Positions 1-64,000 of a stretch of DNA of 64,000 nt are shown here, in pieces; the stretch's first letter is position 1; every line of letters starts with the position of its first letter. A program made the translations under genes and the position numbers. Under the pieces are notes generated by a model that was given only the letters and a program-made list of their open reading frames with translations, did no database searches and had not been told where the DNA came from. The DNA comes from Mycolicibacterium boenickei (GTDB lineage Bacteria > Actinomycetota > Actinomycetes > Mycobacteriales > Mycobacteriaceae): the NCBI RefSeq assembly GCF_010731295.1, contig NZ_AP022579.1, forward strand, positions 2,108,001 through 2,172,000. The letters run 5' to 3'.

Positions 1-1253
1 ACCGTGACGAGCCGCGGCGCCCGCGCCTGTTCCTCGTCTCGGCCGGCAACATCCGCGACCTTCGTGGCACCGATGATCACCTCGCTCGAAGTGATGTCGA
101 GCCGGTCGAAGACCCCGCCCAGTCGTGGAACGCGCTCACGGTTGGCGCTTACTCCAATCGTGACGACATGTCCGGCGCACCAGCTGATTTCGCCGGCTAC
201 GTGCCGGTAGCCAAGAGGGGTGAACTATCCCCGGTCAGCCGCACGTCGGTAGTCTTTGACCGCACGAAATGGCCGTTCAAACCCGATGTGGTCGCTGATG
301 GCGGCAACGTCGCAGTATCACCGGACCGCACAGACGTTGATACGCCGCCCAATCTCGCTCTGCTCACAACCCGCCTCCAACGCCCGGGACACGGTTTCTT
401 CACCGCGACGCGAGACACCTCGGCCGCCACCGCTCAGGTCGCAGCCATCGCCGGCAATCTCTCCCAGGCCTACCCGCAGCTGCGCCCCGAGACCATCCGC
501 GGGTTGATCGTGCACTCGGCTCAGTGGACCGACGCCATGCGCAACCGCTTCAACACCGAATCGAACAAGACTCGCCTCGCCAGCCTGCTGCGCCGCTACG
601 GGATGGGTGTACCCGACGCGGCCCGCGCACTGCGTAGCGCCACCGATGCGCTCACCCTCATCGCAGAGGCCCGAATCCATCCCTACGAGCGCGACCGCGA
701 CAGCAACTCAGGCAAAGTGCGGGAGATGAATCTCCACCAACTGCCATGGCCGACCGAAATACTCGAAGGGCTAGGCGAAACCGAAGTACGCATGCGCGTG
801 ACCCTGTCCTACTTCGTTGAACCCAACCCTTCCAGCCGCGGCTGGACGGGCCGCTATATCTATCCCTCCCATGGCCTACGGTTCGCCACCCGACGCCCGG
901 AGGACAACATCGAATCGTTCCGCCAGCGCATCAACACCCGCGCACGTATCGACGGGCAACGCCCACCTGCACTCGACACCGAGAAAGGCTGGTTCTTCGG
1001 CAGCAACCTGCAGCAGGCCCCCGGCTCACTACACACCGACATCTGGACAGGTCCAGCCGCCAACCTCGCCAGCAAGGGAGCCATCGCCGTGTACCCGGTC
1101 GCGGGATGGTGGAAAAACCAACGCAAATACGACCAAAGCAACCACGGCGTTGACTACTCACTCATCGTCAGCATCGAATCCCCACACGTCGACGTTGACC
1201 TATGGGCTCCCGTCGCCCAACAGATCAGCACAACCGTCGAAATCCAAACCTAG
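1..1253 (+). CDS. S8 (subtilisin-like) serine peptidase, C-terminal part; start lies left of the window
   Basis: Read in frame from base 3, the sequence begins inside a subtilase catalytic domain. The oxyanion-hole Asn is in SAGN (bases 39-50), followed by the subtilase-like stretch AQSWNALTVGA. The nucleophile Ser is in DTSAATAQVAA (Ser codon 420-422), where families usually have GTS. About 276 residues follow the Ser, so there is a long C-terminal region that I cannot assign. The Asp and His of the triad must lie upstream. The ATG at 168 is internal and should not be used as the start. S8 peptidases of this kind are often paired with an AAA ATPase gene, but that neighbour would be out of view. 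The gene converges on the rep operon. Substrate unknown. Confidence 0.8.
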   Translation, partial: RDEPRRPRLFLVSAGNIRDLRGTDDHLARSDVEPVEDPAQSWNALTVGAYSNRDDMSGAPADFAGYVPVAKRGELSPVSRTSVVFDRTKWPFKPDVVADGGNVAVSPDRTDVDTPPNLALLTTRLQRPGHGFFTATRDTSAATAQVAAIAGNLSQAYPQLRPETIRGLIVHSAQWTDAMRNRFNTESNKTRLASLLRRYGMGVPDAARALRSATDALTLIAEARIHPYERDRDSNSGKVREMNLHQLPWPTEILEGLGETEVRMRVTLSYFVEPNPSSRGWTGRYIYPSHGLRFATRRPEDNIESFRQRINTRARIDGQRPPALDTEKGWFFGSNLQQAPGSLHTDIWTGPAANLASKGAIAVYPVAGWWKNQRKYDQSNHGVDYSLIVSIESPHVDVDLWAPVAQQISTTVEIQT

Positions 1254-1481
1254 CCAAGCTTTTATGCCGCTGTATTCCGCGCATTACCAAATCTAGCAAT
1301 GTTCACTTGCGAACCCTGATAGGAACGGTCGACGATCCCTTTGGGTATCGACGAAGGGCTCAACGGACTGACCGAGCAATCTCCTGGTGCAGGAGTATTC
1401 GCGGGATCCGCATCCTACTTCCAGAGAACGCCGTCTGCGTGCACGGTTGTGCAATTTTCACTGGTCACCTTCGACTATTCG

Positions 1482-1561
1482 TTGACTGGCAGTTGATGTC
1501 AAGGCTCGAACCGGGGGTTCGCCCGCCTGCGGCGCCGGCCCTGACATCAATTGCCAGCCAA
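1482..1561. repeat. Long imperfect inverted repeat (23-bp arms, 20 matches)
   Basis: Arms 1482-1504 and 1539-1561 match at 20 of 23 positions when one is reverse-complemented; the core is TTGATGTCA. The 34-base spacer contains its own perfect hairpin, CGAACC-GGG-GGTTCG, at about 1506-1520. It lies between the convergent S8 peptidase gene and rep operon, just downstream of rep. It could be a single-strand or double-strand replication origin, a recombination site or a bidirectional terminator; the sequence alone does not decide. The rest of the 1254-1645 gap has no credible gene. Confidence 0.7.
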
Positions 1562-1578
1562 CAGCATTGGACCGCTGT

Positions 1579-1637
1579 GACCAGGCGAGGAAACAGCGTC
1601 AGAATGTGACGGCCTGGTCGCACTGAGCTGACGCTGT
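1579..1637. repeat. Two interlocked perfect inverted repeats
   Basis: GACCAGGC at 1579-1586 is matched by its complement GCCTGGTC at 1612-1619. ACAGCGTCAG at 1593-1602 is matched by CTGACGCTGT at 1628-1637. The two pairs interlock, so they could form alternative or pseudoknotted folds. They sit beside the larger inverted repeat and directly downstream of the rep operon, as a replication- or recombination-related cis site would. Confidence 0.6.
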
Positions 1638-1645
1638 GCCGCGCC

Positions 1646-1807
1646 TTACCGCAGCAGGGTGGCGATGTCAGCGAGGACAGCCGGGTTGGTGATGGTGACC
1701 GCGACGTGCTGGCGTTCACAGGATTCGACAAGCCAGGCGGTGAATTCTTGACGACTGTAAGACTTTCCAGTCTGCCTATCCGCGGATCGCACCTCCCGGC
1801 TAGCCAT
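1646..1807 (-). CDS. Small conserved-looking protein downstream of rep (53 aa)
   Basis: Its ATG overlaps the end of rep (ATGGCTAG, an 8-base overlap), so translation is probably coupled. The 53-residue product is charged at the N terminus and has a short amphipathic centre (EFTAWLVESC). In pSAM2-type elements the slot after rep holds xis and int, but this protein has no clear helix-turn-helix, so an Xis assignment is only a guess. No integrase follows. A longer in-frame ORF reaching to 2044 lies inside rep and is not preferred. Confidence 0.55.
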   Translation of the reverse strand: MASREVRSADRQTGKSYSRQEFTAWLVESCERQHVAVTITNPAVLADIATLLR

Positions 1808-3299
1808 CGGGTACCTCGACAGGAAGATCACCACGCTGGTGCAATAGTGCTTCGCGGGCAGTGCGGCGCCGGTCGATCCGACGTAGCGCCGCGCTGACGA
1901 TGAGGGTGCGCTCACCGAGGCTGGCGTGACCGGCGCGGTCGAACTCCCACGCCACCAGATCATTGCCATCATCGCCGTGTCGACGATCCGGATTATGCTT
2001 GTGTTCAGTAGATTTCGCGTAGCGTTCGCGGGTCCAAGTGGCACGGCGTTGCCGTAGTGCGGTCATGGTGGTCGAGTAGCGGCGGGACTTGCTGGTGATG
2101 TGCCCGCGGAACCCGAGGGTGTGCAGCCACCGCCGAATACCCGACACTCCGTTGTCAGCGAGGTCGCTGATGGTGGTCAGGATGGCCCGCACATGCTCGG
2201 ATACATCCAGGTCGGGTATCGATTCGGTGGACAGCCGGCGGACGCTGATCCCGAGATCGGCCAAAGATTTAGTCACGTATTTGGCCAGATAGCGAGCAAC
2301 CCGCCGGCCCGACAGTGCCCGGCTATCCGGTGAACAATGTTCTGCTGTCAGCGCATTCGTCGAGTTAGTGGGTGCGGTGATGGGTTGGGTATCGATTTGG
2401 GGACCGAAGGCGATCACCCGCACGCCGCCCTCGGTGGTGGGGTCGTGGACGGTGAGGGTGACGGTACGGGCGGCGTGCTGGATGATCATCGCGAGTTCGG
2501 TTGCACTGATTGGTGATTCCCAACCGGTCTGATCGGGATCCTCGTAGGGGTCGAGGCGGATCAGGGCGTGGATGTGCGGGATGGCGCGGGCTTGCATTTC
2601 GACGACTTTGAGAAAGCTGACCCGCACGTCATCCGGATCGGCCCCGGCGGCTTTCAGATGCCTGCGGAGTGCTCGCCGCAGGGTGATGGTGAATCGTCGC
2701 CACAGCTCAGGCAGATGCCAGGTGAACAGCACATGCCCGAAATAGTCGTAGCATTCCCGGCAGAGCGGCTGGCCAACCTGTGGATCGGTGTGGTCGTGGA
2801 TAGTGCTGCACCACAATGGATTTCTATGTGAACAGCGCCGGTAGCCACCGATGCGGTCATGATCGCGGCACACACCGTGTCGGGATCCGCTGGGGTCTGT
2901 GGGTGTGGTGGTGTGGACGGCCCCGAAGCTGGGGGCGGTCAGCGTGAGAAACACTTGCGGACGATCAGCGACGGCGGCGGGCATGTCGTGGTGGCCGCCC
3001 GCGGCGCCGGCGTGCACGAGTTGCCACGTGTCGCGGGCGTAGAGGTCTGAGCAGGAGGGGCAGATGTGGGCGCGGCGGTTGTTGCACCGGGTCCACACCA
3101 CCTGCTGGCGTCCGTAGTCTTCGGTGCCCGTGAGTTGGATGGGATGGGCACAGAACCCGACGGATTCCGCGCGTCGCCACCAGGATTCGTATCCCATCGA
3201 GGAGGCGCGGCGCACCATCTCATCGACCACCCGGGTGGTGTCGACCGTGTCCGGAATGCCTGGCAGGGCGAGCTGGGCCGGTGGTGTGGAGCTATTCAC
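1800..3299 (-). CDS. RepSA-type rolling-circle replication initiator (499 aa)
   Basis: This looks like the replication initiator of actinomycete integrative-conjugative elements and related plasmids, which nicks its double-strand origin. It has a Cys-rich N-terminal part (CPSC around residues 80-83 and further Cys pairs to about 183), the HUH-like motif PHIHALIRLD (His242 and His244), and RYLAKYVTK (Tyr337, Tyr341), which holds the candidate catalytic Tyr. The GTG at 3299 is chosen because it overlaps the stop of the translocase gene by 8 bases (GTGAATAG). The ORF extending to 3518 runs through that gene in another frame. The downstream small ORF overlaps its stop. Confidence 0.85.
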   Translation of the reverse strand: MNSSTPPAQLALPGIPDTVDTTRVVDEMVRRASSMGYESWWRRAESVGFCAHPIQLTGTEDYGRQQVVWTRCNNRRAHICPSCSDLYARDTWQLVHAGAAGGHHDMPAAVADRPQVFLTLTAPSFGAVHTTTPTDPSGSRHGVCRDHDRIGGYRRCSHRNPLWCSTIHDHTDPQVGQPLCRECYDYFGHVLFTWHLPELWRRFTITLRRALRRHLKAAGADPDDVRVSFLKVVEMQARAIPHIHALIRLDPYEDPDQTGWESPISATELAMIIQHAARTVTLTVHDPTTEGGVRVIAFGPQIDTQPITAPTNSTNALTAEHCSPDSRALSGRRVARYLAKYVTKSLADLGISVRRLSTESIPDLDVSEHVRAILTTISDLADNGVSGIRRWLHTLGFRGHITSKSRRYSTTMTALRQRRATWTRERYAKSTEHKHNPDRRHGDDGNDLVAWEFDRAGHASLGERTLIVSAALRRIDRRRTAREALLHQRGDLPVEVPDG

Positions 3300-4734
3300 C
3301 GCTGGCACCTCTGTTGGTGTCACTGTCGCCCGTCGTTGAGGCCTGGTCGCCACTGGGCCGGCGCGCGGGGCGGCGGAATCGGGCCGCGAGGGTGGTGATG
3401 TCGTGGTCGGTGACGTGGAAGGCGCGTACCCGCACGGATTGGGTGCTGCCGTCGATGAGCATGTAGCCCACACCGGGGGTGGCATCGGGGATGCGGTCGC
3501 ATTCCGCCCCGGCATCACGTGCTCCTTGTCCCAGCACCATGGTGGTTTGGGTGGCTTCGGTCAGCCGCAACCCGATCCGCACGGTGAACAGTTGCCGGAC
3601 CGGCAGGGTGTCTTTGGCGGGGTCTTGCACTGCGGCCACCACCGAGATCCCCACCGCGCGGCCTTGGGAGAGCAGTAGCCCGAGCAGTTGTTCGATTTCG
3701 GTGCGGATCTTGCGGTCGGTCACATACGCGGTGAGCGCGGCGATCTCATCGATCAGGACCACAAACAGCGGGTCGGCCGGTGTCGGGGTGTGCAGGCGGG
3801 TGTGGCCGCGCAGACGATTTGCGCGGGCGTGCATCACGTTCACGAGCTGGCGCAGGAGTTGGAGGGTGGTGTCGGTGGCGTCGTGGCTGAACACGGTGAA
3901 CATGGGTGCGCCGGCGCCCAGTTCCATGCCGCCTTTGGGGTCGATGACACACAGCCGGACCAGCCCGGTCTTGATCGCGGGGGCGATCCCGGCGATCAGG
4001 GACCACAGCACGCTGCCTTTGCCCGCGCCGGTGGCCCCGGCGACCAGGAGGTGATGCCCGAGCAGCGGCATCTGCCAGTGGTGGCGGGTTTCGGTGATCC
4101 CGACCCGCACCGATCCCAGATCCACCGGAGTCGACGATGTAGGCATGGGCAGCGCGATCGGTTCGGCCAGCACGTCCCCGCGCATCAGCGCGATGCGTAG
4201 TTCCCCGGGTGTGGTGGCGGTGATGGTGATCCGGTCGGCGCGCCAGGCCGCGGCCAGCGCCTCGGATTGTTGGTGCCAGTTAGTTAGGGATTGGCCGGTG
4301 ACGATCCGCACCGCCAACACATCGGTGGTTCTACCGATCGTGACGGTGCGCAGGGTCGGAGTCAGGGTGCGCTCACCAAGTTTGGCGGTCAGGCCGTGCA
4401 GGGTGCACGTCGATTCCCAGGTGCGGGTGTAGCGCGACCAGGTCAACCAGCGGCGCCGTACAGGTTCGGTCACCCACGAGCAAAACGAGCCTGGGTCTAG
4501 CCAAGCCCACCCCATATATCCGGCGCCGAACGCGATGGCACCGACGATCCCGGCGCGGGGTCCGTGGGTGATGCCGAGAGTGAGGCTGGCGATGATCGGG
4601 ACACTGATCGCTGGGAACAGCACGGCCCACCACAGCAGATATCCCGCGGCGGTCAACAGTGATATGACCAGATCGCCGAACCAGTCGTCATTGTCCGATT
4701 GAGTGTTGTTGGTGTTCTTATTGTTTGATGCCAT
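3292..4734 (-). CDS. FtsK/SpoIIIE-type DNA translocase (TraB/TraSA-like conjugal transfer protein, 480 aa)
   Basis: This is a membrane-anchored hexameric ATPase that, in actinomycete elements, moves double-stranded DNA between mycelia or cells. Two hydrophobic segments lie at about residues 22-54 and 62-79. The ATPase domain follows with Walker A GATGAGKGS (233-241) and Walker B VVLIDE (325-330). The C-terminal tail after about 450 is Pro/Arg-rich and lacks an obvious winged-helix gamma domain. It is the second gene of a minus-strand operon (SCO3933-type regulator, this gene, rep, small ORF). At 480 residues it is in the usual range for these elements. Confidence 0.87.
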   Translation of the reverse strand: MASNNKNTNNTQSDNDDWFGDLVISLLTAAGYLLWWAVLFPAISVPIIASLTLGITHGPRAGIVGAIAFGAGYMGWAWLDPGSFCSWVTEPVRRRWLTWSRYTRTWESTCTLHGLTAKLGERTLTPTLRTVTIGRTTDVLAVRIVTGQSLTNWHQQSEALAAAWRADRITITATTPGELRIALMRGDVLAEPIALPMPTSSTPVDLGSVRVGITETRHHWQMPLLGHHLLVAGATGAGKGSVLWSLIAGIAPAIKTGLVRLCVIDPKGGMELGAGAPMFTVFSHDATDTTLQLLRQLVNVMHARANRLRGHTRLHTPTPADPLFVVLIDEIAALTAYVTDRKIRTEIEQLLGLLLSQGRAVGISVVAAVQDPAKDTLPVRQLFTVRIGLRLTEATQTTMVLGQGARDAGAECDRIPDATPGVGYMLIDGSTQSVRVRAFHVTDHDITTLAARFRRPARRPSGDQASTTGDSDTNRGASGE

Positions 4735-4833
4735 GACGGTGTGTTCTCCGTGTGTGCGTGGACGAGCCAGTGGTCGACGGCGGACCCGGGCCGAGGCGCG
4801 GCACGTGCTGGTGTCGCGCCTCGGCAGCGGGTG

Positions 4834-5178
4834 CTATTTCTGGGTGCGCGACCCCGGCTCACCCGCCGGGGCGCCGGCTGTGGCGCCGGTGATGGCATCA
4901 GCGCGGAAGGCCACACCACTGCGATCGCCTTGCGCCCACGGGATGGCCACCAGGCTGGTCACCGAGACCGGTTGGGTGACCCCGACGTTCGGGTCACCGG
5001 CCACCGTCACATTGAGCACTTCGCCGCCAGTGTCATCCAACGCCAGCAACTGCACCGAATGCTGCGGCAGCCCGGTGGCAGTGTCGATTTTGGGGCTGCC
5101 GGTCTCAAAGTTCAGCCGCGGCTCAGCCGCACGGGTGACGATGAACCGTGTCCCTGACGTATCGATTCTCAAACGCAT
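4834..5178 (-). CDS. SCO3933-family regulatory protein (114 aa)
   Basis: A small protein of the SCO3933 type, found at the head of transfer/replication operons of actinomycete integrative elements. The N terminus (MRLRIDTSGTRFIV) and the VSVTSLVAIPWAQGDRSGVAF block are typical as I remember the family. The last 20 residues are Ala/Gly-rich. It is the first gene of the minus-strand operon, facing a repeat-rich divergent promoter region. Its molecular role (repressor or accessory regulator) is inferred from position only. Confidence 0.7.
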   Translation of the reverse strand: MRLRIDTSGTRFIVTRAAEPRLNFETGSPKIDTATGLPQHSVQLLALDDTGGEVLNVTVAGDPNVGVTQPVSVTSLVAIPWAQGDRSGVAFRADAITGATAGAPAGEPGSRTQK

Positions 5179-5238
5179 TGTCCTGTAGTTCCTTTCGTGA
5201 ACCGTATGCGCCCTTGCGGCGCTGAACTCAGTTCACGT

Positions 5239-5343
5239 GGACACCACCGACGTAGCCAGGGACATCTAGCGGCATTGCCGACATCGCCGGCGACATTCCG
5301 GACACCACCGGGACATACCCGTGGACATCACGTGGGCATCACC
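5239..5343. repeat. Array of about eight GGACAY-like direct repeats in the divergent control region
   Basis: Copies of a (G/C)GACAY or GGGCAT core start near 5239, 5260, 5279, 5291, 5300, 5311, 5323 and 5335. The last five are spaced 9-12 bases apart, near one helical turn. GGACACCACCG occurs twice exactly (5239-5249 and 5300-5310). The array fills the gap between the divergent SCO3933-type and XRE genes. Possible roles are cooperative operators for the element's regulator, an iteron-like origin, or a translocase recognition array (clt/TRS-like). Confidence 0.6.
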
Positions 5344-5416
5344 GCCGCGGGGTGGCACCACGCGCATGGCAAACTAGACGCCACGCGCTGGCGATACACG
5401 GAGACGACACGGAAAG

Positions 5417-6229
5417 ATGTGCGCTGAGACGATGGACGATCACGACGGCAAGGCGGCCGCGATCCCCAACAATCGCCTCATGCAGCGGCTGCAGGCCAAG
5501 GGACTGTCCCCGCAGCGCTTTGCCACCGCGATGAGCGTGGATGTCAAGACGGTGCGCCGCTGGCTGTCCAACACCAACTACAACATCCGCGAGGACAACG
5601 CGCGGCGCGCAGCCACGCTGCTGGGCTGCACGCCGCACGATCTGTGGCCCAATCAGTACTCGCCTACTATGGCGAGCGCATTGGCGACCATGTCACCAAG
5701 TGGCCCGTTCACCGCGACCCTGTATGCCAGCCGCACCCAGCTACCGATCAGCGCGTGGCAGCAGCATTTCGCCGACGCCACCACCAGCATCGACATCCTC
5801 GTGCTGGCCGCCACGTTCCTGTTCGACACCCTCGACGGATTCCTCGACACCCTGCTCGACGCCGCCGCCCGCGGCGTGGCGGTGCGATTCCTCGTCGGCG
5901 ACCCCGACACCGCCACCATGATCCTGCGCGGCGTGGAGGAAGGGATCGGTGAAGCCGTCATCGCCCGCTGCCGCACCTCAGTCGAGCTGCTCGCCCCACA
6001 CGCCGGCACCCCGGGACTGGACATCCGCACCCACGACACCACGCTCTACACATCCATCTTTCGGGTCGATGACGCCATGATCGTCAACTTCCACATCTAC
6101 GGCTCACCCGGACGCAACAACCCCGTACTCGTACTGTCCCGTCACCACGAACCCCGGCTCTGGGCCACCCTCGAAGAGGCCTTCACCCAGGTGTGGGACC
6201 ACGCCACACCCCTAACGACGAAAGGCTGA
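5417..6229 (+). CDS. XRE-type helix-turn-helix regulator with DUF5919-like C-terminal domain (270 aa)
   Basis: The N terminus is a Cro/C1-like HTH (about residues 20-75: NRLMQRLQAKGLSPQRFATA, then KTVRRWLSN). The C-terminal part (about 100-260) resembles the DUF5919/phospholipase-D-like domain found with such regulators in actinomycete mobile elements. It diverges from the transfer/replication operon across the repeat array, so it probably controls that operon. It is followed after 7 bases by the Nudix gene. Internal ATG codons at 5432 and 5480 are alternative starts; the first would leave the HTH intact. Confidence 0.75.
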   Translation: MCAETMDDHDGKAAAIPNNRLMQRLQAKGLSPQRFATAMSVDVKTVRRWLSNTNYNIREDNARRAATLLGCTPHDLWPNQYSPTMASALATMSPSGPFTATLYASRTQLPISAWQQHFADATTSIDILVLAATFLFDTLDGFLDTLLDAAARGVAVRFLVGDPDTATMILRGVEEGIGEAVIARCRTSVELLAPHAGTPGLDIRTHDTTLYTSIFRVDDAMIVNFHIYGSPGRNNPVLVLSRHHEPRLWATLEEAFTQVWDHATPLTTKG

Positions 6230-6236
6230 CCCGCCG

Positions 6237-6704
6237 ATGCGCACCGACTACTACAACGACCCCAACGCCCCACGGCCTAACAGTGTCGTCCCCTCGGCTT
6301 CGGCGATCGTCGCTGACGAACGCGGTCGAATTTTGCTGATCAAACGCCGCGACAACACCCTGTGGGCGCTACCCGGCGGCGGACACGACATCGGCGAGAC
6401 CATCGAACAAACCGCTGTGCGCGAAGTCAAAGAGGAAACCGGGCTCGACGTCGAAATCACCGGCCTGGTCGGTGTCTACACCAACCCGCGGCACGTCGTG
6501 GCATTCACCGATGGCGAAGTCCGCCAACAATTCTCCTTGTTGTTCACCACCAGGGTGCTCGGTGGTGAGCTGGCCATCGACCACGAAAGCACCGACATCG
6601 CCTGGACTGATCCCGACGACATCGCCGACCTGGACATGCATCCCTCGATGCGTCTGCGGATCGAGCACTACCTGCAACACCGCGACAGCCCCTACCTCTG
6701 CTAA
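6237..6704 (+). CDS. Nudix hydrolase (155 aa), element-borne
   Basis: A complete Nudix box (GX5EX7REUXEEXGU) is present: Gly48, Glu54 and REVKEETGL at residues 62-70. The enzyme should hydrolyse a nucleoside-diphosphate-linked substrate with a divalent metal. In pSAM2 the immunity factor Pif carries a Nudix motif, so an element-immunity role is a reasonable guess here. It is co-directional with and 7 bases after the XRE gene. Its TAA stop forms part of a hairpin shared with the converging HD gene. Confidence 0.85.
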   Translation: MRTDYYNDPNAPRPNSVVPSASAIVADERGRILLIKRRDNTLWALPGGGHDIGETIEQTAVREVKEETGLDVEITGLVGVYTNPRHVVAFTDGEVRQQFSLLFTTRVLGGELAIDHESTDIAWTDPDDIADLDMHPSMRLRIEHYLQHRDSPYLC

Positions 6705-6720
6705 CCCCATGCAGGGGTTA
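6702..6720. terminator. Bidirectional hairpin carrying the stop codons of both converging genes
   Basis: TAACCCC (6702-6708), loop ATGCA, GGGGTTA (6714-6720): a perfect 7-bp stem. The Nudix TAA stop is the first three bases. The HD gene stop, read on the minus strand, is the last three. There is no U-tract, as is usual in mycobacterial terminators. Confidence 0.6.
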
Positions 6721-7254
6721 CAGCCAGCCGCGCACCCGACCCACCGCCGCCAGCAACTCCTCGCGGCCAGCATCGACCGCCCGGTGCACCGGATCCTGCG
6801 GTCCATAACGCGCCAACACCTCACGCAGGCGGTCCTCAGCTGATACCGGCGTGCCGTCAGGTCCGGTCGTCAAATCGCAAAACGTCAACGCATCCATCAC
6901 ATCGCGCGGCGGTTGGACGAAAGCCCCTAAACCGGAGACGCCACGCTCGGATGCCTCCAGGTGCGCGCCGGTATGAAACGCCACCAACGACGCGACCAGC
7001 TCCCCGAAACCGGCCGACCGGACGAACACCGCGCCATCGAGCGGATGAAAACCGGTTCGGCGCACCGACGGTGCATACCCGATATCGTGCAGCCACGCCG
7101 CCGCCACCAGACAATCCGCCGCCTCGCCGGCGAAATGCTGACTCAGCCGTTCCGCCGCAGCGGCCACACCCCGCACATGCGCCAACCGCCGCGGCTGCTC
7201 AGCCAGCCGTGTCTCGGCCTCCCGCCGTGCACGCTGCGCCACCGCCCCGCTCAT
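6718..7254 (-). CDS. HD-domain protein (178 aa), element-borne
   Basis: An HD superfamily metal-dependent phosphohydrolase fold: RRLAHV near the N terminus supplies a first His, and AAWLHDIGYA carries the His56-Asp57 doublet. Later helices hold VAFHTGAH and ALTFCDLTTG. Such HD proteins commonly accompany XRE and Nudix genes in actinomycete integrative elements; substrate unknown. The ATG at 7254 is chosen because related proteins start shortly before the RRxAHV motif. An upstream ATG at 7335 would give 205 residues. Confidence 0.72.
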   Translation of the reverse strand: MSGAVAQRARREAETRLAEQPRRLAHVRGVAAAAERLSQHFAGEAADCLVAAAWLHDIGYAPSVRRTGFHPLDGAVFVRSAGFGELVASLVAFHTGAHLEASERGVSGLGAFVQPPRDVMDALTFCDLTTGPDGTPVSAEDRLREVLARYGPQDPVHRAVDAGREELLAAVGRVRGWL

Positions 7255-7586
7255 GCCAGCCAGCTTACGAGCCCCAGTATCACGTCGCAGTATCTCCACC
7301 GCAGCAGCACTTACTGAGCGTCCACCCATCTCCAACCACTATGTGGCGGCTACCTGCGGGCTTCGCTTCGCTCCCTCTGCTCCCGTCCGCTGGCGCTCCC
7401 GTCCGCGCCGGTCGCTACGCTTCACCCTCCGTCCGCCGCCGAACCACCGGGCCATCGCCGCAAAACAGCCCTCTGACCTGCGATGTGAGAACTTTCTTTA
7501 CTGGTATCAAGCGTGTAGGCAACACCTAGGCCGCTCCAGCGCGGAACTCGCATTCCCTGACAACAGTGGCTCCGACGTCGCGGGAG
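7255..7586. other. Intergenic stretch without a recognisable gene
   Basis: It contains the probable promoter of the HD gene and a low-complexity tract (about 7358-7440) in which GCTCCCGTCCGC occurs twice, 16 bases apart (7379-7390 and 7395-7406). No translated frame gave a recognisable protein. It marks the right end of the mobile-element module, but I see no attachment-site duplicate. Confidence 0.5.
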
Positions 7587-8183
7587 CTATTCAGTTGCTG
7601 AGATGAGTTTCGGGAGGATTGCATTGTCGACCAGAGTTTCGATGGTGAGATGGGTCGGCGGGCGGTTGGAAAAGATGCATCGGAAGATCAGATAGCCTGG
7701 CAACAGGTCGCAGAGCTCTTCGTTGATTGTTGACGCGCCGATCTCGCCGCGGCTGATCGCCTGCTGTAGGACCTGCCGGACCAGGGTTCTCTGTTCATGA
7801 AGAAACCGGTCTTGCATAACGTTGTTGAGCGCGCGATCACGGGATATCTCGACAAGCACTGCCCGGATGGTGCTGGCGTGGTCTCGGCACTGTTTGTAGA
7901 TGATCTGGCCGAGACACAACAAGTCGCCGCGCAGGGTGCCAGTGTTGGGTGCAACAGCGCTCTGACGGGTGCCTTCGATGACGGCCGCTAGGATCAGTTC
8001 AGATTTCGAGGGCCAGCGCCGGTAGATGGTGGCTTTACTGGCATGAGCAGCGCCCGCGACAGCCTCCACTGTTAGGCCGTGGTACCCACGATCCTGCAGG
8101 ATACCCAATGCTACTCGCAGCAGCTCTGTCTCTCTGGGTGACCACGAAGTAGGTTCTACGTCCGGGTTGGTTGTCGCGGTCAT
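7587..8183 (-). CDS. TetR-family repressor (198 aa) linked to the MmpL exporter
   Basis: N-terminal TetR DNA-binding domain (about residues 15-65: LRVALGILQDRGYHGLTVEA, then ATIYRRWPSKSELI), with a C-terminal ligand domain resembling the TetR_C_11 type. Its ATG overlaps the stop of mmpL (ATGA, 3 bases), so it is the last gene of that operon. It may repress the operon through the palindrome upstream of mmpL (11441-11456). Base composition looks more AT-rich than in the catabolic regions. Confidence 0.85.
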   Translation of the reverse strand: MTATTNPDVEPTSWSPRETELLRVALGILQDRGYHGLTVEAVAGAAHASKATIYRRWPSKSELILAAVIEGTRQSAVAPNTGTLRGDLLCLGQIIYKQCRDHASTIRAVLVEISRDRALNNVMQDRFLHEQRTLVRQVLQQAISRGEIGASTINEELCDLLPGYLIFRCIFSNRPPTHLTIETLVDNAILPKLISATE

Positions 8184-11100
8184 CAGTTGTCGGATGTGAG
8201 CGATTCTGGGTCAGCTGCTTTCCCGTTTCCACTATCGGTCCCCACATCCATTCTTCGTACATGGTCGCCCCCAGGTGAGACGCCACCCCACTTCGCCGAT
8301 ATCTGGAGGTGCGGTCCGCGTGTTGCGCTCAGCGCGCCCACACCGGTGAGATGCTTAGCTGGCATCGATGCGGGGTGACGGTTCATGTGTGGCCACCAGC
8401 TGGCTTGGCGGAGCAGGGTGGCGATGGCTGGGACGGTGAGGGTGCGTACGAGGAACGTGTCCAGCAGTAGTCCGCAGCCGATGATGAGTCCGGTTTGGAT
8501 CATGATGGCTACCGATCCGATCATCAGGCCGAACATGCTGGCAGCGAAGATCAGGCCGGCGGAGGTGATGACTGAGCCGGTGGTGGCTACGGTGCGCAGG
8601 ACGCCGACGCGGATGTTGTGGGTGGATTCTTCGCGTAGTCGTGATACGAGCAGCATGTTGTAGTCGGCGCCGACGGCGACGAGGATGATGAACGCTAATA
8701 GTGGTACGGGCCAAGCGATTTCGTGGCCGAGGATCCATTGGAAGACGATGACTCCGATGCCTAGTGAGGCCAGGTAGTTCAGCACGACGGTGCCCAGCAG
8801 ATATAGCGGGGCGATCAGGGCGCGTAGCAGGGCGATGAGGATGAGTCCGACGATGACCAGGGTGGCGATGGCCAGCTGGGTGAAGTCGGATGAGAGTAGG
8901 CGTTGGATGTCGGAGTTGACGGCGGGGAATCCGGCAACCGAGACGGTGGCTTGGGCCAGGGAGGTGTTGGGTCGGGCGGTGTTGGCGACGTCTGTGATCT
9001 GGCGGGCCAGGTTCATCGCCTCGCCGCTGTAGGGGTCCGTGCTGGTGTCGATGGCGAAGCGGGCGGTTTTGCCGTCGGGTGAGAGGAAATGTTTGGCGAC
9101 GTCGGCGAATTGGCGGTTGTCGAAGGCTTCGGGGGGCAGGTAGAAGCCGGTGGCGGCATCGGATCCGGCGGTGGCGCGGGCGGAGTTTTGCAGTTGGGCC
9201 GCGATTTGACTCATCCCGGACAGCATTTGGATGTTGCTGTCGGCCAGGGTGTGCACGCCGGTGGCCAGGGCGCGTGCGCCGGAGGCCAGTTGGCTGATGC
9301 CGTGTTGGAGTCGGCCGATGTCAGCGGCCAGGTTCTCGGGGTTGCCGAGGGTTTTGAAGGCGTTGTTCATGGTGGCCACGGTGTGTTGAACTTCGGTGAG
9401 GGTGCCGGTGACGGTGGCGTTGGTGGCCGGGTTGTACTGGTCGCCCAGGGTGGCGAGCTGGGTGAAGAATCCGTCGTCGCGCAGGGTGGTCAGGATACTG
9501 ACCTGGTCGCGGATCTGGGCGCATTGCGGGGTGGTCATACACCACGGTGAGGTGTTGAGTGCGGTGACGAGCGGGTCGAGGGCGGCGATAGCGTTCTGGG
9601 CGCGTTCGGCCAGGGGTCGGATGCCGGGGCCGGCTTGGATGGCGGTGTCGACCTCGGGTGCGGTGGCTGAGAGTTGTTGCAGCAGCGGGCCGAAGCGCTG
9701 CATGCTCTCACCGGCGGCGCCGGCTTGGGTGAGTACACCGCCCAGGGGGGTGAGCGCGGTGCGCACGGTGGTGTCGAGTTGGGCCAGGCCGCCGGCGAGT
9801 TGGTCGGCGCCGTGGGTGAGCTTGTCCAGGTCGGTGCGCCGGTCGTTGCCCTGGGCGACCGAGTCGGCCATCTTGTCGCCGATTTGTCCGTTCTGCCAGG
9901 ACAGTTGGGCTTGGTCGAGGCGTTGCCCGGCCGGTCTGGTGATCCCGGAAACACGTGTCACGGCCGGGATTTGGGCGATGCGTGAGGCCATCTCGTCGAG
10001 GTCGGCCAGGCCTTTGCCGGTGCGCATGTCGGTCGGGTTTTCCACGACGAGGAATTCGGTGATGACGACGTCTTTAGGGAAATGGCGGTCCAGCAGCTGA
10101 TAGCCCTGGTTGCTGGCGGTAGTGGCGGGCTGTCCTTGGCGGTCGTCATAGCTGATGGTCATGGTCGCCGCGGCCGCCGACAGTGCCACCAGGATGGTCA
10201 GGCTGATGACCAGCAGCGGCACCGGGCGGCGCACCACGGCCACGGCCACGCTGTTCCAGTAGCGTCGGGTGCGGTCGGGTTTGGGTTCGCCGATGCCGCG
10301 GGTGGCCGCCAGCGCCAGCACCGGGGGCAGCAGGGTCACGGTGGCGGCGAATCCGACTGCCACGGCGACCGCGCAGGCCGGGCCGAGTCCGGCGAACACA
10401 CTCAAGGTGGCGAACACCATGGCCAGAAAGGCCAGGGCCACGGTGCCGGCCGAGGCCAGGATGACTCGGCCGATGCTGGCGGTGGCCGCGATGACCGCCT
10501 GCTCGGCGGGCACCTGGGCGCGGCGTTGTTCGTGGTAGCGGCTGATCAGAAACACGGTGTAGTCGGTGCCGGCGCCCAGCAGGATCGCGGTCATGAACGC
10601 CACGGTGAACTGCGAGACCGGCATGCCGATTTCCCCGAGTGCAGAGAGCACCCCACGCCCGACGGCCAGGCTGATCCCGATCACCAGCAGCGGCAGCAGC
10701 GCGGTGAACACCGACCGGTACACGATCAGCAGGATCAGCGCGATCAGCCCGGCGGTGGCGATCGAGATGAACACCAGGTCGTGCTCGGCTGAGGCGATCT
10801 GATCGGCGAACGTGGCCGGTGGCCCTGTCACATAGGCCGTGGTGGACGTGTTGGCGAATGCCGTGTCGGTGAGATCGCGCACGGCTTGCACGGATTCGGC
10901 CGCGGTGGGATCACCGAGCGTGCCGGCCACCCCGACCGGCAGATACCAGGCCTTGCCGTCACCGCTGACCGCCTGGGTTCTGGTGACCGGGTCGGCCAGC
11001 AGATCCTGGACCAGCAGGACATGGTCGTGATCGGCGCGCAACCGCCCTACCAGATCCTGATAGCGCAGCTGATTATCGGGGGTCAGACCGGCCGGGTCTT

Positions 11101-11425
11101 GCATCGCGACGAACAGCATCGTCTTGGACCCCTGCTCACCGAACGCCTCACTCATGCGGTCCACGGTCTGAAACGAGGGCACATCACGCGGGATCAGATC
11201 GACCGATTGTTGGCGCACCACCGTCTCCAACTGCGGGAACAGCAGCGCCAGCACCACCGCGGCCGCGATCCATCCACCGATCACTAATGCCTTGTGGCCC
11301 ACCGTGAACGCCGCGAGCCGACCCAGCCGGGCGCTGTATTCCGAAGATCCGGACAGATCGACGCCGCGCCGGCCACGGGAAGGCCCAGCATCTCCGGTTC
11401 GATCGCCCATCCCCACGCCTCCCAA
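8183..11425 (-). CDS. MmpL/RND-family transporter (1080 aa)
   Basis: An inner-membrane RND exporter of the mycobacterial MmpL type, using proton motive force to move lipids, siderophores or drugs. It has the expected length, a first TM at about 45-63, and transmembrane bundles at about 215-375 and 850-1010. Large periplasmic loops include a coiled region at about 480-760. Asp-Tyr proton-relay pairs are at 288-289 (GAGTDYTVF) and 921-922 (VGADYNMLL). No mmpS precedes it. The C-terminal 65 residues are hydrophilic. It is followed by an overlapping tetR and preceded by a palindromic operator. Substrate unknown. Confidence 0.9.
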   Translation of the reverse strand: MGGVGMGDRTGDAGPSRGRRGVDLSGSSEYSARLGRLAAFTVGHKALVIGGWIAAAVVLALLFPQLETVVRQQSVDLIPRDVPSFQTVDRMSEAFGEQGSKTMLFVAMQDPAGLTPDNQLRYQDLVGRLRADHDHVLLVQDLLADPVTRTQAVSGDGKAWYLPVGVAGTLGDPTAAESVQAVRDLTDTAFANTSTTAYVTGPPATFADQIASAEHDLVFISIATAGLIALILLIVYRSVFTALLPLLVIGISLAVGRGVLSALGEIGMPVSQFTVAFMTAILLGAGTDYTVFLISRYHEQRRAQVPAEQAVIAATASIGRVILASAGTVALAFLAMVFATLSVFAGLGPACAVAVAVGFAATVTLLPPVLALAATRGIGEPKPDRTRRYWNSVAVAVVRRPVPLLVISLTILVALSAAAATMTISYDDRQGQPATTASNQGYQLLDRHFPKDVVITEFLVVENPTDMRTGKGLADLDEMASRIAQIPAVTRVSGITRPAGQRLDQAQLSWQNGQIGDKMADSVAQGNDRRTDLDKLTHGADQLAGGLAQLDTTVRTALTPLGGVLTQAGAAGESMQRFGPLLQQLSATAPEVDTAIQAGPGIRPLAERAQNAIAALDPLVTALNTSPWCMTTPQCAQIRDQVSILTTLRDDGFFTQLATLGDQYNPATNATVTGTLTEVQHTVATMNNAFKTLGNPENLAADIGRLQHGISQLASGARALATGVHTLADSNIQMLSGMSQIAAQLQNSARATAGSDAATGFYLPPEAFDNRQFADVAKHFLSPDGKTARFAIDTSTDPYSGEAMNLARQITDVANTARPNTSLAQATVSVAGFPAVNSDIQRLLSSDFTQLAIATLVIVGLILIALLRALIAPLYLLGTVVLNYLASLGIGVIVFQWILGHEIAWPVPLLAFIILVAVGADYNMLLVSRLREESTHNIRVGVLRTVATTGSVITSAGLIFAASMFGLMIGSVAIMIQTGLIIGCGLLLDTFLVRTLTVPAIATLLRQASWWPHMNRHPASMPAKHLTGVGALSATRGPHLQISAKWGGVSPGGDHVRRMDVGTDSGNGKAADPESLTSDN

Positions 11426-11440
11426 GAAACGAAACTATCG

Positions 11441-11456
11441 GTATCGCTACGATACT
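11441..11456. promoter_or_regulatory. TetR-type operator upstream of mmpL
   Basis: GTATCGCTACGATACT, containing the perfect 6-3-6 palindrome GTATCG-CTA-CGATAC, ends 15-30 bases upstream of the mmpL start. It is the first of three copies of a motif with the consensus GTWTCGCTRCGMTACT in 11.4-13.3 kb. Confidence 0.72.
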
Positions 11457-11533
11457 AATAGTCCCACACGAGGATCGGAAGGGCCGCGCCGACCTTTCGG
11501 GCCATGGTTGGGGCTGGGCGCGGTGGGGGTGAA

Positions 11534-11959
11534 TTAACTTGCGGTGTCCTCAGATTCGTCGTCGGGCAGGTCGTGGCGCACCACCCGCACCCGCCCGCGG
11601 GGCAGGCATGCCATGTAGCCGTGGCGTTTGCCGTAGAGCTCCCAGGAGGTCGCGGCCTCCTGGGGGGCGACATCGATGCGATGCCCGCGGGAAAAACCCA
11701 GGTGCAACCCGCCGCCCTCGTCGCACCACGCGCCCGTGCACACCGCGCCGGCCAGGTCCAGCAACGGACGCTGCTGGACCGAGACGTTGCCCGGGTCGAT
11801 GAGGACCTGCTCTTCGGGATAAGACGAACCGATCGGCGGCAGGGTCAGCCGGATCGGGGTGGCGATCACCAATTCGTTGTAATCGTCGAGGTCGAGCACC
11901 AATCCGTCGCGCAACGAGACACGCTGAACGGTGCACCGCTCGATCCAGGGGGTATGCAT
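11534..11959 (-). CDS. DUF6188-family protein (141 aa)
   Basis: A small soluble protein whose pattern fits the actinobacterial DUF6188 family. An N-terminal beta hairpin (VQRVSLRDGLVLDLDDYNELVI) is followed by an LxLAG-like strand, GGLHLGF, IDVAP, a Trp-containing YEAW-like element (TSWELYG) and a final basic strand. No enzymatic function is known to me. It stands alone, with its own promoter region carrying the shared 16-bp motif and a 21-bp palindrome, so it looks co-regulated with mmpL and the thioesterase. AAAGGGA precedes the ATG as ribosome binding site. Confidence 0.65.
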   Translation of the reverse strand: MHTPWIERCTVQRVSLRDGLVLDLDDYNELVIATPIRLTLPPIGSSYPEEQVLIDPGNVSVQQRPLLDLAGAVCTGAWCDEGGGLHLGFSRGHRIDVAPQEAATSWELYGKRHGYMACLPRGRVRVVRHDLPDDESEDTAS

Positions 11960-12006
11960 GCCCGGGTCCCTTTCGACACGTCATTGTGTCGCTTTATGGT
12001 ACTGGG

Positions 12007-12035
12007 AGTAGCGCAGCGATACTACTAGTATCGCT
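12007..12035. promoter_or_regulatory. Composite TetR-type operator upstream of the DUF6188 gene
   Basis: AGTAGCGCAGCGATAC (12007-12022) is the reverse complement of the shared motif. It overlaps a perfect palindrome at 12015-12035: two 10-base arms (AGCGATACTA and its complement) around a central C. The site lies between the KstR-like tetR stop and the DUF6188 start, about 50 bases upstream of the latter. Confidence 0.72.
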
Positions 12036-12657
12036 AAGTGGTGGTGTCGGTGCCGTGCACCAGCTGTCGGGTTGTGCGGTCGATGCGCTCGCGGGCCAGG
12101 TCCGCATCGATCCGGCCGCCGATGACGGCGATCAGGTTGGCCAGCCACACGTCGGCGATCAGGCTGGCCACGTCACGGTCATGCGCGCTGGGTGTGGGCC
12201 CGCCCAGGGCGCGGGCCAGCATGTCCTCGATCACCGCGACAGCGTGCTCGATCGCGCCGGCGGCCTCGGAGTCGGCCACGACGAACGCACGCACCATCGC
12301 CTCGGTCAGGTGCGGGTTGGCCTGCCAGGCCATGTGCAGGTGGGTGGTCAACCGCCCCAGCCGGGCCTGCGGCGCCAGTTCACCGGTAGTGCAATCGAAT
12401 TCGGTGTCGAGACGTTCGAATTCGCGGGCCAGCACCGTCACCAGCAGATGGCTTTTGGATCGGAAATGCCGATACAGGGAGCTGGCGGCAATGCCGGCCT
12501 GCGCGGCCACCGCACGCATCTGCACACCGTCAAAACCTTGTGCTGAGGCTACCGCCCACGCGGCATCCAGGATCGCCTCGCGACGCACCAACACCGAGTC
12601 CGCCGGCCGGCGCGGGTGCCGCACCCGGTCCCGGGGTGCGGCGGTGGGCGCACTCAC
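12034..12657 (-). CDS. KstR-like TetR-family regulator (207 aa)
   Basis: The sequence resembles the cholesterol regulator KstR throughout: ILDAAWAVASAQGFDGVQMR, LYRHFRSKSHLLVTVLAREF, ANPHLTEAMVRAFVVADSEA and SLIADVWLANLIAVIGGRID. It is a KstR paralogue rather than KstR itself, because it lies away from the core cholesterol genes and beside different operators. KstR proteins bind CoA thioesters of steroids, and a lipid-CoA ligand would suit the overlapping thioesterase gene. Its GTG overlaps the thioesterase stop by 4 bases (GTGA). Confidence 0.85.
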   Translation of the reverse strand: MSAPTAAPRDRVRHPRRPADSVLVRREAILDAAWAVASAQGFDGVQMRAVAAQAGIAASSLYRHFRSKSHLLVTVLAREFERLDTEFDCTTGELAPQARLGRLTTHLHMAWQANPHLTEAMVRAFVVADSEAAGAIEHAVAVIEDMLARALGGPTPSAHDRDVASLIADVWLANLIAVIGGRIDADLARERIDRTTRQLVHGTDTTT

Positions 12658-13166
12658 CGCGACCCCGCGTCGGGGCCGGCGCCACCGTAGCGGGTCAGCT
12701 CGGCGAACAACTCCCCGAAACCGCTGATGTCACCGTGGGCGGCGAAATGGGCCGCATCCACCGTGATGAACACCGCCGAGGCGGTGAACCGGGTGACACC
12801 GTCCACACCGACCCCCACCCCGTCCACATGCAACGCCCGGCCCTCGCGGGAGGCGATCCGCGCGGTCAGCCGATGCGTACATCCCAACGGCACCGGCTGC
12901 AGATAGTCCACCGTCAAACGGCGCGTCACCGCCGGGGTGGCCGCGATCCACAACGAAAAACCCAGCACGTCATCACAGGCCGCGGCGATCGCGCCACCGT
13001 GCGCCAGCCCCGGCGCACCGATATGGCGCTCATCGAACACCAGATCAGCGAACACCTCATCGCCGCACCGAAACACCTCCAGCTGCAAACCGTGCGGATT
13101 GTCCGACCCGCAGCCCATGCAGGTCGGCGTGTGCGACGGCAACCGCTGCGGCTGATCAACACCCAT
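12654..13166 (-). CDS. PaaI-like hotdog acyl-CoA thioesterase (170 aa)
   Basis: A single hotdog domain: an N-terminal CMGCGSDNPHGLQLE motif, GAPGLAHGGAIAAACDDVLG (the central helix with the catalytic-region HGG), then VTRRLTVDYLQPVPLG. These are the marks of PaaI/4HBT thioesterases, which hydrolyse acyl-CoA. The start at 13166 is chosen because the upstream in-frame extension to 13298 runs into the operator and has no family similarity. It forms a two-gene operon with the KstR-like regulator and diverges from another tetR across a shared operator. Confidence 0.82.
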   Translation of the reverse strand: MGVDQPQRLPSHTPTCMGCGSDNPHGLQLEVFRCGDEVFADLVFDERHIGAPGLAHGGAIAAACDDVLGFSLWIAATPAVTRRLTVDYLQPVPLGCTHRLTARIASREGRALHVDGVGVGVDGVTRFTASAVFITVDAAHFAAHGDISGFGELFAELTRYGGAGPDAGSR

Positions 13167-13231
13167 CACGGCCTCCTCGCACCCGGGCAGCCCCGCCACC
13201 GCGTCCCGACCCGGGACCGCCGGTACTAGCA

Positions 13232-13247
13232 GTTTCGCTGCGCTACT
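13232..13247. promoter_or_regulatory. TetR-type operator between the divergent thioesterase and tetR genes
   Basis: GTTTCGCTGCGCTACT differs from the copy in front of the DUF6188 gene at one position only. It is the third member of the local motif set. It lies 65 bases upstream of both the thioesterase and the plus-strand tetR starts, so it could control both. Confidence 0.7.
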
Positions 13248-13311
13248 ATCGGTACCATAACCGGGAGTGCGGGGGCAACGCACCGGCAATCGGAACACAT
13301 CAGGAGGTCAG

Positions 13312-13980
13312 GTGGGGACGCAGCCCGCGGAGACACCCGACGACGAGGACGACGTCGACCCGCGCCGCACCCGATCACGCACCCGACTGCTCGACGCCGC
13401 GGCCAACCTGCTCAAAACCGGTGGGATCGAAGCCGTCACCATCGACGCGGTCACCAAAGCCTCCAAGGTCGCCCGCACCACCCTCTACCGCCATTTCAAC
13501 AGTTCCTCGCAACTGCTCGCGGCCACCTTCGAACGCCTTCTGCCCCAAGTCATCCCGCCCGCCCCGACCAGCGGCACCCTCCGTGAGCGGCTCATCGAAC
13601 TGCTCTCCCGCCAAGCCGACCTGTTCGCCGAAGCGCCCGTACAAGTCACCACCCTGGCCTGGGCCGCGTTGGGCCCCGCCGAGACTCACGAACCAAACAC
13701 TGTGCAACACGCCGGTGCAGGCACTCTGCGGATGCGTGTGATCGAACAATACCGACGGCCGTTCGACGAAATCCTGTACAGCCCCGAAAGCGTCGATCAA
13801 CTCGGCGAACTCGACATTGAACTCGCACTCTGTCAACTTGTTGGCCCTCTGGTCTTTGCCCGAATGACCGGTCTACGCGTCATCACCCACCAAGATTGCA
13901 CCCGCATCGTCGAAGGCTTCATTGCCGCGCAAACCGGCGATCAACCGGCTTGGGTCGAGGCGTCGAGTCCGAACCAATAG
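13312..13980 (+). CDS. TetR-family regulator (222 aa)
   Basis: N-terminal HTH domain (about residues 20-70: TRLLDAAANLLKTGGIEAVT, then RTTLYRHFNSSSQLL) and a C-terminal all-helical ligand domain. GTG at 13312 is preferred because AGGAGG ends 4 bases before it; a longer ORF starting at 13267 lacks such a site. It diverges from the thioesterase operon across the shared 16-bp motif and is one of three candidates for the regulator that binds it. Confidence 0.82.
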   Translation: MGTQPAETPDDEDDVDPRRTRSRTRLLDAAANLLKTGGIEAVTIDAVTKASKVARTTLYRHFNSSSQLLAATFERLLPQVIPPAPTSGTLRERLIELLSRQADLFAEAPVQVTTLAWAALGPAETHEPNTVQHAGAGTLRMRVIEQYRRPFDEILYSPESVDQLGELDIELALCQLVGPLVFARMTGLRVITHQDCTRIVEGFIAAQTGDQPAWVEASSPNQ

Positions 13981-14139
13981 CGCTAATGAGACTGCTCTGA
14001 ACCACGTTCCGTCGCTTGGCCAGCCGCATCCGGTTGGGTCACACCGTCACCCAACGACCGCATTGTTGCACCCAAAACGGCGGGACCGTCGGCCACCACT
14101 GGGTAAGACGGACCCGCCGATCTGACGAATTCACGCGTG

Positions 14140-14159
14140 CCCGGCAGCGCGACGCCGGG
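14140..14159. terminator. Possible terminator hairpin after dszC
   Basis: CCCGGC, an 8-base loop and GCCGGG lie immediately downstream of the dszC stop (minus strand). The stem is only 6 bp with no U-tract, so this is a weak call. The rest of the 13981-14160 gap shows nothing. Confidence 0.35.
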
Positions 14160-14160
14160 G

Positions 14161-15408
14161 TCAGGAAGTGAAGCCGGGTATCGGATAGCGTTGGTTGAGG
14201 ACGTAGTTTCCGACTTCAGCGATTTTGTAGGAGACAGGATCGTGCAGCGTGTGGGTGCGGATGTTGCGCCAGAACCGGTCGAATCCGTATTTGGGGTGGG
14301 TGCCGCGGGCACCGATGACCTCGAAAATACGGCTGGTCACGTCCAGGGCCGCTTGGGTGGCTATGGCTTTGACTCCAGAAATCTGCACCATGAGTTCGCC
14401 GCGTTCCTGCGAAGTTAATGCGTCACCTTTGTCCCACGCGGCCTGTAGGAGTTGTGCGGCCTCGCGGGCTGCAGCATCGGCGGCTTGTAGTTGGATGCCG
14501 AATTCGCCGTAGCTGCGAATGGTGTACGGATCTTCGACGGCTTGAGTGACCCCGGCCGGCGTCCAAGGACGTGCCTGCGTTCGGGTGTACTCGCGGGCTG
14601 TCTCGAGCGCTCCGCGCGCGATCCCTAGGTAAACCGAGGAGAACACCAACTGCACGATCGGGCCGAACAGGCTTCCGCGCCCGGACGCCAGGAACGCCTC
14701 GAGGATGGCATTGGGTTTGCCGAGCACCTCGTCGGGACGGACCGCAACATTGTGGAATTCGGTGGTGCCGCTGTCGGTGCGCCGCATCCCCAGCGCCTGC
14801 CAGTCATCGTTTGGCTGAACGCCTTCTCTGGTGGTGGGAATGGCCGCCGCTACGATGGCACCTTGCTGTGGGAAACCCTCCGGTATCACACCGAACACCA
14901 AGAGCAGATCTGAGCCCTTGGCGCCACTGCTGAAGTGCTTAATGCCGTTGAAAAAGTACCCGCCGTCATCGGCCGGGGTGGCCGTCACCTTCCAATCCAG
15001 GATGTGGCTGTTGTTCTCGCTGGAGGCGTTTCCGGTCCACCAATTGTTTTCGGCCAGTTGACGAAGCAGGCGTTCCTTTTGCTCGGGTGAACCCCACAGA
15101 TCGATAACGGCTGGGGTGCTGAGGTGGTATCCGAACAAGTGCCCAAGGGATCCGTCGACCTTGGCGATCTCGCGCACCACTTCCAGGGCGGTAGGCCAGT
15201 CGGCTCCCCAACCGCCCAGGTGCCGGGGAACGGTCACCGAGAGCAGCCCACTGGCGCGTAGATCCTCACGCTCTTCTGTTGCCGAACCACCTGCCTTGTC
15301 GCGCTCGACGACGGTAGTTTGCCACTTTCGCGTCAGCTCGCGCGCGACCTCGATTGGGTCGCCATGCCTACTGTTCTGTGCCGTGGTGGTGTCATCGGTC
15401 AACGTCAT
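14161..15408 (-). CDS. dszC: Dibenzothiophene monooxygenase DszC (415 aa)
   Basis: A flavin-dependent monooxygenase of the acyl-CoA-dehydrogenase fold that oxidises dibenzothiophene to the sulfone in two steps, using reduced FMN from a separate reductase. Recognised by close resemblance to Rhodococcus IGTS8 DszC along its length: AGGSATEEREDLRASGLLS, NNWWTGNASSENNSHILDW, EYTRTQARPWTPAG, VIGARGTHPKYGFDRFWRN and the C terminus YPIPGFTS. The usual length is 417. The ATG at 15408 overlaps the dszB stop (ATGA), which rules out the longer ORF to 15456. It is the last gene of the dszABC operon. Confidence 0.95.
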   Translation of the reverse strand: MTLTDDTTTAQNSRHGDPIEVARELTRKWQTTVVERDKAGGSATEEREDLRASGLLSVTVPRHLGGWGADWPTALEVVREIAKVDGSLGHLFGYHLSTPAVIDLWGSPEQKERLLRQLAENNWWTGNASSENNSHILDWKVTATPADDGGYFFNGIKHFSSGAKGSDLLLVFGVIPEGFPQQGAIVAAAIPTTREGVQPNDDWQALGMRRTDSGTTEFHNVAVRPDEVLGKPNAILEAFLASGRGSLFGPIVQLVFSSVYLGIARGALETAREYTRTQARPWTPAGVTQAVEDPYTIRSYGEFGIQLQAADAAAREAAQLLQAAWDKGDALTSQERGELMVQISGVKAIATQAALDVTSRIFEVIGARGTHPKYGFDRFWRNIRTHTLHDPVSYKIAEVGNYVLNQRYPIPGFTS

Positions 15409-16475
15409 TGCTGTTCTCCAGTCGCGGATTGGGTGAGGAATTGCGGTGCTGCCCACTGTGTGAGGTCCACCGGACGGTCGAGCAGATTGTGGTCGATGAG
15501 GAACTGTTGAGTTTGGTCGACAACGGCCAGCGCCGAGTCGTCAAGCGTTGGGATCAGATGTTGGGCGAAATCAGCGCCGAAACCGCGTCCGATCGCCGAA
15601 GGTGCTACCCCGAGGTTGGCGGCATGGATGCCAACGGTGTCCTCGGGGTGGGCCTGTGCCCAACGGCCGGCTTGGACAGCCGCATCGACGAGTCGTTGCA
15701 CCAGGTCGGGTCGCTCGTCAACCAACTGGGCGCTGACCGTCCAAACACTGGCATACCGGTTTCGTTTGTCGTCGCCGAGATCGGCGAGTACCCGCGCGCC
15801 GCTGAGGTCTTCTAGCTCCGCCGCCCAGGGCAACCACGTGAATAGCGCATCAACGTTGCCACTACTCAGGATGTCGCTCTGGTGGGCGGCCACGTCGGGA
15901 AACAGGTCAGCGCCTTTGACACTGGCCGCTGCTTCCAGCCGCTCTTCGGGCACGTCGACGCCAGGGCTTTCGATACGCACCAATTCGACGTCACTGATCC
16001 CGATGCCTCCGATATGCAGGGTCTGCAAAAGTCCCCGCGCCTCCCAGGTGCCCAGCGCGATCAGTGTTTGCCGCCACGGATCCAATTGCCGGTAGTCACC
16101 CAACTCGCCGGTGAGAATGCGGATCGCTGCGCCGGACACACCCACCCGCCGACCCCGCAGCTGCTCGGGTGATGTCACCGGGCTGTCAGCACGGACATAG
16201 ATCCCTTGCCGACCGGCCAGAGGTGTGATGCCCAGCAGACGGGTGCGTCCTGGTGCTCGCAGGCCCTCACTGATAAGAGGTGGAATTTCGCCACCAAAAC
16301 GGGTGTAGGCGGGATGATCGTAGGTGAAATGCAACCCAGCTTGCGCGCCGCTCAGCACATTCAGCGAAATACCGTTGCCAGCCAACAGGTTTGACTCCAG
16401 CGCTGTCAGCAACGCGTTAGGAACCGGGCAATTGCTGTAGGCAAGAATATCTCGATCTATGCCCGTGGTGGTCAT
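15405..16475 (-). CDS. dszB: 2'-hydroxybiphenyl-2-sulfinate desulfinase DszB (356 aa)
   Basis: It removes sulfinate from hydroxybiphenyl sulfinate, releasing sulfite and 2-hydroxybiphenyl, the last step of the 4S pathway. The fold is that of periplasmic solute-binding proteins, so automatic tools may call it an ABC substrate-binding protein. There is no signal peptide. Active-site residues known from Rhodococcus DszB (Cys27, His60, Arg70) are present as Cys16 (YSNCPVPN), His49 (LHFTYD) and Arg59 (YTRFGGEIPPL), an offset of 11. The ATG overlaps the dszA stop by one base (TGATG), and its own stop overlaps dszC. Confidence 0.95.
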   Translation of the reverse strand: MTTTGIDRDILAYSNCPVPNALLTALESNLLAGNGISLNVLSGAQAGLHFTYDHPAYTRFGGEIPPLISEGLRAPGRTRLLGITPLAGRQGIYVRADSPVTSPEQLRGRRVGVSGAAIRILTGELGDYRQLDPWRQTLIALGTWEARGLLQTLHIGGIGISDVELVRIESPGVDVPEERLEAAASVKGADLFPDVAAHQSDILSSGNVDALFTWLPWAAELEDLSGARVLADLGDDKRNRYASVWTVSAQLVDERPDLVQRLVDAAVQAGRWAQAHPEDTVGIHAANLGVAPSAIGRGFGADFAQHLIPTLDDSALAVVDQTQQFLIDHNLLDRPVDLTQWAAPQFLTQSATGEQQ

Positions 16476-17833
16476 CAGATGCTCCCAACTTCAGGCCGAG
16501 CCAACCCAAGGTGCTCACGCAGCGTTGCCCCTTCGTACTCAGTACGGAACACACCACGTTGCTGCAGCAGCGGCACCACCTGGTCGACGAATTCCTCGTA
16601 AATCCCAGGCAGATACGCCGCCGAAATGATGAATCCGTCAGCGGCCCCGGCCTCAAAGTGACTAACCAATTGATCAGCGATCTGTTCGGCAGTTCCGGCC
16701 CACTGCGGTACAAACCCGACGTTGGTGCCGTATCGTCGACCCAGCTCGGCCAACGTCAGGTCCGCACCGCCACCGGCCACCGCAGAAAACATCTGCAACA
16801 TGGTCGGCACGTGACGATCACCGAGATCGGCGACGATGTCGGAAAACTTCGTATCCAGCGGATACTTGGAGAGATCCAAACCGCTATGGCTCGACAACGT
16901 CGACAAACCCACCTCGGGATGGACCAGAGAATTGAGATATTCCAGACGCTCACGGGCCACCTGCTCAGTCTCACCGAGTACTGGCATTACCGCGGTGAAC
17001 ACCTTTGTTTGCTCCGGGTCACGTCCCGCGGCCGCAACGTGAGCTTTGATGTCCTGATAGACCGCGCGCATGATGTCGAGGTTGGGCGAGACGCTGAATA
17101 CTGCTTCGGCCCAGCGCCCCGCGAAGCGACGCCCGCGCGGTGACAAGCCGGCCTGCAGGATCACCGGTTCGCCCTGGCGTGACCGTGGAACCTGCAAGGG
17201 GCCACGGACGGACAACCAGTGGCCACGATGATTGACGTATTGAACCTTCTTGGGGTCGGCGAACCGACCGCCAATCTTGTCCAACAACAAGGCATCCTCG
17301 GACCAAGAACTCCATAGCTTCTTGACTGCCTCCAAGAATTCGTCAGCGCGGTCATATCGGATGTCGTGCTCAAGGTGCTCGTCCACGCCGAAGTTGCGTG
17401 CTTCCGAGTCGTTGAGCGACGTGACCACATTCCACGAGATCCGGCCATCAGACAGGTTGTCGAGCGTGGCAAACACCCGAGCCACGTGATACGGCGGGTA
17501 GTACGTTGTGGAAACCGTAGCGCCCAGACCCAAACGTTCCGTCACCGCAGCCATAGTCGCTATCACGCTGGTCGGCTCCAGCGCCACCGCGCCCTGGCCA
17601 CCCAGGCCGACCCCGGTCTCCAAGTTCTCACCATAGCTGTCTTCGATGGCCAGGCCATCGGGAAGAAATAACAGGTCAAACTTTCCCCGCTCCAGGGTCC
17701 GTGCAATCTGCTTGTAGAACTCGCCAGTCAGAAATCCGTTCGTGGCACCAACATGGCGCCACGCGCCATGCGCGTGAGTGACGTTGCCGGCCGAGAAAAA
17801 CCCGGCCAAATGTAGTTGGCGTTGTTCAGCCAT
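16475..17833 (-). CDS. dszA: Dibenzothiophene-sulfone monooxygenase DszA (452 aa)
   Basis: An FMNH2-dependent monooxygenase of the NtaA/SnaA/DszA group (bacterial-luciferase fold) that opens dibenzothiophene sulfone to hydroxybiphenyl sulfinate. It matches Rhodococcus DszA closely: [69 protein letters not shown]. The usual length is 453. It is the first gene of the operon, with GGAGG about 12 bases before the ATG. No flavin reductase (DszD) gene is nearby. Reduced flavin must come from elsewhere in the genome, as in Rhodococcus. Confidence 0.95.
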
Positions 17834-18005
17834 TATCAGCAGTGCCTCCGTGGGGATCAGATACCGGACACCGATGCTCGACCACCAGCCTGGACCCCAA
17901 CAGGGTTAGGAGACCAATGATTTTTAAGGCCCCGGAGTGTGTCGTCGGTGGCCCGGCACCTACCTATCTCGGGGTAACCGGACGGCTGCCAGGAGGGTAT
18001 ATTAG
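17834..18005. other. Upstream region of the dsz operon
   Basis: It should hold the sulfur-repressible dsz promoter. I see no confident -10/-35 pair or palindrome. The region is more AT-rich than its surroundings and joins directly to an HNH-endonuclease remnant, so a recombination junction probably lies within it. Confidence 0.4.
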
Positions 18006-18263
18006 GAACTTGTCACCAATCTCGTCCTGGTCTGCCCCTATCACCACCGTGCCCACCACCGCGGCGAGATCACCATCACCGGTCCCGCACACCGACTCGT
18101 CGTCACCGACCACACCGGGAAACAGCTCCACGGCGGATCGCTGGCCCGTCCACCCACCACACCCCCACCTGACGTTCGGCCGTGCCCCGGGCCGACCGGG
18201 GAACGCGCCCACTGGTGGTGGTACCCACCCTTCCAACCCCAACCACCACCAGAAGCCGCATAG
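18006..18263 (+). pseudogene. Remnant of a 13E12-repeat (DUF222) HNH endonuclease, C-terminal end only
   Basis: A frame open from 18006 to the TAG at 18261-18263 has no start codon and follows an in-frame stop at 18003. It reads NLVLVCPYHHRAHHRGEI, GSLARPP and finally ERAHWWWYHPFQPQPPPEAA. That is the typical C terminus of mycobacterial 13E12-repeat HNH nucleases, including the HHRxxHHRG part of the HNH site. The N-terminal DUF222 domain is absent. These genes are repeated in mycobacterial genomes and are hot spots for insertion. A shadow ORF in another frame (17842-18297) is not a gene. Confidence 0.82.
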
Positions 18264-18273
18264 CCTCCGAGGC

Positions 18274-19260
18274 TCAGGTGAGTACAGGGGCGGGTAGCTC
18301 GCAGAAGCTGTGGCACACCCGGTCGCGGACGACGATGTCGGTGGTCTCGGGGTCGAACCAGCGGTCGACCACTGCCCAGTGGATCGGATGCATCAGGTAG
18401 GGGCCCATCAGACCGTCGACGTCGGTGAATTCCTGTTCGAAGACGTGCGTCCACTCGCTGGTGCCGATGGCCTGCTCTACCCGGCTCAGTTGCCACGCGG
18501 CGATCGTCGACACGTATCGGGGCATCGACGCGAGTTCGCGTTCGAATGCCGCGACCGTCTCGGCCTCTACCTCGGCAGGGACTCGCAGCAGCAGCGCGCG
18601 GTACACGGTGCCACTGCCGCGGCGGAGTGGACTTCCCTGGTAGGTGACGCCGTTTACCCGGGTGATCGCCGGATCGGTCAGCGCGGCGTCGAAACCGCTG
18701 TTCTCCCAGTCGCTGTCGCAGGCAAACCGCAGATGGACCAGGATGTCGCCGCCGTTGCGCGATCCCGCCAACGTCGGCTGCACCAGTGCGCGCAGCGCAC
18801 CGCTGCGTGCAGCGGCATCGCGCAGGGCCACCAGGACGCGGCTGCGATCGGACTCTGCGACGTCGACCAGACGGGTGACTCCGACCGTGGCGGGTCCCGC
18901 TGATGTGCCGGGCGCGGCAAGTGGGGTAGCAGGGACGGTGACGTCATCGGCCGCGGAGGCAACACTGCGGCTACGTTCGAGGACAAGGTCGGCGATGCTG
19001 TCCCACCAACGCGCCACAGAAGGGTCGGGCCGACCCTGCCAGGTCATCTGCCACCAGGCTTGAGGGCTCGGCAGCGTCCAGGTGATCGTCACCACGTTGG
19101 ATCGGTCCTCGAACCAGATGGGTGGACTGACCAGGACATCGCGCAATGTCATACCGCGTTCGCGCGCCCCAGGGGCATACCCGGCCAGGTAGGTGTCGAT
19201 GAACTTCTGGGCACAGCCCGGCGCGGTGACCACCCGATCGATCACGAAAACCTCGGTCAT
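18274..19260 (-). CDS. Dabb-type (alpha-beta barrel) protein of the catabolic cluster (328 aa)
   Basis: I recognise dimeric alpha-beta-barrel-like segments: an N-terminal part (about 1-100, ending WWQMTWQGRPDPSVARWWDS) and a C-terminal part (about 225-315, ELASMPRYVSTIAAWQLSRV, then MHPIHWAVVDRWFD). The middle is of the same general type. Such domains occur in small-molecule-binding or lyase/cyclase-like proteins, and the exact reaction is unknown. It is divergent from the OYE gene and lies at the left edge of the steroid-like cluster. A second protein of comparable architecture is at 32767-33543. Confidence 0.6.
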   Translation of the reverse strand: MTEVFVIDRVVTAPGCAQKFIDTYLAGYAPGARERGMTLRDVLVSPPIWFEDRSNVVTITWTLPSPQAWWQMTWQGRPDPSVARWWDSIADLVLERSRSVASAADDVTVPATPLAAPGTSAGPATVGVTRLVDVAESDRSRVLVALRDAAARSGALRALVQPTLAGSRNGGDILVHLRFACDSDWENSGFDAALTDPAITRVNGVTYQGSPLRRGSGTVYRALLLRVPAEVEAETVAAFERELASMPRYVSTIAAWQLSRVEQAIGTSEWTHVFEQEFTDVDGLMGPYLMHPIHWAVVDRWFDPETTDIVVRDRVCHSFCELPAPVLT

Positions 19261-19360
19261 GAAACGAGATTACGGCCGGCCATCACGACGGGCCGCGCGC
19301 ATTCCCGACCATCGGGAAACCACCGTTGACGGCGGAGGGGGTCAGCGCGAAGGTGTGCCG

Positions 19361-20566
19361 ATGACCGATCCGTTCAGCCCCACCCAGTTGGGTCCGGTGG
19401 CACTGCGTAACCGTGTGATCAAGGCCGCCACATCAGAAGGCCGCTCGCCCGACGGCCTGGTCACCGACGACCTCATCGACTTCCATCGCAGCTTCGCCGA
19501 GGGCGGGGTCGGGATGACCACTGTCGCCTATTGCTGTGTGTCTCCCCAAGGGGCGAGCGCACCTGGCCAGATCGTGATGGACAGCAAGGCGCTGCCGGGC
19601 CTGCGAAGGCTCACTGACGCCGTGCACGCTGCGGGAGCAGCCATTTCGGCGCAGCTCGGGCATGCCGGGGTGGTGGCGCAGAAAAAGCTGACCGGCGTCA
19701 CCGCGGTGGCACCGAGCCGATTCGTCAACCCGACCTCCTTCGCCTACTGCCGCGAGATCACCCGCGCCGAGATCGCTCGCGTGATCGACCAGTTCGGTGC
19801 GGCAGCCCAGGTGGCGGTCGACGCCGGATTCGACGCCGTCGAACTGCACTTCGGGCACCTCTATCTGCCCAGCTCGTTTTTGAGCCCGCTGATCAATCGA
19901 CGCAAGGACGAGTACGGCGGTGACATCGACAACCGCTCGCGGCTCGTGCGGGAGATCGCGGCACGAGTTCGCGAGGTGGTCGGTGACCAGATCGCGGTGA
20001 TCGCCAAGCTGGACATGGACGACGGTCTTCCCGGCAGCATCTGGATCGACGAGGCGTTGCGGACAGCTCAACTTCTCGATGCCGATGCCACCCTCGATGC
20101 GATCGAGCTGACTCAGGGTTCGTCGGTGTACAAGCCCATGTACCTGTTCCGCGGCGACGTCCCGGTCAAGGAGTTCGCGAAGGTGATGCCGCCGGCCTTG
20201 CGCCCGGCCATCAGACTGGTGGGCAAGCGGACGATGGGTGTCTACCCGTATCGAGACCTCTACATGCTCGAGGCGGCCCGGCAGTTCGTTCCGTTGATGC
20301 GCAACACCAAACTGATTCTGCTGGGCGGCATCAACGATCGCGAGCACCTTGAGATAGGCATGCGGGAAGGGTTCGACTTCTTCGCCATGGGGCGGGCCCT
20401 GCTGCGGGAACCGGCCCGGGTCAACACGATGATCTCCGGACCCGCGTCCCGCGGCCGCTGCAATCACAACAACAAGTGCATGGTGACGGTGTTCGGTCGG
20501 ACCCACTGCGTACTCGACCCCGAGCAGCGGTACGGTGCCGTGCTACCGGCCGAGCAGCTCACCTAG
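19361..20566 (+). CDS. NADH:flavin oxidoreductase / old yellow enzyme family (401 aa)
   Basis: A FMN-binding TIM barrel of the OYE family: N-terminal LGPVALRNRVIKAATSEGRS, the AQLGHAG motif, AGFDAVELHFGHLYLPSSFL and YGGDIDNRSRLVREI. A C-terminal Cys group (RGRCNHNNKCM, THC) suggests an iron-sulfur site, as in 2,4-dienoyl-CoA-reductase-type members, but the FAD/NAD domain is missing. It could reduce an enone or dienone of a polycyclic substrate. The ATG at 19361 is chosen at the family start; the in-frame ORF from 19193 overlaps the divergent Dabb gene. It overlaps the convergent esterase by 24 bases. Confidence 0.85.
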   Translation: MTDPFSPTQLGPVALRNRVIKAATSEGRSPDGLVTDDLIDFHRSFAEGGVGMTTVAYCCVSPQGASAPGQIVMDSKALPGLRRLTDAVHAAGAAISAQLGHAGVVAQKKLTGVTAVAPSRFVNPTSFAYCREITRAEIARVIDQFGAAAQVAVDAGFDAVELHFGHLYLPSSFLSPLINRRKDEYGGDIDNRSRLVREIAARVREVVGDQIAVIAKLDMDDGLPGSIWIDEALRTAQLLDADATLDAIELTQGSSVYKPMYLFRGDVPVKEFAKVMPPALRPAIRLVGKRTMGVYPYRDLYMLEAARQFVPLMRNTKLILLGGINDREHLEIGMREGFDFFAMGRALLREPARVNTMISGPASRGRCNHNNKCMVTVFGRTHCVLDPEQRYGAVLPAEQLT

Positions 20567-21466
20567 CGCGTCGCCGGCCTGTCGCCTCGCCTGGTGCGCG
20601 ATGTCGAGCATCGGCATCGTCATGAATCCGTGGATGCCACCGTCGAACGCGCACCGCACAGTCGGTACCCCGGCCGCCTCGAGGGCATCGGTGTAGGCGA
20701 TGCCCTCATCCCGCAGCGGATCGTGGCCCGCGAGCACGACAGCCGCAGGCGGCAACCCGCCGAGGTCACCGTGTAGCGGTGAGGCATAGGGGTTTTGGCG
20801 ATCCGCGACGGTGGGGACGTACTGATCCCAATACCACTGCAGTGCCGGGCGAGGGTTGTAGAAGCCCTGGCCAAACGCCAGGTACGAGTCGGTGTCGAAA
20901 TCCGCACCGATCACCGGATACAGCAGAAGTTGGGCGGCCAGCTCCGGTCCGCCGCGATCACGGGCCATCATTGTGGTCACGGCCGCGAGATTGCCGCCCG
21001 CGCTGTCGCCGCCCACCGCCACCCGTACCGGGTCGGCGCCCAACTCGGCGGCGTGCTCGACAGCCCAGCAAGTAGCGGCGTAGAGGTCTTCGGCAGCAGT
21101 GGGCCACCGGTGCTCGGGCGCCAATCGGTAGCCCACCGAAACCACTACGGCAGGAATGAGATTGGCGAGGTTGCGGCACAACCCATCGTGACTGTCGAGG
21201 TCGCAGAACACGAACCCGCCACCGTGGGCGTAGACCAGCATGGGAAGCGGGCCGGGTGCATCGGGGCGGTAGATCCGGACGTCGACACGGCCGTTGTCCA
21301 CCGCCACCTGATCGTCGGCCACGGAGCCGACCGGCTCGGGTTGAGGGTTTGCGACGAAGCGGGCGCGGATCGCCGCACGGGCTTGTGCGCCCGTCATCGT
21401 GTGTACCGGAGGGAAGCCCGAATCGAGGGTTTCGATCAGATCCGCGATCTGAGGATCGAGGGTCAT
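20543..21466 (-). CDS. HSL-family alpha/beta hydrolase (lipase/esterase, 307 aa)
   Basis: A hormone-sensitive-lipase type esterase: the oxyanion motif HGGG at 81-84, nucleophile Ser155 in GDSAGG, an Asp in the GHDPLRDEG region and a His in DGGIHGF. It hydrolyses short-chain esters or lactones. In this cluster it could open a lactone made by the Baeyer-Villiger enzyme (inference). It is translated after the IclR gene with a 4-base overlap, so the regulator and esterase form one operon. Confidence 0.87.
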   Translation of the reverse strand: MTLDPQIADLIETLDSGFPPVHTMTGAQARAAIRARFVANPQPEPVGSVADDQVAVDNGRVDVRIYRPDAPGPLPMLVYAHGGGFVFCDLDSHDGLCRNLANLIPAVVVSVGYRLAPEHRWPTAAEDLYAATCWAVEHAAELGADPVRVAVGGDSAGGNLAAVTTMMARDRGGPELAAQLLLYPVIGADFDTDSYLAFGQGFYNPRPALQWYWDQYVPTVADRQNPYASPLHGDLGGLPPAAVVLAGHDPLRDEGIAYTDALEAAGVPTVRCAFDGGIHGFMTMPMLDIAHQARRQAGDALGELLGR

Positions 21467-22314
21467 GCCGGCAGTAGCGCGGTCGAAGCCCGCAACCCGT
21501 TGGCGCCTGAAACAGTGTTCGTGACGCGCAGCGGCCGCAGCGGCTGCAAAGTGGGGACCACCTGTCGAGGGCCGACTTCGGCATTGCGCCAGATACCCAT
21601 CGCGGTCATCCGCACCGGAGCCGCCAGCCGGTGGTCAAAGGTCATGCGGCTCATCGGGCCGCACACCGACACCGCCGCGACGGCAGCCCCGATCGGGCCG
21701 ATCGGCGCTGCGACACACCCGAATCCGGCCAGTGATTCTTCGCGCTCGAACGCCACCCCGTGCGCGCGGACCTTGGCCAGCTCGGCGACCAGCTGCCGCT
21801 CACCGCTGATCGAGAACCGCGTCTTACGTTCGGTGAAGTCGACTTCGCATGATGGGTTGTCGGCCAGGATCGCCTTGCCGACCGCCGTACAGTGCGCGGG
21901 TTGGCGTCCTCCGATCCGGGTCGGGATGGCCGCCACCATCTGGTCACCGATCTTCTCCAGGTACACCACGTCGGAACCGTCGAGGACCGCGAGGTGGACG
22001 ACCAGTCCGGTGGCCCGGTGCAGATCGCGGAGCAACGGAATCGCCGCTTGATGGATGCGGTCTTGATGCAGGGCCAGCGAGCCCAGCTCGACCAGCCGCA
22101 TGCCCAACTCGTAGTCACGGCCGTCGCGGCGCAGCCACCGTAGGTGAACGAGGCGCTCCAGGATGCGGTGGGCCGACGAACGCGGCAGCCCGGTCCGCCG
22201 CACGATCTCTGCCAATGTCAGCCGGCCCGGTCCGTCGAAGACATCGAGAACCAGGGAAACCCGGTCGATGACGGCGCTGGGCGTCTCGCCGGCCTTCTCG
22301 ACAGCCATTGTCAT
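21463..22314 (-). CDS. IclR-family regulator 1 (283 aa)
   Basis: N-terminal winged helix (about 15-75: TLAEIVRRTGLPRSSAHRIL) and a C-terminal effector-binding IclR domain (about 95-255). Its sequence is clearly related to the second IclR of the cluster (34396-35247), which has the same length. A long palindrome (22345-22375) directly upstream is the likely operator. It heads the esterase operon and probably controls the divergent catabolic genes; the effector is unknown. Confidence 0.88.
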   Translation of the reverse strand: MTMAVEKAGETPSAVIDRVSLVLDVFDGPGRLTLAEIVRRTGLPRSSAHRILERLVHLRWLRRDGRDYELGMRLVELGSLALHQDRIHQAAIPLLRDLHRATGLVVHLAVLDGSDVVYLEKIGDQMVAAIPTRIGGRQPAHCTAVGKAILADNPSCEVDFTERKTRFSISGERQLVAELAKVRAHGVAFEREESLAGFGCVAAPIGPIGAAVAAVSVCGPMSRMTFDHRLAAPVRMTAMGIWRNAEVGPRQVVPTLQPLRPLRVTNTVSGANGLRASTALLPA

Positions 22315-22344
22315 GAGGGACCTCCCACTCTGGAGTCATGTGCC

Positions 22345-22375
22345 ACAGGCATATGACTATTAGTCATATGCCTGT
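22345..22375. promoter_or_regulatory. Perfect 14-3-14 palindrome, probable IclR operator
   Basis: The left arm ACAGGCATATGACT is separated by ATT from its exact complement on the right. It lies 31-61 bases upstream of the IclR start, in the gap between two minus-strand units. Its length and symmetry fit a dimer or tetramer binding site. Confidence 0.75.
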
Positions 22376-22438
22376 TTGTAGCATATTGATGTGGGTGCTG
22401 TCACATGAACAGCCGAATGCGATCGGGGTCATGAAGAG

Positions 22439-22463
22439 ACCCCCGCCGCATAGCGGCGGGGGT
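22439..22463 (-). terminator. Strong GC-rich hairpin after the KstD-like gene
   Basis: ACCCCCGCCGC, loop ATA, GCGGCGGGGGT: a perfect 11-bp stem. It begins about 40 bases downstream of the stop of the 22503-23969 gene. It would end the minus-strand catabolic operon before the IclR promoter. Confidence 0.75.
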
Positions 22464-22502
22464 CGATGCATCTGACGATGCCTGCAAGGGCGTGAGCAGC
22501 GG

Positions 22503-23969
22503 CTATGCCTGAGACGCGGCCCGTCCGGCCCGGCGTCCGTAGAAACTCCCGTCGCCCAGGGATACGCCGCTCGCATAGCCCCATGCCGCGAGTCCCGCGG
22601 TGCACCGTCCGGCGGCGAACAAGCCCGGGATGGGCTCGCCGCTGACATGGAGCACCTCGGCATTGAGCGTCGTGTGCAGACCGCCGAGGGTGAAACCACC
22701 GGTGCTCTCGCGGAGATCGATGGCGCCCACGGGAGATTTGATCGGCTTGAGCCACTGCGATTTCTTGTGCAACAGCGGGTCCTCGCCGCGGGCCGCACCC
22801 TCGTTGTAGGCATCGACGGTGGCTTGCAGAGAGTTCGGTGGCAGCCCGATCTCCGCTTCGAGATCGGCGACGGTGTCTGCCACCCACGTCGGCGGCCGCA
22901 TCATCAGCAGCGGTGACAGCGAGGCCATCGCCTCCTCCTGCGCGTCGCCGTCGATGATCAGGTAGGCGGTGTTGTTCTGGTGATACAGCGTCAGCTGGCC
23001 GGCCCGGCCCGGGTACGTGTCCTCGGCGACATAGCGCTGGCCGCGTTCGTTGACCAGGATCCCGCGCACCAGCTGTTGCGGATCGATGAACAACGCCACC
23101 TCGGTCGCGTCCATGTGGGCCAGATCGGCGCCGAGCGCCTGTGCCATCCGGATCGCCTGCCCGTCGTGCTGCTCGATCGAGGCGGCCGGCCGGCCGGCAA
23201 TCCGTGGGGCATAGCGAGCCACCATGGCTTCGTTGTAGGCGAAACTTCCGGTGGCCAGTACCACCCCCCGTCGGGCCCGGATGTCCATCGTGGTGCCATA
23301 GCGCCGGGTCCGGATCCCGACGACTCGGCCGTCCGACTCCACGATCAAGGCCTGCACGCGCACGTCGTACAACGACCGGGCTCCGGCCGCGGTGGCGGTG
23401 TCGACCAGACCCTTCATCAGCATGTATCCCGCGCTGGACTCGCCCTGCTTCTTGTTCTGCATCTGGGGTACGTGGCCGCGCGGAGCCGGAGCAGCGATGG
23501 TGTTGAACGGGTAGGAATTCTCCCCGCCGCTGTACATGAGGCCCTGGTCACCCATGGGCTCCCAGCCGGGCTCTCCGAAGAACTCGGCCTTGAACGGCAC
23601 CCCGCAGCTCACCAGCCAGTCGAAGTGCGCGACGCTTCCCCCGCAATAATCGGCGATGCGCTGCGCATCTGCGCCCGGGCCCATGGCTACGTTGAGGAAC
23701 GCGGCCATGTTGTCGACCGAATCCTCGAAGCCGCACGCCTTTTGGAGAGCGGTGCCGCCACCGAGGTAGATGAACCCACCTGCCATCGATGCGGCGCCGC
23801 CCCACGACCCGGTGCGTTCGAGTACCAGTACTTCGGCTCCGGTGTGTGTCGCCTCCACCGCGGCGGCTGCGCCGGCAACGCCGTAGCCGGCGATCACCAC
23901 GTCGGCTTCATCGGCCCAGTCAGTGATCGCGCCGACAGGGATCGGCTGGATGTCGTCGGTGAACGTCAC
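22503..23969 (-). CDS. FAD-binding dehydrogenase, 3-ketosteroid-delta1-dehydrogenase-like (488 aa)
   Basis: The FAD_binding_2 (fumarate reductase/KstD) architecture: dinucleotide motif GYGVAG at residues 28-33, WGGAASMAGGFIYLGGGTAL, and a C-terminal FAD segment (GLFAAGRCTAGLAAWGYASG). KstD introduces the C1-C2 double bond of 3-ketosteroids, which makes ring A aromatise after 9-hydroxylation. Here the substrate may differ. GTG at 23969 overlaps the HsaC-like stop by 4 bases (GTGA); the longer ORF is rejected. It is the last gene of the HsaA-HsaC-KstD-like operon. Confidence 0.78.
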   Translation of the reverse strand: MTFTDDIQPIPVGAITDWADEADVVIAGYGVAGAAAAVEATHTGAEVLVLERTGSWGGAASMAGGFIYLGGGTALQKACGFEDSVDNMAAFLNVAMGPGADAQRIADYCGGSVAHFDWLVSCGVPFKAEFFGEPGWEPMGDQGLMYSGGENSYPFNTIAAPAPRGHVPQMQNKKQGESSAGYMLMKGLVDTATAAGARSLYDVRVQALIVESDGRVVGIRTRRYGTTMDIRARRGVVLATGSFAYNEAMVARYAPRIAGRPAASIEQHDGQAIRMAQALGADLAHMDATEVALFIDPQQLVRGILVNERGQRYVAEDTYPGRAGQLTLYHQNNTAYLIIDGDAQEEAMASLSPLLMMRPPTWVADTVADLEAEIGLPPNSLQATVDAYNEGAARGEDPLLHKKSQWLKPIKSPVGAIDLRESTGGFTLGGLHTTLNAEVLHVSGEPIPGLFAAGRCTAGLAAWGYASGVSLGDGSFYGRRAGRAASQA

Positions 23970-24874
23970 GGGCGCATCGCCGCCGGAAGGTCTGACACCC
24001 ACTGATGACCCCAGTAGCTGTCGGCGGTGATTTCCTCAGCGGTGTAATAGGTTTCGTCGACCCGCATGCCCTCGGTGCCGAACTCGATATCCCAGTCTCC
24101 TGGAGCGCGCACATAGAACGACACCATCTTGTCGTTGGTGTGGCGGCCCAGTGTGGATGACAGCTGGAACCCCTCGGCGTTGACGCGGTCCAGGGCCTGG
24201 CCGACGGCATCGAGGGTGTCCACCTCGACCATGAGGTGGATCAGCCCCGGGTCGCGCAGATTCTGTGCCGGACAGATCGCGAGGCTGTGGTGACGCTGGT
24301 TGACTCCCATGAATCGCACCCGGACGGGCCCGAACTCCGGTGGCACCGGGACGCGGAAAGCGCCGCGCGACTTGAAACCCAGTACCTCGGTGTAGAACTG
24401 GAAGAGCCCGTTCACGTCGAGCGCAGGTAGTACGACGTGGCCCAGGCCCTGCTCGCCGGTGACGAACTTCGCACCGTGCGGTGTGACGACGGGGGAGTGG
24501 TCGAGGACCGCGCCGTGGAACACCTCCAGGGCGGTGCCTGCCGGATCATCGAACGCGATGACCTCCTCGACCCGTCGCGCGTCGGCTTCGTCGAGCGACA
24601 GCTGCTTGAACGGCACCTCCGCGGCATCGAGTGCGGCTTTGACCTGTTCAAGGTCGGCGTGGTCGCGTACCTCCCAACCGACGGTCATGATCTTGTCGAC
24701 GTCGCCGGGCACGACGATGATGCGGGCTGCGCGCTCGTCCATCCGCAGATACAGTGCCGACTCGTCGGGCCCGCGTCCTTTCGCAAAGCCCAGCACATCG
24801 AAGGCGAACTGCCGCCAGCGTTCGATGTCGGAGGCGGCAACGGTGACGTAGCCCAGGCTCTTGATCAGTCCCAT
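23966..24874 (-). CDS. HsaC-like extradiol (catechol) dioxygenase, VOC superfamily (302 aa)
   Basis: A two-domain type I extradiol dioxygenase close to HsaC (3,4-DHSA dioxygenase) and BphC. Expected Fe(II) ligands are His146 (GLGHVVLP), His213 (LIHLMVEV) and Glu264 (DIEFG). The second-shell His195-His196 (QRHHSLAI) and Tyr254 (SFYVRAPG) are also present. It cleaves an aromatic diol next to a hydroxyl. Length is standard. It lies 12 bases after the HsaA-like gene and overlaps the KstD-like gene, so these act together on a ring that becomes a catechol. Confidence 0.88.
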   Translation of the reverse strand: MGLIKSLGYVTVAASDIERWRQFAFDVLGFAKGRGPDESALYLRMDERAARIIVVPGDVDKIMTVGWEVRDHADLEQVKAALDAAEVPFKQLSLDEADARRVEEVIAFDDPAGTALEVFHGAVLDHSPVVTPHGAKFVTGEQGLGHVVLPALDVNGLFQFYTEVLGFKSRGAFRVPVPPEFGPVRVRFMGVNQRHHSLAICPAQNLRDPGLIHLMVEVDTLDAVGQALDRVNAEGFQLSSTLGRHTNDKMVSFYVRAPGDWDIEFGTEGMRVDETYYTAEEITADSYWGHQWVSDLPAAMRP

Positions 24875-24886
24875 AGGAAGCGCCTC

Positions 24887-26068
24887 TCAGATCATCGCCC
24901 GCAACGGGCCCTGCGGGTCCACGCCCAACGAGCTCAGGGCGGAAGCGTGATAGACCGTGCCCGGAACGTGGATCGCATGTGCCTGACCGACGTGCACGTC
25001 ACGCCAATACCGTTGTAGCGGTTTGTCCATCCGGGCGGCGTTGCCGCCGCAGCGGGCGAAGATCTCGTCGACGGCCGACACCGCGCGCCACACCGCTCGT
25101 ACCTGGGTCCGTCGCCCTGCTGCCCGGTCTTCGAAGGACACTTCCTTGCCCGAGTCGACGATGTCGTAGATGCGGTCGGCGTTGGCCAAGAGTTCCTGCC
25201 GAGCGGCGTTGATGTCCGCGGCGGCCTCGCCGATCGCGTACATCACGTAGGGGTCGTCCTTGATCGCCACACCGCTCGAGTTCACCCGCTCACGCTGGTA
25301 GTCGAGTGCGGCTGCCAGCGCGCCCTCTGCGATGCCGATGGTGGCCGCGCTGATGCCCAGCGGGAACATCGTCGACCACGGCATCAGGTACAGGGTGTCG
25401 GTCATCCCGGCTTCCCGCTGGGCTGTACCGTCCATGACCTTCGTCGCGTCCATGGTCCGGTAGGACGGTACGAAGGCATCCTTGACGATGACGTCCTTGG
25501 ACCCGGTTCCGCGCAGCCCCACCACGTTCCACGAGTCCTCGACGATCTCGTAGTCCTTGCGCGGCAGGATCATGTGCAGCATCTGCGGCGGCATCAGTGG
25601 TTTACCGTCGGCGTCGCCGAGCATCGCACCCAAGAAGATCCAGTCGCAGTGATCGGTGCCGGAGCTGAACTGCCAACGGCCGTTGAAGATGTAGCCGCCG
25701 TCGACCGGCTTGGCAACACCCTGCGGAGCGTAGGGAGAAGCGACCCAGGTATCCACATCGTCGGCCCAGATCTCGGCCGCGACCCTGGGATCGGCGTAGG
25801 CGAGCTGGTAGGGGTGCACGCCCACGACGCCGTTGATCCAGCCGGCCGAGGGGTCCAGCGCGGCAGTGGCCATGACGGTCTCGGCGAACTCGCGCGGATG
25901 GACTTCCAAGCCGCCGTGCGCCTTCGGCTGTAGCAGGCGGATGTTGCCCGCCGACTTCATCATCTTGACTGTCTCGTCTGTGAGCTTGCCGATCTTCTCG
26001 GCTTCGGCACCCTGGTTGCGCAGCTGTTCGGCGATGTCGCGCACCCGGTCGATTACCCGCTCAGTCAT
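24887..26068 (-). CDS. HsaA-like flavin-dependent monooxygenase, oxygenase component (393 aa)
   Basis: Acyl-CoA-dehydrogenase-fold monooxygenase of the HsaA/HpaH group: ALDPSAGWINGVVGVHPYQL, WQFSSGTDHCDWIFLGA, DSWNVVGLRGTGSKDVIVKD, RYWRDVHVGQAHA. HsaA hydroxylates the phenolic ring of the secosteroid 3-HSA to a catechol using FMNH2 from HsaB. No HsaB-like reductase is in this window. First gene of the three-gene operon with the HsaC-like and KstD-like genes. It lies 100 bases downstream of the KshB-like gene, so it may have its own promoter or be co-transcribed. Confidence 0.85.
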   Translation of the reverse strand: MTERVIDRVRDIAEQLRNQGAEAEKIGKLTDETVKMMKSAGNIRLLQPKAHGGLEVHPREFAETVMATAALDPSAGWINGVVGVHPYQLAYADPRVAAEIWADDVDTWVASPYAPQGVAKPVDGGYIFNGRWQFSSGTDHCDWIFLGAMLGDADGKPLMPPQMLHMILPRKDYEIVEDSWNVVGLRGTGSKDVIVKDAFVPSYRTMDATKVMDGTAQREAGMTDTLYLMPWSTMFPLGISAATIGIAEGALAAALDYQRERVNSSGVAIKDDPYVMYAIGEAAADINAARQELLANADRIYDIVDSGKEVSFEDRAAGRRTQVRAVWRAVSAVDEIFARCGGNAARMDKPLQRYWRDVHVGQAHAIHVPGTVYHASALSSLGVDPQGPLRAMI

Positions 26069-26168
26069 TGTCTGGTCCTATCGTCGAGGGCTGTACTGAT
26101 GGTGTACCGCTTTGATACCGATGGCGGGGCCTAATCCCGGTCAGTGGAAATGTGCCGACCACGTCGGC

Positions 26169-27233
26169 TCAGAACTCGATGTGAATGTCGTCGGAGGCGG
26201 GCCGGGCCTGGCAGCCGAGGATGACGCCGTCGGCGAGGTCCTCGGGCTCCAGGATGTCGCAACTGGCCATGTCCACCTCGCCGCGCACCACTGTGGCCGC
26301 GCAGGATCCGCACTGCCCTTCTCTGCAGGAGTAGGGCACGTCGACGCCGGAGCTGATCAAGGCGTCGACCAGCGTCGCGCGCCGGGGCCACCGAAGGCGG
26401 TGACTGTTTCCGTCCAGGTCGACCTGGAGTGCGACGGCGTCACTGTCGTCAGAATCGGTTGCGGCCGAGGGGATGTCATTGGCAAACGGATCGCCCGACA
26501 GCGATTGGAATACTTCGAGGTGAACCCGCTCTCGCGGCACTCCGGCCTCGGCCAGCGTCTCCTTGATCACCGCCATGAACGGTGCGGGACCACAGACGAA
26601 CGACTCGAAGCCGGCCGCCCCGGCGAATACGGTCCGCGTGAATCCGCTCAGCTGGGCCCGGGTGGGCAGGCCCTGGATCGATTCCAGCCAGTGCAGCACC
26701 GTCAGGCGGCCCGCGTAACGTGCGGCGAGTTCGCGAAGTTCGTCGGCGAAGATCACCGAGCGTTCGTCGCGGTTGGCGTAGCACAGGATCACCCGTCCGG
26801 TCCCTGCCGACAGCACCGATTTCAGGATCGACATCACCGGCGTGATACCGCTTCCCGCCGCCCACAACAGGAAATCGGCGTCGAGGGTGGCCGGTGTGAA
26901 CACACCCGAGGGCGGCAGGACTTCGATCGTGTCACCGACAGTGACGTTGTCACACAACCAATTCGAGCCATATCCATCGGCAGTGCGCTTGATGGTCACC
27001 TTCGGTGCAGGGTCGGTGTGCGGCGAGCTTGCCAGCGAATAGCAGCGGGCGACCGAACCGGTCAGCTCGCTGGGGACCCGCAGCGTCAAGAACTGCCCGG
27101 GCAGATAGGAGAACCGCTCACGCTGGTCCTCGGGGATCGTGAAGACCAGCGAACGGGCATCGGGGCTTTCATCGATGACGTCAGCCACCGTGACAAGAAC
27201 CCCACGGCTGGCCTGAATGCTCGCATCGGTCAT
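26169..27233 (-). CDS. KshB-like ferredoxin-NAD(P)H oxidoreductase (354 aa)
   Basis: Three domains in order: an FAD-binding barrel (about 10-110, RCYSLASSPHTD), an NAD-binding domain (about 120-235, GSGITPVMSILKSVL, then CGPAPFMAVI) and a C-terminal plant-type 2Fe-2S domain (about 270-354, YSCREGQCGSCAATV, then GCQARP). This is the layout of KshB, the reductase of 3-ketosteroid 9-alpha-hydroxylase, and of related reductases. No Rieske oxygenase (KshA-like) partner is encoded in the window. Divergent from the BVMO gene. Confidence 0.85.
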   Translation of the reverse strand: MTDASIQASRGVLVTVADVIDESPDARSLVFTIPEDQRERFSYLPGQFLTLRVPSELTGSVARCYSLASSPHTDPAPKVTIKRTADGYGSNWLCDNVTVGDTIEVLPPSGVFTPATLDADFLLWAAGSGITPVMSILKSVLSAGTGRVILCYANRDERSVIFADELRELAARYAGRLTVLHWLESIQGLPTRAQLSGFTRTVFAGAAGFESFVCGPAPFMAVIKETLAEAGVPRERVHLEVFQSLSGDPFANDIPSAATDSDDSDAVALQVDLDGNSHRLRWPRRATLVDALISSGVDVPYSCREGQCGSCAATVVRGEVDMASCDILEPEDLADGVILGCQARPASDDIHIEF

Positions 27234-27365
27234 GGGCCGAGATTCTGGCGCTAGGGGCCCATGGCGCCAACCCGCCAGTTCCGGTGGTCGGGACGTCGGG
27301 TCTGTCCGTCCGGTGACCGGGAACTTCGGAGGTCAAGGTCGGGACGGCCGCCTACCGTACGCCGT

Positions 27366-28979
27366 GTGAGCAGTGGATCGAAGAGCGTTGTGGATGTGGT
27401 GGTGGTCGGCGCGGGCTTCGGTGGCCTGTACGCGCTGCACAAGTTCCGGTCGCAGGGAATGTCGGTGCGCGTCTTCGAGGCTGCCCCTGAAGTCGGTGGC
27501 ACCTGGTATTTCAACCGGTACCCCGGTGCGCGTTGTGACGTCGAAAGCGTCGACTACTGCTACTCGTTCTCCGATGAGCTCCAACAAGAGTGGACGTGGA
27601 CCGAGAAGTACGCCACCCAGGCGGAGATTCTCCGCTACATCAACTGGGTCGCCGACAAGCTCGACCTACGCCGGGACATCACCTTCGAGACCAGGGTCAC
27701 CGCCGCGGTTCTCGACGAGCAGCGGCTGCGCTGGAGCATCAGCACCGACACGGGTGAAACTGTCGACGCGAGGTTCGTGGTGATGGCCACCGGCCCACTG
27801 TCGGCGGCCATGACGCCCGACATTCCGGGTCTGGATAGCTTCGGCGGGGCGGTTTACCACACCGCCCACTGGCCGCATGAGGAAGTGGACTTCACCGGAA
27901 AGCGCGTCGCCGTGATCGGCACCGGATCGTCAGGAATACAGTCCATTCCGATCATCGCGGAACAGGCCGAACAGCTCTACGTGTTCCAGCGGACGCCCAA
28001 CTACAGCGTCCCGGCGGGCAACCGGCCGCTGTCCGGCGAGGAGATCGCGGAGATCAAGGCCAACTACGCCGAGCGTCGCCGGATGTCGTGGCGCAGCGGT
28101 GGTGGTTCACCGCACGTACCGCACCCCAAGCTGACCATGGACGCCACGCCTGCGGAGCGGTACGAGGCATTCGAAAAGCGTTGGGAACTCGGCGGAGTGC
28201 TGTTCTCCAAGACCTTCAGTGACCAGATGATCTCTCTGGAGGCCAACGACGAGGCCCGCAAGTTCTACGAGAACAAGATTCGTGCCACCATCGATGACCC
28301 CGATGTGGCCGAGGCTCTGATCCCCAGCGATCATCCGATCGGCACGAAGCGAATCTGCACCGACACCAACTATTTTGAGACGTTCAACCGGACCAATGTC
28401 ACGCTGGTGAGCGTCCGCAAGACGCCCATCGAGTCGATCGATCACACGGGAATCAACACCTCTGACGCGCATTACGACATCGATGCGCTGGTACTGGCCA
28501 CCGGATTCGACGCGATGACCGGCACACTGGCCAAGGTCGACATCGTGGGCCGCGGTGGCGAGAAGCTGGTCGAGGACTGGGTGCACGGGCCGCGCACCTA
28601 TCTCGGGTTGGGCACCGACGGCTTCCCCAACCTGTTTCTGGTATCGGGTCCCGGGGCGCCGGCGGTGTTGGCGAACATGGTTTTGCACGCCGAAGCGCAT
28701 GTGAACTGGATCGCCGATGCCATCGGCTATCTGGACCGTCATGGCTATGCCGCGATCGAGCCCACCCCCGAGGCCGTCAACAGCTGGATCGCCGAGTGCG
28801 CCCAGCGCGCCGAAGCGACGTTGTTCACCAGAGCCAACTCTTGGTACATGGGCGCCAACGTGCCCGGTAAACCTCGGATGTTCATGCTCTTCATCGGGGG
28901 CTTCGGGGTGTACCTCGACATCTGCAACGAGGCCGCGGCAGCCGGGTACAAGGGATTCGATCTGCTGAAGGCACCGTAG
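27366..28979 (+). CDS. Baeyer-Villiger monooxygenase (flavin monooxygenase, 537 aa)
   Basis: It has two Rossmann motifs (GAGFGG at residues 15-20 and GTGSSG later). The Baeyer-Villiger fingerprint FxGxxxHTxxWP is present exactly as FGGAVYHTAHWP. The family converts ketones to esters or lactones with NADPH and O2; class members act on cyclic ketones, including steroid ketones. GTG at 27366 is chosen because the family starts just before the first GxGxxG; the ORF to 27261 runs into the promoter region. First gene of an eight-gene plus-strand operon. Confidence 0.9.
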   Translation: MSSGSKSVVDVVVVGAGFGGLYALHKFRSQGMSVRVFEAAPEVGGTWYFNRYPGARCDVESVDYCYSFSDELQQEWTWTEKYATQAEILRYINWVADKLDLRRDITFETRVTAAVLDEQRLRWSISTDTGETVDARFVVMATGPLSAAMTPDIPGLDSFGGAVYHTAHWPHEEVDFTGKRVAVIGTGSSGIQSIPIIAEQAEQLYVFQRTPNYSVPAGNRPLSGEEIAEIKANYAERRRMSWRSGGGSPHVPHPKLTMDATPAERYEAFEKRWELGGVLFSKTFSDQMISLEANDEARKFYENKIRATIDDPDVAEALIPSDHPIGTKRICTDTNYFETFNRTNVTLVSVRKTPIESIDHTGINTSDAHYDIDALVLATGFDAMTGTLAKVDIVGRGGEKLVEDWVHGPRTYLGLGTDGFPNLFLVSGPGAPAVLANMVLHAEAHVNWIADAIGYLDRHGYAAIEPTPEAVNSWIAECAQRAEATLFTRANSWYMGANVPGKPRMFMLFIGGFGVYLDICNEAAAAGYKGFDLLKAP

Positions 28980-29782
28980 TGACAGGCTTGGCGGACAAGG
29001 TCGTCCTGGTCACCGGCGCGGGCGGTGGTACGGGGCGCGTGCATTGCGAGCGTTTCGCCGACGCCGGAGCTGACGTGATCATGCTCGACCGCCCGGAGGC
29101 GGCGGACGGCCTCTTCGGGACGGCCGAGCGGGTGCAGCAGCGGGGCAGACAAGGTGTCACCGGGCTGGCGGATGTCAGCAGCCTCGCCGATGTCACAGCT
29201 GCGGTGGACGCGGGGGTCCGAGCGTTCGGCCGTCTCGATGTCATCGTTGCCAATGCGGGTATCCATACGCCGAACAGGCCGGCGTGGGAGATCACCAGGC
29301 AAGAGTGGCAACGCAACCTGGGCATCAACCTGACCGGGGTTTGGCACACCGTCACCGCGGGCGTTCCCCACATCGGCGCCGACGGAGGGTCAGTGGTGAT
29401 CATCAGCTCCACCAACGGTTTACGCGGTACTGCCGGCACGGCGGCCTATACCGCCAGCAAGCACGCCGTGGTGGGCCTGGCCCGCACACTGGCCAACGAG
29501 CTGGGACCACAGCGTATCCGGGTCAACACTGTGCACCCAGGGGCCGTCGCCACACCGATGGTGCGCAATCCCGAAACCTACCAACGGCTGCGACCCGACC
29601 TGACCGACCCCACCGAAGCCGACGCAATGGAAGTCCTGACCGCCCGCAATCTGCTTCCGGTGCCATGGGTCGAACCCGTCGACGTGGCCAACGCCGTCCT
29701 CTTCCTGGCCTCCGATCAGGCCCGCTACATCACCGGCACACAACTCGTGGTCGATGCCGGCCTGACTCAGAAGACGACATGA
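28979..29782 (+). CDS. Mycofactocin-coupled-type SDR oxidoreductase A (267 aa)
   Basis: Classical short-chain dehydrogenase: GAGGGTGR cofactor loop, NAG motif, catalytic Ser (IISSTN) and YTASK. The insert after the cofactor loop and the end (LLPVPWVEPVDVANAVLFLA, then RYITGTQLVVDAG) match the mycofactocin-coupled SDR subfamily (carveol-dehydrogenase-like), whose nicotinamide stays bound and is re-oxidised by mycofactocin. GTG at 28979 overlaps the BVMO stop by one base, and its own stop overlaps the next SDR. Confidence 0.85.
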   Translation: MTGLADKVVLVTGAGGGTGRVHCERFADAGADVIMLDRPEAADGLFGTAERVQQRGRQGVTGLADVSSLADVTAAVDAGVRAFGRLDVIVANAGIHTPNRPAWEITRQEWQRNLGINLTGVWHTVTAGVPHIGADGGSVVIISSTNGLRGTAGTAAYTASKHAVVGLARTLANELGPQRIRVNTVHPGAVATPMVRNPETYQRLRPDLTDPTEADAMEVLTARNLLPVPWVEPVDVANAVLFLASDQARYITGTQLVVDAGLTQKTT

Positions 29783-30612
29783 CCGGTCGGCTGACGAGCA
29801 AGACGGCGCTGATCACCGGTGCGGCCCGCGGTATCGGTCGTGCGCAGGCACTGCGCTTCGCCCAGGAAGGCGCGGACATCATCGCCGTCGATGTGTGCGG
29901 GCCGATCGAGTCCGTGGAGGTGCCACACAGCACACCGGACGATCTGGCCGAAACCGCGCATCTCGTCGAGGAAGCCGGCGGGCGTATCGTCACCGACATC
30001 GTCGACGTTCGTTACGCCGACGACCTCCGGGTTGCGGTCGACCGGGGAGTGGAGCAGTTCGGCGCACTCGACATCGTCTGTGCCACTGCCGGAATCACTT
30101 CGCGGGGAGCGGCCGTCGCACTGTCCGAAGCAGCCTGGGCCACCATGCTCGACATCAATCTCACCGGTGTGTGGAATACCTGTACGGCCGCGGTGCCTCA
30201 TCTGATCAACCGCGGCGCGGGCTCGGTGGTGTTGATCAGTTCGATTGCGGGCCTTCGGGGGCTCGTCGGCGTTGCGCATTACACCGCTGCAAAGCACGGT
30301 GTCGTCGGACTGATGCGTAGCCTGGCCCACGATCTGGCGCCGCACAACGTCAGGGTCAACTGTGTCCACCCGACCAATGTCGACACACCGTTGATCCAGA
30401 ACGACTCGGTCCGGCGCGGCTTTCGGCCCGACTTGGACCGCCCTGTGACCCGCGACGAATTCGCAACGGCCGCGACCGGGATGAATATGTTGGCCATCCC
30501 GTGGGTGCAACCTCTCGACGTCGCGAACGCCAGCCTGTTTCTGGCCTCCGACGAAGCGCGCTACATCACTGCGATCACTCTGCCGGTAGATGCCGGAAGT
30601 ACCCAACGCTAG
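29779..30612 (+). CDS. Mycofactocin-coupled-type SDR oxidoreductase B (277 aa)
   Basis: A close relative of the preceding SDR: GAARGIGR, a long insertion at about residues 36-60 typical of mycofactocin-coupled members, LISSIAG and YTAAKHG, ending MLAIPWVQPLDVANASLFLA. The ATG overlaps the previous stop (ATGA). The tandem pair suggests two alcohol/ketone positions on one substrate or two successive substrates. A longer ORF starting at 29284 overlaps SDR A and is rejected. Confidence 0.85.
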   Translation: MTGRLTSKTALITGAARGIGRAQALRFAQEGADIIAVDVCGPIESVEVPHSTPDDLAETAHLVEEAGGRIVTDIVDVRYADDLRVAVDRGVEQFGALDIVCATAGITSRGAAVALSEAAWATMLDINLTGVWNTCTAAVPHLINRGAGSVVLISSIAGLRGLVGVAHYTAAKHGVVGLMRSLAHDLAPHNVRVNCVHPTNVDTPLIQNDSVRRGFRPDLDRPVTRDEFATAATGMNMLAIPWVQPLDVANASLFLASDEARYITAITLPVDAGSTQR

Positions 30613-30620
30613 GAGAAGCA

Positions 30621-31415
30621 ATGCCTGATCTGGTCAAGTACGGACCGTGGGCCGTCATCGCCGGGGGCTCCGAAGGAGTAGGCGCGGAGTTCGCCCGCCA
30701 ACTCGCCGAAGACGGGTTCAACCTGGTGCTGATCGCCCGCAAACCGGGACCGTTGAACGAAGCCGCCGACCAGTGCCGTGAGCTCGGTGTCGAGGTGCGG
30801 GTGATCTCGGTCGACCTGCTTGATCCACAGGCCGTTTCGCGGATCGCCGAGGGCACCGCCGACCTAGACGTAGGGCTGCTGATCTACAACGCAGGTGCGA
30901 GCACGTGCAACGAGCTGTTCCTCGAGACCGACCTGAGCGAGTTCCAGAAGGTCACCGACCTCAACGTGACCCGCATGCTGGAGATGGTGCAGCACTACGG
31001 ACGCCTCATGGCGGATCGCGGCCGCGGCGGAATCATGGTCGTCGGATCGCTCTCGGGGTACATGGGTGCTTGGCGGCACTCCATTTATGCCGGAGCCAAG
31101 GCGTTCTCCCGGATGTTCGCCGAAAGCCTGTGGCTGGAGCTGCGTGAGCGCAACGTCGACGTCCTCGAGCTGGTGTTGGGGGTGACACGCACTCCCGCGA
31201 TGGAGCGCGTCGGGTTGAATTTTGATGCTCCCGGGATCCTCGTCAACGAGCCTGCCGAGGTAGCCGCCGAGGGTCTCGAGCACCTGGCGGATGGACCGGT
31301 GTGGGTCGCCGGCGGCAACGCCGACCGCGCTGAAGCCAACAGTGCACCGGACCGAAGCCGCGTGGTGCTGGAAACTCATCGGGCGATCGCGGCGCTCATC
31401 GCGGGGGCGCACTGA
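30621..31415 (+). CDS. SDR-family oxidoreductase C (264 aa)
   Basis: A short-chain dehydrogenase with GGSEGVGAEFARQLA as cofactor loop, NAG (YNAGAS), a Ser in VVGSLSGYMG and YAGAKAF as the active-site Tyr-Lys. It lacks the usual C-terminal family end and instead has GPVWVAGGNAD, as in the SDR group related to 3-ketoacyl-CoA/17-beta-HSD12-like reductases. Substrate unknown. The ATG at 30621 follows AGGAG; the ORF from 30501 overlaps SDR B. Confidence 0.82.
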   Translation: MPDLVKYGPWAVIAGGSEGVGAEFARQLAEDGFNLVLIARKPGPLNEAADQCRELGVEVRVISVDLLDPQAVSRIAEGTADLDVGLLIYNAGASTCNELFLETDLSEFQKVTDLNVTRMLEMVQHYGRLMADRGRGGIMVVGSLSGYMGAWRHSIYAGAKAFSRMFAESLWLELRERNVDVLELVLGVTRTPAMERVGLNFDAPGILVNEPAEVAAEGLEHLADGPVWVAGGNADRAEANSAPDRSRVVLETHRAIAALIAGAH

Positions 31416-31417
31416 CC

Positions 31418-32266
31418 GTGCGGATCGGCCTGTCGACGCCCGTGGTGGTACAGGTTCCAGGCGCTGCGTCGTCGTGGGAGGCCGAAGCCGGGATCGATGA
31501 TCTGGCCCGGATCGCGGCTGTTGCCGACGATCTCGGGTTCGACTACCTGACTTGTTCAGAGCATGTTGCCGTTCCGTCGGCCGAAGCCGCCACACGCGGC
31601 GCGGTCTACTGGGACCCGCTGGCCACCCTGGGTTTCCTTGCCGCGCATACCCGACAGATCCGGCTCGCCACGTCGGTTCTGGTCCTCGGATATCACCACC
31701 CGCTGGAGATCGCCAAACGCTACGGCACCCTGGACCGGGTCAGCGCGGGACGGCTTGTCCTCGGTGTTGGAATCGGGTCTCTCACAGAAGAATTCGACCT
31801 TCTCGGCGCGGCCTGGTCGGGACGGGCCGCACGAGCCGACGATGCTCTTCGCGCATTACGGGCGTCGTTGTCCACCGCGACGCCGCGCTACCACGGGGCG
31901 TTCTACGACTTCCAGGGTGTGACGGTGCTTCCTCACGCCGAGCAGCTGCAGGTGCCGATCTGGGTCGGCGGTCGCAGCTCCGGATCATTGCGCCGGGCGG
32001 TGGAATTGGCCGACGGCTGGATGCCGTTCGGCTTGTCCGCGCGGGAGGTGCGGGAACTTCTCGCCGGCGTCGATCTGCCCCCTGGATTTGAGGTATTGCT
32101 CTCAGCGAAGGTGGATCCCGAGGCCGATCCGGTGGGTACCCGGGCGCGGCTCGCGACCCTGCGTGATGCGGGCGCCACCGCCATCACCTACGCGGTGCGT
32201 GCCGACAATGCGGACCATTACTGCGACCAGCTCGCCCGGTTGCGCGACATCCAGGAGGGACTATGA
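31418..32266 (+). CDS. LLM-class (probably F420-dependent) oxidoreductase (282 aa)
   Basis: Bacterial-luciferase-like fold of the mycobacterial LLM/F420 group: FDYLTCSEHVAVPS, LATSVLVLGYHHPLEIAKRY, SAGRLVLGVGIGSLTEEF and PIWVGGRSSGSLRRAVELAD. Such enzymes use F420 (or FMN) for hydride transfer, and some act on hydroxysteroids. GTG start 2 bases after the preceding stop; its stop overlaps the NTF2-like gene. It is somewhat short but complete. Confidence 0.82.
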   Translation: MRIGLSTPVVVQVPGAASSWEAEAGIDDLARIAAVADDLGFDYLTCSEHVAVPSAEAATRGAVYWDPLATLGFLAAHTRQIRLATSVLVLGYHHPLEIAKRYGTLDRVSAGRLVLGVGIGSLTEEFDLLGAAWSGRAARADDALRALRASLSTATPRYHGAFYDFQGVTVLPHAEQLQVPIWVGGRSSGSLRRAVELADGWMPFGLSAREVRELLAGVDLPPGFEVLLSAKVDPEADPVGTRARLATLRDAGATAITYAVRADNADHYCDQLARLRDIQEGL

Positions 32267-32757
32267 GTATCGAACAAGAGATCCTCACCCGGCTGCAACG
32301 CCTGGAGGACGAACTGGCAATCACGAAACTTCTTGCCTCATACGGCCCGTCAGTGGATGCCGGCAACGCCGACCGGGCGGCCGCGCTGTGGTCGAATGAC
32401 GGCACCTATGACGTCGAGGACTGGCTGATGACGGGTCGGCGTGGGGTGCACGACATGGTGAGTTCGGCCGGGCATCAGGATCTGGTGGCTACCGGCTGCT
32501 GCCATTTTCTCGGGCCGGCCGTGGTCACGGTCAGCGGGGACTCCGCGGTCGCGGTGTGTGAATTACTGGTGCTGTTGAGCGACGGCGGGTCCGGCTACCG
32601 GGTCTGGCGGGCGACCGCCAATCATTTCGTGCTGGAACGTCTCGACGGCCGATGGCAGATCACCACGCGCACCAGTCGGCTGCTCAACGGGAATCCGTAC
32701 GCACACGCCCTGCTCAACCTCGGACTGGCCGGATCAGCAGTCCCCGAACAGATCTGA
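32263..32757 (+). CDS. SnoaL/NTF2-like protein (164 aa)
   Basis: A cone-shaped NTF2-like fold of the SnoaL_4 group (LEDELAITKLLASYGPSVDA, then ALWSNDGTYDVEDWLMTGRR). The fold is shared with delta5-3-ketosteroid isomerase, dehydratases and ring hydroxylase subunits, so an isomerase or dehydratase role in the pathway is possible but unproved. ATGA overlap with the LLM gene. No catalytic residues can be assigned with confidence. Confidence 0.7.
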   Translation: MSIEQEILTRLQRLEDELAITKLLASYGPSVDAGNADRAAALWSNDGTYDVEDWLMTGRRGVHDMVSSAGHQDLVATGCCHFLGPAVVTVSGDSAVAVCELLVLLSDGGSGYRVWRATANHFVLERLDGRWQITTRTSRLLNGNPYAHALLNLGLAGSAVPEQI

Positions 32758-32766
32758 GAGACCATT

Positions 32767-33543
32767 ATGTCCGCTTCCGACTGCCCGTTGGTCTTCTTCT
32801 CGTTCGTCGCCCTGGACGGGGGCGGGCCCGAGGAACACCGGCGCTACAACGAATGGCATCAACTCGACCATCGACCGGAGAACCTCGCCCTACCCGGAAT
32901 CGCGTGGGGTGACCGGTGGAGTCGCCCTGCCGGGTGCCGGGCTGTCTCAACGGCCGAGCCCGAACAGGCCGATACCGATTACGTAGCGATGTACTGGTTC
33001 CGGTCCCCGGTCGGGCCGTCGGTGCGCGCGTGGGAACAGCTTGGCGCCGACTCGTTCCAGTGGGGCCGCGGCCCCATGATTCCGGGCGTGCGCCGCACGG
33101 TGCTGGCGTTCTTCCGGCCGGTGAAAGGTTATGCGGCCGAGTCGGCGCTGGTATCGCCTGGCGTCATCCCGTATCGCCCCAACCGAGGTCTGCACCTGAC
33201 GATGACCCGGTTCACCGAACCTTACGCCGCCGATGCTCACGACCACCACCGGTGGGAGGACCGGGTGGCGATTCCCGCACTGTTGGATCTCGATGGTGTC
33301 GCCGGGGCGTGGACGTTCACGCTGGATCATCATCAGAACAATGGCCTCGGCCTCCGATCGTCGGAGGCCGCAGATCCGCCCGGCGGCTTGCGCATCCGGT
33401 TGCTCTACCTCGACGAAGATCCGGCAGATGTCACCGGGCGCATCGCCGAATGCCTGAACGGGAACGCTTCTGGTGCAACGACGACCGGAGAATGCGTCAT
33501 CGAGACGCCCCTGAACACGATCATTCCCTGGCAGGACTGGTGA
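32767..33543 (+). CDS. Uncharacterised Dabb-like protein (258 aa)
   Basis: I do not recognise a named family. It appears to be built of two ferredoxin-like alpha-beta halves. The first contains ALDGGGPEEHRRYNEWHQLD. The second begins near GLHLTMTRFTEPYAADAHDH. It resembles in layout the larger Dabb-type protein at 18274-19260. Within the operon it sits between the NTF2-like and 3-alpha-HSD-like genes, so a small-molecule (cyclase, lyase or isomerase) role is plausible. Confidence 0.6.
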   Translation: MSASDCPLVFFSFVALDGGGPEEHRRYNEWHQLDHRPENLALPGIAWGDRWSRPAGCRAVSTAEPEQADTDYVAMYWFRSPVGPSVRAWEQLGADSFQWGRGPMIPGVRRTVLAFFRPVKGYAAESALVSPGVIPYRPNRGLHLTMTRFTEPYAADAHDHHRWEDRVAIPALLDLDGVAGAWTFTLDHHQNNGLGLRSSEAADPPGGLRIRLLYLDEDPADVTGRIAECLNGNASGATTTGECVIETPLNTIIPWQDW

Positions 33544-33545
33544 AC

Positions 33546-34388
33546 ATGGGCACCTATGTGGTTACGGGAGCGGCCTCCGGGATGGGCCGGGCGGCGGCGG
33601 AGCGGTTGAGGGCCGAGGGGCATTTCGTCATCGGAGTCGATCTCCGCGAAGCCCAGGTGATCGCTGATCTTTCGACAGCGCACGGCCGCTCGGAGGCCGT
33701 GGCCGCGGTGCTCGAATTGTGCGGTGGACGGCTGGACGGAGCGATCATGGCCGCGGGTGTGGGCCCGTTGCCTGACCGTGAGGCCGTGCGGCTGATCCTG
33801 TCGGTCAACTACTTCGGTGTGGTCGACCTGCTGCAGAAGTGGCGGGCCGCATTTGCGGCAGGCGGCAACGCGAAGGTGGTCGTCGTCGGGAGCAATTCGA
33901 GCACCACGATGCCGATGGTGCCGCACCGCGCGGTACGGGCGATGTTGCGTGGTGACCTCGACGGTGCGGTGAGGACCTTGCGGCGATACCGTTCGATCGG
34001 ACCGTCGTTCGCCTATGGCGCGTCCAAGATTGCCGTATCGCGTTGGGTACGGCGGCATGCGGTGTCGCCGGACTGGGCTGCGGCCGGGATCCGGCTCAAC
34101 GCGTTAGCCCCAGGGGCGATCAGGACTCCACTGCTGGAGAAGCAGCTCGCGTCTCCCCGAGAAGCGAAGGCGGTGCGGTCCTTCCCGGTCCCGGTCGGGG
34201 GCTTCGGCAACCCCGATCATCTCGCGGAATGGATGGTCTTCATGCTCTCTGATGCGGCCGAGTTCCTGTGCGGCAGTGTCATCTTCGTCGATGGCGGGTC
34301 GGATGCCTATTTCCGGCCGGCCGATTGGCCCAAGCGGGTACCCGTGTCCCGGCTTCCTCGGTATGCCCTGAGGTATCTGCGCGGCTAG
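33546..34388 (+). CDS. 3-alpha-hydroxysteroid dehydrogenase-like SDR (280 aa)
   Basis: Resembles Comamonas 3-alpha-HSD/carbonyl reductase: VIGVDLREAQVIADLSTAHG, LSVNYFGVVDLL, a roughly 35-residue insertion between the Ser motif (VVVGSNSS) and YGASK, then IRLNALAPGAIRTPLLEKQL and VDGGSDAYFRPADWP. That insertion is a hallmark of this subgroup. It would oxidise a 3-alpha-hydroxyl to a ketone. It is the last gene of the eight-gene operon, and the ORF extending to 32916 overlaps the previous gene. This is the clearest pointer to a steroid substrate. Confidence 0.85.
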   Translation: MGTYVVTGAASGMGRAAAERLRAEGHFVIGVDLREAQVIADLSTAHGRSEAVAAVLELCGGRLDGAIMAAGVGPLPDREAVRLILSVNYFGVVDLLQKWRAAFAAGGNAKVVVVGSNSSTTMPMVPHRAVRAMLRGDLDGAVRTLRRYRSIGPSFAYGASKIAVSRWVRRHAVSPDWAAAGIRLNALAPGAIRTPLLEKQLASPREAKAVRSFPVPVGGFGNPDHLAEWMVFMLSDAAEFLCGSVIFVDGGSDAYFRPADWPKRVPVSRLPRYALRYLRG

Positions 34389-34395
34389 GTTCTCG

Positions 34396-35247
34396 TCACC
34401 TGGCGCCGACCGCTGCCACAGTGGCCTCGGCGGTTCGATGGATCATGGCCGGTGTCACCGCGCGATGCGCTGCGCGTACTTGTCTGGCGCCGTTGCGCGG
34501 CACGCTGGACAGGCTGTGGCAGATGGCCCATGACGCGCTGTGCACCGCGGCGGCAACGGGTTCGACGCGTGTGGTCCTGGCGGGACCGCACAGCGACAAC
34601 GCGAACCGATTGCCACCCTCGCTCACTCCGATGGGGGCTGCCACGACGGTGACACCCAACTCGCAACCCTCGGCGTCGACGGCGACGCCACCACGGGCAC
34701 GCACGGTGGCCAGGTTTCGATCCAACTCCGCCCGGTTCCGAATGCCGTATGGCGAGGTCACCGCGTATCGCAATTCCGGCCAGTCCGACTCGTCGAGCTG
34801 CGCCAGCAGCGCCCGTCCGGCCGCACTCTGCTCGAGGGGCTGCTTGGACCCGACCTGCCAACAATTGCCTTGGCTGGGCCACCCGCCGAAGCGTTCGATG
34901 TGCAGTACGTGCGTGTCCGCCAGAACGCTCAGATGTGCCGTCAGGCCGGTGCGTCGATGCAGATCCGCCATCACGGGGAGTGCCGCTTCGGGGATCCGGC
35001 GCTGCCGCACTGCCTGGCTGCCGAGTTCGAACATCCTCAGTCCCAGCGCGTATTTGGCACCCTGACGTTCGACCCAGCCCAACTGCACCAGGCCCTGCAG
35101 GATGCGATGGGCCGATGAGCGGGGCACGTTGGAATACCGGCTGATCTCCGCCAGTGAGAGCGCTTGTCGTGCACCGAAGACGTCCAGAAGGGAAGCAACG
35201 CGATCGAGCATCGCTATGGGAGTTCCGTCGTCATTCGATGTTGGCAC
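34396..35247 (-). CDS. IclR-family regulator 2 (283 aa)
   Basis: Winged-helix N terminus (SLAEISRYSNVPRSSAHRIL) and an IclR effector domain. It is similar in sequence and identical in length to IclR 1, so the two probably arose by duplication and may read related effectors. GTG at 35247 is chosen because GGAGG lies 5 bases upstream; the ORF to 35541 runs through the divergent promoter into tetR. Convergent with the 3-alpha-HSD-like operon (7-base gap). Inverted repeats at 35259-35297 are its probable operator. Confidence 0.86.
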   Translation of the reverse strand: MPTSNDDGTPIAMLDRVASLLDVFGARQALSLAEISRYSNVPRSSAHRILQGLVQLGWVERQGAKYALGLRMFELGSQAVRQRRIPEAALPVMADLHRRTGLTAHLSVLADTHVLHIERFGGWPSQGNCWQVGSKQPLEQSAAGRALLAQLDESDWPELRYAVTSPYGIRNRAELDRNLATVRARGGVAVDAEGCELGVTVVAAPIGVSEGGNRFALSLCGPARTTRVEPVAAAVHSASWAICHSLSSVPRNGARQVRAAHRAVTPAMIHRTAEATVAAVGAR

Positions 35248-35258
35248 AACACCTCCAT

Positions 35259-35297
35259 ACCTGTCATACTCTGCATATGTGTCACAACGTGACAGGT
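35259..35297. promoter_or_regulatory. Nested inverted repeats, probable IclR/TetR operator
   Basis: ACCTGTCA (35259-35266) pairs with TGACAGGT (35290-35297). Nested inside is TGTCAC-AAC-GTGACA (35280-35294). The site lies in the 126-base gap between divergent iclR and tetR genes and could serve either regulator. Confidence 0.6.
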
Positions 35298-35373
35298 GTG
35301 AGTCTAGGCACATCACCGCCGCGAAGTAAAGGAGGCCACGTGCCTCGCAGCTTGTTGCGACGACAATCGTCGA

Positions 35374-36036
35374 ATGCCCAGAAGTAAGGGACCGACGCTC
35401 ACCGAGCGTCGCGCTGAAGAATTGCGGCTCGATATCGCCAGGACCGCATGCGACATCTTCATCGCAGACGGCGACACCACGGCGACCGTGGAGCGCATCT
35501 GCGCCGAGGTCGGCATCGCGACGCGTACGTTCTACCGCCACTTCCCGGTCAAAGAAGATGTCCTGGGACCTCTGTTCCGGCGAAGTGAGAACAACATGCG
35601 CGATCTATTGGCCTGTGCTGCAGCAGATTCGGACCCGGTAGACGTGCTCGTCGACATGTTCACGGTCGAGGTACGGCATCGGCAGTCAGCGGGGGCTCAG
35701 CACCGGCAGTCGGTCGAGATCGCTCGCAAACTCATGGCGCTCGTTGCCGAGACGCCCCAGTATCGCTTGCGATGGATGGAGTGGAGCGAGAACCTGGCTG
35801 ACGCCATCACCGAGTTCCTGGCGCGGCATTTCGAATTGGGTGACGACGCGTTCATACGCGCGCTGCCGAGCAGACTCATCGTCCACGTCAGCAGTAACGC
35901 GTACATCTGGTGGACCGATGCCAAGGAACCGCACGAACTTGACGAGCTGATAGCGGCGCACCGGTCTGGAATCGGCATGGTGCTGGCCGGTCTCCAGCGG
36001 TTGGACGTCAGTCGCCTCGCCGCAAGAAGGTCGTAA
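35374..36036 (+). CDS. TetR-family regulator (220 aa)
   Basis: N-terminal HTH (about 15-65: LDIARTACDIFIADGDTTAT, then ATRTFYRHFPVKEDVLG) with a helical C-terminal domain. It is divergent from IclR 2 and overlaps the end of the converging HsaD-like gene by 29 bases. It is the third regulator of the catabolic cluster; target unknown, with the nested inverted repeats upstream as one candidate. Confidence 0.85.
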   Translation: MPRSKGPTLTERRAEELRLDIARTACDIFIADGDTTATVERICAEVGIATRTFYRHFPVKEDVLGPLFRRSENNMRDLLACAAADSDPVDVLVDMFTVEVRHRQSAGAQHRQSVEIARKLMALVAETPQYRLRWMEWSENLADAITEFLARHFELGDDAFIRALPSRLIVHVSSNAYIWWTDAKEPHELDELIAAHRSGIGMVLAGLQRLDVSRLAARRS

Positions 36037-36931
36037 CCACTGACTCGAAGGCGGCTTTCGCCTCGATCATGGCCCAGTGCCCGCAGTTCGGGAACACGTG
36101 AAGTTCTGCGTTCGGAATCGTGCGCATCGGAATCAGTGCCATGTCAAGGGGACTCACGCGGTCATCGCGTCCCCAGGTCAAGAGCGTCGGTGCGGCCACC
36201 TTGTGCATCCTGGCCCACGGCATGGGCCGGTCCGAAGCCGCCATGGCCGCCATCGTCGCTGTGAACGCGGCCTTTCCGTACATCCGGCGGGCGGCGGCCA
36301 GCGTCTCGGGATCGGTCGCCAGGGTCCAGCGCTCTTCGATGAGCTCCTCGGTGACCAACGACTGGTCGTAGACCATGGACCGTAACCAGGCGACCAGGCG
36401 CGCACGCGTCGGATCCTCGGTGAACTCCTGCAGCAGCCGAATGCCCTCGCTGGGACCGGGGGAGAAGATCGTGGTGCCGATCCCGCCGATGGTCACCAGG
36501 CGGCCGACCCGCTCGGGCGAGTTGATCGCCGTATGTATACCGACACCGCCGCCCATCGAATTGCCGACGATGTCCACCCGTTCGATCCCGAGCGCATCGA
36601 GGAACGGCGTGACTGCACCCTGCGCGGTGACCATGGGGTGCCCACCCCAATCGTCTGAGACGCCGAAACCGGGGAATTCGAGAACCAGGCACCGGAAGCG
36701 TTCGGCGAATGTCGGCAGCACGCCGCGGAAGTTGCGCCATCCCGTGACGCCGGGCCCCGAGCCGTGCAGGAACAGCACGGTCGGACCACTACCGACGTCG
36801 TAGTAATGCAGAGCGCCCGCGCTCGTGCGGACCTCGCGTAAGGCATCTGGCGCACTGGTGTGATGGGTGACCGAAGCGGATTGCGACACGGATCTTCTTT
36901 CGTCTCGATGGCTCGACACCTCGAGGCTCAC
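36008..36931 (-). CDS. HsaD-like meta-cleavage-product hydrolase (alpha/beta hydrolase, 307 aa)
   Basis: The alpha/beta hydrolase fold of the C-C bond hydrolases HsaD/BphD: LHGSGPGVTGWRNF near residue 55, nucleophile Ser125 in GNSMGGG, Asp in GRDDRVSP and His in NCGHWAMIE. These cleave the ring-opened product of an extradiol dioxygenase, which fits the HsaC-like gene in the same cluster though on a separate transcript. The first ~28 residues look like an extension; a later start is possible. It is divergent from the mce operon. Confidence 0.85.
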   Translation of the reverse strand: MSLEVSSHRDERRSVSQSASVTHHTSAPDALREVRTSAGALHYYDVGSGPTVLFLHGSGPGVTGWRNFRGVLPTFAERFRCLVLEFPGFGVSDDWGGHPMVTAQGAVTPFLDALGIERVDIVGNSMGGGVGIHTAINSPERVGRLVTIGGIGTTIFSPGPSEGIRLLQEFTEDPTRARLVAWLRSMVYDQSLVTEELIEERWTLATDPETLAAARRMYGKAAFTATMAAMAASDRPMPWARMHKVAAPTLLTWGRDDRVSPLDMALIPMRTIPNAELHVFPNCGHWAMIEAKAAFESVVTTFLRRGD

Positions 36932-37127
36932 ACGCGGTCAGCGGGGCCGGCAACGACATGGTCCGCTCACCGGTGACTGGCGAGAAACACCCCCCGAAGG
37001 GTTGTTTTCCCGGTGGGCGGGACAGCCGATGGTGAAGCCGGAAATTAACTGCGATTGTTCCCGGTCGAGACGAGTGGTCTGGGTCATACGACCCCCTCTC
37101 GTGTGAGCTACACAGAACGGAGATCCG

Positions 37128-37898
37128 ATGCTGCAGCGACAGCTCGCCGGCCCACTCGAGGGGGTGGGTGGGTTGTTCGCCATGTCGGTGGACGCCGCCA
37201 GATTCGTGGTGCGCAGACCCTTCCAATGGCGCGAATTTCTGGACCAATCCTGGTTCGTGGCGCGGGTGTCGATGGCGCCGACGCTGCTGGTGGCGATCCC
37301 GTTCACCGTGCTGGTGTCGTTCACCCTCAACATCCTGCTGCGCGAACTGGGTGCGGCGGATCTTTCCGGGGCGGGTGCGGCCTTCGGCGCCGTGACCCAG
37401 GTCGGTCCGATGGTGACGGTGCTGATCGTCGCCGGCGCCGGTGCCACCGCGATGTGTGCCGACCTCGGGTCGCGCACCGTCCGCGAAGAGATCGACGCCA
37501 TGGAGGTGCTGGGCATCAATCCGATCCAGCGTCTGGTCACCCCGCGGATGCTGGCCTCCGGACTGGTGGCCCTGCTCCTCAACAGCGTCGTCGTGATCAT
37601 CGGAATCCTTGGCGGATACCTGTTCTCGGTGTTCGTCCAGGACGTCAACCCGGGCGCCTTCGCCGCAGGCATCACCCTGCTCACCGGCATTCCGGAGGTC
37701 GTCATCTCCTGTGTCAAAGCGGCCTTGTTCGGCCTCATCGCCGGACTGGTCGCCTGCTATCGCGGTCTGACCGTCTCGGGTGGAGGCGCCAAGGCGGTGG
37801 GCAATGCCGTCAACGAGACGGTGGTCTACGCCTTCATGGCACTGTTCGTGGTCAACGTGGTGGTCACCGCCATCGGCATCCAGATGACGACCCGATGA
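37128..37898 (+). CDS. yrbEA: YrbEA (MlaE-type) permease of the mce operon (256 aa)
   Basis: An integral membrane permease of an ABC-type lipid importer, with the MlaE pattern: FTVLVSFTLNILLRELGAAD, then VREEIDAMEVLGINPIQRLV and about five TMs. It works with YrbEB, the Mce A-F assembly and an ATPase (MceG) encoded elsewhere. First gene of the operon; its stop overlaps yrbEB (ATGA). I do not assign an mce operon number. Sequence is close to YrbE4A at 61076. Confidence 0.92.
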   Translation: MLQRQLAGPLEGVGGLFAMSVDAARFVVRRPFQWREFLDQSWFVARVSMAPTLLVAIPFTVLVSFTLNILLRELGAADLSGAGAAFGAVTQVGPMVTVLIVAGAGATAMCADLGSRTVREEIDAMEVLGINPIQRLVTPRMLASGLVALLLNSVVVIIGILGGYLFSVFVQDVNPGAFAAGITLLTGIPEVVISCVKAALFGLIAGLVACYRGLTVSGGGAKAVGNAVNETVVYAFMALFVVNVVVTAIGIQMTTR

Positions 37899-38755
37899 CG
37901 GCGACCACGGCGGTACTCCAGTCGGCCTACCCGCGCCTGTCCCGTGCCGTACGCCGGCCGGGGGCCGTGCTCGGTGGCATCGGTGACCACGTTCTGTTCT
38001 ACGGCCGGGCCCTGGCCGGCATGCCCCACGCGGCGATGCACTACCGCAAGGAGGTCATCCGGCTGGTAGCCGAAATCAGCATGGGTGCAGGCACATTGGC
38101 GATGATCGGCGGGACCGTCGTCATCGTGGGGTTCCTGACCCTGGCCACCGGCGGCGTCCTGGCGATCCAGGGGTACAGCTCGTTGGGCAACATCGGCATC
38201 GAAGCGCTGACCGGGTTCCTCGCGGCTTTCATCAACGTACGGATCTCGGCCCCCATCGTCGCCGGTATCGGCCTGGCCGCCACCTTCGGCGCCGGTGTCA
38301 CGGCGCAGCTCGGCGCGATGCGGATCAACGAAGAGATCGACGCCCTGGAATCGATGGCCATCCGGCCGGTCGAGTACCTCGTGTCCAGCCGCATCGTGGC
38401 GGGGATGATCGCGATCACGCCGCTGTACTCGATCGCAGTAATCCTGTCGTTCCTGGCCAGCCAGTTCACCACCGTCGTGCTGCTCGGGCAGTCGGGCGGT
38501 CTGTACGGGCACTACTTCAGCACGTTCCTCAACCCCATCGATCTGCTCTGGTCCTTCCTGCAGGCGCTGCTGATGGCCCTGGCGATCCTGCTGGTGCACA
38601 CCTACTACGGATTTTTCGCCACCGGTGGCCCAGCCGGCGTGGGCGTGGCGGTCGGAAATGCCGTCCGGACGTCGCTGATCGTCGTCGTCTCGATCACGCT
38701 GCTGGTCTCCCTGGCCGTCTACGGCTCCAACGGCAACTTCAACCTCTCCGGCTAG
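37895..38755 (+). CDS. yrbEB: YrbEB (MlaE-type) permease of the mce operon (286 aa)
   Basis: Second MlaE-type permease: GHVLFYGRALAG-like N terminus (HVLFYGRALAGMPHAAMHY), INEEIDALESMAIRPVEYLV and C-terminal GNFNLSG, which is also the end of YrbE4B. Forms a heterodimer with YrbEA in the inner membrane. ATG at 37895 overlaps yrbEA; the long ORF from 37055 in this frame covers yrbEA on another frame and is not the gene. Confidence 0.92.
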   Translation: MTATTAVLQSAYPRLSRAVRRPGAVLGGIGDHVLFYGRALAGMPHAAMHYRKEVIRLVAEISMGAGTLAMIGGTVVIVGFLTLATGGVLAIQGYSSLGNIGIEALTGFLAAFINVRISAPIVAGIGLAATFGAGVTAQLGAMRINEEIDALESMAIRPVEYLVSSRIVAGMIAITPLYSIAVILSFLASQFTTVVLLGQSGGLYGHYFSTFLNPIDLLWSFLQALLMALAILLVHTYYGFFATGGPAGVGVAVGNAVRTSLIVVVSITLLVSLAVYGSNGNFNLSG

Positions 38756-38767
38756 AGAAGGCATCTG

Positions 38768-39955
38768 ATGTCGCGTGACGCTAAACGTCAACTGAGCGGA
38801 CTGATCACGGTCCTGGTGATCGCCGCGATCGTCGTCGGGGCCATCGTGCTGTTCCGCGGCGGTGTCGCCCCCACCGCGTCGGTGACCGTCATCTCGCCGC
38901 GGGTCGGCCTGGTGATGAACCCCGATGCCAAGGTCAAACTGCACGGTGCGCAGGTCGGCAAGGTCGTGGCGATCGAGACCCTGCCCGATGGTCAGGCAGC
39001 TCTGAAGCTGGCGATGAATCCCGATGATCTGCAGCTGATTCCGGCTAACACCGGTGTCGAGATCGCCTCGACCACTGTGTTCGGCGCCAAGTTCGTCCAA
39101 CTCGTCCCGCCGGCCGATCCGTCGTCGAAATCGATGTACGCCGGCCAGGTCCTGGACGCGACGCACACCACCGTCGAGATCAACACGGTGTTCGAGCAAC
39201 TGGTGTCGGTGCTGGCGCAGATCCAGCCGGAAAAGTTGAACGAGACGCTGGGCGCGATGGCCCAGGCGATCGACGGCCGCGGCGACAAGATGGGTCAGAC
39301 GATGGTCGACCTGGACGCGCTGCTGGCCAAGATCGGCCCCAGCCTGCCGACGATGAGCCATGAGATCGCCGTCGCGCCACAGGTGTTCAATGCGTACGCC
39401 GATGTCGGGCCCGAGTTGACGGACACCATCCGCAACGCGACCCGGCTCAGTGACACAGTCTTCGATCGGCGAAACGATCTGGACGCGGCGCTCCTCAGCG
39501 CGATCGGGCTGGCCGATATCGGCAACGACGTGCTGACGACGAACAGTGCCGGGATCACCGACGCCATGCGCCTGCTGGTGCCGACCACGAATCTCACCAA
39601 CCAGTACAACTCGGCGCTCAACTGCGCGCTCAAGGGCATGGAGCCACTGGCCCTCGGTCCGCCGCAGCCGTTGCCGGGCGTCATGCTGCTCGATTCGTTC
39701 CTGCTGGGCACCGAGCGCTACCGCTACCCGGGCAACCTGCCGAAGGTGGCCGCCACCGGCGGACCGCAGTGCCAGGGCCTGCCCGAGGTCGGTTTCGAGA
39801 AGCGGCCGCCGTTCATCGTCACCGACATCGACGCCAACCCGGCGCAGTACGGCAATCAGGGCATCCTGCTGAACTCCGACGCACTCAAGCAAGCGCTGTA
39901 CGGCCCGCTCGACGGCCCGCCGCGCAACACCACCCAGATTGGACAACCGGGATGA
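38768..39955 (+). CDS. mceA: MceA substrate-binding protein (395 aa)
   Basis: N-terminal TM/signal anchor (about residues 8-30), then an MlaD domain (about 36-115, VISPRVGLVMNPDAKVKLHG) and a long helical MCE C-terminal domain. It forms part of the heterohexameric tunnel that carries lipids across the periplasm to YrbEAB. The resemblance to Mce4A (62695) extends to CALKGMEPL-like Cys regions. 12 bases after yrbEB; its stop overlaps mceB. Confidence 0.92.
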   Translation: MSRDAKRQLSGLITVLVIAAIVVGAIVLFRGGVAPTASVTVISPRVGLVMNPDAKVKLHGAQVGKVVAIETLPDGQAALKLAMNPDDLQLIPANTGVEIASTTVFGAKFVQLVPPADPSSKSMYAGQVLDATHTTVEINTVFEQLVSVLAQIQPEKLNETLGAMAQAIDGRGDKMGQTMVDLDALLAKIGPSLPTMSHEIAVAPQVFNAYADVGPELTDTIRNATRLSDTVFDRRNDLDAALLSAIGLADIGNDVLTTNSAGITDAMRLLVPTTNLTNQYNSALNCALKGMEPLALGPPQPLPGVMLLDSFLLGTERYRYPGNLPKVAATGGPQCQGLPEVGFEKRPPFIVTDIDANPAQYGNQGILLNSDALKQALYGPLDGPPRNTTQIGQPG

Positions 39956-40983
39956 CGCGCACCCGAGGGACCGCTGTGAAGTTCGGCGTGTTCGGAGTGA
40001 CGATGCTGCTCCTGACCGGAGCATTGTTCGCGATCATGGGCCAGTACCGGACCGGGTCGACCAACGGCTATTCGGCGGTGTTCAGCGACGCGTCCAGCCT
40101 CAAGGCCGGCGACTCGGTACGCGTGGCGGGTATCCGCGTCGGCACCGTCAATGACGTTGAGCTGCAACCTGACAACACCGTCCTGGTGCACTTCGACTCG
40201 GACCGCGAAGTCGTCATGACGACTGCCACCAAGATCGCGGTGCGCTACCTGGACCTGGTCGGCAACCGGTATCTGGAGTTGCTCGACAGCCCGGGATCGA
40301 CCAAGCTCCAGCCGCCGGGCTCCCAGATCCCCGTGGAGCGCACCGAACCGGCGCTGGACCTCGACCTGCTCCTCGGCGGGCTCAAACCCGTGATCCAGGG
40401 TCTCAACGCCCAGAACGTCAACGCCCTGACCAACTCGCTGATCCAGATTCTGCAGGGTCAGAGCGGCACGGTGGAATCGCTGCTGTCCCATACGACTTCG
40501 TTCACCCAGGCGCTCGCCGACAACGGGCAGACCGTGCAACAGCTGATCGACAACCTGAAAACCACGGTGGCAACCGTGGCCAAGGATGGCGACAAGTTCT
40601 CCGGTGCCGTCGAGCAGCTGCAACAGCTCATCACCGGTCTGTCACAGGAACGCGATCCCATCGGAGAAGCCATCAACGCCCTCGACAACGGCACCGCCTC
40701 CCTGGCGGACCTGATGACGCAGGCGCGCCCGCCGCTGTCGGGCACCGTGGATCAACTCACCCGGCTGGCGCCGCTGCTCTCCAACGAGGACGACATGGCG
40801 CGTCTGGACCTGTCGTTGCAGAACGCGCCCAAGAACTACCGCAAGCTGGTCCGGTTGGGTGCCTACGGCAGCTTCATCAACCAGTACGTGTGCGGCATGA
40901 ATGTCAGAGTCACCGACCTGCAGGGGCGCACGGCGTACTTCCCGTGGATCATGCAGAACTCCGGACGCTGTGGGGAGCCCTGA
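39952..40983 (+). CDS. mceB: MceB substrate-binding protein (343 aa)
   Basis: N-terminal TM (about 10-28), MlaD domain (about 40-115, SVRVAGIRVGTVNDVEL), then coiled helical region with repeated spacing of heptads (about 130-270) and a Cys-containing end (INQYVCGMNVRVTD, NSGRCGEP). ATG at 39952 overlaps the mceA stop. The in-frame ORF beginning 39769 overlaps mceA and is rejected. Confidence 0.92.
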   Translation: MTRTRGTAVKFGVFGVTMLLLTGALFAIMGQYRTGSTNGYSAVFSDASSLKAGDSVRVAGIRVGTVNDVELQPDNTVLVHFDSDREVVMTTATKIAVRYLDLVGNRYLELLDSPGSTKLQPPGSQIPVERTEPALDLDLLLGGLKPVIQGLNAQNVNALTNSLIQILQGQSGTVESLLSHTTSFTQALADNGQTVQQLIDNLKTTVATVAKDGDKFSGAVEQLQQLITGLSQERDPIGEAINALDNGTASLADLMTQARPPLSGTVDQLTRLAPLLSNEDDMARLDLSLQNAPKNYRKLVRLGAYGSFINQYVCGMNVRVTDLQGRTAYFPWIMQNSGRCGEP

Positions 40984-42065
40984 TGCTGAAATACCGTGGA
41001 TCGCACCTCATCCGGAGTGGGCTCATCGGCATCGTGCTGATCGCGATGATCATCGCGGTCGGACTCCAGCCGCAGGCGCTCTGGTCGTGGGCCACGTCGG
41101 TCAAATACAACGCACTGTTCGCCGAGGCCGGCGGGCTCACCACCGGTAACGACGTCAAGATCTCCGGAGTCACCAAAGGCCTGGTCACCGATGTCAGCCT
41201 GAGTCACGGCAAGGCGCTGGTGACCTTCACCCTCGACAGCAAGGTGCGGCTCGGCTCCGACACCACCGCGCACATCCGCACCGGGACGATGCTCGGTGCC
41301 CGGATGCTGACCCTGGAACCGGCAGGCGCCGGCACGATGCGTGCCTCGGACACGATTCCGATCACCAGGACGGCATCGCCGTATTCGTTGACCAACGCCG
41401 TCGGCGACTTCACCAACAACACCGCGGGCACGGACACGGCCGCGCTCACGCAGTCCCTGGATACGTTGTCGGACACCATCGACCGGATGGCACCCCAGCT
41501 GGGGCCGACGTTCGAAGGCCTGTCCCGGTTGTCGGAGACGCTCAACAGCCGCAACGAGTCGCTGTCCAACCTGCTCAAGAGTGCGGCCGATGTGACCGGC
41601 ATCCTGTCGAAGCGCAGTGAACAGGTCAACACGCTGCTGCTGGACGCGAACGCGTTGACCGGGGTGCTCGACCAGCGCCGGTATGCGATCGTCAACCTGC
41701 TGGCCAACACTTCGGCACTGTCGCAGCAACTGTCCGGACTCGTCCACGACAACGAGGAAGAGCTCGCCCCCACCCTGAAGCAGCTCAACGCGGTGACGGC
41801 GATGCTGGAGAAGAACCGCGACAACATCGCCGGAGCCCTGGCAGGTCTCGCCAAATATCAGGTCACCCAGGGTGAATCGGTGAACAACGGCTTCTACTAC
41901 AACGCCTTTGTCGCGAACCTCAATCCCGCGCAGACCATCCAGCCGTTCCTGGACTACGCGTTCGGGTTCCGCCGCGGCACCAATGCCGGTCAGCCGCCGG
42001 ACAATGCCGGCCCGCGCGCCGAATTCCCGTGGCCCCACAACGGCATTCCTGGAGGAAGTCGATGA
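40983..42065 (+). CDS. mceC: MceC substrate-binding protein (360 aa)
   Basis: N-terminal TM (about 12-30), MlaD domain (about 38-115, NDVKISGVTKGLVTDVSLSH) and a helical C-terminal tunnel region, with a Gly/Pro-rich end. ATG overlaps the mceB stop by one base (TGATG), and its own stop overlaps mceD. The ORF starting at 40890 runs through the end of mceB. Confidence 0.92.
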   Translation: MLKYRGSHLIRSGLIGIVLIAMIIAVGLQPQALWSWATSVKYNALFAEAGGLTTGNDVKISGVTKGLVTDVSLSHGKALVTFTLDSKVRLGSDTTAHIRTGTMLGARMLTLEPAGAGTMRASDTIPITRTASPYSLTNAVGDFTNNTAGTDTAALTQSLDTLSDTIDRMAPQLGPTFEGLSRLSETLNSRNESLSNLLKSAADVTGILSKRSEQVNTLLLDANALTGVLDQRRYAIVNLLANTSALSQQLSGLVHDNEEELAPTLKQLNAVTAMLEKNRDNIAGALAGLAKYQVTQGESVNNGFYYNAFVANLNPAQTIQPFLDYAFGFRRGTNAGQPPDNAGPRAEFPWPHNGIPGGSR

Positions 42066-43522
42066 TCGCCCGTAACCGCAAGCGGATCAGCCGCACCGTG
42101 CTGGTGCTGCTGGCCGTGCTGGCCCTGGCCGGCACGGTGATGATCGTGCGGCAGACCGCCTTCAAGCCCACCACCATCACCGCGTACTTCACCTCTGCCA
42201 CGGCGATCTACCCGGGTGACGAGGTTCGTGTCGCCGGGGTCAAGGTCGGCTCCATCAAGAGCATCGAGCCGGTCGGCGGGCAGGCACGGATCACCCTCGC
42301 CGTCGATCGCGGCGTCAAGATCCCGGCCGACGCCAAGGCAATTCTGATGGCGCAGAACCTCGTTGCGGCCCGGTACGTCCAGTTGGCACCGGCCTATGAA
42401 GACGAAGGCCCGACGATGGCCGACGGTGCGCAGATCGGGGTCGAGCGCACCGCGGTGCCGGTCGAGTGGGACCAGGTCAAGGACCAGCTGATGCGGTTGG
42501 CGTCCGATCTGGGGCCGATCAACGGAGCCTCGGCCACCTCGCTGAGCCGCTTCGTCGACAGTGCCGCCGCAGCCATGAACGGCAACGGCGAGAAGCTGCA
42601 CGAAGCGATCAGCCAGCTGTCCGGTGTCGCAAAGATCCTGGGCCAGGGGAGCGGCGATGTCGTCGGCATCATCAAGAACCTGCAGGTCTTCGTGACGGCC
42701 CTGCGGGACAGCAACGCCCAGATCGTGGAGTTCCAGGGTCATCTCGCCAACGTCACCAGTGTCGTCGACGAGAGCCGCTCCGATCTGGACGGCGCACTGA
42801 CCAACCTGGCGGACGCCGTCGGCAATGTTCGGCGATTCGTGGCGGGCAGCCGCGACCAGACCGCCGAGCAACTGGAGCGGCTGAACAACGTGACCCAGAA
42901 CCTGGTGGACAACAAGATCAAGCTGGAGAACGTCCTACACGTCGCTCCCAATGCGATCGCCAACGGCTACAACATCTACAACCCCGACAGTGGCAGTGCG
43001 GTCGGTGCGTTCGCACTGGCGAACTTCTCCGACCCGCTGTCGGTGGTGTGCTCGGCGATCGGGGCGGTCAAGAACGCGACCGCGGCAGAATCGTCCAAGC
43101 TGTGCGCCCAGTATCTCGGGCCGGCCCTGTCGTTGCTCAACTTCAACCACATGCCGATGCCGTTCAACGCCTATCTGAAGAAGTCGCCGAGCCCGGAAAA
43201 CCTGGTGTACACCGATCCCAATCTGGCACCCGGCGGAGCAGGCGGACGTCCGCAGCCCTACCAGGATCTGCCGCCGGCCGTGTCGGCCTACACCGGTGCC
43301 AATGACGTGGCGCCGCCGGCCGGCTGGGGTGCGCCCCCGGCTGGAGGGCCCGGTGCGTATGCACCCAACGGATTGCCCGCGAACACCTCACCCGCGGCGT
43401 ATCCCGGATCGCCGGTCGTCTCGGATCCTCCGGTGCAAGCACCGAAGACGTTGCGCGACATGCTGCTACCCGCCGAAGCCGCACCGATCCCGGCACCGCC
43501 GGCCCCAGGAGGCACCCCATGA
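42062..43522 (+). CDS. mceD: MceD substrate-binding protein with Pro/Ala-rich tail (486 aa)
   Basis: TM at about 11-30, MlaD domain (about 38-112, GDEVRVAGVKVGSIKSIEPV), helical tunnel domain to about 380 and then about 100 residues rich in Pro, Ala and Gly. The tail probably extends toward the outer envelope. Overlaps mceC and mceE by 4 bases each. Confidence 0.92.
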   Translation: MIARNRKRISRTVLVLLAVLALAGTVMIVRQTAFKPTTITAYFTSATAIYPGDEVRVAGVKVGSIKSIEPVGGQARITLAVDRGVKIPADAKAILMAQNLVAARYVQLAPAYEDEGPTMADGAQIGVERTAVPVEWDQVKDQLMRLASDLGPINGASATSLSRFVDSAAAAMNGNGEKLHEAISQLSGVAKILGQGSGDVVGIIKNLQVFVTALRDSNAQIVEFQGHLANVTSVVDESRSDLDGALTNLADAVGNVRRFVAGSRDQTAEQLERLNNVTQNLVDNKIKLENVLHVAPNAIANGYNIYNPDSGSAVGAFALANFSDPLSVVCSAIGAVKNATAAESSKLCAQYLGPALSLLNFNHMPMPFNAYLKKSPSPENLVYTDPNLAPGGAGGRPQPYQDLPPAVSAYTGANDVAPPAGWGAPPAGGPGAYAPNGLPANTSPAAYPGSPVVSDPPVQAPKTLRDMLLPAEAAPIPAPPAPGGTP

Positions 43523-44835
43523 TCACTCGGCGGTCGCTGACGCGCCTGACCGCGGTCGCCGCCTGTGCGGCGGCGACCCTAACCGGCTGTGCGTTCCACG
43601 GGCTGAATTCGCTGCCCCTGCCCGGCACGGTGGGGCGCGGGGCCGACGCCACGACCTACCACGTCGAACTCGCCAATATCGGGACACTGGAAGCCAATTC
43701 GCCGGTGATGATCAGTGACGTCATCGTCGGCAGCGTCTCCCGGATGGTGGTGAAGGGTTGGCACGCGGACGTGGAGGTGTCGGTCAAACCCGACGTCGTC
43801 GTTCCGGCCAACGCGGTCGCCACCGTCGGGCAGACCAGCTTGCTGGGCTCCATGCACATCGCGCTCGATCCGCCGCTGGGGCAATCGCCGTCTGGACGGC
43901 TGTCCCCGGGCGCGACCCTCGAGCTGAACCAGACTTCGACATATCCGTCGACCGAACAGACCTTGTCGTCGCTGTCCGTGCTCGTCAACGGTGGCGGCCT
44001 GGGCAAGATCGGTGACCTGGTAACCGAATTCAACGCGGCGCTCAACGGCCGTGAGGACCAGATCCGCGACCTGCTCACCCGGCTCGATGACATCGTCGGG
44101 ATGTTCGCAAACCAGCGAGACGACATCAACGCCTCCATCAATGCGCTGAACCGACTGGCCGGCACGCTGTCCGGACAGCAGGAGGTGATCACCACGGCGC
44201 TGCAACGGATCCCACCGGCGCTCGATGTGCTGGTGAAGGAACGCCCTCGCATCACCACCGCGTTGGAGAAGTTCGGCAAGTTCAGCGAAACCGCGACCAA
44301 CCTCGTCAATGCGACACGCGACGACCTGCTGACCAACCTGCGCAACCTCGAACCGACCGTCAAGGCACTGGCTGACGTTGGCCCGAATTTGGGCACTGTG
44401 CTGGCCTACGCGCCGACATACCCCTACCCGCAGAACTTCATCGACCGGGCCATCCGCGGGGACTACCTCAACCAGTTCATCACCTTCGACTTCACCATTC
44501 CGAGGCTGAAGCGGGGACTGTTCCTGGGCACCCGATGGGGCCAGGAGGGACTGCCCCTCACGCCGGCGCCGGGTGACCCCTGGTATGCCAACTACACGAA
44601 GGACCCGCTTGGCATGCCGCTGACTCCGCCGCCGCCTGATTCGGTGGCCACGATGCCGCCGCTGATCGACCCGGCTCCGGCCGATGGTGAACCGGCACCG
44701 GCGGCTCCGGTTGCGCAGTCCGCTGAGACGGCACCGGCGGACCCGGCGGCGGTGCCCGCCCCGGAACCGCAGCCCGGTTCTCCTGTGGCAGTAGTGCCTT
44801 CTGACCCTGCAGCACCGAGCGAAGGCGGCAACTGA
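43519..44835 (+). CDS. mceE: MceE lipoprotein (438 aa)
   Basis: Signal peptide with a lipobox LTGC (Cys24), as expected for MceE, which is the lipid-anchored member of the six. An MlaD domain (about 48-125) and helical tunnel domain follow, with a Pro/Ala-rich C-terminal tail (after about 370). Overlaps mceD, and its stop overlaps mceF by one base. Confidence 0.92.
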   Translation: MITRRSLTRLTAVAACAAATLTGCAFHGLNSLPLPGTVGRGADATTYHVELANIGTLEANSPVMISDVIVGSVSRMVVKGWHADVEVSVKPDVVVPANAVATVGQTSLLGSMHIALDPPLGQSPSGRLSPGATLELNQTSTYPSTEQTLSSLSVLVNGGGLGKIGDLVTEFNAALNGREDQIRDLLTRLDDIVGMFANQRDDINASINALNRLAGTLSGQQEVITTALQRIPPALDVLVKERPRITTALEKFGKFSETATNLVNATRDDLLTNLRNLEPTVKALADVGPNLGTVLAYAPTYPYPQNFIDRAIRGDYLNQFITFDFTIPRLKRGLFLGTRWGQEGLPLTPAPGDPWYANYTKDPLGMPLTPPPPDSVATMPPLIDPAPADGEPAPAAPVAQSAETAPADPAAVPAPEPQPGSPVAVVPSDPAAPSEGGN

Positions 44836-46418
44836 TGCTCACCCGTTTCGTCCGAATCCAGTTGGCCATCTTCGCGGTGGCATCGGTGATCGGCATGGCC
44901 CTGATGGGCATCGTGTATCTGCAGGCTCCCACCCTGTTGGGCATCGGGCGGATGACGGTGACCCTGCAACTGTCGGGAACCGGTGGACTGTACCAGTTCT
45001 CGAACGTGACCTACCGCGGTGTGCAGATGGGGAAGGTCACCGAGGTGCGGCCCACCCGTGACGGCGCGGAAGCCACGCTGTCGCTGAACACGTCGCCCAA
45101 GATCCCGGCGGACCTGCACGCCGCCGTGCTGAGCGTGTCGGCGGTGGGTGAGCAGTACGTCGACCTGCAGCCCCGCAACGACTCGGCACCGTATCTGCAC
45201 GACGGGTCGGTCATCCCGGCCTCCAGCACATCGATCCCCCAAGCCGTGGGGCCGATGCTCGATCAGGTCAGTTCGCTCATGGGCAGCATCCCCAAGGACA
45301 AGATCAGCCCGCTGCTCGACGAAACCTTCAAGGCCTTCAACGGCACCGGAAACGACATGGGAGCATTACTGGATTCCTCGTCCCGACTTATCGCCGAGGC
45401 GAACGCGGCTTCCGATCAGTCCCGTGCGCTCATCGACGACGGGGCGCCGCTCCTCGATGGGCAGGCTGAGTCGGTCGAGGCGATCCGCACGTGGGCACGA
45501 AGCATGGCCGGGGTGACCAAGCAGGTCGCCGACGACGACCAGCACGTGCGCACGCTCCTCAAGGAGGGGTCGGGTGCTGCCGACGAAGCCTCTCGCCTGT
45601 TCAACCAGGTCAAGCCGACCCTGCCGCTGCTGCTGGCCAACCTCACCAGCCTCGGTCAGGTCGGGGTGACCTACCGCCCCTCGCTGGAACAGCTCCTGGT
45701 ACTTCTGCCACCGTCCATCGCATCAACGCAGTCATACGGTGCGCCGAAGAACAATCCGATCGGTATGTCCTTGGGCGACTTCACACTTACGATGGGCGAC
45801 CCACCGGCATGCACAGTCGGGTTCCTGCCGCCGTCATCGTGGCGGTCCCCGGAGGACACCACCGACATCGACACTCCCGATGGGCTGTACTGCAAGCTGC
45901 CGCAGGATTCGGCGATCGGTGTCCGCGGCGCGCGCAACTACCCGTGCATGGGGAAGCCCGGCAAGCGTGCTCCCACCGTCGAAATCTGTAACAGCGACCA
46001 GCCTTACGAGCCGTTGGCGATGCGCCAGCACGCCCTCGGCCCCTACCCGATCGATCCCAACCTGCTCGCGCAGGGGATCGCACCGGATTCCCGCGTCGAT
46101 CATGACAAGTTCATCCACGGTCCCGTCGAGGGCACCCCGCGTCCGCCGGCAGCCACACCTCCTGCGCCACCAGCTGAGGCGCCGCCGGCCGAGGCGCCTG
46201 CCGCACCGCCGGCGGGTGAGGTGCCACCGGTCCCGGATGCGCCGGTGATGGCGCCGAGCGCGTTCAGCCCCAACGGATCTGACGGTCCGTCGGTGGCGGT
46301 CGCCACGTACGATCCGCGGACCGGCCGCTACGCCACCCCGGACGGCAAGGTGTACCGCCAGACCGACCTGGTGCCGCGCACGGGTGACCAGACCTGGCAG
46401 GACCTGTTCACCACCTGA
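44835..46418 (+). CDS. mceF: MceF substrate-binding protein with Pro/Ala-rich tail (527 aa)
   Basis: TM (about 8-30), MlaD domain (about 38-118), helical tunnel domain to about 300, then a region with Cys (ACTVGFLPP, LYCKLP, YPCMGKPGKRAP) and an Ala/Pro tail (about 430-480) before a final folded piece (YDPRTGRYATPDGKVYRQ). Last Mce protein of the operon; a strong hairpin follows one base after the stop. Confidence 0.92.
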   Translation: MLTRFVRIQLAIFAVASVIGMALMGIVYLQAPTLLGIGRMTVTLQLSGTGGLYQFSNVTYRGVQMGKVTEVRPTRDGAEATLSLNTSPKIPADLHAAVLSVSAVGEQYVDLQPRNDSAPYLHDGSVIPASSTSIPQAVGPMLDQVSSLMGSIPKDKISPLLDETFKAFNGTGNDMGALLDSSSRLIAEANAASDQSRALIDDGAPLLDGQAESVEAIRTWARSMAGVTKQVADDDQHVRTLLKEGSGAADEASRLFNQVKPTLPLLLANLTSLGQVGVTYRPSLEQLLVLLPPSIASTQSYGAPKNNPIGMSLGDFTLTMGDPPACTVGFLPPSSWRSPEDTTDIDTPDGLYCKLPQDSAIGVRGARNYPCMGKPGKRAPTVEICNSDQPYEPLAMRQHALGPYPIDPNLLAQGIAPDSRVDHDKFIHGPVEGTPRPPAATPPAPPAEAPPAEAPAAPPAGEVPPVPDAPVMAPSAFSPNGSDGPSVAVATYDPRTGRYATPDGKVYRQTDLVPRTGDQTWQDLFTT

Positions 46419-46419
46419 A

Positions 46420-46458
46420 CCGAAAGCCCCGCGATGGAATCCATCGCGGGGCTTTCGG
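46420..46458. terminator. Very strong bidirectional hairpin after mceF
   Basis: Two perfect 18-base complementary arms (46420-46437 and 46441-46458; outer part CCGAAAGCCCCGCG) around the loop AAT. It starts one base after the mceF stop and ends about 30 bases before the stop of the converging secreted-protein gene, so it can terminate both. It also separates the mce genes from the downstream mam genes. Confidence 0.88.
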
Positions 46459-46487
46459 GTTGGTCGGCCAGCTGAAAAGCGTTCCAG

Positions 46488-47003
46488 TCAGGCCGCTTTC
46501 ACAAGCTTGAACGGCATCGTGATGAAGACGACCTTGCTGGTGCCGCACGACCCGCTGACGCCCGTGGTCGAATCCTCGCCCAGCAGGGTCGTCGACGCCG
46601 GATCGACCGCGGTGGCGCCCTCGTTCGAGGGGAAGAAGCGGTAGACCTGCAGACCCGGGCCTGCGGTGCCGTCGCCGCACGTCTGCCAGTTGTCCACCGT
46701 CTTCTTGACGTACCAGACGCCACTCTTCTTGTAAATCGGTGCGCTCCAACCCCAGTCGGTGTCGACCGTGCCGGTGCATTCACTCGGGTAACTGCATGTG
46801 GTGGAGATCGTCCAGGTCCCGCGAATGCTGGCCTCGTCGTGGAAGATGTCGTTCGACTTGGCCCACTCGCCGTTTGACGTGGCGATGTAGGTCCCGTTCA
46901 GACCCCAATCGCTCGGGGATGCCTCGGCCACAGGGCTGCACAAGCCACCCACCGCAGCGGCGGCAAGCACCCCTGCGCCAATGAATGTCTTCGACACCCG
47001 CAT
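46488..47003 (-). CDS. Secreted protein of unknown function (171 aa)
   Basis: Signal peptide MRVSKTFIGAGVLAAAAVGG with cleavage near AEA-SPS. The mature part has four or more Cys (TTCSYPSECTG, WQTCGDG, SGSCGTS) and is Trp/Thr-rich (WGLNGTYIATSNGEWAKSND). Resembles small conserved mycobacterial exported proteins, but I cannot name a family. ATG at 47003 is preferred over the ORF to 47117 because the signal peptide begins there. It is oriented against the mce operon. Confidence 0.75.
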   Translation of the reverse strand: MRVSKTFIGAGVLAAAAVGGLCSPVAEASPSDWGLNGTYIATSNGEWAKSNDIFHDEASIRGTWTISTTCSYPSECTGTVDTDWGWSAPIYKKSGVWYVKKTVDNWQTCGDGTAGPGLQVYRFFPSNEGATAVDPASTTLLGEDSTTGVSGSCGTSKVVFITMPFKLVKAA

Positions 47004-47137
47004 GACCAAACTCCTCTGTACACGGGCCAGCGGCGGTCGCCGCGGCTGTGCTAACTGTGCTACTTCTGTCGTTTTTTTGACGAACAATGTCCCACCTAGT
47101 GGGCCATGGGCCGGCAACCGGATTCAGCCGTGCCACA

Positions 47138-47527
47138 GTGTCGTACGTGCGGATACCGGTGGCAGTAACGGCGGGGTTGCTCGTCGCGGCGGCGATGGCC
47201 GCCCCAGCCCCTGCGGGCGCAGAACCTCTCGGGTGTAGCGAACCGTCGTGCGTACCCGGGATCACCGGTGGCGTCGTGCTCGGCGCGCCGTGTGGGGATA
47301 CGGCGTACTACGTCTTCGGAACCACCTCGTGGGGCCGGCTGGTCTTCTGCGGATCACCGCGCCGGTACGAGCCGCGCTACTTCCGCTCACCGCCGTTGAA
47401 GGGTATTCGTGAGGAGAATTCGCCGTGCCAAGGTTTCGAGAACACTGTCGCGCAGGCGCCCGACGGACTCTTCCTGAGCTGCGTGGCCAGTGACGGATCG
47501 GCCAGGTGGCTCCGTGGCGACCTCTGA
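47138..47527 (+). CDS. Small secreted Cys-rich protein (129 aa)
   Basis: Signal peptide (VRIPVAVTAGLLVAAAMAAP, cleavage near GAEP) followed by a short mature domain with six Cys, among them LGCSEPSCVPG, GAPCGDT and LSCVASDG. GTG at 47138 or 47147 are both possible; neither has a convincing ribosome binding site. No family recognised. Divergent from the preceding secreted protein and overlapping the next one. Confidence 0.65.
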   Translation: MSYVRIPVAVTAGLLVAAAMAAPAPAGAEPLGCSEPSCVPGITGGVVLGAPCGDTAYYVFGTTSWGRLVFCGSPRRYEPRYFRSPPLKGIREENSPCQGFENTVAQAPDGLFLSCVASDGSARWLRGDL

Positions 47528-47945
47528 GCGTGCGGTCGCGGTGACCGCATTCGTCGCCGCCCTCGGCGCGGGCCTTGCGTTGGCGACACCGTCACACGCC
47601 GACGAGGCCCCCATGATGCATCGCGTGACCTATACGGTCACCGCCGAGCAGCCGACGACCGTCGGCATCTACTTCCGCGAGGTCGACCCGCCGACGTGGG
47701 CGGATTACAGCCACAATCCTTACGAATTCAGCCCCAAGGACGATCTGACGCTGGAACCGGGCAAGCCCTGGGTCCGCGAGACCACGCTCGCCGACCCGAT
47801 GAAGTGGGCCATGGTCACCGTCACCACGGCCGGCCTGGCCCCGCAAACTCCGGCGACCCTGACGTGCGAAATGGCCATCGACGGAATCGTCGTCGACCGC
47901 GCTGCCGGGGCCAAAGGGGCGTTGTGTTCGCTGCGGAACTGGTGA
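47514..47945 (+). CDS. Secreted MmpS-like-fold protein (143 aa)
   Basis: A signal peptide (about residues 6-30, ending PSHADEA) and a mature beta-sandwich domain resembling the MmpS pattern: VTYTVTAEQPTTVGIYFREV, WAMVTVTTAG, TCEMAIDGIVVD and a final Cys segment (ALCSLRNW). True MmpS proteins have an N-terminal TM and accompany an mmpL; here no mmpL is adjacent. GTG at 47514 is preferred (CAGGTGG upstream); GTG at 47490 is the alternative. It overlaps the preceding gene by 14 bases. Confidence 0.65.
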   Translation: MATSERAVAVTAFVAALGAGLALATPSHADEAPMMHRVTYTVTAEQPTTVGIYFREVDPPTWADYSHNPYEFSPKDDLTLEPGKPWVRETTLADPMKWAMVTVTTAGLAPQTPATLTCEMAIDGIVVDRAAGAKGALCSLRNW

Positions 47946-48104
47946 GGGAGCCGTTCACCAGGCATGGATTTGTCCGCTGGGTGGGACATCGGGCCGGGCA
48001 CGCTCAGCTGCCGCACTACCGTGTGGCAGCAGTCACATCGGCCATGAGGCGCCCGCGGTAATCGGCGTCATTCGCGACCGGCCGATACCAACCGGAGGTG
48101 CACT

Positions 48105-48740
48105 ATGCGGTTACTCAGCCGCTCCGACCAGGAAACTGACCAGGAAACTGAGGCAGCCGTGCTCGACGATGCCGTCGACGTCACGCCGTCGGCCGAATCC
48201 GAAACCGACGATCCCGGGGACGCCGGCGAAGCGCCACGTGAAAAACGCAGCCGGCGTCCGCGGCTCGCGACGTTGCTCGCCGGCGCCGCCATCCTGGTCA
48301 GCGGCGCGCTGATCGCGGCAGGCGGATACGTGATCTGGTACCACCAGCAAGCCGACCGCGAACAGCAGCGTCGCGCGGAATTCGCGGCTGCTGCCTCGCA
48401 AGCCGCCGTCACCTTGATGTCGATCGACAGCGCCACGGCCCAGGACAACGTCCGGCAGATCCTCGACAACTCGACCGGACAGTTCAAGGCCGACATCGAG
48501 TCTTCCTCCGAAGACCTGGTGAAAGCGGCGCAGGACTCGAAGGCGACGACGAAGGCCACGGTCGGAGCCTCTGCGGTGCAGTCGATGGACGGGGACTCCG
48601 CAGTCGTCCTCGTCAGTACGTCGACCACGGTGAGCAACTCGGCCGGGGCGAATCAGCAGCCACGGAACTGGCGCCTGAGCGTCACCATGGTCAAAGACGG
48701 GGAACAGATCAAGATGTCGAAGGTGGAGTTCATCCCGTGA
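48105..48740 (+). CDS. Mce-associated membrane protein 1 (211 aa)
   Basis: The Mam layout: a cytoplasmic acidic/charged N terminus (1-53), one TM (about 54-78, ATLLAGAAILVSGALIAAGG) and a periplasmic domain of NTF2-like type ending MSKVEFIP. Mce-associated proteins stabilise or modulate Mce importers. Separated from mceF by the three secreted-protein genes. Its stop overlaps the next gene (GTGA). Confidence 0.85.
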   Translation: MRLLSRSDQETDQETEAAVLDDAVDVTPSAESETDDPGDAGEAPREKRSRRPRLATLLAGAAILVSGALIAAGGYVIWYHQQADREQQRRAEFAAAASQAAVTLMSIDSATAQDNVRQILDNSTGQFKADIESSSEDLVKAAQDSKATTKATVGASAVQSMDGDSAVVLVSTSTTVSNSAGANQQPRNWRLSVTMVKDGEQIKMSKVEFIP

Positions 48741-49345
48741 GCACAGCCACAGCAGAAGACACCTCAGAAGCCACCCCCGAAGTCGATGTCGTCGAAGGCA
48801 TCTCGGCCGGTGACGTGGTCGCCGAGGAGAGTGCCCAGCCCCAGGAGCGGTGGATCCATCGGCTGGCCCGGCAGTGGCGACCGATCGCGGTCGTCTGCGT
48901 ACTGCTGGCCTCGGCGAGCTCCGCGGCGGCGCTCTACTTCGGCATGTACCGCGTCGATCACGGCATCGCCGGATCGTCCACGACGGTGATCGACGCGGCG
49001 TCCGAAGGTTCGGTGGCGCTGTTGTCCTATGCGCCAGACAGTTTGGACAAGGACTTCGCCGACGCACGATCTCGGTTGACCGGTGACTTCCTGACGTACT
49101 ACAGCGAGTTCGCCGACAAGTTCGTGGCGCCGGCCGCCAAACAGAAGGACATCCGCGCCACCGCCACGGTCGTTCGCGCGGCGCCGATCACGGTGCAGGC
49201 CGACACCGCGGAGGTCCTGGTCTACCTGAACCAGGCGACGACGAGCCGCGACAACCCCGAACCGGCGCAGGCCGCCAGCGCCGTGAAAGTGGGACTCACG
49301 AAACTCGACGGAAAGTGGCTGATCTCGTCGTTCAACCCGATCTAG
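48737..49345 (+). CDS. Mce-associated membrane protein 2 (202 aa)
   Basis: A second Mam protein: acidic N terminus, a TM at about 50-72 (PIAVVCVLLASASSAAALYF) and a periplasmic domain with the typical start VIDAASEGSVALLSYAPDSL and the end LDGKWLISSFNPI. GTG start overlaps the first Mam gene by 4 bases, so the two are co-translated. Confidence 0.87.
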   Translation: MSTATAEDTSEATPEVDVVEGISAGDVVAEESAQPQERWIHRLARQWRPIAVVCVLLASASSAAALYFGMYRVDHGIAGSSTTVIDAASEGSVALLSYAPDSLDKDFADARSRLTGDFLTYYSEFADKFVAPAAKQKDIRATATVVRAAPITVQADTAEVLVYLNQATTSRDNPEPAQAASAVKVGLTKLDGKWLISSFNPI

Positions 49346-49382
49346 CGGCCGAACGGTAGGGTCGCGGCGAGGAGGTGACCCA

Positions 49383-50288
49383 GTGTCTGAACTGGACGCG
49401 CTCGCCGCGAACCGGGCCAACTGGGATGACCGGGCCGACGTGCATGCCCGGTCCCAGATGTACGACGTGGCCGGGTTTCTGGCCGATCCCACCGACATCT
49501 CGCGGGTCGTGCGCAACGACCTCGAGGTGCTCGCGCCGCATCTGCCGGGCAGCGGCGTGACGGGCCGGTCGCTCCTGCACCTGCAATGTCACATCGGCAC
49601 CGACACGGTGTCCTGGGCCAGGCTGGGTGCGCGCGACGTACACGGAGTCGACCTGTCGCCGAATTCGCTGCGGCATGCGGCCCGGATCGCCGAGGCGGAC
49701 GGCCGTGAGATCACCTGGGTAGAGGGCGATGCCCGGTTCGCGTCGGCCTTGATCCAGCGGCGCTTCGAGACCGTGGTGACCAGTGCCGGAACCATCGTGT
49801 GGCTACCGGAACTCGCCAACTGGGCCCGGTCGATCCACGACCTGCTCGAGCCGGGCGGGGTGTTCCTGATCCGCGACGACCATCCCATCCTGAGCGCGAT
49901 GGACTTCGAGCCGTGGGATGTCACCGACGACTACCTCAGCGGCGGTGGCGCGCGAACCTACGACGACGCGGGGACGTACACCGAAAACTCTGACGGTCTG
50001 ATCACGCACGTGCGCAACCACGAATGGCGCCATGACCTGTCCGAAGTTGTCACGTCCCTGTTGCGGGCCGGGCTCGTCATCGAGGCACTCGCCGAACTGC
50101 CGTACATGGACTGGCAGGCTTTCCCGGCGCTCGTGCCCTGCACCGAAGGCTGGGCCCTGCCGCCGGAAGCGCCGCGGATTCCGCTGAACTTCGCCGTCGT
50201 CGCGCGTCGTCCCCGCCGAGCTAGGCGGGTTCCTGCTGGGTGGTGCAGTGGATGCCGCCACCGCCGGCAGCGATGCCGTCGATGTTGA
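49383..50288 (+). CDS. Class I SAM-dependent methyltransferase (301 aa)
   Basis: Rossmann-type methyltransferase: motif I LLHLQCHIGTDTVSWARLGA, followed by VHGVDLSPNSLRHAARIA, VVTSAGTIVWLPELANWARS and a GVFLIRDDHP strand. The natural end is near NFAVVARR. The last ~25 residues (Arg/Cys-rich) lie over the converging agmatine deiminase gene, and the overlap is 68 bases. A GGAGG precedes the GTG start. Substrate unknown. Confidence 0.82.
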   Translation: MSELDALAANRANWDDRADVHARSQMYDVAGFLADPTDISRVVRNDLEVLAPHLPGSGVTGRSLLHLQCHIGTDTVSWARLGARDVHGVDLSPNSLRHAARIAEADGREITWVEGDARFASALIQRRFETVVTSAGTIVWLPELANWARSIHDLLEPGGVFLIRDDHPILSAMDFEPWDVTDDYLSGGGARTYDDAGTYTENSDGLITHVRNHEWRHDLSEVVTSLLRAGLVIEALAELPYMDWQAFPALVPCTEGWALPPEAPRIPLNFAVVARRPRRARRVPAGWCSGCRHRRQRCRRC

Positions 50289-51312
50289 TCTGCACGACGC
50301 GGCGGTCGGGGAAGAGCCGCTCCAAGGTCTGTCGCGCCGCGGCATCGGCTTGCGGATCACCGAACTCCGGCGCGATCACGCCGCCGTTGCAAACGTAGAA
50401 GTTGATGTAGCCGGCCGCGAAGTCGTCGGATTCGAACTCCGGCCGGACCGTTCCGGGGGCATCGATGACCACGACGTCGAGTGGCCGCCCTTTCGCGTCG
50501 GTCGCCTGCTTGAGGATGTCGAGGTGACGCGCGGTGACGTCGTGGTCCCAGGACTCCGGGTCCGGGTCGAACCCGGCCACGACCACGCCGGGCCGGGCGA
50601 ACCGCGCATAGAAGTCGGTGTGGCCGTCGGTGATGTCCTTACCCGCGATACCGGGTAGCCAGATGATCTTCTCCAGGCCGAGCAAGGGCCGAAGCTCGGC
50701 CTCGACATCCGCCTTCGACCATCGCGGATTGCGATTGGAATTCAGGACGCAGCTCTCGGTGATCAGCGCGGTGCCCTCGCCGTCCACCTCGATGCCGCCG
50801 CCCTCCAGCACCAGGTCGGTGGGGAGCGCTTCGACACCCGCTCGCGCCGCCACGAAATCGGCGACACCGGCGTCGTGATCGAAATCCTGTTTCTCACCCC
50901 AGCCGTTGAAGTTGAAGTTGACGCCGGCATTCGTTTCGTTGCCCGTCACGAACACCGGTCCGGTATCGCGCATCCACAGATCGTCGAGCGGTGCCTCCAC
51001 CAATTCCACTGCGGGCCCGACAATTTCGCGTGCCAGGTCACGTTCCTCGGGCCGGACCAACATGGTGACCGGTTCGAACTGTGCGATGGCCCGGGCGATC
51101 GTCCCCAAGTTGCGGCGCACTTCCGGGAGTAGCGCCGCGCCCCAGATCGCCTCGCCGGCACCGAAAGCCATCCAGGTCCGCTTGTGCGGTTCGCCTTCGT
51201 CGGGCATCCGCCAGGTGCGTCGGTCCTCGCCGGCGGGTTCCGTGCACCCCGCGGCGAGGGCCGTCCCGATCACGAGCGCCCCCGAGTAGAGGAACTGCCG
51301 CCGGAGCATCAC
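50221..51312 (-). CDS. Agmatine deiminase family protein, Tat/lipoprotein-type export signal (363 aa)
   Basis: Peptidyl-arginine-deiminase-type fold (PF04371): WMRDTGPVF, LEGGGIEVDG, GHTDFYARFA and the catalytic Cys356 in GGGGIHCTTQQEP. It converts agmatine to N-carbamoylputrescine plus ammonia. The N terminus MMLRRQFLYSGALVIG plus AAGC looks like a twin-arginine signal with a lipobox, so it is probably exported and lipid-anchored, unusual for this normally cytoplasmic enzyme. It lies 9 bases after gabD2 on the same strand, which suggests polyamine/GABA use. Confidence 0.85.
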   Translation of the reverse strand: MMLRRQFLYSGALVIGTALAAGCTEPAGEDRRTWRMPDEGEPHKRTWMAFGAGEAIWGAALLPEVRRNLGTIARAIAQFEPVTMLVRPEERDLAREIVGPAVELVEAPLDDLWMRDTGPVFVTGNETNAGVNFNFNGWGEKQDFDHDAGVADFVAARAGVEALPTDLVLEGGGIEVDGEGTALITESCVLNSNRNPRWSKADVEAELRPLLGLEKIIWLPGIAGKDITDGHTDFYARFARPGVVVAGFDPDPESWDHDVTARHLDILKQATDAKGRPLDVVVIDAPGTVRPEFESDDFAAGYINFYVCNGGVIAPEFGDPQADAAARQTLERLFPDRRVVQINIDGIAAGGGGIHCTTQQEPA

Positions 51313-51321
51313 CGCGTCGGT

Positions 51322-52875
51322 CTAGCGGCCGGGCAGCTTCTGCACCGCCCGGATCATCGGGGTGAGCGCCTTCTGCCAGAACGTCTGCGAGATGCCCAGC
51401 GGGGGATCGAGGTTGATCACCCGTGCGGTGGAGACGGTCTGCGACTCGGTGTACTTGAGGATGCCGTCGGCGCCGTGCCGCCGTCCGACGCCGGAGGCCT
51501 TCATCCCGCCCATCGGGGCCGCGGTGCTGCCCCAGGCCAGGGCGTAGCCCTCGTCCACGTTGACCGTGCCGGCCTGGATCCGGGCCGCGATCGCCTCGCC
51601 TTCGGCTTTACTGCCTGCCCACACACTGGCGTTCAGGCCGTACTCGGTGTCGTTGGCCTTCGCGATGGCCTCCTCCACCGAGTCGACGGGGTAGATCGAC
51701 ACCAGCGGGCCGAACGTCTCGTTGCGTGCGCATTCCATCTCGTCGGTGACGCCGGTCAGCACCGTCGGCTCGAAGAACAGCGGGCCGATGTCCGGGCGTG
51801 GATTACCGCCCGCAACCACGGTGGCGCCCTTGACCTTTGCGTCGTCCACATGGCCGGAGACGGTCTTGACCTGGTCTTCGGAGATCAGACTGCCCATGTC
51901 GGCGGTGAAGTCGTAGCCGGCTGCGAGGTTCATGTTGCGCACCTGCTCACCGAATTTGGCGGTGAACTCGTCGGCGACCTCCCGCTCGACGTAGATCCGC
52001 TCGATCGAGATGCACAGTTGCCCGGCGTTGGAGTAGCAGGCGCGGGTCGCGGCCTTGGCGGCCACGTCGAGGTTGGCGCCCTTGGTCACGATCATCGGGT
52101 TCTTGCCGCCGAGTTCGGCGGAGAAACCGACCAGCCGGCGGCCGCACTGCTCGGCCAGGGCCCGGCCGGTCGCGGTGGAGCCGGTGAACATCAGGTAGTC
52201 GCAGTTCTCGACGATCGCGGTGCCGACCACCGAACCCGGCCCGGGAACCACTGCGAACACATCGCGCGGCAGGCCCGCCTGGTACAGCAGTTCGGCGTTG
52301 GCCAGCGTGCAGTACGGCGTCTGGCTGTCGGGTTTCACCACCACGGCGTTCCCGGCCAGCAGCGCCGGGATGGAGTCCGAGATCGACAGGGCCATGGGGT
52401 AATTCCATGGCGAGATGACCCCGATGACGCCCTTGGGGTGATGGTTGACCACGGTCTTGACGATGCCGGGGAGCAGGCCCTGCACGCGTTTGGGGGAGAG
52501 CAGTTTCGTCGCCTCGCGCGCGTAGTAGCGCGAGTTCAGGATCATGTCGACGATCTCTTCCTGCGCGGCCGAGCGGGCCTTGCCGGTTTCGGCCTGGGCC
52601 ACGTCCATCAGGAAGTCCCGGTTGCGGGCCACCAGGTCGCCGAAGCGCTCGATCACGGCGGCGCGTTCCTTGACCGGTCGTTTGGCCCACTGGGCCTGCG
52701 CGGCGCGGGCTTTGGCGAAGGCGGCGGTCACGTCCTCGGCGGTGCCGACCGGGATGGTGGTCAGCTCCTTGCCGGTGAACACCTCTTCGATCGGCTTGGA
52801 CTGCCGGGCGTCAGCGTCGTCGATGGCGACGAGCGCGCGCAGGCGGGCGAAGTCGGCGGCGGACGGAGCGGGCAT
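51322..52875 (-). CDS. gabD2: Succinate-semialdehyde dehydrogenase GabD2-like (517 aa)
   Basis: An aldehyde dehydrogenase with the NAD(P) site (FTGSTATGRALAEQ), general base Glu in SAELGGKNPM and nucleophile Cys in NAGQLCISIERI. Closest by memory to the mycobacterial GabD2 (about 518 residues), which oxidises succinic semialdehyde to succinate. The start is the ATG at 52875. It forms a short operon with the exported agmatine deiminase, consistent with putrescine-to-GABA-to-succinate breakdown. Confidence 0.85.
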   Translation of the reverse strand: MPAPSAADFARLRALVAIDDADARQSKPIEEVFTGKELTTIPVGTAEDVTAAFAKARAAQAQWAKRPVKERAAVIERFGDLVARNRDFLMDVAQAETGKARSAAQEEIVDMILNSRYYAREATKLLSPKRVQGLLPGIVKTVVNHHPKGVIGVISPWNYPMALSISDSIPALLAGNAVVVKPDSQTPYCTLANAELLYQAGLPRDVFAVVPGPGSVVGTAIVENCDYLMFTGSTATGRALAEQCGRRLVGFSAELGGKNPMIVTKGANLDVAAKAATRACYSNAGQLCISIERIYVEREVADEFTAKFGEQVRNMNLAAGYDFTADMGSLISEDQVKTVSGHVDDAKVKGATVVAGGNPRPDIGPLFFEPTVLTGVTDEMECARNETFGPLVSIYPVDSVEEAIAKANDTEYGLNASVWAGSKAEGEAIAARIQAGTVNVDEGYALAWGSTAAPMGGMKASGVGRRHGADGILKYTESQTVSTARVINLDPPLGISQTFWQKALTPMIRAVQKLPGR

Positions 52876-53002
52876 CGGGGACTCCCTACTGGCAAGTAAC
52901 TAACAGTCAGGCTCAACCTACTCGGTACCGGCAGTCCGACAAAGGGACAGCTTGTCCGATCTGTTCACGACCGAGCCCGGGTCAGCGTCCTAACCTGCGG
53001 TT

Positions 53003-53398
53003 ATGGCATTGAACCTGAACTCGGCGGTCATCGAGATCGTCACCCGGGACCTGTCCCGGTCCCTGGATTTCTACCGGCTCCTCGGGTTGGCGGTTCCCCA
53101 GCCCGACGGTCCGCATGTCGAGGTCGCGTTGCCGGGCGGAAACCGGCTCGCGTTCGACACCGAGGAGGTCATCGCGGGCATGCACCCCGGCTGGACGCCG
53201 CCGGCGAGGTCCGGGCGGGTGGCGCTGGCCTTCGGGCTCGACGCACCCGCCGATGTCGACGCGCTCTATGAGCGGCTCACCGCGGCCGGGCACCCGGGGA
53301 CGCTCAAGCCGTTCGACGCGCCGTGGGGGCAGCGCTACGCCACCGTCGAAGATCCCGACGGGACCTCGGTGGACCTGTTCGCGGCCCTGGGCAGTTGA
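53003..53398 (+). CDS. VOC-family (glyoxalase-like) protein (131 aa)
   Basis: A single vicinal-oxygen-chelate domain: VIEIVTRDLSRSLDFYRLLG at the start, VALPGGNRLAFDT and the end YATVEDPDGTSVDLFAAL. Substrate unknown; such proteins may be lyases or resistance proteins. It converges on and overlaps the AraC gene by 64 bases. Confidence 0.82.
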   Translation: MALNLNSAVIEIVTRDLSRSLDFYRLLGLAVPQPDGPHVEVALPGGNRLAFDTEEVIAGMHPGWTPPARSGRVALAFGLDAPADVDALYERLTAAGHPGTLKPFDAPWGQRYATVEDPDGTSVDLFAALGS

Positions 53399-54060
53399 CG
53401 GAGCTGGCGTAACCCGACCCCGGCCAGGGCGCGGACCTCGCGGTGCAGGTGCGGTTGGTCTGCGTAGCCGGCCTCCGCCGCAACGGCACCGGCGCTCAGG
53501 CCGGTGCCGAGCAGCCCGACCGCGCGGCGGAACCGGAGAATGCGCCGCAGCGTCGCCGGCCCGTATCCGTAGACCGCCGAGCACTGCCGCTGCATCGTCC
53601 GGTTCGACCAGCCGGCCTGGCGCGCTGTCGCGGTGACCGATTCACCGGCAGCGAGCCGGCGCGTGACGTCCCGTAGGGCGGGCAGCGGCCATGGCGCGGT
53701 CTCGGTGCGGGACCGTTCCGAGGCCAGCTTTTCGGCAAGCTCGTCGAGCGAGTCGTCATGGTCGACCCGGCGCAGGTCCCGCAGGTCGACCCGGGTGTTG
53801 CACAGTTCGGAGGCGGGCACGCCGAGCAGGCGCGGCAGCATTCCGGGACGAAACCTCAACCCCTGCACCGGATCGCGGCTGCCCGCGGCGATGAACGCCG
53901 TGGTGTCGGGGCCGGCGACGACGATCCTGTCGTCCAGCTGGATCAGGTCCATGCAGCCGTCGGGCAGTATCCGGCCGGGTTCTGCCGGGGCGGTCCGGAT
54001 CCATCGACACTCCACGAGTTCCCCGAGGCGCGGCGGCGGACGGTGTTCGCGGTAGCCCAC
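53335..54060 (-). CDS. AraC-family transcriptional regulator (241 aa)
   Basis: N-terminal ligand domain of the DUF6597/AraC-associated type (RILPDGCMDLIQLDDRIVVA, then AAGSRDPVQGLRFRPG) and a C-terminal AraC HTH (about 145-230, VTATARQAGWSNRTMQRQCS, then GYADQPHLHREVRALAG). Divergent from the small TetR gene. Its 3' end overlaps the VOC gene. Probable regulator of one of these neighbours. Confidence 0.82.
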   Translation of the reverse strand: MGYREHRPPPRLGELVECRWIRTAPAEPGRILPDGCMDLIQLDDRIVVAGPDTTAFIAAGSRDPVQGLRFRPGMLPRLLGVPASELCNTRVDLRDLRRVDHDDSLDELAEKLASERSRTETAPWPLPALRDVTRRLAAGESVTATARQAGWSNRTMQRQCSAVYGYGPATLRRILRFRRAVGLLGTGLSAGAVAAEAGYADQPHLHREVRALAGVGLRQLRQLPRAANRSTEVPSGSSTVA

Positions 54061-54102
54061 GTCCCCGACGCTACCCGCGTCGCCATGCGGTTGAATCGGG
54101 GA

Positions 54103-54657
54103 ATGGCCGGGCGACCACGGGACACCTCGATCGATGAGCGGGTGCTCGCGGCCACGCGTGAGCTACTGGTCGAGGTGGGTTGGGACGACCTGAGTGTTCG
54201 ACTGGTCGCGGCGCGCTGCGGGGTGGGCAGGTCCAGCCTGAACCGGCGGTGGGCGTCGAAAGCCGAGTTGGTGCTGCACGCGATACTCGGCGAATCGCCC
54301 GACATGTCACCGTTTTCCGGCACCGATCTGGCCGGCTGGATCGACTGGGTGGTCCGTGGCAGTCACCAGTTGTTCGTCCGGCCCGATGTGAGCGAGGCGG
54401 TGCCGGGGCTGCTGCTGGCGCTGCGTGAGAACCCCGCGCTGCGGACGGCGCTGTGGGACGGGTTCAGTGGCCCGGCGATCGAGATGTTCGCGGCCAGGGG
54501 ATACGGGTCCGAATCGGACGCGAAGGCTGTGCTGTCCATGGCGGCCGGGGCCGCTCTGTTCACCACCACGGTGGCGATCGACGACGATTCCCCCGAGCTG
54601 CACCAGCAGCTGGTGCGGTTGCTCAGCCGGGCCCTGGGTGTGTCACCGGCCGAATGA
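54103..54657 (+). CDS. TetR-family regulator (184 aa)
   Basis: N-terminal HTH (MAGRPRDTSIDERVLAATRE, then CGVGRSSLNRRWASKAELV) and C-terminal TetR_C_11/16-like domain. ATG at 54103 begins the typical GRPR start; an ATG at 54085 is possible, whereas the ORF to 53758 overlaps the divergent AraC gene. It overlaps the end of the epimerase gene by 15 bases. Confidence 0.82.
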   Translation: MAGRPRDTSIDERVLAATRELLVEVGWDDLSVRLVAARCGVGRSSLNRRWASKAELVLHAILGESPDMSPFSGTDLAGWIDWVVRGSHQLFVRPDVSEAVPGLLLALRENPALRTALWDGFSGPAIEMFAARGYGSESDAKAVLSMAAGAALFTTTVAIDDDSPELHQQLVRLLSRALGVSPAE

Positions 54658-55617
54658 GGCCAGTATCGCGTCCTGCGGCGAGCGCCAGGCCTCGATGTCC
54701 AGATCGACGAGCGTGCTCCGATCGTCGGTGGGGGTGGCGGCAGTCAGCAACAGCGCCGCCTCATGGCTGATCCCGTCACCGAGCGGCACTACCCCGCCGA
54801 GCAGGTCCGAGCACCGGCCGATGCCGCGGAAGACGCTCCCCGGCAACGGGATTCGCCGGATCTTGCGGCGGGTGCCCTGTTCCAGCGCATCGATCATCTC
54901 GTTGAACGACACCATCACGCCACCGCAGACGTAGCGCTTGGGTCCGCGTCCCGGGGCCATCAGCCGCTCGTGCACCAGCGCGACGTCGCGCACGTCGATC
55001 ATCTGCATGCCACCGGTCATCCGGGGCGCCAGTCCGGCCTTGGCGATCGGTGCCCAGCCACGCTCGGTGACCCCGGCGGCGGTGAAGAACGCCGGACCCA
55101 CCACGCTCGACGGGTAGGTGACCACGACCGGGGCCCCGGCGTCCTGTAACCGTCGGGCCACCCCATCGGCGTAGGCCTTGGTCTGGGCGTACGGGCTGCG
55201 GCCCGGCGCCGGCGGGGTGTCGGCGGAGATCACCCCGTTCGGTGGCGGGAACAGTGAGCTGTAGCTGCTCACCGAGACGATGGGGTCGAGGCCAAACTCG
55301 ACGGCCCGGTTCAGCACGGCCTCGGTAGCGTGCGCGTTGATCTCCCACATCAACTGCTCGCGCCGGCGATCGGTGCCGACGATGCCCGCCGCGTGGATCA
55401 GGGCGTCGCACCCCGACAGCAGGTCCCCGACCGTGTCGCTGTCGCGGATGTCGCCCTCGAGCACGGACATCTTGCCGAGGCCGGAGAGGTGGCCGATGAC
55501 CTCGTCGTCACCGCAGCCGGGCGCGACCAGCAGCCGGATGCGATGGCCCGCGGCCAGCAGGCCCTTCACGGTGTGGGCCCCGAGATAGCCGGTGCCCCCG
55601 GTCACTGCGATGTGCAT
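54643..55617 (-). CDS. NAD(P)-dependent epimerase/dehydratase-type extended SDR (324 aa)
   Basis: Extended SDR with GGTGYLGAHTV at the N terminus, DALIHAAGIVGTD, a Ser in VSVSSYSSLF and YAQTKAYAD as active Tyr-Lys. Similar to dihydroflavonol reductase/3-beta-HSD-type NAD-dependent epimerases. It lies next to the FadD17 gene, so a role in sterol or hydroxy-ketone chemistry is possible but unproved. 64-base gap to fadD17. Confidence 0.8.
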   Translation of the reverse strand: MHIAVTGGTGYLGAHTVKGLLAAGHRIRLLVAPGCGDDEVIGHLSGLGKMSVLEGDIRDSDTVGDLLSGCDALIHAAGIVGTDRRREQLMWEINAHATEAVLNRAVEFGLDPIVSVSSYSSLFPPPNGVISADTPPAPGRSPYAQTKAYADGVARRLQDAGAPVVVTYPSSVVGPAFFTAAGVTERGWAPIAKAGLAPRMTGGMQMIDVRDVALVHERLMAPGRGPKRYVCGGVMVSFNEMIDALEQGTRRKIRRIPLPGSVFRGIGRCSDLLGGVVPLGDGISHEAALLLTAATPTDDRSTLVDLDIEAWRSPQDAILASFGR

Positions 55618-55681
55618 GTTGACGCCTTCCCTGTTTCGATGCCGATGGTATCGAAATGGGTGACGCGGGTGTCGCGCCGGG

Positions 55682-57199
55682 TCAGGGCTTGCGGGGGATC
55701 GGCCAGACCGGGTCGGGGCAGTCGGTGCCCTCGGCGGACAACTGTCGCTTGATCACCTTGAACGTCTCGGTGCGCGGCAACCCGGGGCCGACCCGGACGT
55801 ACGACGGCCACTGCTTGGGTCCCAGATCGGACTGTTCGGCAAGGAAGGCCCGGAACTTGTCTGCATCGAACGGGGTGCCCGCCGTCAGCACCAGTGCGGC
55901 CATCACCTGATCACCCACGTTCGGATCGGGGATCGGATACACCGCGACCTCGGCAACATCGGGGTGGCGCAACAGGATTCGTTCGATCGGCGCGGTGCCC
56001 AGGTTCTCGCCGTCGACCCGCATCCAGTCGCCGAGGCGGCCGGCGAAGTGCGCGTAGCCGTCCTCGTCGAGGTAGGCCAGGTCTCCGGTGTGGTAGACGC
56101 CGCCGGCCATGCGCTCCGCTTCGGCGTCGGGATCGTTGTAGTAGCCGCGGAACCAGCCGGCGCCGGTCGGGTTCACCAGCTCGCCGACCACGCCGGGCGG
56201 GCACGGCTCACCCGTCTCCACGTCGACGATCGCCACCTGGTCGGTCAGCGGGCCCAGGGCGCCTTCGGGGGTGTCGGGGGTGCGGGCGATCGCGACACCG
56301 CCCTCGCTGGAACCGAATCCGTCGACCACGGTCACACCGAACCGCTCGGCGAACCGGCCGAGATCCCGCGGTGCACCCTCGTTGCCGTAGAGGATCCGCA
56401 ACGGATTGTCGGCGTCGTCGGGCGCCGGGTCGGTGGCCAGGATGTAGGACAACGGTTTGCCGACGTAGTTGGCGTAGGTGGCGCCGTAGCGCCGGATGTC
56501 GGGCATGAAACCGGATGCGGAGAACTTGCGCCGCAACGCAATCGACGCGCCGGCCGCGGCCGCGACGGCCCAGCCGGCCATGATCGCGTTGGAGTGGAAC
56601 AGCGGCATCGACAGGTACACGGTGTCGGCCGGACCCAGCCCGAAACGGTCGGCCAGCATCTGGCCCGGAAACGCCACCTTGTCATGGGTGACCCGCACGG
56701 CCTTGGGATCACCGCTGGTCCCCGAGGTGAAGATGAGCATGAACAGGTCGTCGGCGCCCAACTCGGCGAACGTCACCGGGGTGTCCCGGTACGACGCGAG
56801 TTCGGTTGCCCAGCCAGCGGATTCGACGTCGATGTAATCCACCCCTGGCGGGACGGCCTCGGGATGGTCGGTCAGCACCAGTTGGCAGTCGGCCTTGGCG
56901 ATGTCGCGGGCCAGTGCCTCACCGCGGCGGGTCTGGTTGAGGCCGACGGGTACCAGCCCGTCCAGGCCCGCGGCCACCAGCAGGCTGGAGAAAAACGTGG
57001 TGTTGCCGAGTAGCGCTCCGACATGCGGAGGCTTGGAGGGGTCCAACCGTGCCCGCAGCGCCGCGGCCAGTTGTGCACCGGCGGCGATGTGGTCGGCCCA
57101 GCTGACGAACGAATCCTCTTGGTAGAGGCCACGGTCGGTGACCTCTGCCAACGGGACCAGCAGCTCGGTGACCGTCGGCCCGGCGGTTGGACCCCCCAT
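55682..57199 (-). CDS. fadD17: FadD17, steroid side-chain acyl-CoA synthetase (505 aa)
   Basis: ANL-superfamily ligase: P-loop LIFTSGTSGDPKAVRVTH, YGNEGAPRDLGRFAERFG, GSSEGGVAIAR, YHTGDLAYLDEDGYAHFAGR and a C-terminal catalytic Lys in KVIKRQL. FadD17 of M. tuberculosis (Rv3506) activates C26/C24-type steroid side-chain acids to CoA thioesters. ATG at 57199, 2 bases after the fadE27 stop, is chosen. The ORF to 57643 is an out-of-frame extension through fadE27. Third gene of the KstR-type operon. Confidence 0.9.
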   Translation of the reverse strand: MGGPTAGPTVTELLVPLAEVTDRGLYQEDSFVSWADHIAAGAQLAAALRARLDPSKPPHVGALLGNTTFFSSLLVAAGLDGLVPVGLNQTRRGEALARDIAKADCQLVLTDHPEAVPPGVDYIDVESAGWATELASYRDTPVTFAELGADDLFMLIFTSGTSGDPKAVRVTHDKVAFPGQMLADRFGLGPADTVYLSMPLFHSNAIMAGWAVAAAAGASIALRRKFSASGFMPDIRRYGATYANYVGKPLSYILATDPAPDDADNPLRILYGNEGAPRDLGRFAERFGVTVVDGFGSSEGGVAIARTPDTPEGALGPLTDQVAIVDVETGEPCPPGVVGELVNPTGAGWFRGYYNDPDAEAERMAGGVYHTGDLAYLDEDGYAHFAGRLGDWMRVDGENLGTAPIERILLRHPDVAEVAVYPIPDPNVGDQVMAALVLTAGTPFDADKFRAFLAEQSDLGPKQWPSYVRVGPGLPRTETFKVIKRQLSAEGTDCPDPVWPIPRKP

Positions 57200-57201
57200 G
57201 C

Positions 57202-58299
57202 CTAGACCGGCGTGTCCGCGAGTTCGCGGCCGATGCGCAGCAACTGCCCCGTCGCCCCGCCGAGACCGAACTCGGTCTGCTTGGCGGCCAGGAAGTACCG
57301 GTGCACCGGGTGGTCCATGTCGATGCCGACGCCGCCGTGCACGTGCACCGCGGTGTGCGCGACGCGGTGGCCGGCCTCGGCCGCCCAGAACGCCGCACTG
57401 GCGACATCGATGTCGGCGGGCAGATCCTCGGCCAGCCGCCAGGCGGCCTGGGTCAGCGTCAGCCGCAGACCCTTGACGTCGATGTAGCCGTCGGCCAGTC
57501 GTGACGAGACGGCCTGGAAGCTGCCGATCGGCCGGTCGAACTGCTCGCGCTCGCGGGCGTACTCGGAGGTGAGCTCCAGGGCCCGTTCCAGCACACCGAG
57601 CTGGAAGGCGCTGTGGCCCAAGGCTGAATGCGTGGTCAGCCACTCGGCGACCTCGGCGCCGCCGACGAGCCGGGCGGCGTCCAGCGCCGTGCCCTGCAGT
57701 TCGAGATGGGCGACGCTGCCCTTGCCGGTGGTGCTCAGCACGCTGACCGTCACCCCGGGATCATCCCCGGAGACCAGGAAAACGCTGGTGCCGGACTCGG
57801 TTTCGGCCGGAACCAGGAACGCGTCGGCGATCGGACCGTAGTTCACCTGGGTGCGGGTACCGGTGAGTTTGTAGCCCGAACCGTCGGCTTGAGCCTGCAC
57901 CGGGCCCTGACCCATTTCGCCGTCGAGGGCCACCGCGAGGATCTTGTCGCCGGCCACGGCGGGCTGAGCCCACGCGGTGCGCAGTTCCTCAGACCCGAAC
58001 GCGGCCAGCGCACCGGCGCCCAGCACCACGGAATCCAGGTAGGGCACGGCGGCCAGCTGGCGACCCAGCGCGGTCAGCACGGCGGCCTGCTCGAGCACGC
58101 CCAGACCACCGCCGCCCACCGACTCGGGAGCCGCGGCCGACAGCACATCGGCCTCGACCAGCTTGGCCCACAGATTGGCGTCGAAACGCTGCTCGAGCCC
58201 ATCGAGCTCACGCTGGCGTTCTGGCGTGCACACCGATTCGGTGATCGTGCGCACCAGGCCACCCAGGTCGGCGGCCTCTTCGGTCGTCTTGAAATCCAT
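57202..58299 (-). CDS. fadE27: FadE27 (ChsE5), acyl-CoA dehydrogenase subunit for cholesterol side chain (365 aa)
   Basis: Acyl-CoA dehydrogenase fold with FFLA-type FAD contacts (HVHGGVGIDMDHPVHRYFLA near the C terminus). In M. tuberculosis FadE26-FadE27 (ChsE4-ChsE5) form an alpha2beta2 heterotetramer that dehydrogenates 3-oxo-cholest-4-en-26-oyl-CoA. FadE27 is the subunit that lacks the catalytic Glu. Lies 13 bases after fadE26 and 2 bases before fadD17. Confidence 0.9.
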   Translation of the reverse strand: MDFKTTEEAADLGGLVRTITESVCTPERQRELDGLEQRFDANLWAKLVEADVLSAAAPESVGGGGLGVLEQAAVLTALGRQLAAVPYLDSVVLGAGALAAFGSEELRTAWAQPAVAGDKILAVALDGEMGQGPVQAQADGSGYKLTGTRTQVNYGPIADAFLVPAETESGTSVFLVSGDDPGVTVSVLSTTGKGSVAHLELQGTALDAARLVGGAEVAEWLTTHSALGHSAFQLGVLERALELTSEYAREREQFDRPIGSFQAVSSRLADGYIDVKGLRLTLTQAAWRLAEDLPADIDVASAAFWAAEAGHRVAHTAVHVHGGVGIDMDHPVHRYFLAAKQTEFGLGGATGQLLRIGRELADTPV

Positions 58300-58312
58300 T
58301 GGTGTGCCGTCC

Positions 58313-59491
58313 TTACCGGTTCACTCGGGGCAGGCCGAGCGCGACCATGCCGATGATGTCACGCTGAATCTCGTTGGTGCCGCCGCCGAAGGTCAGGATC
58401 AGCGCCGACCGGTGGAACCGCTCGATGCGGCCGCGCAGCAGCGCGCCCTTGCTGTCCGGGCGCAGCGTCGCCGAGGTGCCGAGCACCTCCATCAGCAGGC
58501 GGTAGGCCTCGGTGGCCAGCTCGGTGCCGTACACCTTGGCCGCCGACGCGTCAGCCGGAGAAGGCGCGCCGTCGGCGGAGGCGAGCTCCCAGTTGATCAG
58601 CTTGAGCACCTCGGCCTTGGCGTGCACCCGAGCCAGGTTGAGCTGCACCCACTCGGAATCGATGACCCGCTTGCCGTGCACATCCTTGGTGTTCTGGGCC
58701 CACTCGCGGACCCCGTCCAGCGCGACGTAGATCGGCTGCGACGACACCAGTGCGACCCGCTCGTGGTTCAGCTGATTGGTCACGAGCTTCCAGCCGGCGT
58801 TCTCCTCGCCGACCAGGTTGGTGGCCGGGATGCGCACGTCCTGGTAGTAGGTGGCGCTGGTGTCGACACCCGACATGGTGTGCACCGGCGTCCAGGAGAA
58901 GCCCTCGGCGGTGGTCGGCATGATCAGCATCGAGATGCCGCGGTGCTTCTTGGCCTCGGGGTTGGTCCGCACCGCCAGCCACACGTAGTCGGCGTACGCG
59001 ATCAGGGACGTCCACATCTTCTGGCCGTTGACCACGTAGTCGTCGCCGTCACGCACCGCCGTGGTCCGCAGCGCGGCCAGGTCGGTGCCCGCGCCGGGCT
59101 CGGAGTAGCCGATCGAGAAGTGCAGCTCGCCCGCGGCGATCTTGGGCAGGAAGAACTTCTTCTGCTCCTCGGTGCCGAAGTGCATGATCGTCGGCGCGAC
59201 GCTGTTGATCGTCAGGAACGGCACCGGGGCGCCGGCGATCGCCGCCTCGTCGGTGAAGATCAGGCCGTCCATGGGCGGACGCTCCTGGCCGCCGAACTCC
59301 TTGGGCCAGCTCAGCGTCAGCCAGCCGTCCTTGCCCATCTGCGCGACGGTTTCGCGATAGACGTTGCCGCGACCCATCTCGCCCTCGGACGAGCTGAGTG
59401 CCTCTACCCGTTCGGGTGTCATCAACTTGGAGAAGTATGCGCGCAATTCGCGACGCAGCTCCTCCTGCTCGGGGGTGTAACCGATCCGCAT
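58313..59491 (-). CDS. fadE26: FadE26 (ChsE4), acyl-CoA dehydrogenase subunit for cholesterol side chain (392 aa)
   Basis: Acyl-CoA dehydrogenase: MRIGYTPEQEELRRELRAYF at the start, IGYSEPGAGTDLAALRTTAV (FAD site), MWTSLIAYADYVWLAVRTNP and the C-terminal FGGGTNEIQRDIIGMVALGL. Catalytic partner of FadE27. First gene of the divergent operon fadE26-fadE27-fadD17, with a KstR box 46-59 bases upstream of its start (59537-59550). Confidence 0.9.
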   Translation of the reverse strand: MRIGYTPEQEELRRELRAYFSKLMTPERVEALSSSEGEMGRGNVYRETVAQMGKDGWLTLSWPKEFGGQERPPMDGLIFTDEAAIAGAPVPFLTINSVAPTIMHFGTEEQKKFFLPKIAAGELHFSIGYSEPGAGTDLAALRTTAVRDGDDYVVNGQKMWTSLIAYADYVWLAVRTNPEAKKHRGISMLIMPTTAEGFSWTPVHTMSGVDTSATYYQDVRIPATNLVGEENAGWKLVTNQLNHERVALVSSQPIYVALDGVREWAQNTKDVHGKRVIDSEWVQLNLARVHAKAEVLKLINWELASADGAPSPADASAAKVYGTELATEAYRLLMEVLGTSATLRPDSKGALLRGRIERFHRSALILTFGGGTNEIQRDIIGMVALGLPRVNR

Positions 59492-59536
59492 TGCGCTGCA
59501 TCCTCACTGCTTGGTAGACCTGAGTTCTCACCTGGT

Positions 59537-59550
59537 TGTAACACGTTCTA
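59537..59550. promoter_or_regulatory. KstR box between fadE26 and fdxD
   Basis: TGTAACACGTTCTA fits the KstR consensus TNNAACNNGTTNNA at every fixed position. It sits in the 165-base gap between the divergent fadE26 and fdxD genes, so it can control both. Confidence 0.82.
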
Positions 59551-59656
59551 GTCTTAGGATCCAGGCCGGTGCCGGACTGGTATCCGTCAGGTGTGGTCGT
59601 ATTCTGTGGCTGCGCGCACGCAGCCCCGTGCGTACACACGTCGTTAGGAGGTCGCC

Positions 59657-59848
59657 ATGCGAGTAGAAGTTGACCGTGATCGCTGCGAAGGTAATGCGGT
59701 CTGCGTGGGTATTGCCCCCGATTTGTTCGATCTTGACGACGACGACTATGCCGTGGTCAAGTCCGATCCGGTGCCTGCCGACCAGGAAGATCTGGCCGAG
59801 CAGTCCATCGCCGAATGCCCCCGGGCAGCCCTGATCCGAAAAGACTAG
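59657..59848 (+). CDS. fdxD: FdxD, 3Fe-4S-type ferredoxin (63 aa)
   Basis: Small ferredoxin with Cys pattern DRDRCEGNAVCVGIAPDLFD and a last Cys in AECPRAALI: three cluster Cys, as in P450-partner 3Fe-4S ferredoxins. The homologue Rv3503c sits in the M. tuberculosis mce4 locus. GGAGG precedes the ATG. Likely electron carrier for a cholesterol-pathway P450 (such as CYP125/CYP142, not in this window). Confidence 0.88.
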   Translation: MRVEVDRDRCEGNAVCVGIAPDLFDLDDDDYAVVKSDPVPADQEDLAEQSIAECPRAALIRKD

Positions 59849-59883
59849 AGGCATTCATAAATGCCGCGCACGCGAGGAGCAAG

Positions 59884-60804
59884 ATGACGACCGACGCCGC
59901 TCAGATCGATCTGTCCGGAAAGGTGGCCGTGGTCACCGGTGCCGCCGCCGGCCTGGGCCGCGCCGAGGCCATCGGACTGGCCAAGGCCGGTGCCACCGTG
60001 GTGGTCAACGACATGGCAGGCGCGCTGGATGCCTCTGACGTCCTCGACGAGATCGCGGCCGCAGGCTCCAAGGGTGTCGCCGTGGCGGGGGACATCAGCG
60101 CGCGCACCACCGCCGATGAACTGGTCGCCACAGCCGACGGTCTGGGCGGTCTGGACATCGTCGTCAACAACGCGGGCATCACCCGTGACCGGATCCTCTT
60201 CAACATGAGCGACGAGGAGTGGGACGCGGTCATCGCGGTGCACCTGCGCGGCCACTTCCTGCTGACCCGCAACGCCGCCGTCTACTGGCGCAACAAGGCC
60301 AAGGCGGGCGACGGCACGGTCTACGGCCGGATCATCAACACGTCGTCGGAGGCCGGACTGTCGGGCCCTGTCGGTCAGCCCAACTACGGCGCCGCCAAGG
60401 CCGGCATCACCGCCCTGACGGTGTCGGCGGCCCGCGCCCTGGAGCGCTTCGGCGTCCGGGCCAACGCGATCGCGCCGCGGGCCCGCACGGCGATGACCGC
60501 CGGCGTGTTCGGTGACGCGCCTGAGACGGCCGACGGACAGGTCGACCCGCTGTCGACCGAACACGTCGTCACTCTGGTCCGATTCCTGGCCTCGCCGGCG
60601 TCCGAAGCCGTCAACGCTCAGCTGTTCATCGTCTATGGTCCAACTGTCACGTTGGTCGCGCCGCCGACGGCGGAGAAGCACTTCACTGCGGACTCCGACG
60701 CCTGGAACCCGGCAGACCTGAGCGGGACGCTGCACGATTACTTTGCTGATCGTGACTCGGGACGTGGATTCTCAGCGACGGAGCTGATGGATTCACGAGA
60801 CTGA
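59884..60804 (+). CDS. hsd4A: Hsd4A-like SDR (17-beta-HSD/MFE-2 type, 306 aa)
   Basis: A bacterial 17-beta-hydroxysteroid dehydrogenase 4 type SDR: GAAAGLGRAEAIGLAKAGA, NNAGITRDRILFNMSDEEWD, catalytic Ser in INTSSEAGL and YGAAKAG. The homologue Rv3502c (hsd4A) lies next to mce4. It acts in steroid side-chain/alcohol oxidation. ATG at 59884 follows GAGGAGCAAG; the ORF to 59815 begins inside fdxD. Gap of 35 bases to fdxD, so co-transcribed. Confidence 0.87.
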   Translation: MTTDAAQIDLSGKVAVVTGAAAGLGRAEAIGLAKAGATVVVNDMAGALDASDVLDEIAAAGSKGVAVAGDISARTTADELVATADGLGGLDIVVNNAGITRDRILFNMSDEEWDAVIAVHLRGHFLLTRNAAVYWRNKAKAGDGTVYGRIINTSSEAGLSGPVGQPNYGAAKAGITALTVSAARALERFGVRANAIAPRARTAMTAGVFGDAPETADGQVDPLSTEHVVTLVRFLASPASEAVNAQLFIVYGPTVTLVAPPTAEKHFTADSDAWNPADLSGTLHDYFADRDSGRGFSATELMDSRD

Positions 60805-60833
60805 CGGTCTCGTTGACCGTCGCTCAACGGAAG

Positions 60834-60847
60834 TAGAACGTGTTCTA
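60834..60847. promoter_or_regulatory. Perfect KstR box upstream of mce4
   Basis: TAGAACGTGTTCTA, a perfect match to TNNAACNNGTTNNA and almost a full palindrome. It lies in the 271-base gap before yrbE4A, 30 bases after the hsd4A stop. Confidence 0.88.
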
Positions 60848-60921
60848 ACCAGAGGTTGGTTCGGTACGCCCTGAGCTGCAAAAACGGCGTCCGACATGAG
60901 GATTTTGAATTCTTTGACACT

Positions 60922-60935
60922 GCGAACATGTTCTA
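60922..60935. promoter_or_regulatory. Second KstR-like box upstream of mce4
   Basis: GCGAACATGTTCTA, with a perfect GAACATGTTC palindrome at the centre. It differs from the KstR consensus only at the first position. Two sites about 88 bases apart suggest cooperative repression of the mce4 promoter. Confidence 0.75.
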
Positions 60936-61075
60936 GTTAGTATGATCCGGCTCACTAAGAGCACCGTAAGACCAAGGGGTGGGAGAACGGCTACGTCATG
61001 TGGCCGTCAAATTTTCGCTAACGCGAGTTTCCGCGGAATTTCCCCCACCCGAGTACCCCGAGAACGGAGCCCAGG

Positions 61076-61840
61076 TTGATCGAACAGCTTGCGGTTCCGG
61101 CCCGGGCCGTGGGCGGCTTCGTCGAGATGTCCTTGGACACCTTCGCCAAGATCTTCCGTCGACCGTTCCAGTTCAAAGAGTTCCTGGATCAGACCTGGAT
61201 GATTGCCCGGGTCTCGTTGGTGCCGACGCTGTTGGTCGCCATCCCCTTCACGGTCCTGGTCGCGTTTACGCTCAACATCCTCCTTCGCGAGATCGGTGCC
61301 GCCGACCTGTCCGGCGCAGGCACCGCCTTCGGCACCATCACCCAGCTCGGCCCGGTGGTGACCGTGCTGGTGGTCGCCGGCGCGGGCGCCACGGCGATCT
61401 GCGCCGACCTGGGTGCCCGCACCATCCGCGAAGAGATCGACGCCATGCGCGTGCTCGGCATCGACCCGATCCAACGGCTCGTGGTGCCCCGCGTGCTGGC
61501 CTCGACCTTCGTGGCGCTGCTGCTCAACGGTCTGGTCTGTGCGATCGGCCTGGCCGGCGGCTATGTCTTCTCCGTGTTCCTGCAGGGCGTGAACCCGGGT
61601 TCGTTCATCAATGGCCTGACAGTGCTGACCGGGCTCGGCGAGCTCGTGCTCGCGGAGATCAAGGCGCTGCTGTTCGGCGTGGTGGCCGGCCTGGTCGGCT
61701 GCTACCGCGGCTTGACCGTAAAGGGAGGCCCGAAGGGTGTCGGTAACGCAGTGAACGAAACGGTGGTCTACGCCTTCATCTGCCTGTTCGTGATCAACGT
61801 GATCATGACGGCCATCGGGGTTCGGGTGCTTGTGCGATGA
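61076..61840 (+). CDS. yrbE4A: YrbE4A permease of the Mce4 cholesterol importer (254 aa)
   Basis: MlaE-type permease with VREEIDAM-type cytosolic loop (TIRREEIDAM-like, read TIREEIDAMRVLGIDPIQRL). The start MIEQLAVPARAVGGFVEMSL is as in other YrbE4A proteins. The initiation codon appears to be TTG at 61076, with GGAG 7 bases before it. Its stop overlaps yrbE4B. The mce4 identity follows from the adjoining hsd4A-fdxD-fadE26 block and the KstR boxes. Confidence 0.92.
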   Translation: MIEQLAVPARAVGGFVEMSLDTFAKIFRRPFQFKEFLDQTWMIARVSLVPTLLVAIPFTVLVAFTLNILLREIGAADLSGAGTAFGTITQLGPVVTVLVVAGAGATAICADLGARTIREEIDAMRVLGIDPIQRLVVPRVLASTFVALLLNGLVCAIGLAGGYVFSVFLQGVNPGSFINGLTVLTGLGELVLAEIKALLFGVVAGLVGCYRGLTVKGGPKGVGNAVNETVVYAFICLFVINVIMTAIGVRVLVR

Positions 61841-62679
61841 GCTACGACGCCACACTTCGCTTCCGGCGGCTGTTCCGCGGCGTGCCCAAGGTCGTCGACA
61901 ACATCGGCGAGCAGGCACTGTTCTACGGCGAGACCATTCGGTACCTGCCCAACGCGCTCAACCGGTACCGCAAGGAGACCATTCGGCTCGTGGCCGAGAT
62001 GACCATGGGCGCGGGCGCGCTGGTCATGATCGGCGGCACCGTGGGCGTCGCGGCGTTCCTCACCCTGGCCTCCGGCGGTGTCATTGCGGTGCAGGGTTAT
62101 TCGTCCCTGGGCAACATCGGCATCGAGGCCCTCACGGGCTTCCTGTCGGCCTTCCTCAACGTGCGCATCGTCGCCCCGGTGATCGCCGGTATCGCCCTGG
62201 CCGCAACGATCGGCGCGGGCGCCACCGCCCAGCTGGGCGCGATGCGGGTGGCCGAGGAGGTCGACGCCGTCGAGGCAATGGCCGTGCACGCGGTGTCCTA
62301 TCTGGTGTCCACCCGGTTGCTGGCGGGCCTGATCGCAATCGTGCCGCTGTACTCGCTGTCGGTCCTGGCCGCGTTCTTCGCCGCGAGGTTCACCACGGTG
62401 TTCATCAACGGTCAGTCCGCAGGCCTGTACGACCATTACTTCAACACGTTCCTGATACCCAGCGACCTGCTGTGGTCCTTCCTTCAGGCAATCGTGATGG
62501 CCGTCGCGGTGATGCTCGTGCACACCTACTACGGCTACAACGCCTCCGGCGGCCCGGTCGGCGTGGGTGTGGCAGTCGGCCAGGCCGTGCGCACCTCGCT
62601 GATCGTCGTCGTCACCATCACGCTGTTCATCTCCCTGGCCGTCTACGGCGCGTCCGGCAACTTCAACCTTTCCGGGTAG
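61837..62679 (+). CDS. yrbE4B: YrbE4B permease of the Mce4 cholesterol importer (280 aa)
   Basis: Second MlaE-type permease (GEQALFYGETIRYLPNALNR, VAEEVDAVEAMAVHAVSYLV) ending GNFNLSG like the YrbEB of the other operon. ATG at 61837 overlaps yrbE4A (ATGA, 4 bases). Pairs with YrbE4A under the Mce4A-F tunnel. Confidence 0.92.
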   Translation: MSYDATLRFRRLFRGVPKVVDNIGEQALFYGETIRYLPNALNRYRKETIRLVAEMTMGAGALVMIGGTVGVAAFLTLASGGVIAVQGYSSLGNIGIEALTGFLSAFLNVRIVAPVIAGIALAATIGAGATAQLGAMRVAEEVDAVEAMAVHAVSYLVSTRLLAGLIAIVPLYSLSVLAAFFAARFTTVFINGQSAGLYDHYFNTFLIPSDLLWSFLQAIVMAVAVMLVHTYYGYNASGGPVGVGVAVGQAVRTSLIVVVTITLFISLAVYGASGNFNLSG

Positions 62680-62694
62680 GTGGCAGGAATCTCT

Positions 62695-63900
62695 ATGTCT
62701 GACGCAAACTCCAAGCACCGCCGCCATGTCAGGATCGCCGCCGCGATCCTGAGCGCGATCGTGGCCGCAGCGGTGGTCTTCACCTACCTGTCCTACACCG
62801 CCGCCTTCGTGCCGACCGACACCGTCAGCCTGACCGCGCCGCGGGCCGGCCTGGTGATGGAGCGCGACGCCAAGGTGAAATACCGCGGCATCCAGATCGG
62901 CAAGGTCAGCGACATCGCGTACGCGGGCAACGAGGCGAAGCTGACGCTGTCCATCAACCGCGGTGAGATGCGGTACATCCCGTCCAACGCCACCGTGCGG
63001 ATCGCGGGCAACACGATCTTCGGTGCGAAGTCGGTGGAGTTCCTTGCGCCCGACAAGCCGCAGTCGACGTCGTTGCGCCCCGGTGCCACGGTGGCCGCCA
63101 AGGACGTGCAGCTCGAGGTCAACACCCTGTTCCAGACGCTGTCGGATGTGCTCAACAAGATCGACCCGGTCAGCCTCAACGCCACGCTGACCGCGCTCGG
63201 AGAGGGCCTGCGCGGCCACGGGGACGACCTCGGCACCGCCATCACCGGCCTCAACGGCTATCTGGCCCAGATCAATCCGAAGCTGCCGACCCTGCGCGAG
63301 GACTTCGCCAAGGCCGCCGTGGTGGCCAACATCTACGGCGACGCCGGGCCGGACCTGGCCCGCGTGGTCGACAACGTGCCCGCCCTGAACAAGACCATCG
63401 TCGATGAGCAGGCCAACCTCAACGCCACCCTGCTCGCCGCGACCGGCCTGGCCAACAACGGCACCGCGACGCTGCAGCCGGCCGCCGACGACTACATCGC
63501 CGCCATCCAGCGACTGCGCGCCCCGTTGAAGGTGGCCAGTGACTACTCACCAGAGTTCGGCTGTGTGTTGAAGGGTGTGTCGATCGGCGTCGACCGGTTC
63601 GCGCCGATCATCGGTGGTATCCGACCCGGCCTGTTCGTCTCGTCGAACTTCCTGCCCGGCGCGCCGGCTTACACCTATCCGGAGAGCCTGCCGATCGTGA
63701 ACGCGTCCGGCGGCCCCAACTGCCGTGGCTTGCCGGACCTTCCGTCGAAGCAGTTCGGCGGTAGCTGGTACCACTCGCCGTTCCTGGTGACCGACAACGC
63801 CTATGTGCCGTTCCAGCCGAACACCGAAGTGCAGTTCGATGCCCCGGCGACGCTGCAGTTCTTGTTCAATGGTGCGTTCGCGGAAAGGGATCGCTTCTGA
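62695..63900 (+). CDS. mce4A: Mce4A substrate-binding protein (401 aa)
   Basis: N-terminal TM (about 12-32), MlaD domain (about 40-118, TAPRAGLVMERDAKVKYRGI) and helical MCE C-terminal domain. ATG at 62695 is preferred to the in-frame GTG at 62680 because AGGA lies 6 bases before it. Part of the cholesterol importer. Ends with a one-base overlap with mce4B. Confidence 0.9.
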   Translation: MSDANSKHRRHVRIAAAILSAIVAAAVVFTYLSYTAAFVPTDTVSLTAPRAGLVMERDAKVKYRGIQIGKVSDIAYAGNEAKLTLSINRGEMRYIPSNATVRIAGNTIFGAKSVEFLAPDKPQSTSLRPGATVAAKDVQLEVNTLFQTLSDVLNKIDPVSLNATLTALGEGLRGHGDDLGTAITGLNGYLAQINPKLPTLREDFAKAAVVANIYGDAGPDLARVVDNVPALNKTIVDEQANLNATLLAATGLANNGTATLQPAADDYIAAIQRLRAPLKVASDYSPEFGCVLKGVSIGVDRFAPIIGGIRPGLFVSSNFLPGAPAYTYPESLPIVNASGGPNCRGLPDLPSKQFGGSWYHSPFLVTDNAYVPFQPNTEVQFDAPATLQFLFNGAFAERDRF

Positions 63901-64000
63901 TGGCGTCCAGTGCGCGTCCTGACCGGACCATGCTCAAGGTGAGCATCTTCACCATCGCGATGCTGTTGGTTGCGGCCATGCTGGTCGTGGTGTTCGGCGA
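63900..64000 (+). CDS. mce4B: Mce4B substrate-binding protein, N-terminal part (cut by window edge)
   Basis: ATG at 63900 overlaps the mce4A stop (TGATG). The 33 visible codons give a short charged start and a TM beginning VSIFTIAMLLVAAMLVVVFG, as expected for the MceB family. The rest lies right of the window. Confidence 0.85.
   Translation, partial: MASSARPDRTMLKVSIFTIAMLLVAAMLVVVFG

Follow-up and report, generated by a model that had tools for sequence, protein, structure and literature searches.

The 18.3-49.3 kb stretch of the window (the whole 64,000-nucleotide stretch of Mycolicibacterium boenickei DNA that was analysed) is very probably the right half of a C-19+-type second steroid cluster with its own Mce importer, a statement that covers identity and general function and leaves aside the pregnane substrate considered below. 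Clusters of this kind have already been described; the unit is not a novel one, and at position 18,274 it is incomplete. An earlier note on this DNA had begun the cluster there and taken it for a dedicated uptake-plus-degradation unit for a different polycyclic substrate. The steroid-type character, the linked Mce operon and the lack of KstR boxes were borne out; novelty and self-containment were not, as the start adjoins the edge of an inserted element and the cluster goes on to the left of the window. At the right junction (18018-18019, core AA), the corresponding site is intact in M. houstonense, M. porcinum and genome G020. The element is 22,037 bp long, encodes a serine recombinase, carries dszABC and spans window positions -4,019 to 18,018, with its left junction outside the window (-4,019, genome position 2,103,981). 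It is a mobile or integrative element with sulfur-removal genes that splits the cluster in two, and an insertion of this sort can give half of an already known cluster the look of an independent, new one.

The left half of the cluster lies outside the window, from genome position 2,080,389 to about 2,103,980, and contains genes for a KstD (1068.5 bits against a cut-off of 793 on NF009479), a PadR regulator, KshA (KshA_C and Rieske domains), a TetR regulator, an acyl-CoA dehydrogenase pair, aldehyde and alcohol dehydrogenases, an esterase, a flavin monooxygenase and an SDR. The KstD and KshA paralogues, with the PadR-like regulator beside them, occupy 2,081,534-2,085,286; with a PadR gene in this half, the earlier suggestion of control by IclR and TetR factors alone has to be given up. 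Exact KstR boxes (TNNAACNNGTTNNA) were absent from the block, in agreement with the earlier note: the window's only two are at 59537 and 60834, and none was found between genome positions 2,050,936 and 2,167,537. Paralogues of HsaA, HsaC, HsaD and KshB are thus present without KstR boxes, the reductase being assigned as KshB by position only.

The C-19+ cluster was reportedly described in Mycolicibacterium smegmatis by Fernandez-Cabezon et al.; we take it to span MSMEG_2851-2901, with MSMEG_2868 presumably its PadR-like regulator. Uninterrupted clusters were found in M. litorale F4, M. houstonense and M. neoaurum ATCC 25795. Two of the three show the order KstD, small gene, PadR, KstD, KshA ... 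HsaC2 ... HsaD2, while M. houstonense is without the outer KstD. In gene content and gene order, the entire cluster matches C-19+ of M. neoaurum, compared directly in ATCC 25795, and of M. smegmatis, where the likeness rests on published gene numbers and not on sequence; no M. smegmatis locus is named among the matches listed (80 of 564). In M. neoaurum ATCC 25795, KstD2 and KstD3 belong to a second cluster that is homologous to C-19+, according to a passage of PMC5962712. For M. smegmatis, passages of PMC5270728 give the KstDs MSMEG 2867 and 2869, KshA 2870 and KshB 2893, with no KstR operator for any of them, and a passage of PMC4881515 puts mce genes within MSMEG 2854-2865; these gene numbers indicate the same order as here. 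Common to C-19+ of both species and the present cluster are the KstD-PadR-KstD-KshA order, the KshB, HsaA, HsaC and HsaD paralogues, a linked mce operon and the lack of KstR boxes. Here, in contrast, the second KstD is absent, the mce operon stands at the HsaD2 end and the 22-kb element splits the cluster. For this second KstD (MSMEG_2867 type), nothing in the cluster's own region reached 45% to the PRK12837-type second KstD of M. litorale, and none was found in the M. houstonense stretch either.

Our best reading is uptake and A/B-ring 9,10-seco degradation of 3-ketosteroids by a unit without KstR boxes. Published expression of the M. smegmatis genes is mixed and counts in part against it. 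In the RNA-seq data given in passages of PMC4881515, the 2854-2865 mce genes were up on cholesterol and KstDs 2867 and 2869 were about twofold above glycerol (35.54/17.88 and 18.40/10.92), with qRT-PCR disagreeing for 2869. In the microarray values given in passages of PMC5270728, by contrast, cholesterol did not induce 2870, 2869, 2867 and 2893 (1.00, -1.17, -1.14 and 1.21).

Proteins were identified by family-model scores against curated cut-offs (NCBIfam, Pfam) and by PDB matches. Orthologues (at least 50% identity over at least half of the length) were counted among the 80 named loci listed of 564 matched, each reaching at most 10 kb from the HsaC-type gene. The enzymes listed in the earlier note lie where it had placed them, with matches far beyond chance. 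The block opens with a Dabb-domain protein (18274-19260, minus strand; PF07876, 56.7 bits; 71 of the 80 listed loci), an old-yellow-enzyme family oxidoreductase (19193-20566, plus; PF00724; 48 of the listed loci), a LipP1-family hormone-sensitive-lipase-type esterase (20543-21466, minus; NF058653, 391.7 against 350; HGGG and GDSAG motifs; 69 listed loci) and a first IclR-family regulator (21463-22314, minus; IclR-type models, below cut-offs; 76 listed loci). The gene that had been called KstD (22503-24002, minus; 74 listed loci) is ketosteroid dehydrogenase-like, but its closest match is the delta4-(5alpha)-ketosteroid dehydrogenase 4at0 (723 bits, with other PDB 3-ketosteroid dehydrogenases at about 100 bits or less), and it is here termed Kst4D. 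The residues aligned to Tyr319, Tyr466 and Ser468, which we take to be the catalytic residues of the RHA1 enzyme, are identical if the chain is taken to be offset by a tag of 20 residues.

The HsaC-type extradiol dioxygenase HsaC2 (23966-24874, minus) scored 293 bits against PDB 2zi8, filed as BphC and presumably M. tuberculosis HsaC, and occurs at no less than 64% identity in 87 of 148 genomes, its own included. It passes TIGR03213 (BphC; 380.6 against 366.45) and falls below NCBIfam HsaC (366.2 against 450). The HsaA-type flavin-dependent hydroxylase HsaA2 (24887-26068, minus; 79 of the listed loci) matched PDB 2or0 (560.6 bits), 3afe (308.2) and the 3-HSA hydroxylase 2rfq (290.6), with 368.8 on NCBIfam HsaA (cut-off 450); the HsaD-type C-C hydrolase HsaD2 (36008-36931, minus; 55 listed loci) scored 228 bits against PDB HsaD and 288.3 on NF045632 (cut-off 400). 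The reported homologues are therefore present, but as paralogues under the equivalog cut-offs and not as the cholesterol-pathway enzymes themselves. Similarly, the FAD/[2Fe-2S] reductase named KshB exists (KshB2; 26169-27233, minus; 41 listed loci), but its top model is PaaE, below cut-off (238.1 against 420.8), so that the name follows from gene position and from the described cluster, and not from a family match. No HsaB-type flavin reductase was recognized among the scanned block proteins; with that exception, candidate genes for 9,10-seco A/B-ring degradation (delta1-KstD, KshAB, HsaA, HsaC, HsaD) were all found.

The type I Baeyer-Villiger monooxygenase (27261-28979, plus; 74 listed loci) is of the steroid-monooxygenase class. 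It is closest to the Rhodococcus rhodochrous steroid monooxygenase (PDB 4aos; 66.3% identity, 354/534), with 52.5% (276/526) to phenylacetone monooxygenase 1w4x, and carries the fingerprint FGGAVYHTAHWP, of the type I form FxGxxxHxxxWP. Unlike the R. rhodochrous enzyme, this predicted steroid monooxygenase stands beside an esterase, a 3alpha-HSD and ring-degradation genes. Downstream on the plus strand are the two mycofactocin-type SDRs of the earlier note, both passing TIGR03971 (28979-29782, 302.5; 29779-30612, 369.6; cut-off 300), a third SDR (30609-31415, scanned as 30501-31415; SDR models below cut-off), an LLM-class F420-type oxidoreductase (31418-32266; TIGR03619, 227.7 against 166.9), a SnoaL-like protein (32263-32757; PF13577, 94.6 bits), a conserved protein with no family match (32767-33543; orthologues in 11 of the 80 listed loci) and a 3alpha-hydroxysteroid dehydrogenase/carbonyl reductase-type SDR (33540-34388; PDB 2dkn, 180.7 bits, and 1fjh, 169.6; YGASK motif). 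A second IclR-family regulator (34396-35241, minus; family scan, for which the longest ORF, reaching 35541, was taken) and a TetR-family regulator (35374-36036, plus; MftR model, 64.5 bits, cut-off 224.9) precede HsaD2.

The passing BphC score, and the position of dszABC (14161-17833) only 440 bp from the block, could mean that the HsaA-, HsaC- and HsaD-like genes form a 2-hydroxybiphenyl pathway continuing dibenzothiophene desulfurization. This is extremely improbable: dszABC lies inside the separate element, which recurs with 99.99% identity at other loci of M. porcinum (G141) and genome G117, and dsz genes stood beside the block in none of the 80 listed loci, within their reach of at most 10 kb from HsaC2. 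A passage of PMC6456199 likewise describes a dsz operon on a horizontally acquired genomic island in M. cosmeticum; the likeness is by description, whereas here the ends of the element, its recombinase and its target gene are defined.

The catabolic genes and the mce operon belong together. As the earlier note had it, the yrbEAB-mceA-F operon is complete, with two Mce permeases, yrbEA (37128-37898) and yrbEB (37895-38755), and mceA, B, C, D, E and F (38768-46418) in order on the plus strand; all six Mce proteins (PF02470) exceed the TIGR00996 cut-off, while the permeases score 130.6 and 112.5 on TIGR00056, below its cut-off of 212.2. Two small conserved proteins of unknown function and no family follow (47087-47945, plus; 81-88% and 75-87% in G020 and G128), and then the two predicted Mam proteins (48105-49345, plus), called Mam-like because they match the genes behind mce4F at 25-27%; the pair also adjoins the operon in G124, G119 and M. 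houstonense. The plan yrbEAB-mceA-F-mam is shared with the Mce4 sterol importer of the KstR regulon, but the MceA here and the genome's own mce4A share only 35% identity, and there is no KstR box here.

For many Mce operons a substrate is not known. The present one may be a mere neighbour that imports something unrelated. Independent occurrence of operon and block in most genomes had been named beforehand as the finding that would speak against the unit. The two parts do separate: HsaC2 is missing from 14 of the 60 genomes whose MceA reaches at least 61% identity, 41 of 87 with HsaC2 have no such MceA, and G124 and G119 keep the operon beside an HsaA2-like and an IclR gene without HsaC2. Together with the mixed expression data, these cases speak for an unrelated cargo. 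However, where such an MceA and an HsaC2 orthologue share a contig (36 of 148 genus genomes), the nearest pair lies within 50 kb in 35 of the 36, against 0 of 17 for control MceA-like matches of at most 60% among those listed. The position of the operon varies: here it stands at the HsaD2 end, in M. litorale and G073 at the KstD end, so that it accompanies either end of a rearranging cluster; the M. neoaurum contig shows no mce gene. In the MceA tree, 15 linked and two unlinked MceAs form one group (support 94/96). A mere neighbour is therefore unlikely.

Given a linked importer, the monooxygenase, the LipP1 esterase, the 3alpha-HSD and the 5alpha-dehydrogenase suggest C21 20-ketosteroids as substrate. 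Observed directly are the gene content, the synteny, the match to the cluster of M. neoaurum ATCC 25795 and the insertion; the substrate, every reaction and the regulation we infer, the reactions from enzyme classes. The Mce complex, energized by an MceG ATPase encoded elsewhere, would bring in a steroid; the 3alpha-HSD and SDRs would oxidize ring hydroxyls, and 5alpha-3-ketosteroids would receive their delta4 bond from Kst4D. A 20-keto side chain may be converted by the steroid-monooxygenase-type enzyme to a 17-O-acetate, which the esterase would take off; an SDR would then form the 17-ketone. KstD (delta1) and KshA with the reductase would then open ring B, HsaA2, HsaC2 and HsaD2 would break ring A, and the C/D rings would enter the ordinary KstR2 pathway. 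We tentatively propose that C-19+ at heart serves to import and degrade C21 20-ketosteroids, namely progesterone and those of its derivatives that are 5alpha-reduced and 3alpha-hydroxylated, with Mce as dedicated importer and the monooxygenase and LipP1 as the missing side-chain-removing step feeding the C19 route. If true, this could account for the growth on progesterone that has been reported for derepressed M. smegmatis.

It is also possible, if somewhat doubtful, that the unit serves only C19 androgens (androstenedione, testosterone), as the name C-19+ says, with the Baeyer-Villiger enzyme and esterase doing something else, such as C17-ketone lactonization. C-19+ is apparently necessary for efficient C19 steroid use in M. 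smegmatis, according to a passage of PMC5962712. On the other hand, an enzyme 66% identical to progesterone monooxygenase is found in the block and in 74 of the 80 listed loci, the esterase recurs in 69 of them, and C-19+ was not activated by phytosterol or C19 steroids in the account given in a passage of PMC10672877. A bile acid, a triterpenoid, a diterpenoid or another steroid whose side chain is degraded as a CoA ester is quite improbable. The 3alpha-HSD and Kst4D do fit 3alpha-hydroxy saturated steroids, HsaC2 also passes the BphC model, and the acyl-CoA dehydrogenase pair and aldehyde dehydrogenase of the left half point to CoA-linked breakdown, for which the pregnane reading has no need; yet no steroid-CoA ligase was recognized among the block's scanned proteins, and the delta4 enzyme belongs to the 5alpha type. 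The steroid monooxygenase and esterase suggest C21 20-ketosteroids as a better guess than the bile acid, triterpenoid or 3alpha-hydroxysteroid named earlier.

A passage of PMC10672877 states that natural activation of C-19+ is not established; the linked importer, steroid monooxygenase, esterase and 5alpha-steroid dehydrogenase offer one concrete substrate class for both its activation and the Mce complex. If M. smegmatis has the block's monooxygenase, it would be a stronger candidate in the context of a personal communication cited in a passage of PMC12239570. The pdc progesterone cluster of Caenibius tardaugens, as described in parts of that paper, likewise combines a type I Baeyer-Villiger monooxygenase (30.4% identical to the R. 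rhodochrous enzyme by the authors' figure) and an LLM enzyme with regulators nearby. By description it is set apart from the present cluster, in which the LLM enzyme is of the F420 Rv2161c type and the gene set otherwise differs.

The steroid-catabolic block at window 18,274-49,345 was read in the earlier note as a second steroid-like cluster with its own Mce importer, dedicated to a different polycyclic substrate. The observation was sound and the interpretation partly right: this is a known kind of cluster, cut off in that first view by a mobile element beyond which it extends to the left. The element, 22,037 bp core to core (window -4,019 to 18,018, genome 2,103,981 onward), interrupts a DUF222 gene, its insertion target. 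The DNA is uninterrupted in M. houstonense, M. porcinum and the genus genome G020, where the counterparts of window -4,019 and 18,018 are directly joined (in M. porcinum, on a contig that stops 312 bp past the junction). A large serine recombinase with Resolvase, Recombinase and zinc-ribbon domains begins 27 bp within the left end, and the cargo further comprises AAA ATPase, S8 peptidase, RepSA, FtsK, MmpL and TetR genes and dszABC (window 14161-17833). Near-identical copies were found in M. porcinum (G141:C28; 22,044 aligned bp, 99.995% identity) and in G117 (22,039 bp, 99.986% identity), each within a DUF222 gene at the same insertion point, which marks the element as a recent, mobile arrival with no relation to the steroid genes. 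No tRNA gene that might serve as its integration site was found in the loci L158 and L159 or in the window, and a search of a plasmid collection for an origin of dsz yielded a single match of 69 bases. DszB is rare: with our genome counted both times, a threshold of E 1e-30 finds it in 5 of the 148 genomes of the genus (in one of these, G045, the matches are partial and some are broken), and one of E 1e-60 in 2 of 397 genomes of the order. No dsz genes were found near HsaC2, the HsaC paralogue of the block, in 80 named loci (of 564 matched), that of M. porcinum included. A Dsz-biphenyl pathway for the HsaA/C/D-like genes was accordingly rejected, dsz lying on a separate mobile element and being absent from these loci.

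To the left of the window, our genome carries counterparts of the genes that adjoin the block in other species, with M. litorale F4 (G009; L125-L127) serving as guide. This left half includes a KstD (NF009479, 1068.5 versus a cut-off of 793), a KshA (PF19298, 300.6 bits), a PadR regulator (37.1 bits versus a cut-off of 27), a TetR regulator, a pair of acyl-CoA dehydrogenases, aldehyde and alcohol dehydrogenases, a flavin monooxygenase, an SDR and a second LipP1-like esterase (296.8, under the cut-off of 350). NCBIfam and Pfam scans gave no name to several genes, both in this left half and in relatives. Some relatives carry additional genes within the cluster. An extra module in G020 (L129:4520-9832), where G128 and M. 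houstonense also have genes of similar size at the corresponding position, encodes a threonine-dehydrogenase-like ADH, an SDR (by BLAST match), an alkyl-sulfatase-type hydrolase, a sulfotransferase and an IclR regulator; these domains, scanned in G020, may point to sulfated steroids. In G004 (L137), G024, G053, G093 and G136, a second module of Kst4D (delta4-(5alpha)-ketosteroid dehydrogenase), HsaC2 and monooxygenase lies ~9-12 kb from the first, a local duplication that was checked gene by gene in G004.

The two halves together correspond to C-19+, the second steroid-degradation cluster described in M. smegmatis. One 36.7-kb contig of M. neoaurum ATCC 25795 carries KstD, a small gene, a PadR-type gene, KstD, KshA and the middle genes, followed by the Dabb-to-Kst4D part, HsaC2, HsaA2, KshB2, the monooxygenase, SDR, 3alpha-HSD and HsaD2. 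PMC5962712 assigns KstD2 and KstD3 of this strain to a second cluster, a homologue of C-19+; the two KstD genes of the contig may be this pair, and the genome (G148) has further KstD-like matches elsewhere. For M. smegmatis, published reports give mce genes within 2854-2865 (PMC4881515) and KstD 2867 and 2869, KshA 2870 and KshB 2893 (PMC5270728), numbers that match the M. litorale order of mce, KstD, PadR, KstD, KshA, ..., KshB2. The case that the cluster is C-19+ is thus strong but indirect, M. smegmatis having been compared through published gene numbers and not through sequence.

C-19+ is reported in PMC10672877 to be unresponsive to phytosterol or C19 steroids, its natural activation being unknown. 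To the ring enzymes, the gene set would add removal of a 20-keto side-chain and 5alpha/3alpha entry steps, and because of this combination C21 pregnanes are our first, tentative guess at the substrate; progesterone use by an M. species is mentioned in section 7 of PMC12239570. The acyl-CoA dehydrogenase pair of the left half would, however, be superfluous for a pregnane route. We have weighed that reading down on this account, and weighed up a substrate with CoA-linked side-chain degradation (a bile acid, triterpenoid, diterpenoid or other such steroid), which we nevertheless regard as unlikely. In the portions of the literature searched, no paper was found that connects C-19+ with either its mce operon or a steroid monooxygenase of type I.

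The link between the mce operon and the cluster was assessed in the 148 genus genomes, own included, counting HsaC2 at >=64% identity and MceA at >=61%, the latter threshold set after the identities had been seen. HsaC2 occurs in 87 genomes, such an MceA in 60 and both in 46. Both genes lie on one contig in 36 genomes, the nearest pair being within 50 kb in 35 of these (<=20 kb in 18); the sole exception is G134, with the two 1.9 Mb apart, and the 10 genomes with the genes on different contigs are uninformative. As a control, 86 MceA-like matches at <=60% were listed; 60 were in HsaC2 genomes and 17 on the same contig, none within 50 kb, the nearest among the matches listed being 64 kb from HsaC2. 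The operon lies at the HsaD2 end in our genome, G020, G065 and G102; M. litorale and G073 have it at the KstD end. Attachment at either end argues for a functional tie. Against such a tie, 14 of the 60 MceA genomes lack HsaC2 and 41 of the 87 HsaC2 genomes lack such an MceA. Published expression of the mce and cluster genes in M. smegmatis is mixed (PMC4881515, PMC5270728). In an MceA tree, 15 linked sequences (from 14 genomes, M. houstonense being from outside the 148) and 2 unlinked ones form one group, with support of 94/96, slightly below the program's star, and with long branches among the outer paralogues. The tree, built without G035 and without our genome's operon at 0.14 Mb, shows as next relative of this group the operon at genome 3,331,673-3,338,022, whose MceA is 56% identical to ours and the closest to it among our genome's MceAs included; a domain scan of the whole 6.59-Mb genome gave 57 MCE-domain matches. 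In G124 (L138) and G119 (L139), the cluster's mce operon (MceA 88% and 84%) has as neighbours an IclR gene and an HsaA2-like one (92% and 95%). A second HsaC or Kst4D is missing there, and HsaA2 may serve some purpose other than ring degradation.

From ~53.7 kb to its end, the window, which covers genome 2,108,001-2,172,000, looks like the sterol core: it holds FadD17, an acyl-CoA dehydrogenase, an SDR and the first part of an mce operon. We take this operon to be mce4, given the M. tuberculosis gene order and two exact KstR boxes. These boxes, at 59537 and 60834, are the only exact ones in the window and bear out the earlier statement that the block has none; the cluster so adjoins mce4 yet has no KstR box of its own. 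A KstR2 box was looked for and discounted: the single candidate, at 20471, carries a mismatch, and chance would be expected to produce 0.51 such sites.

Within the block, Kst4D (22503-24002) scores 723 bits to 4at0, a delta4-(5alpha)-ketosteroid dehydrogenase, versus ~100 to other 3-ketosteroid dehydrogenases, and keeps the residues that align with the catalytic Tyr, Tyr and Ser. HsaC2, to which an HsaC-like protein of M. porcinum is 98% identical among the matches listed, scores 293 bits to 2zi8 (presumably M. tuberculosis HsaC, though filed as BphC) and 182 bits to the 2,3-dihydroxybiphenyl dioxygenase 1han. HsaA2 matches 2or0, an entry described simply as 'hydroxylase', at 560.6 bits, 3afe at 308.2 and the 3-HSA hydroxylase 2rfq at 290.6; HsaD2 scores 228 bits to HsaD and 186 to BphD. 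All three score under their equivalog cut-offs, as paralogues would. The 3alpha-HSD scores 181 bits to 2dkn, and the block's esterase clears the LipP1 model cut-off. The monooxygenase (27261-28979) is 66.3% identical (354/534) to the steroid monooxygenase of R. rhodochrous and 52.5% (276/526) to phenylacetone monooxygenase; another monooxygenase of this class, sharing 67% identity with that of the cluster, lies at genome 5,027,417-5,029,012. The stretch that separates mceF from the Mam genes (window 47087-47945) encodes two small proteins that are conserved but match no family.
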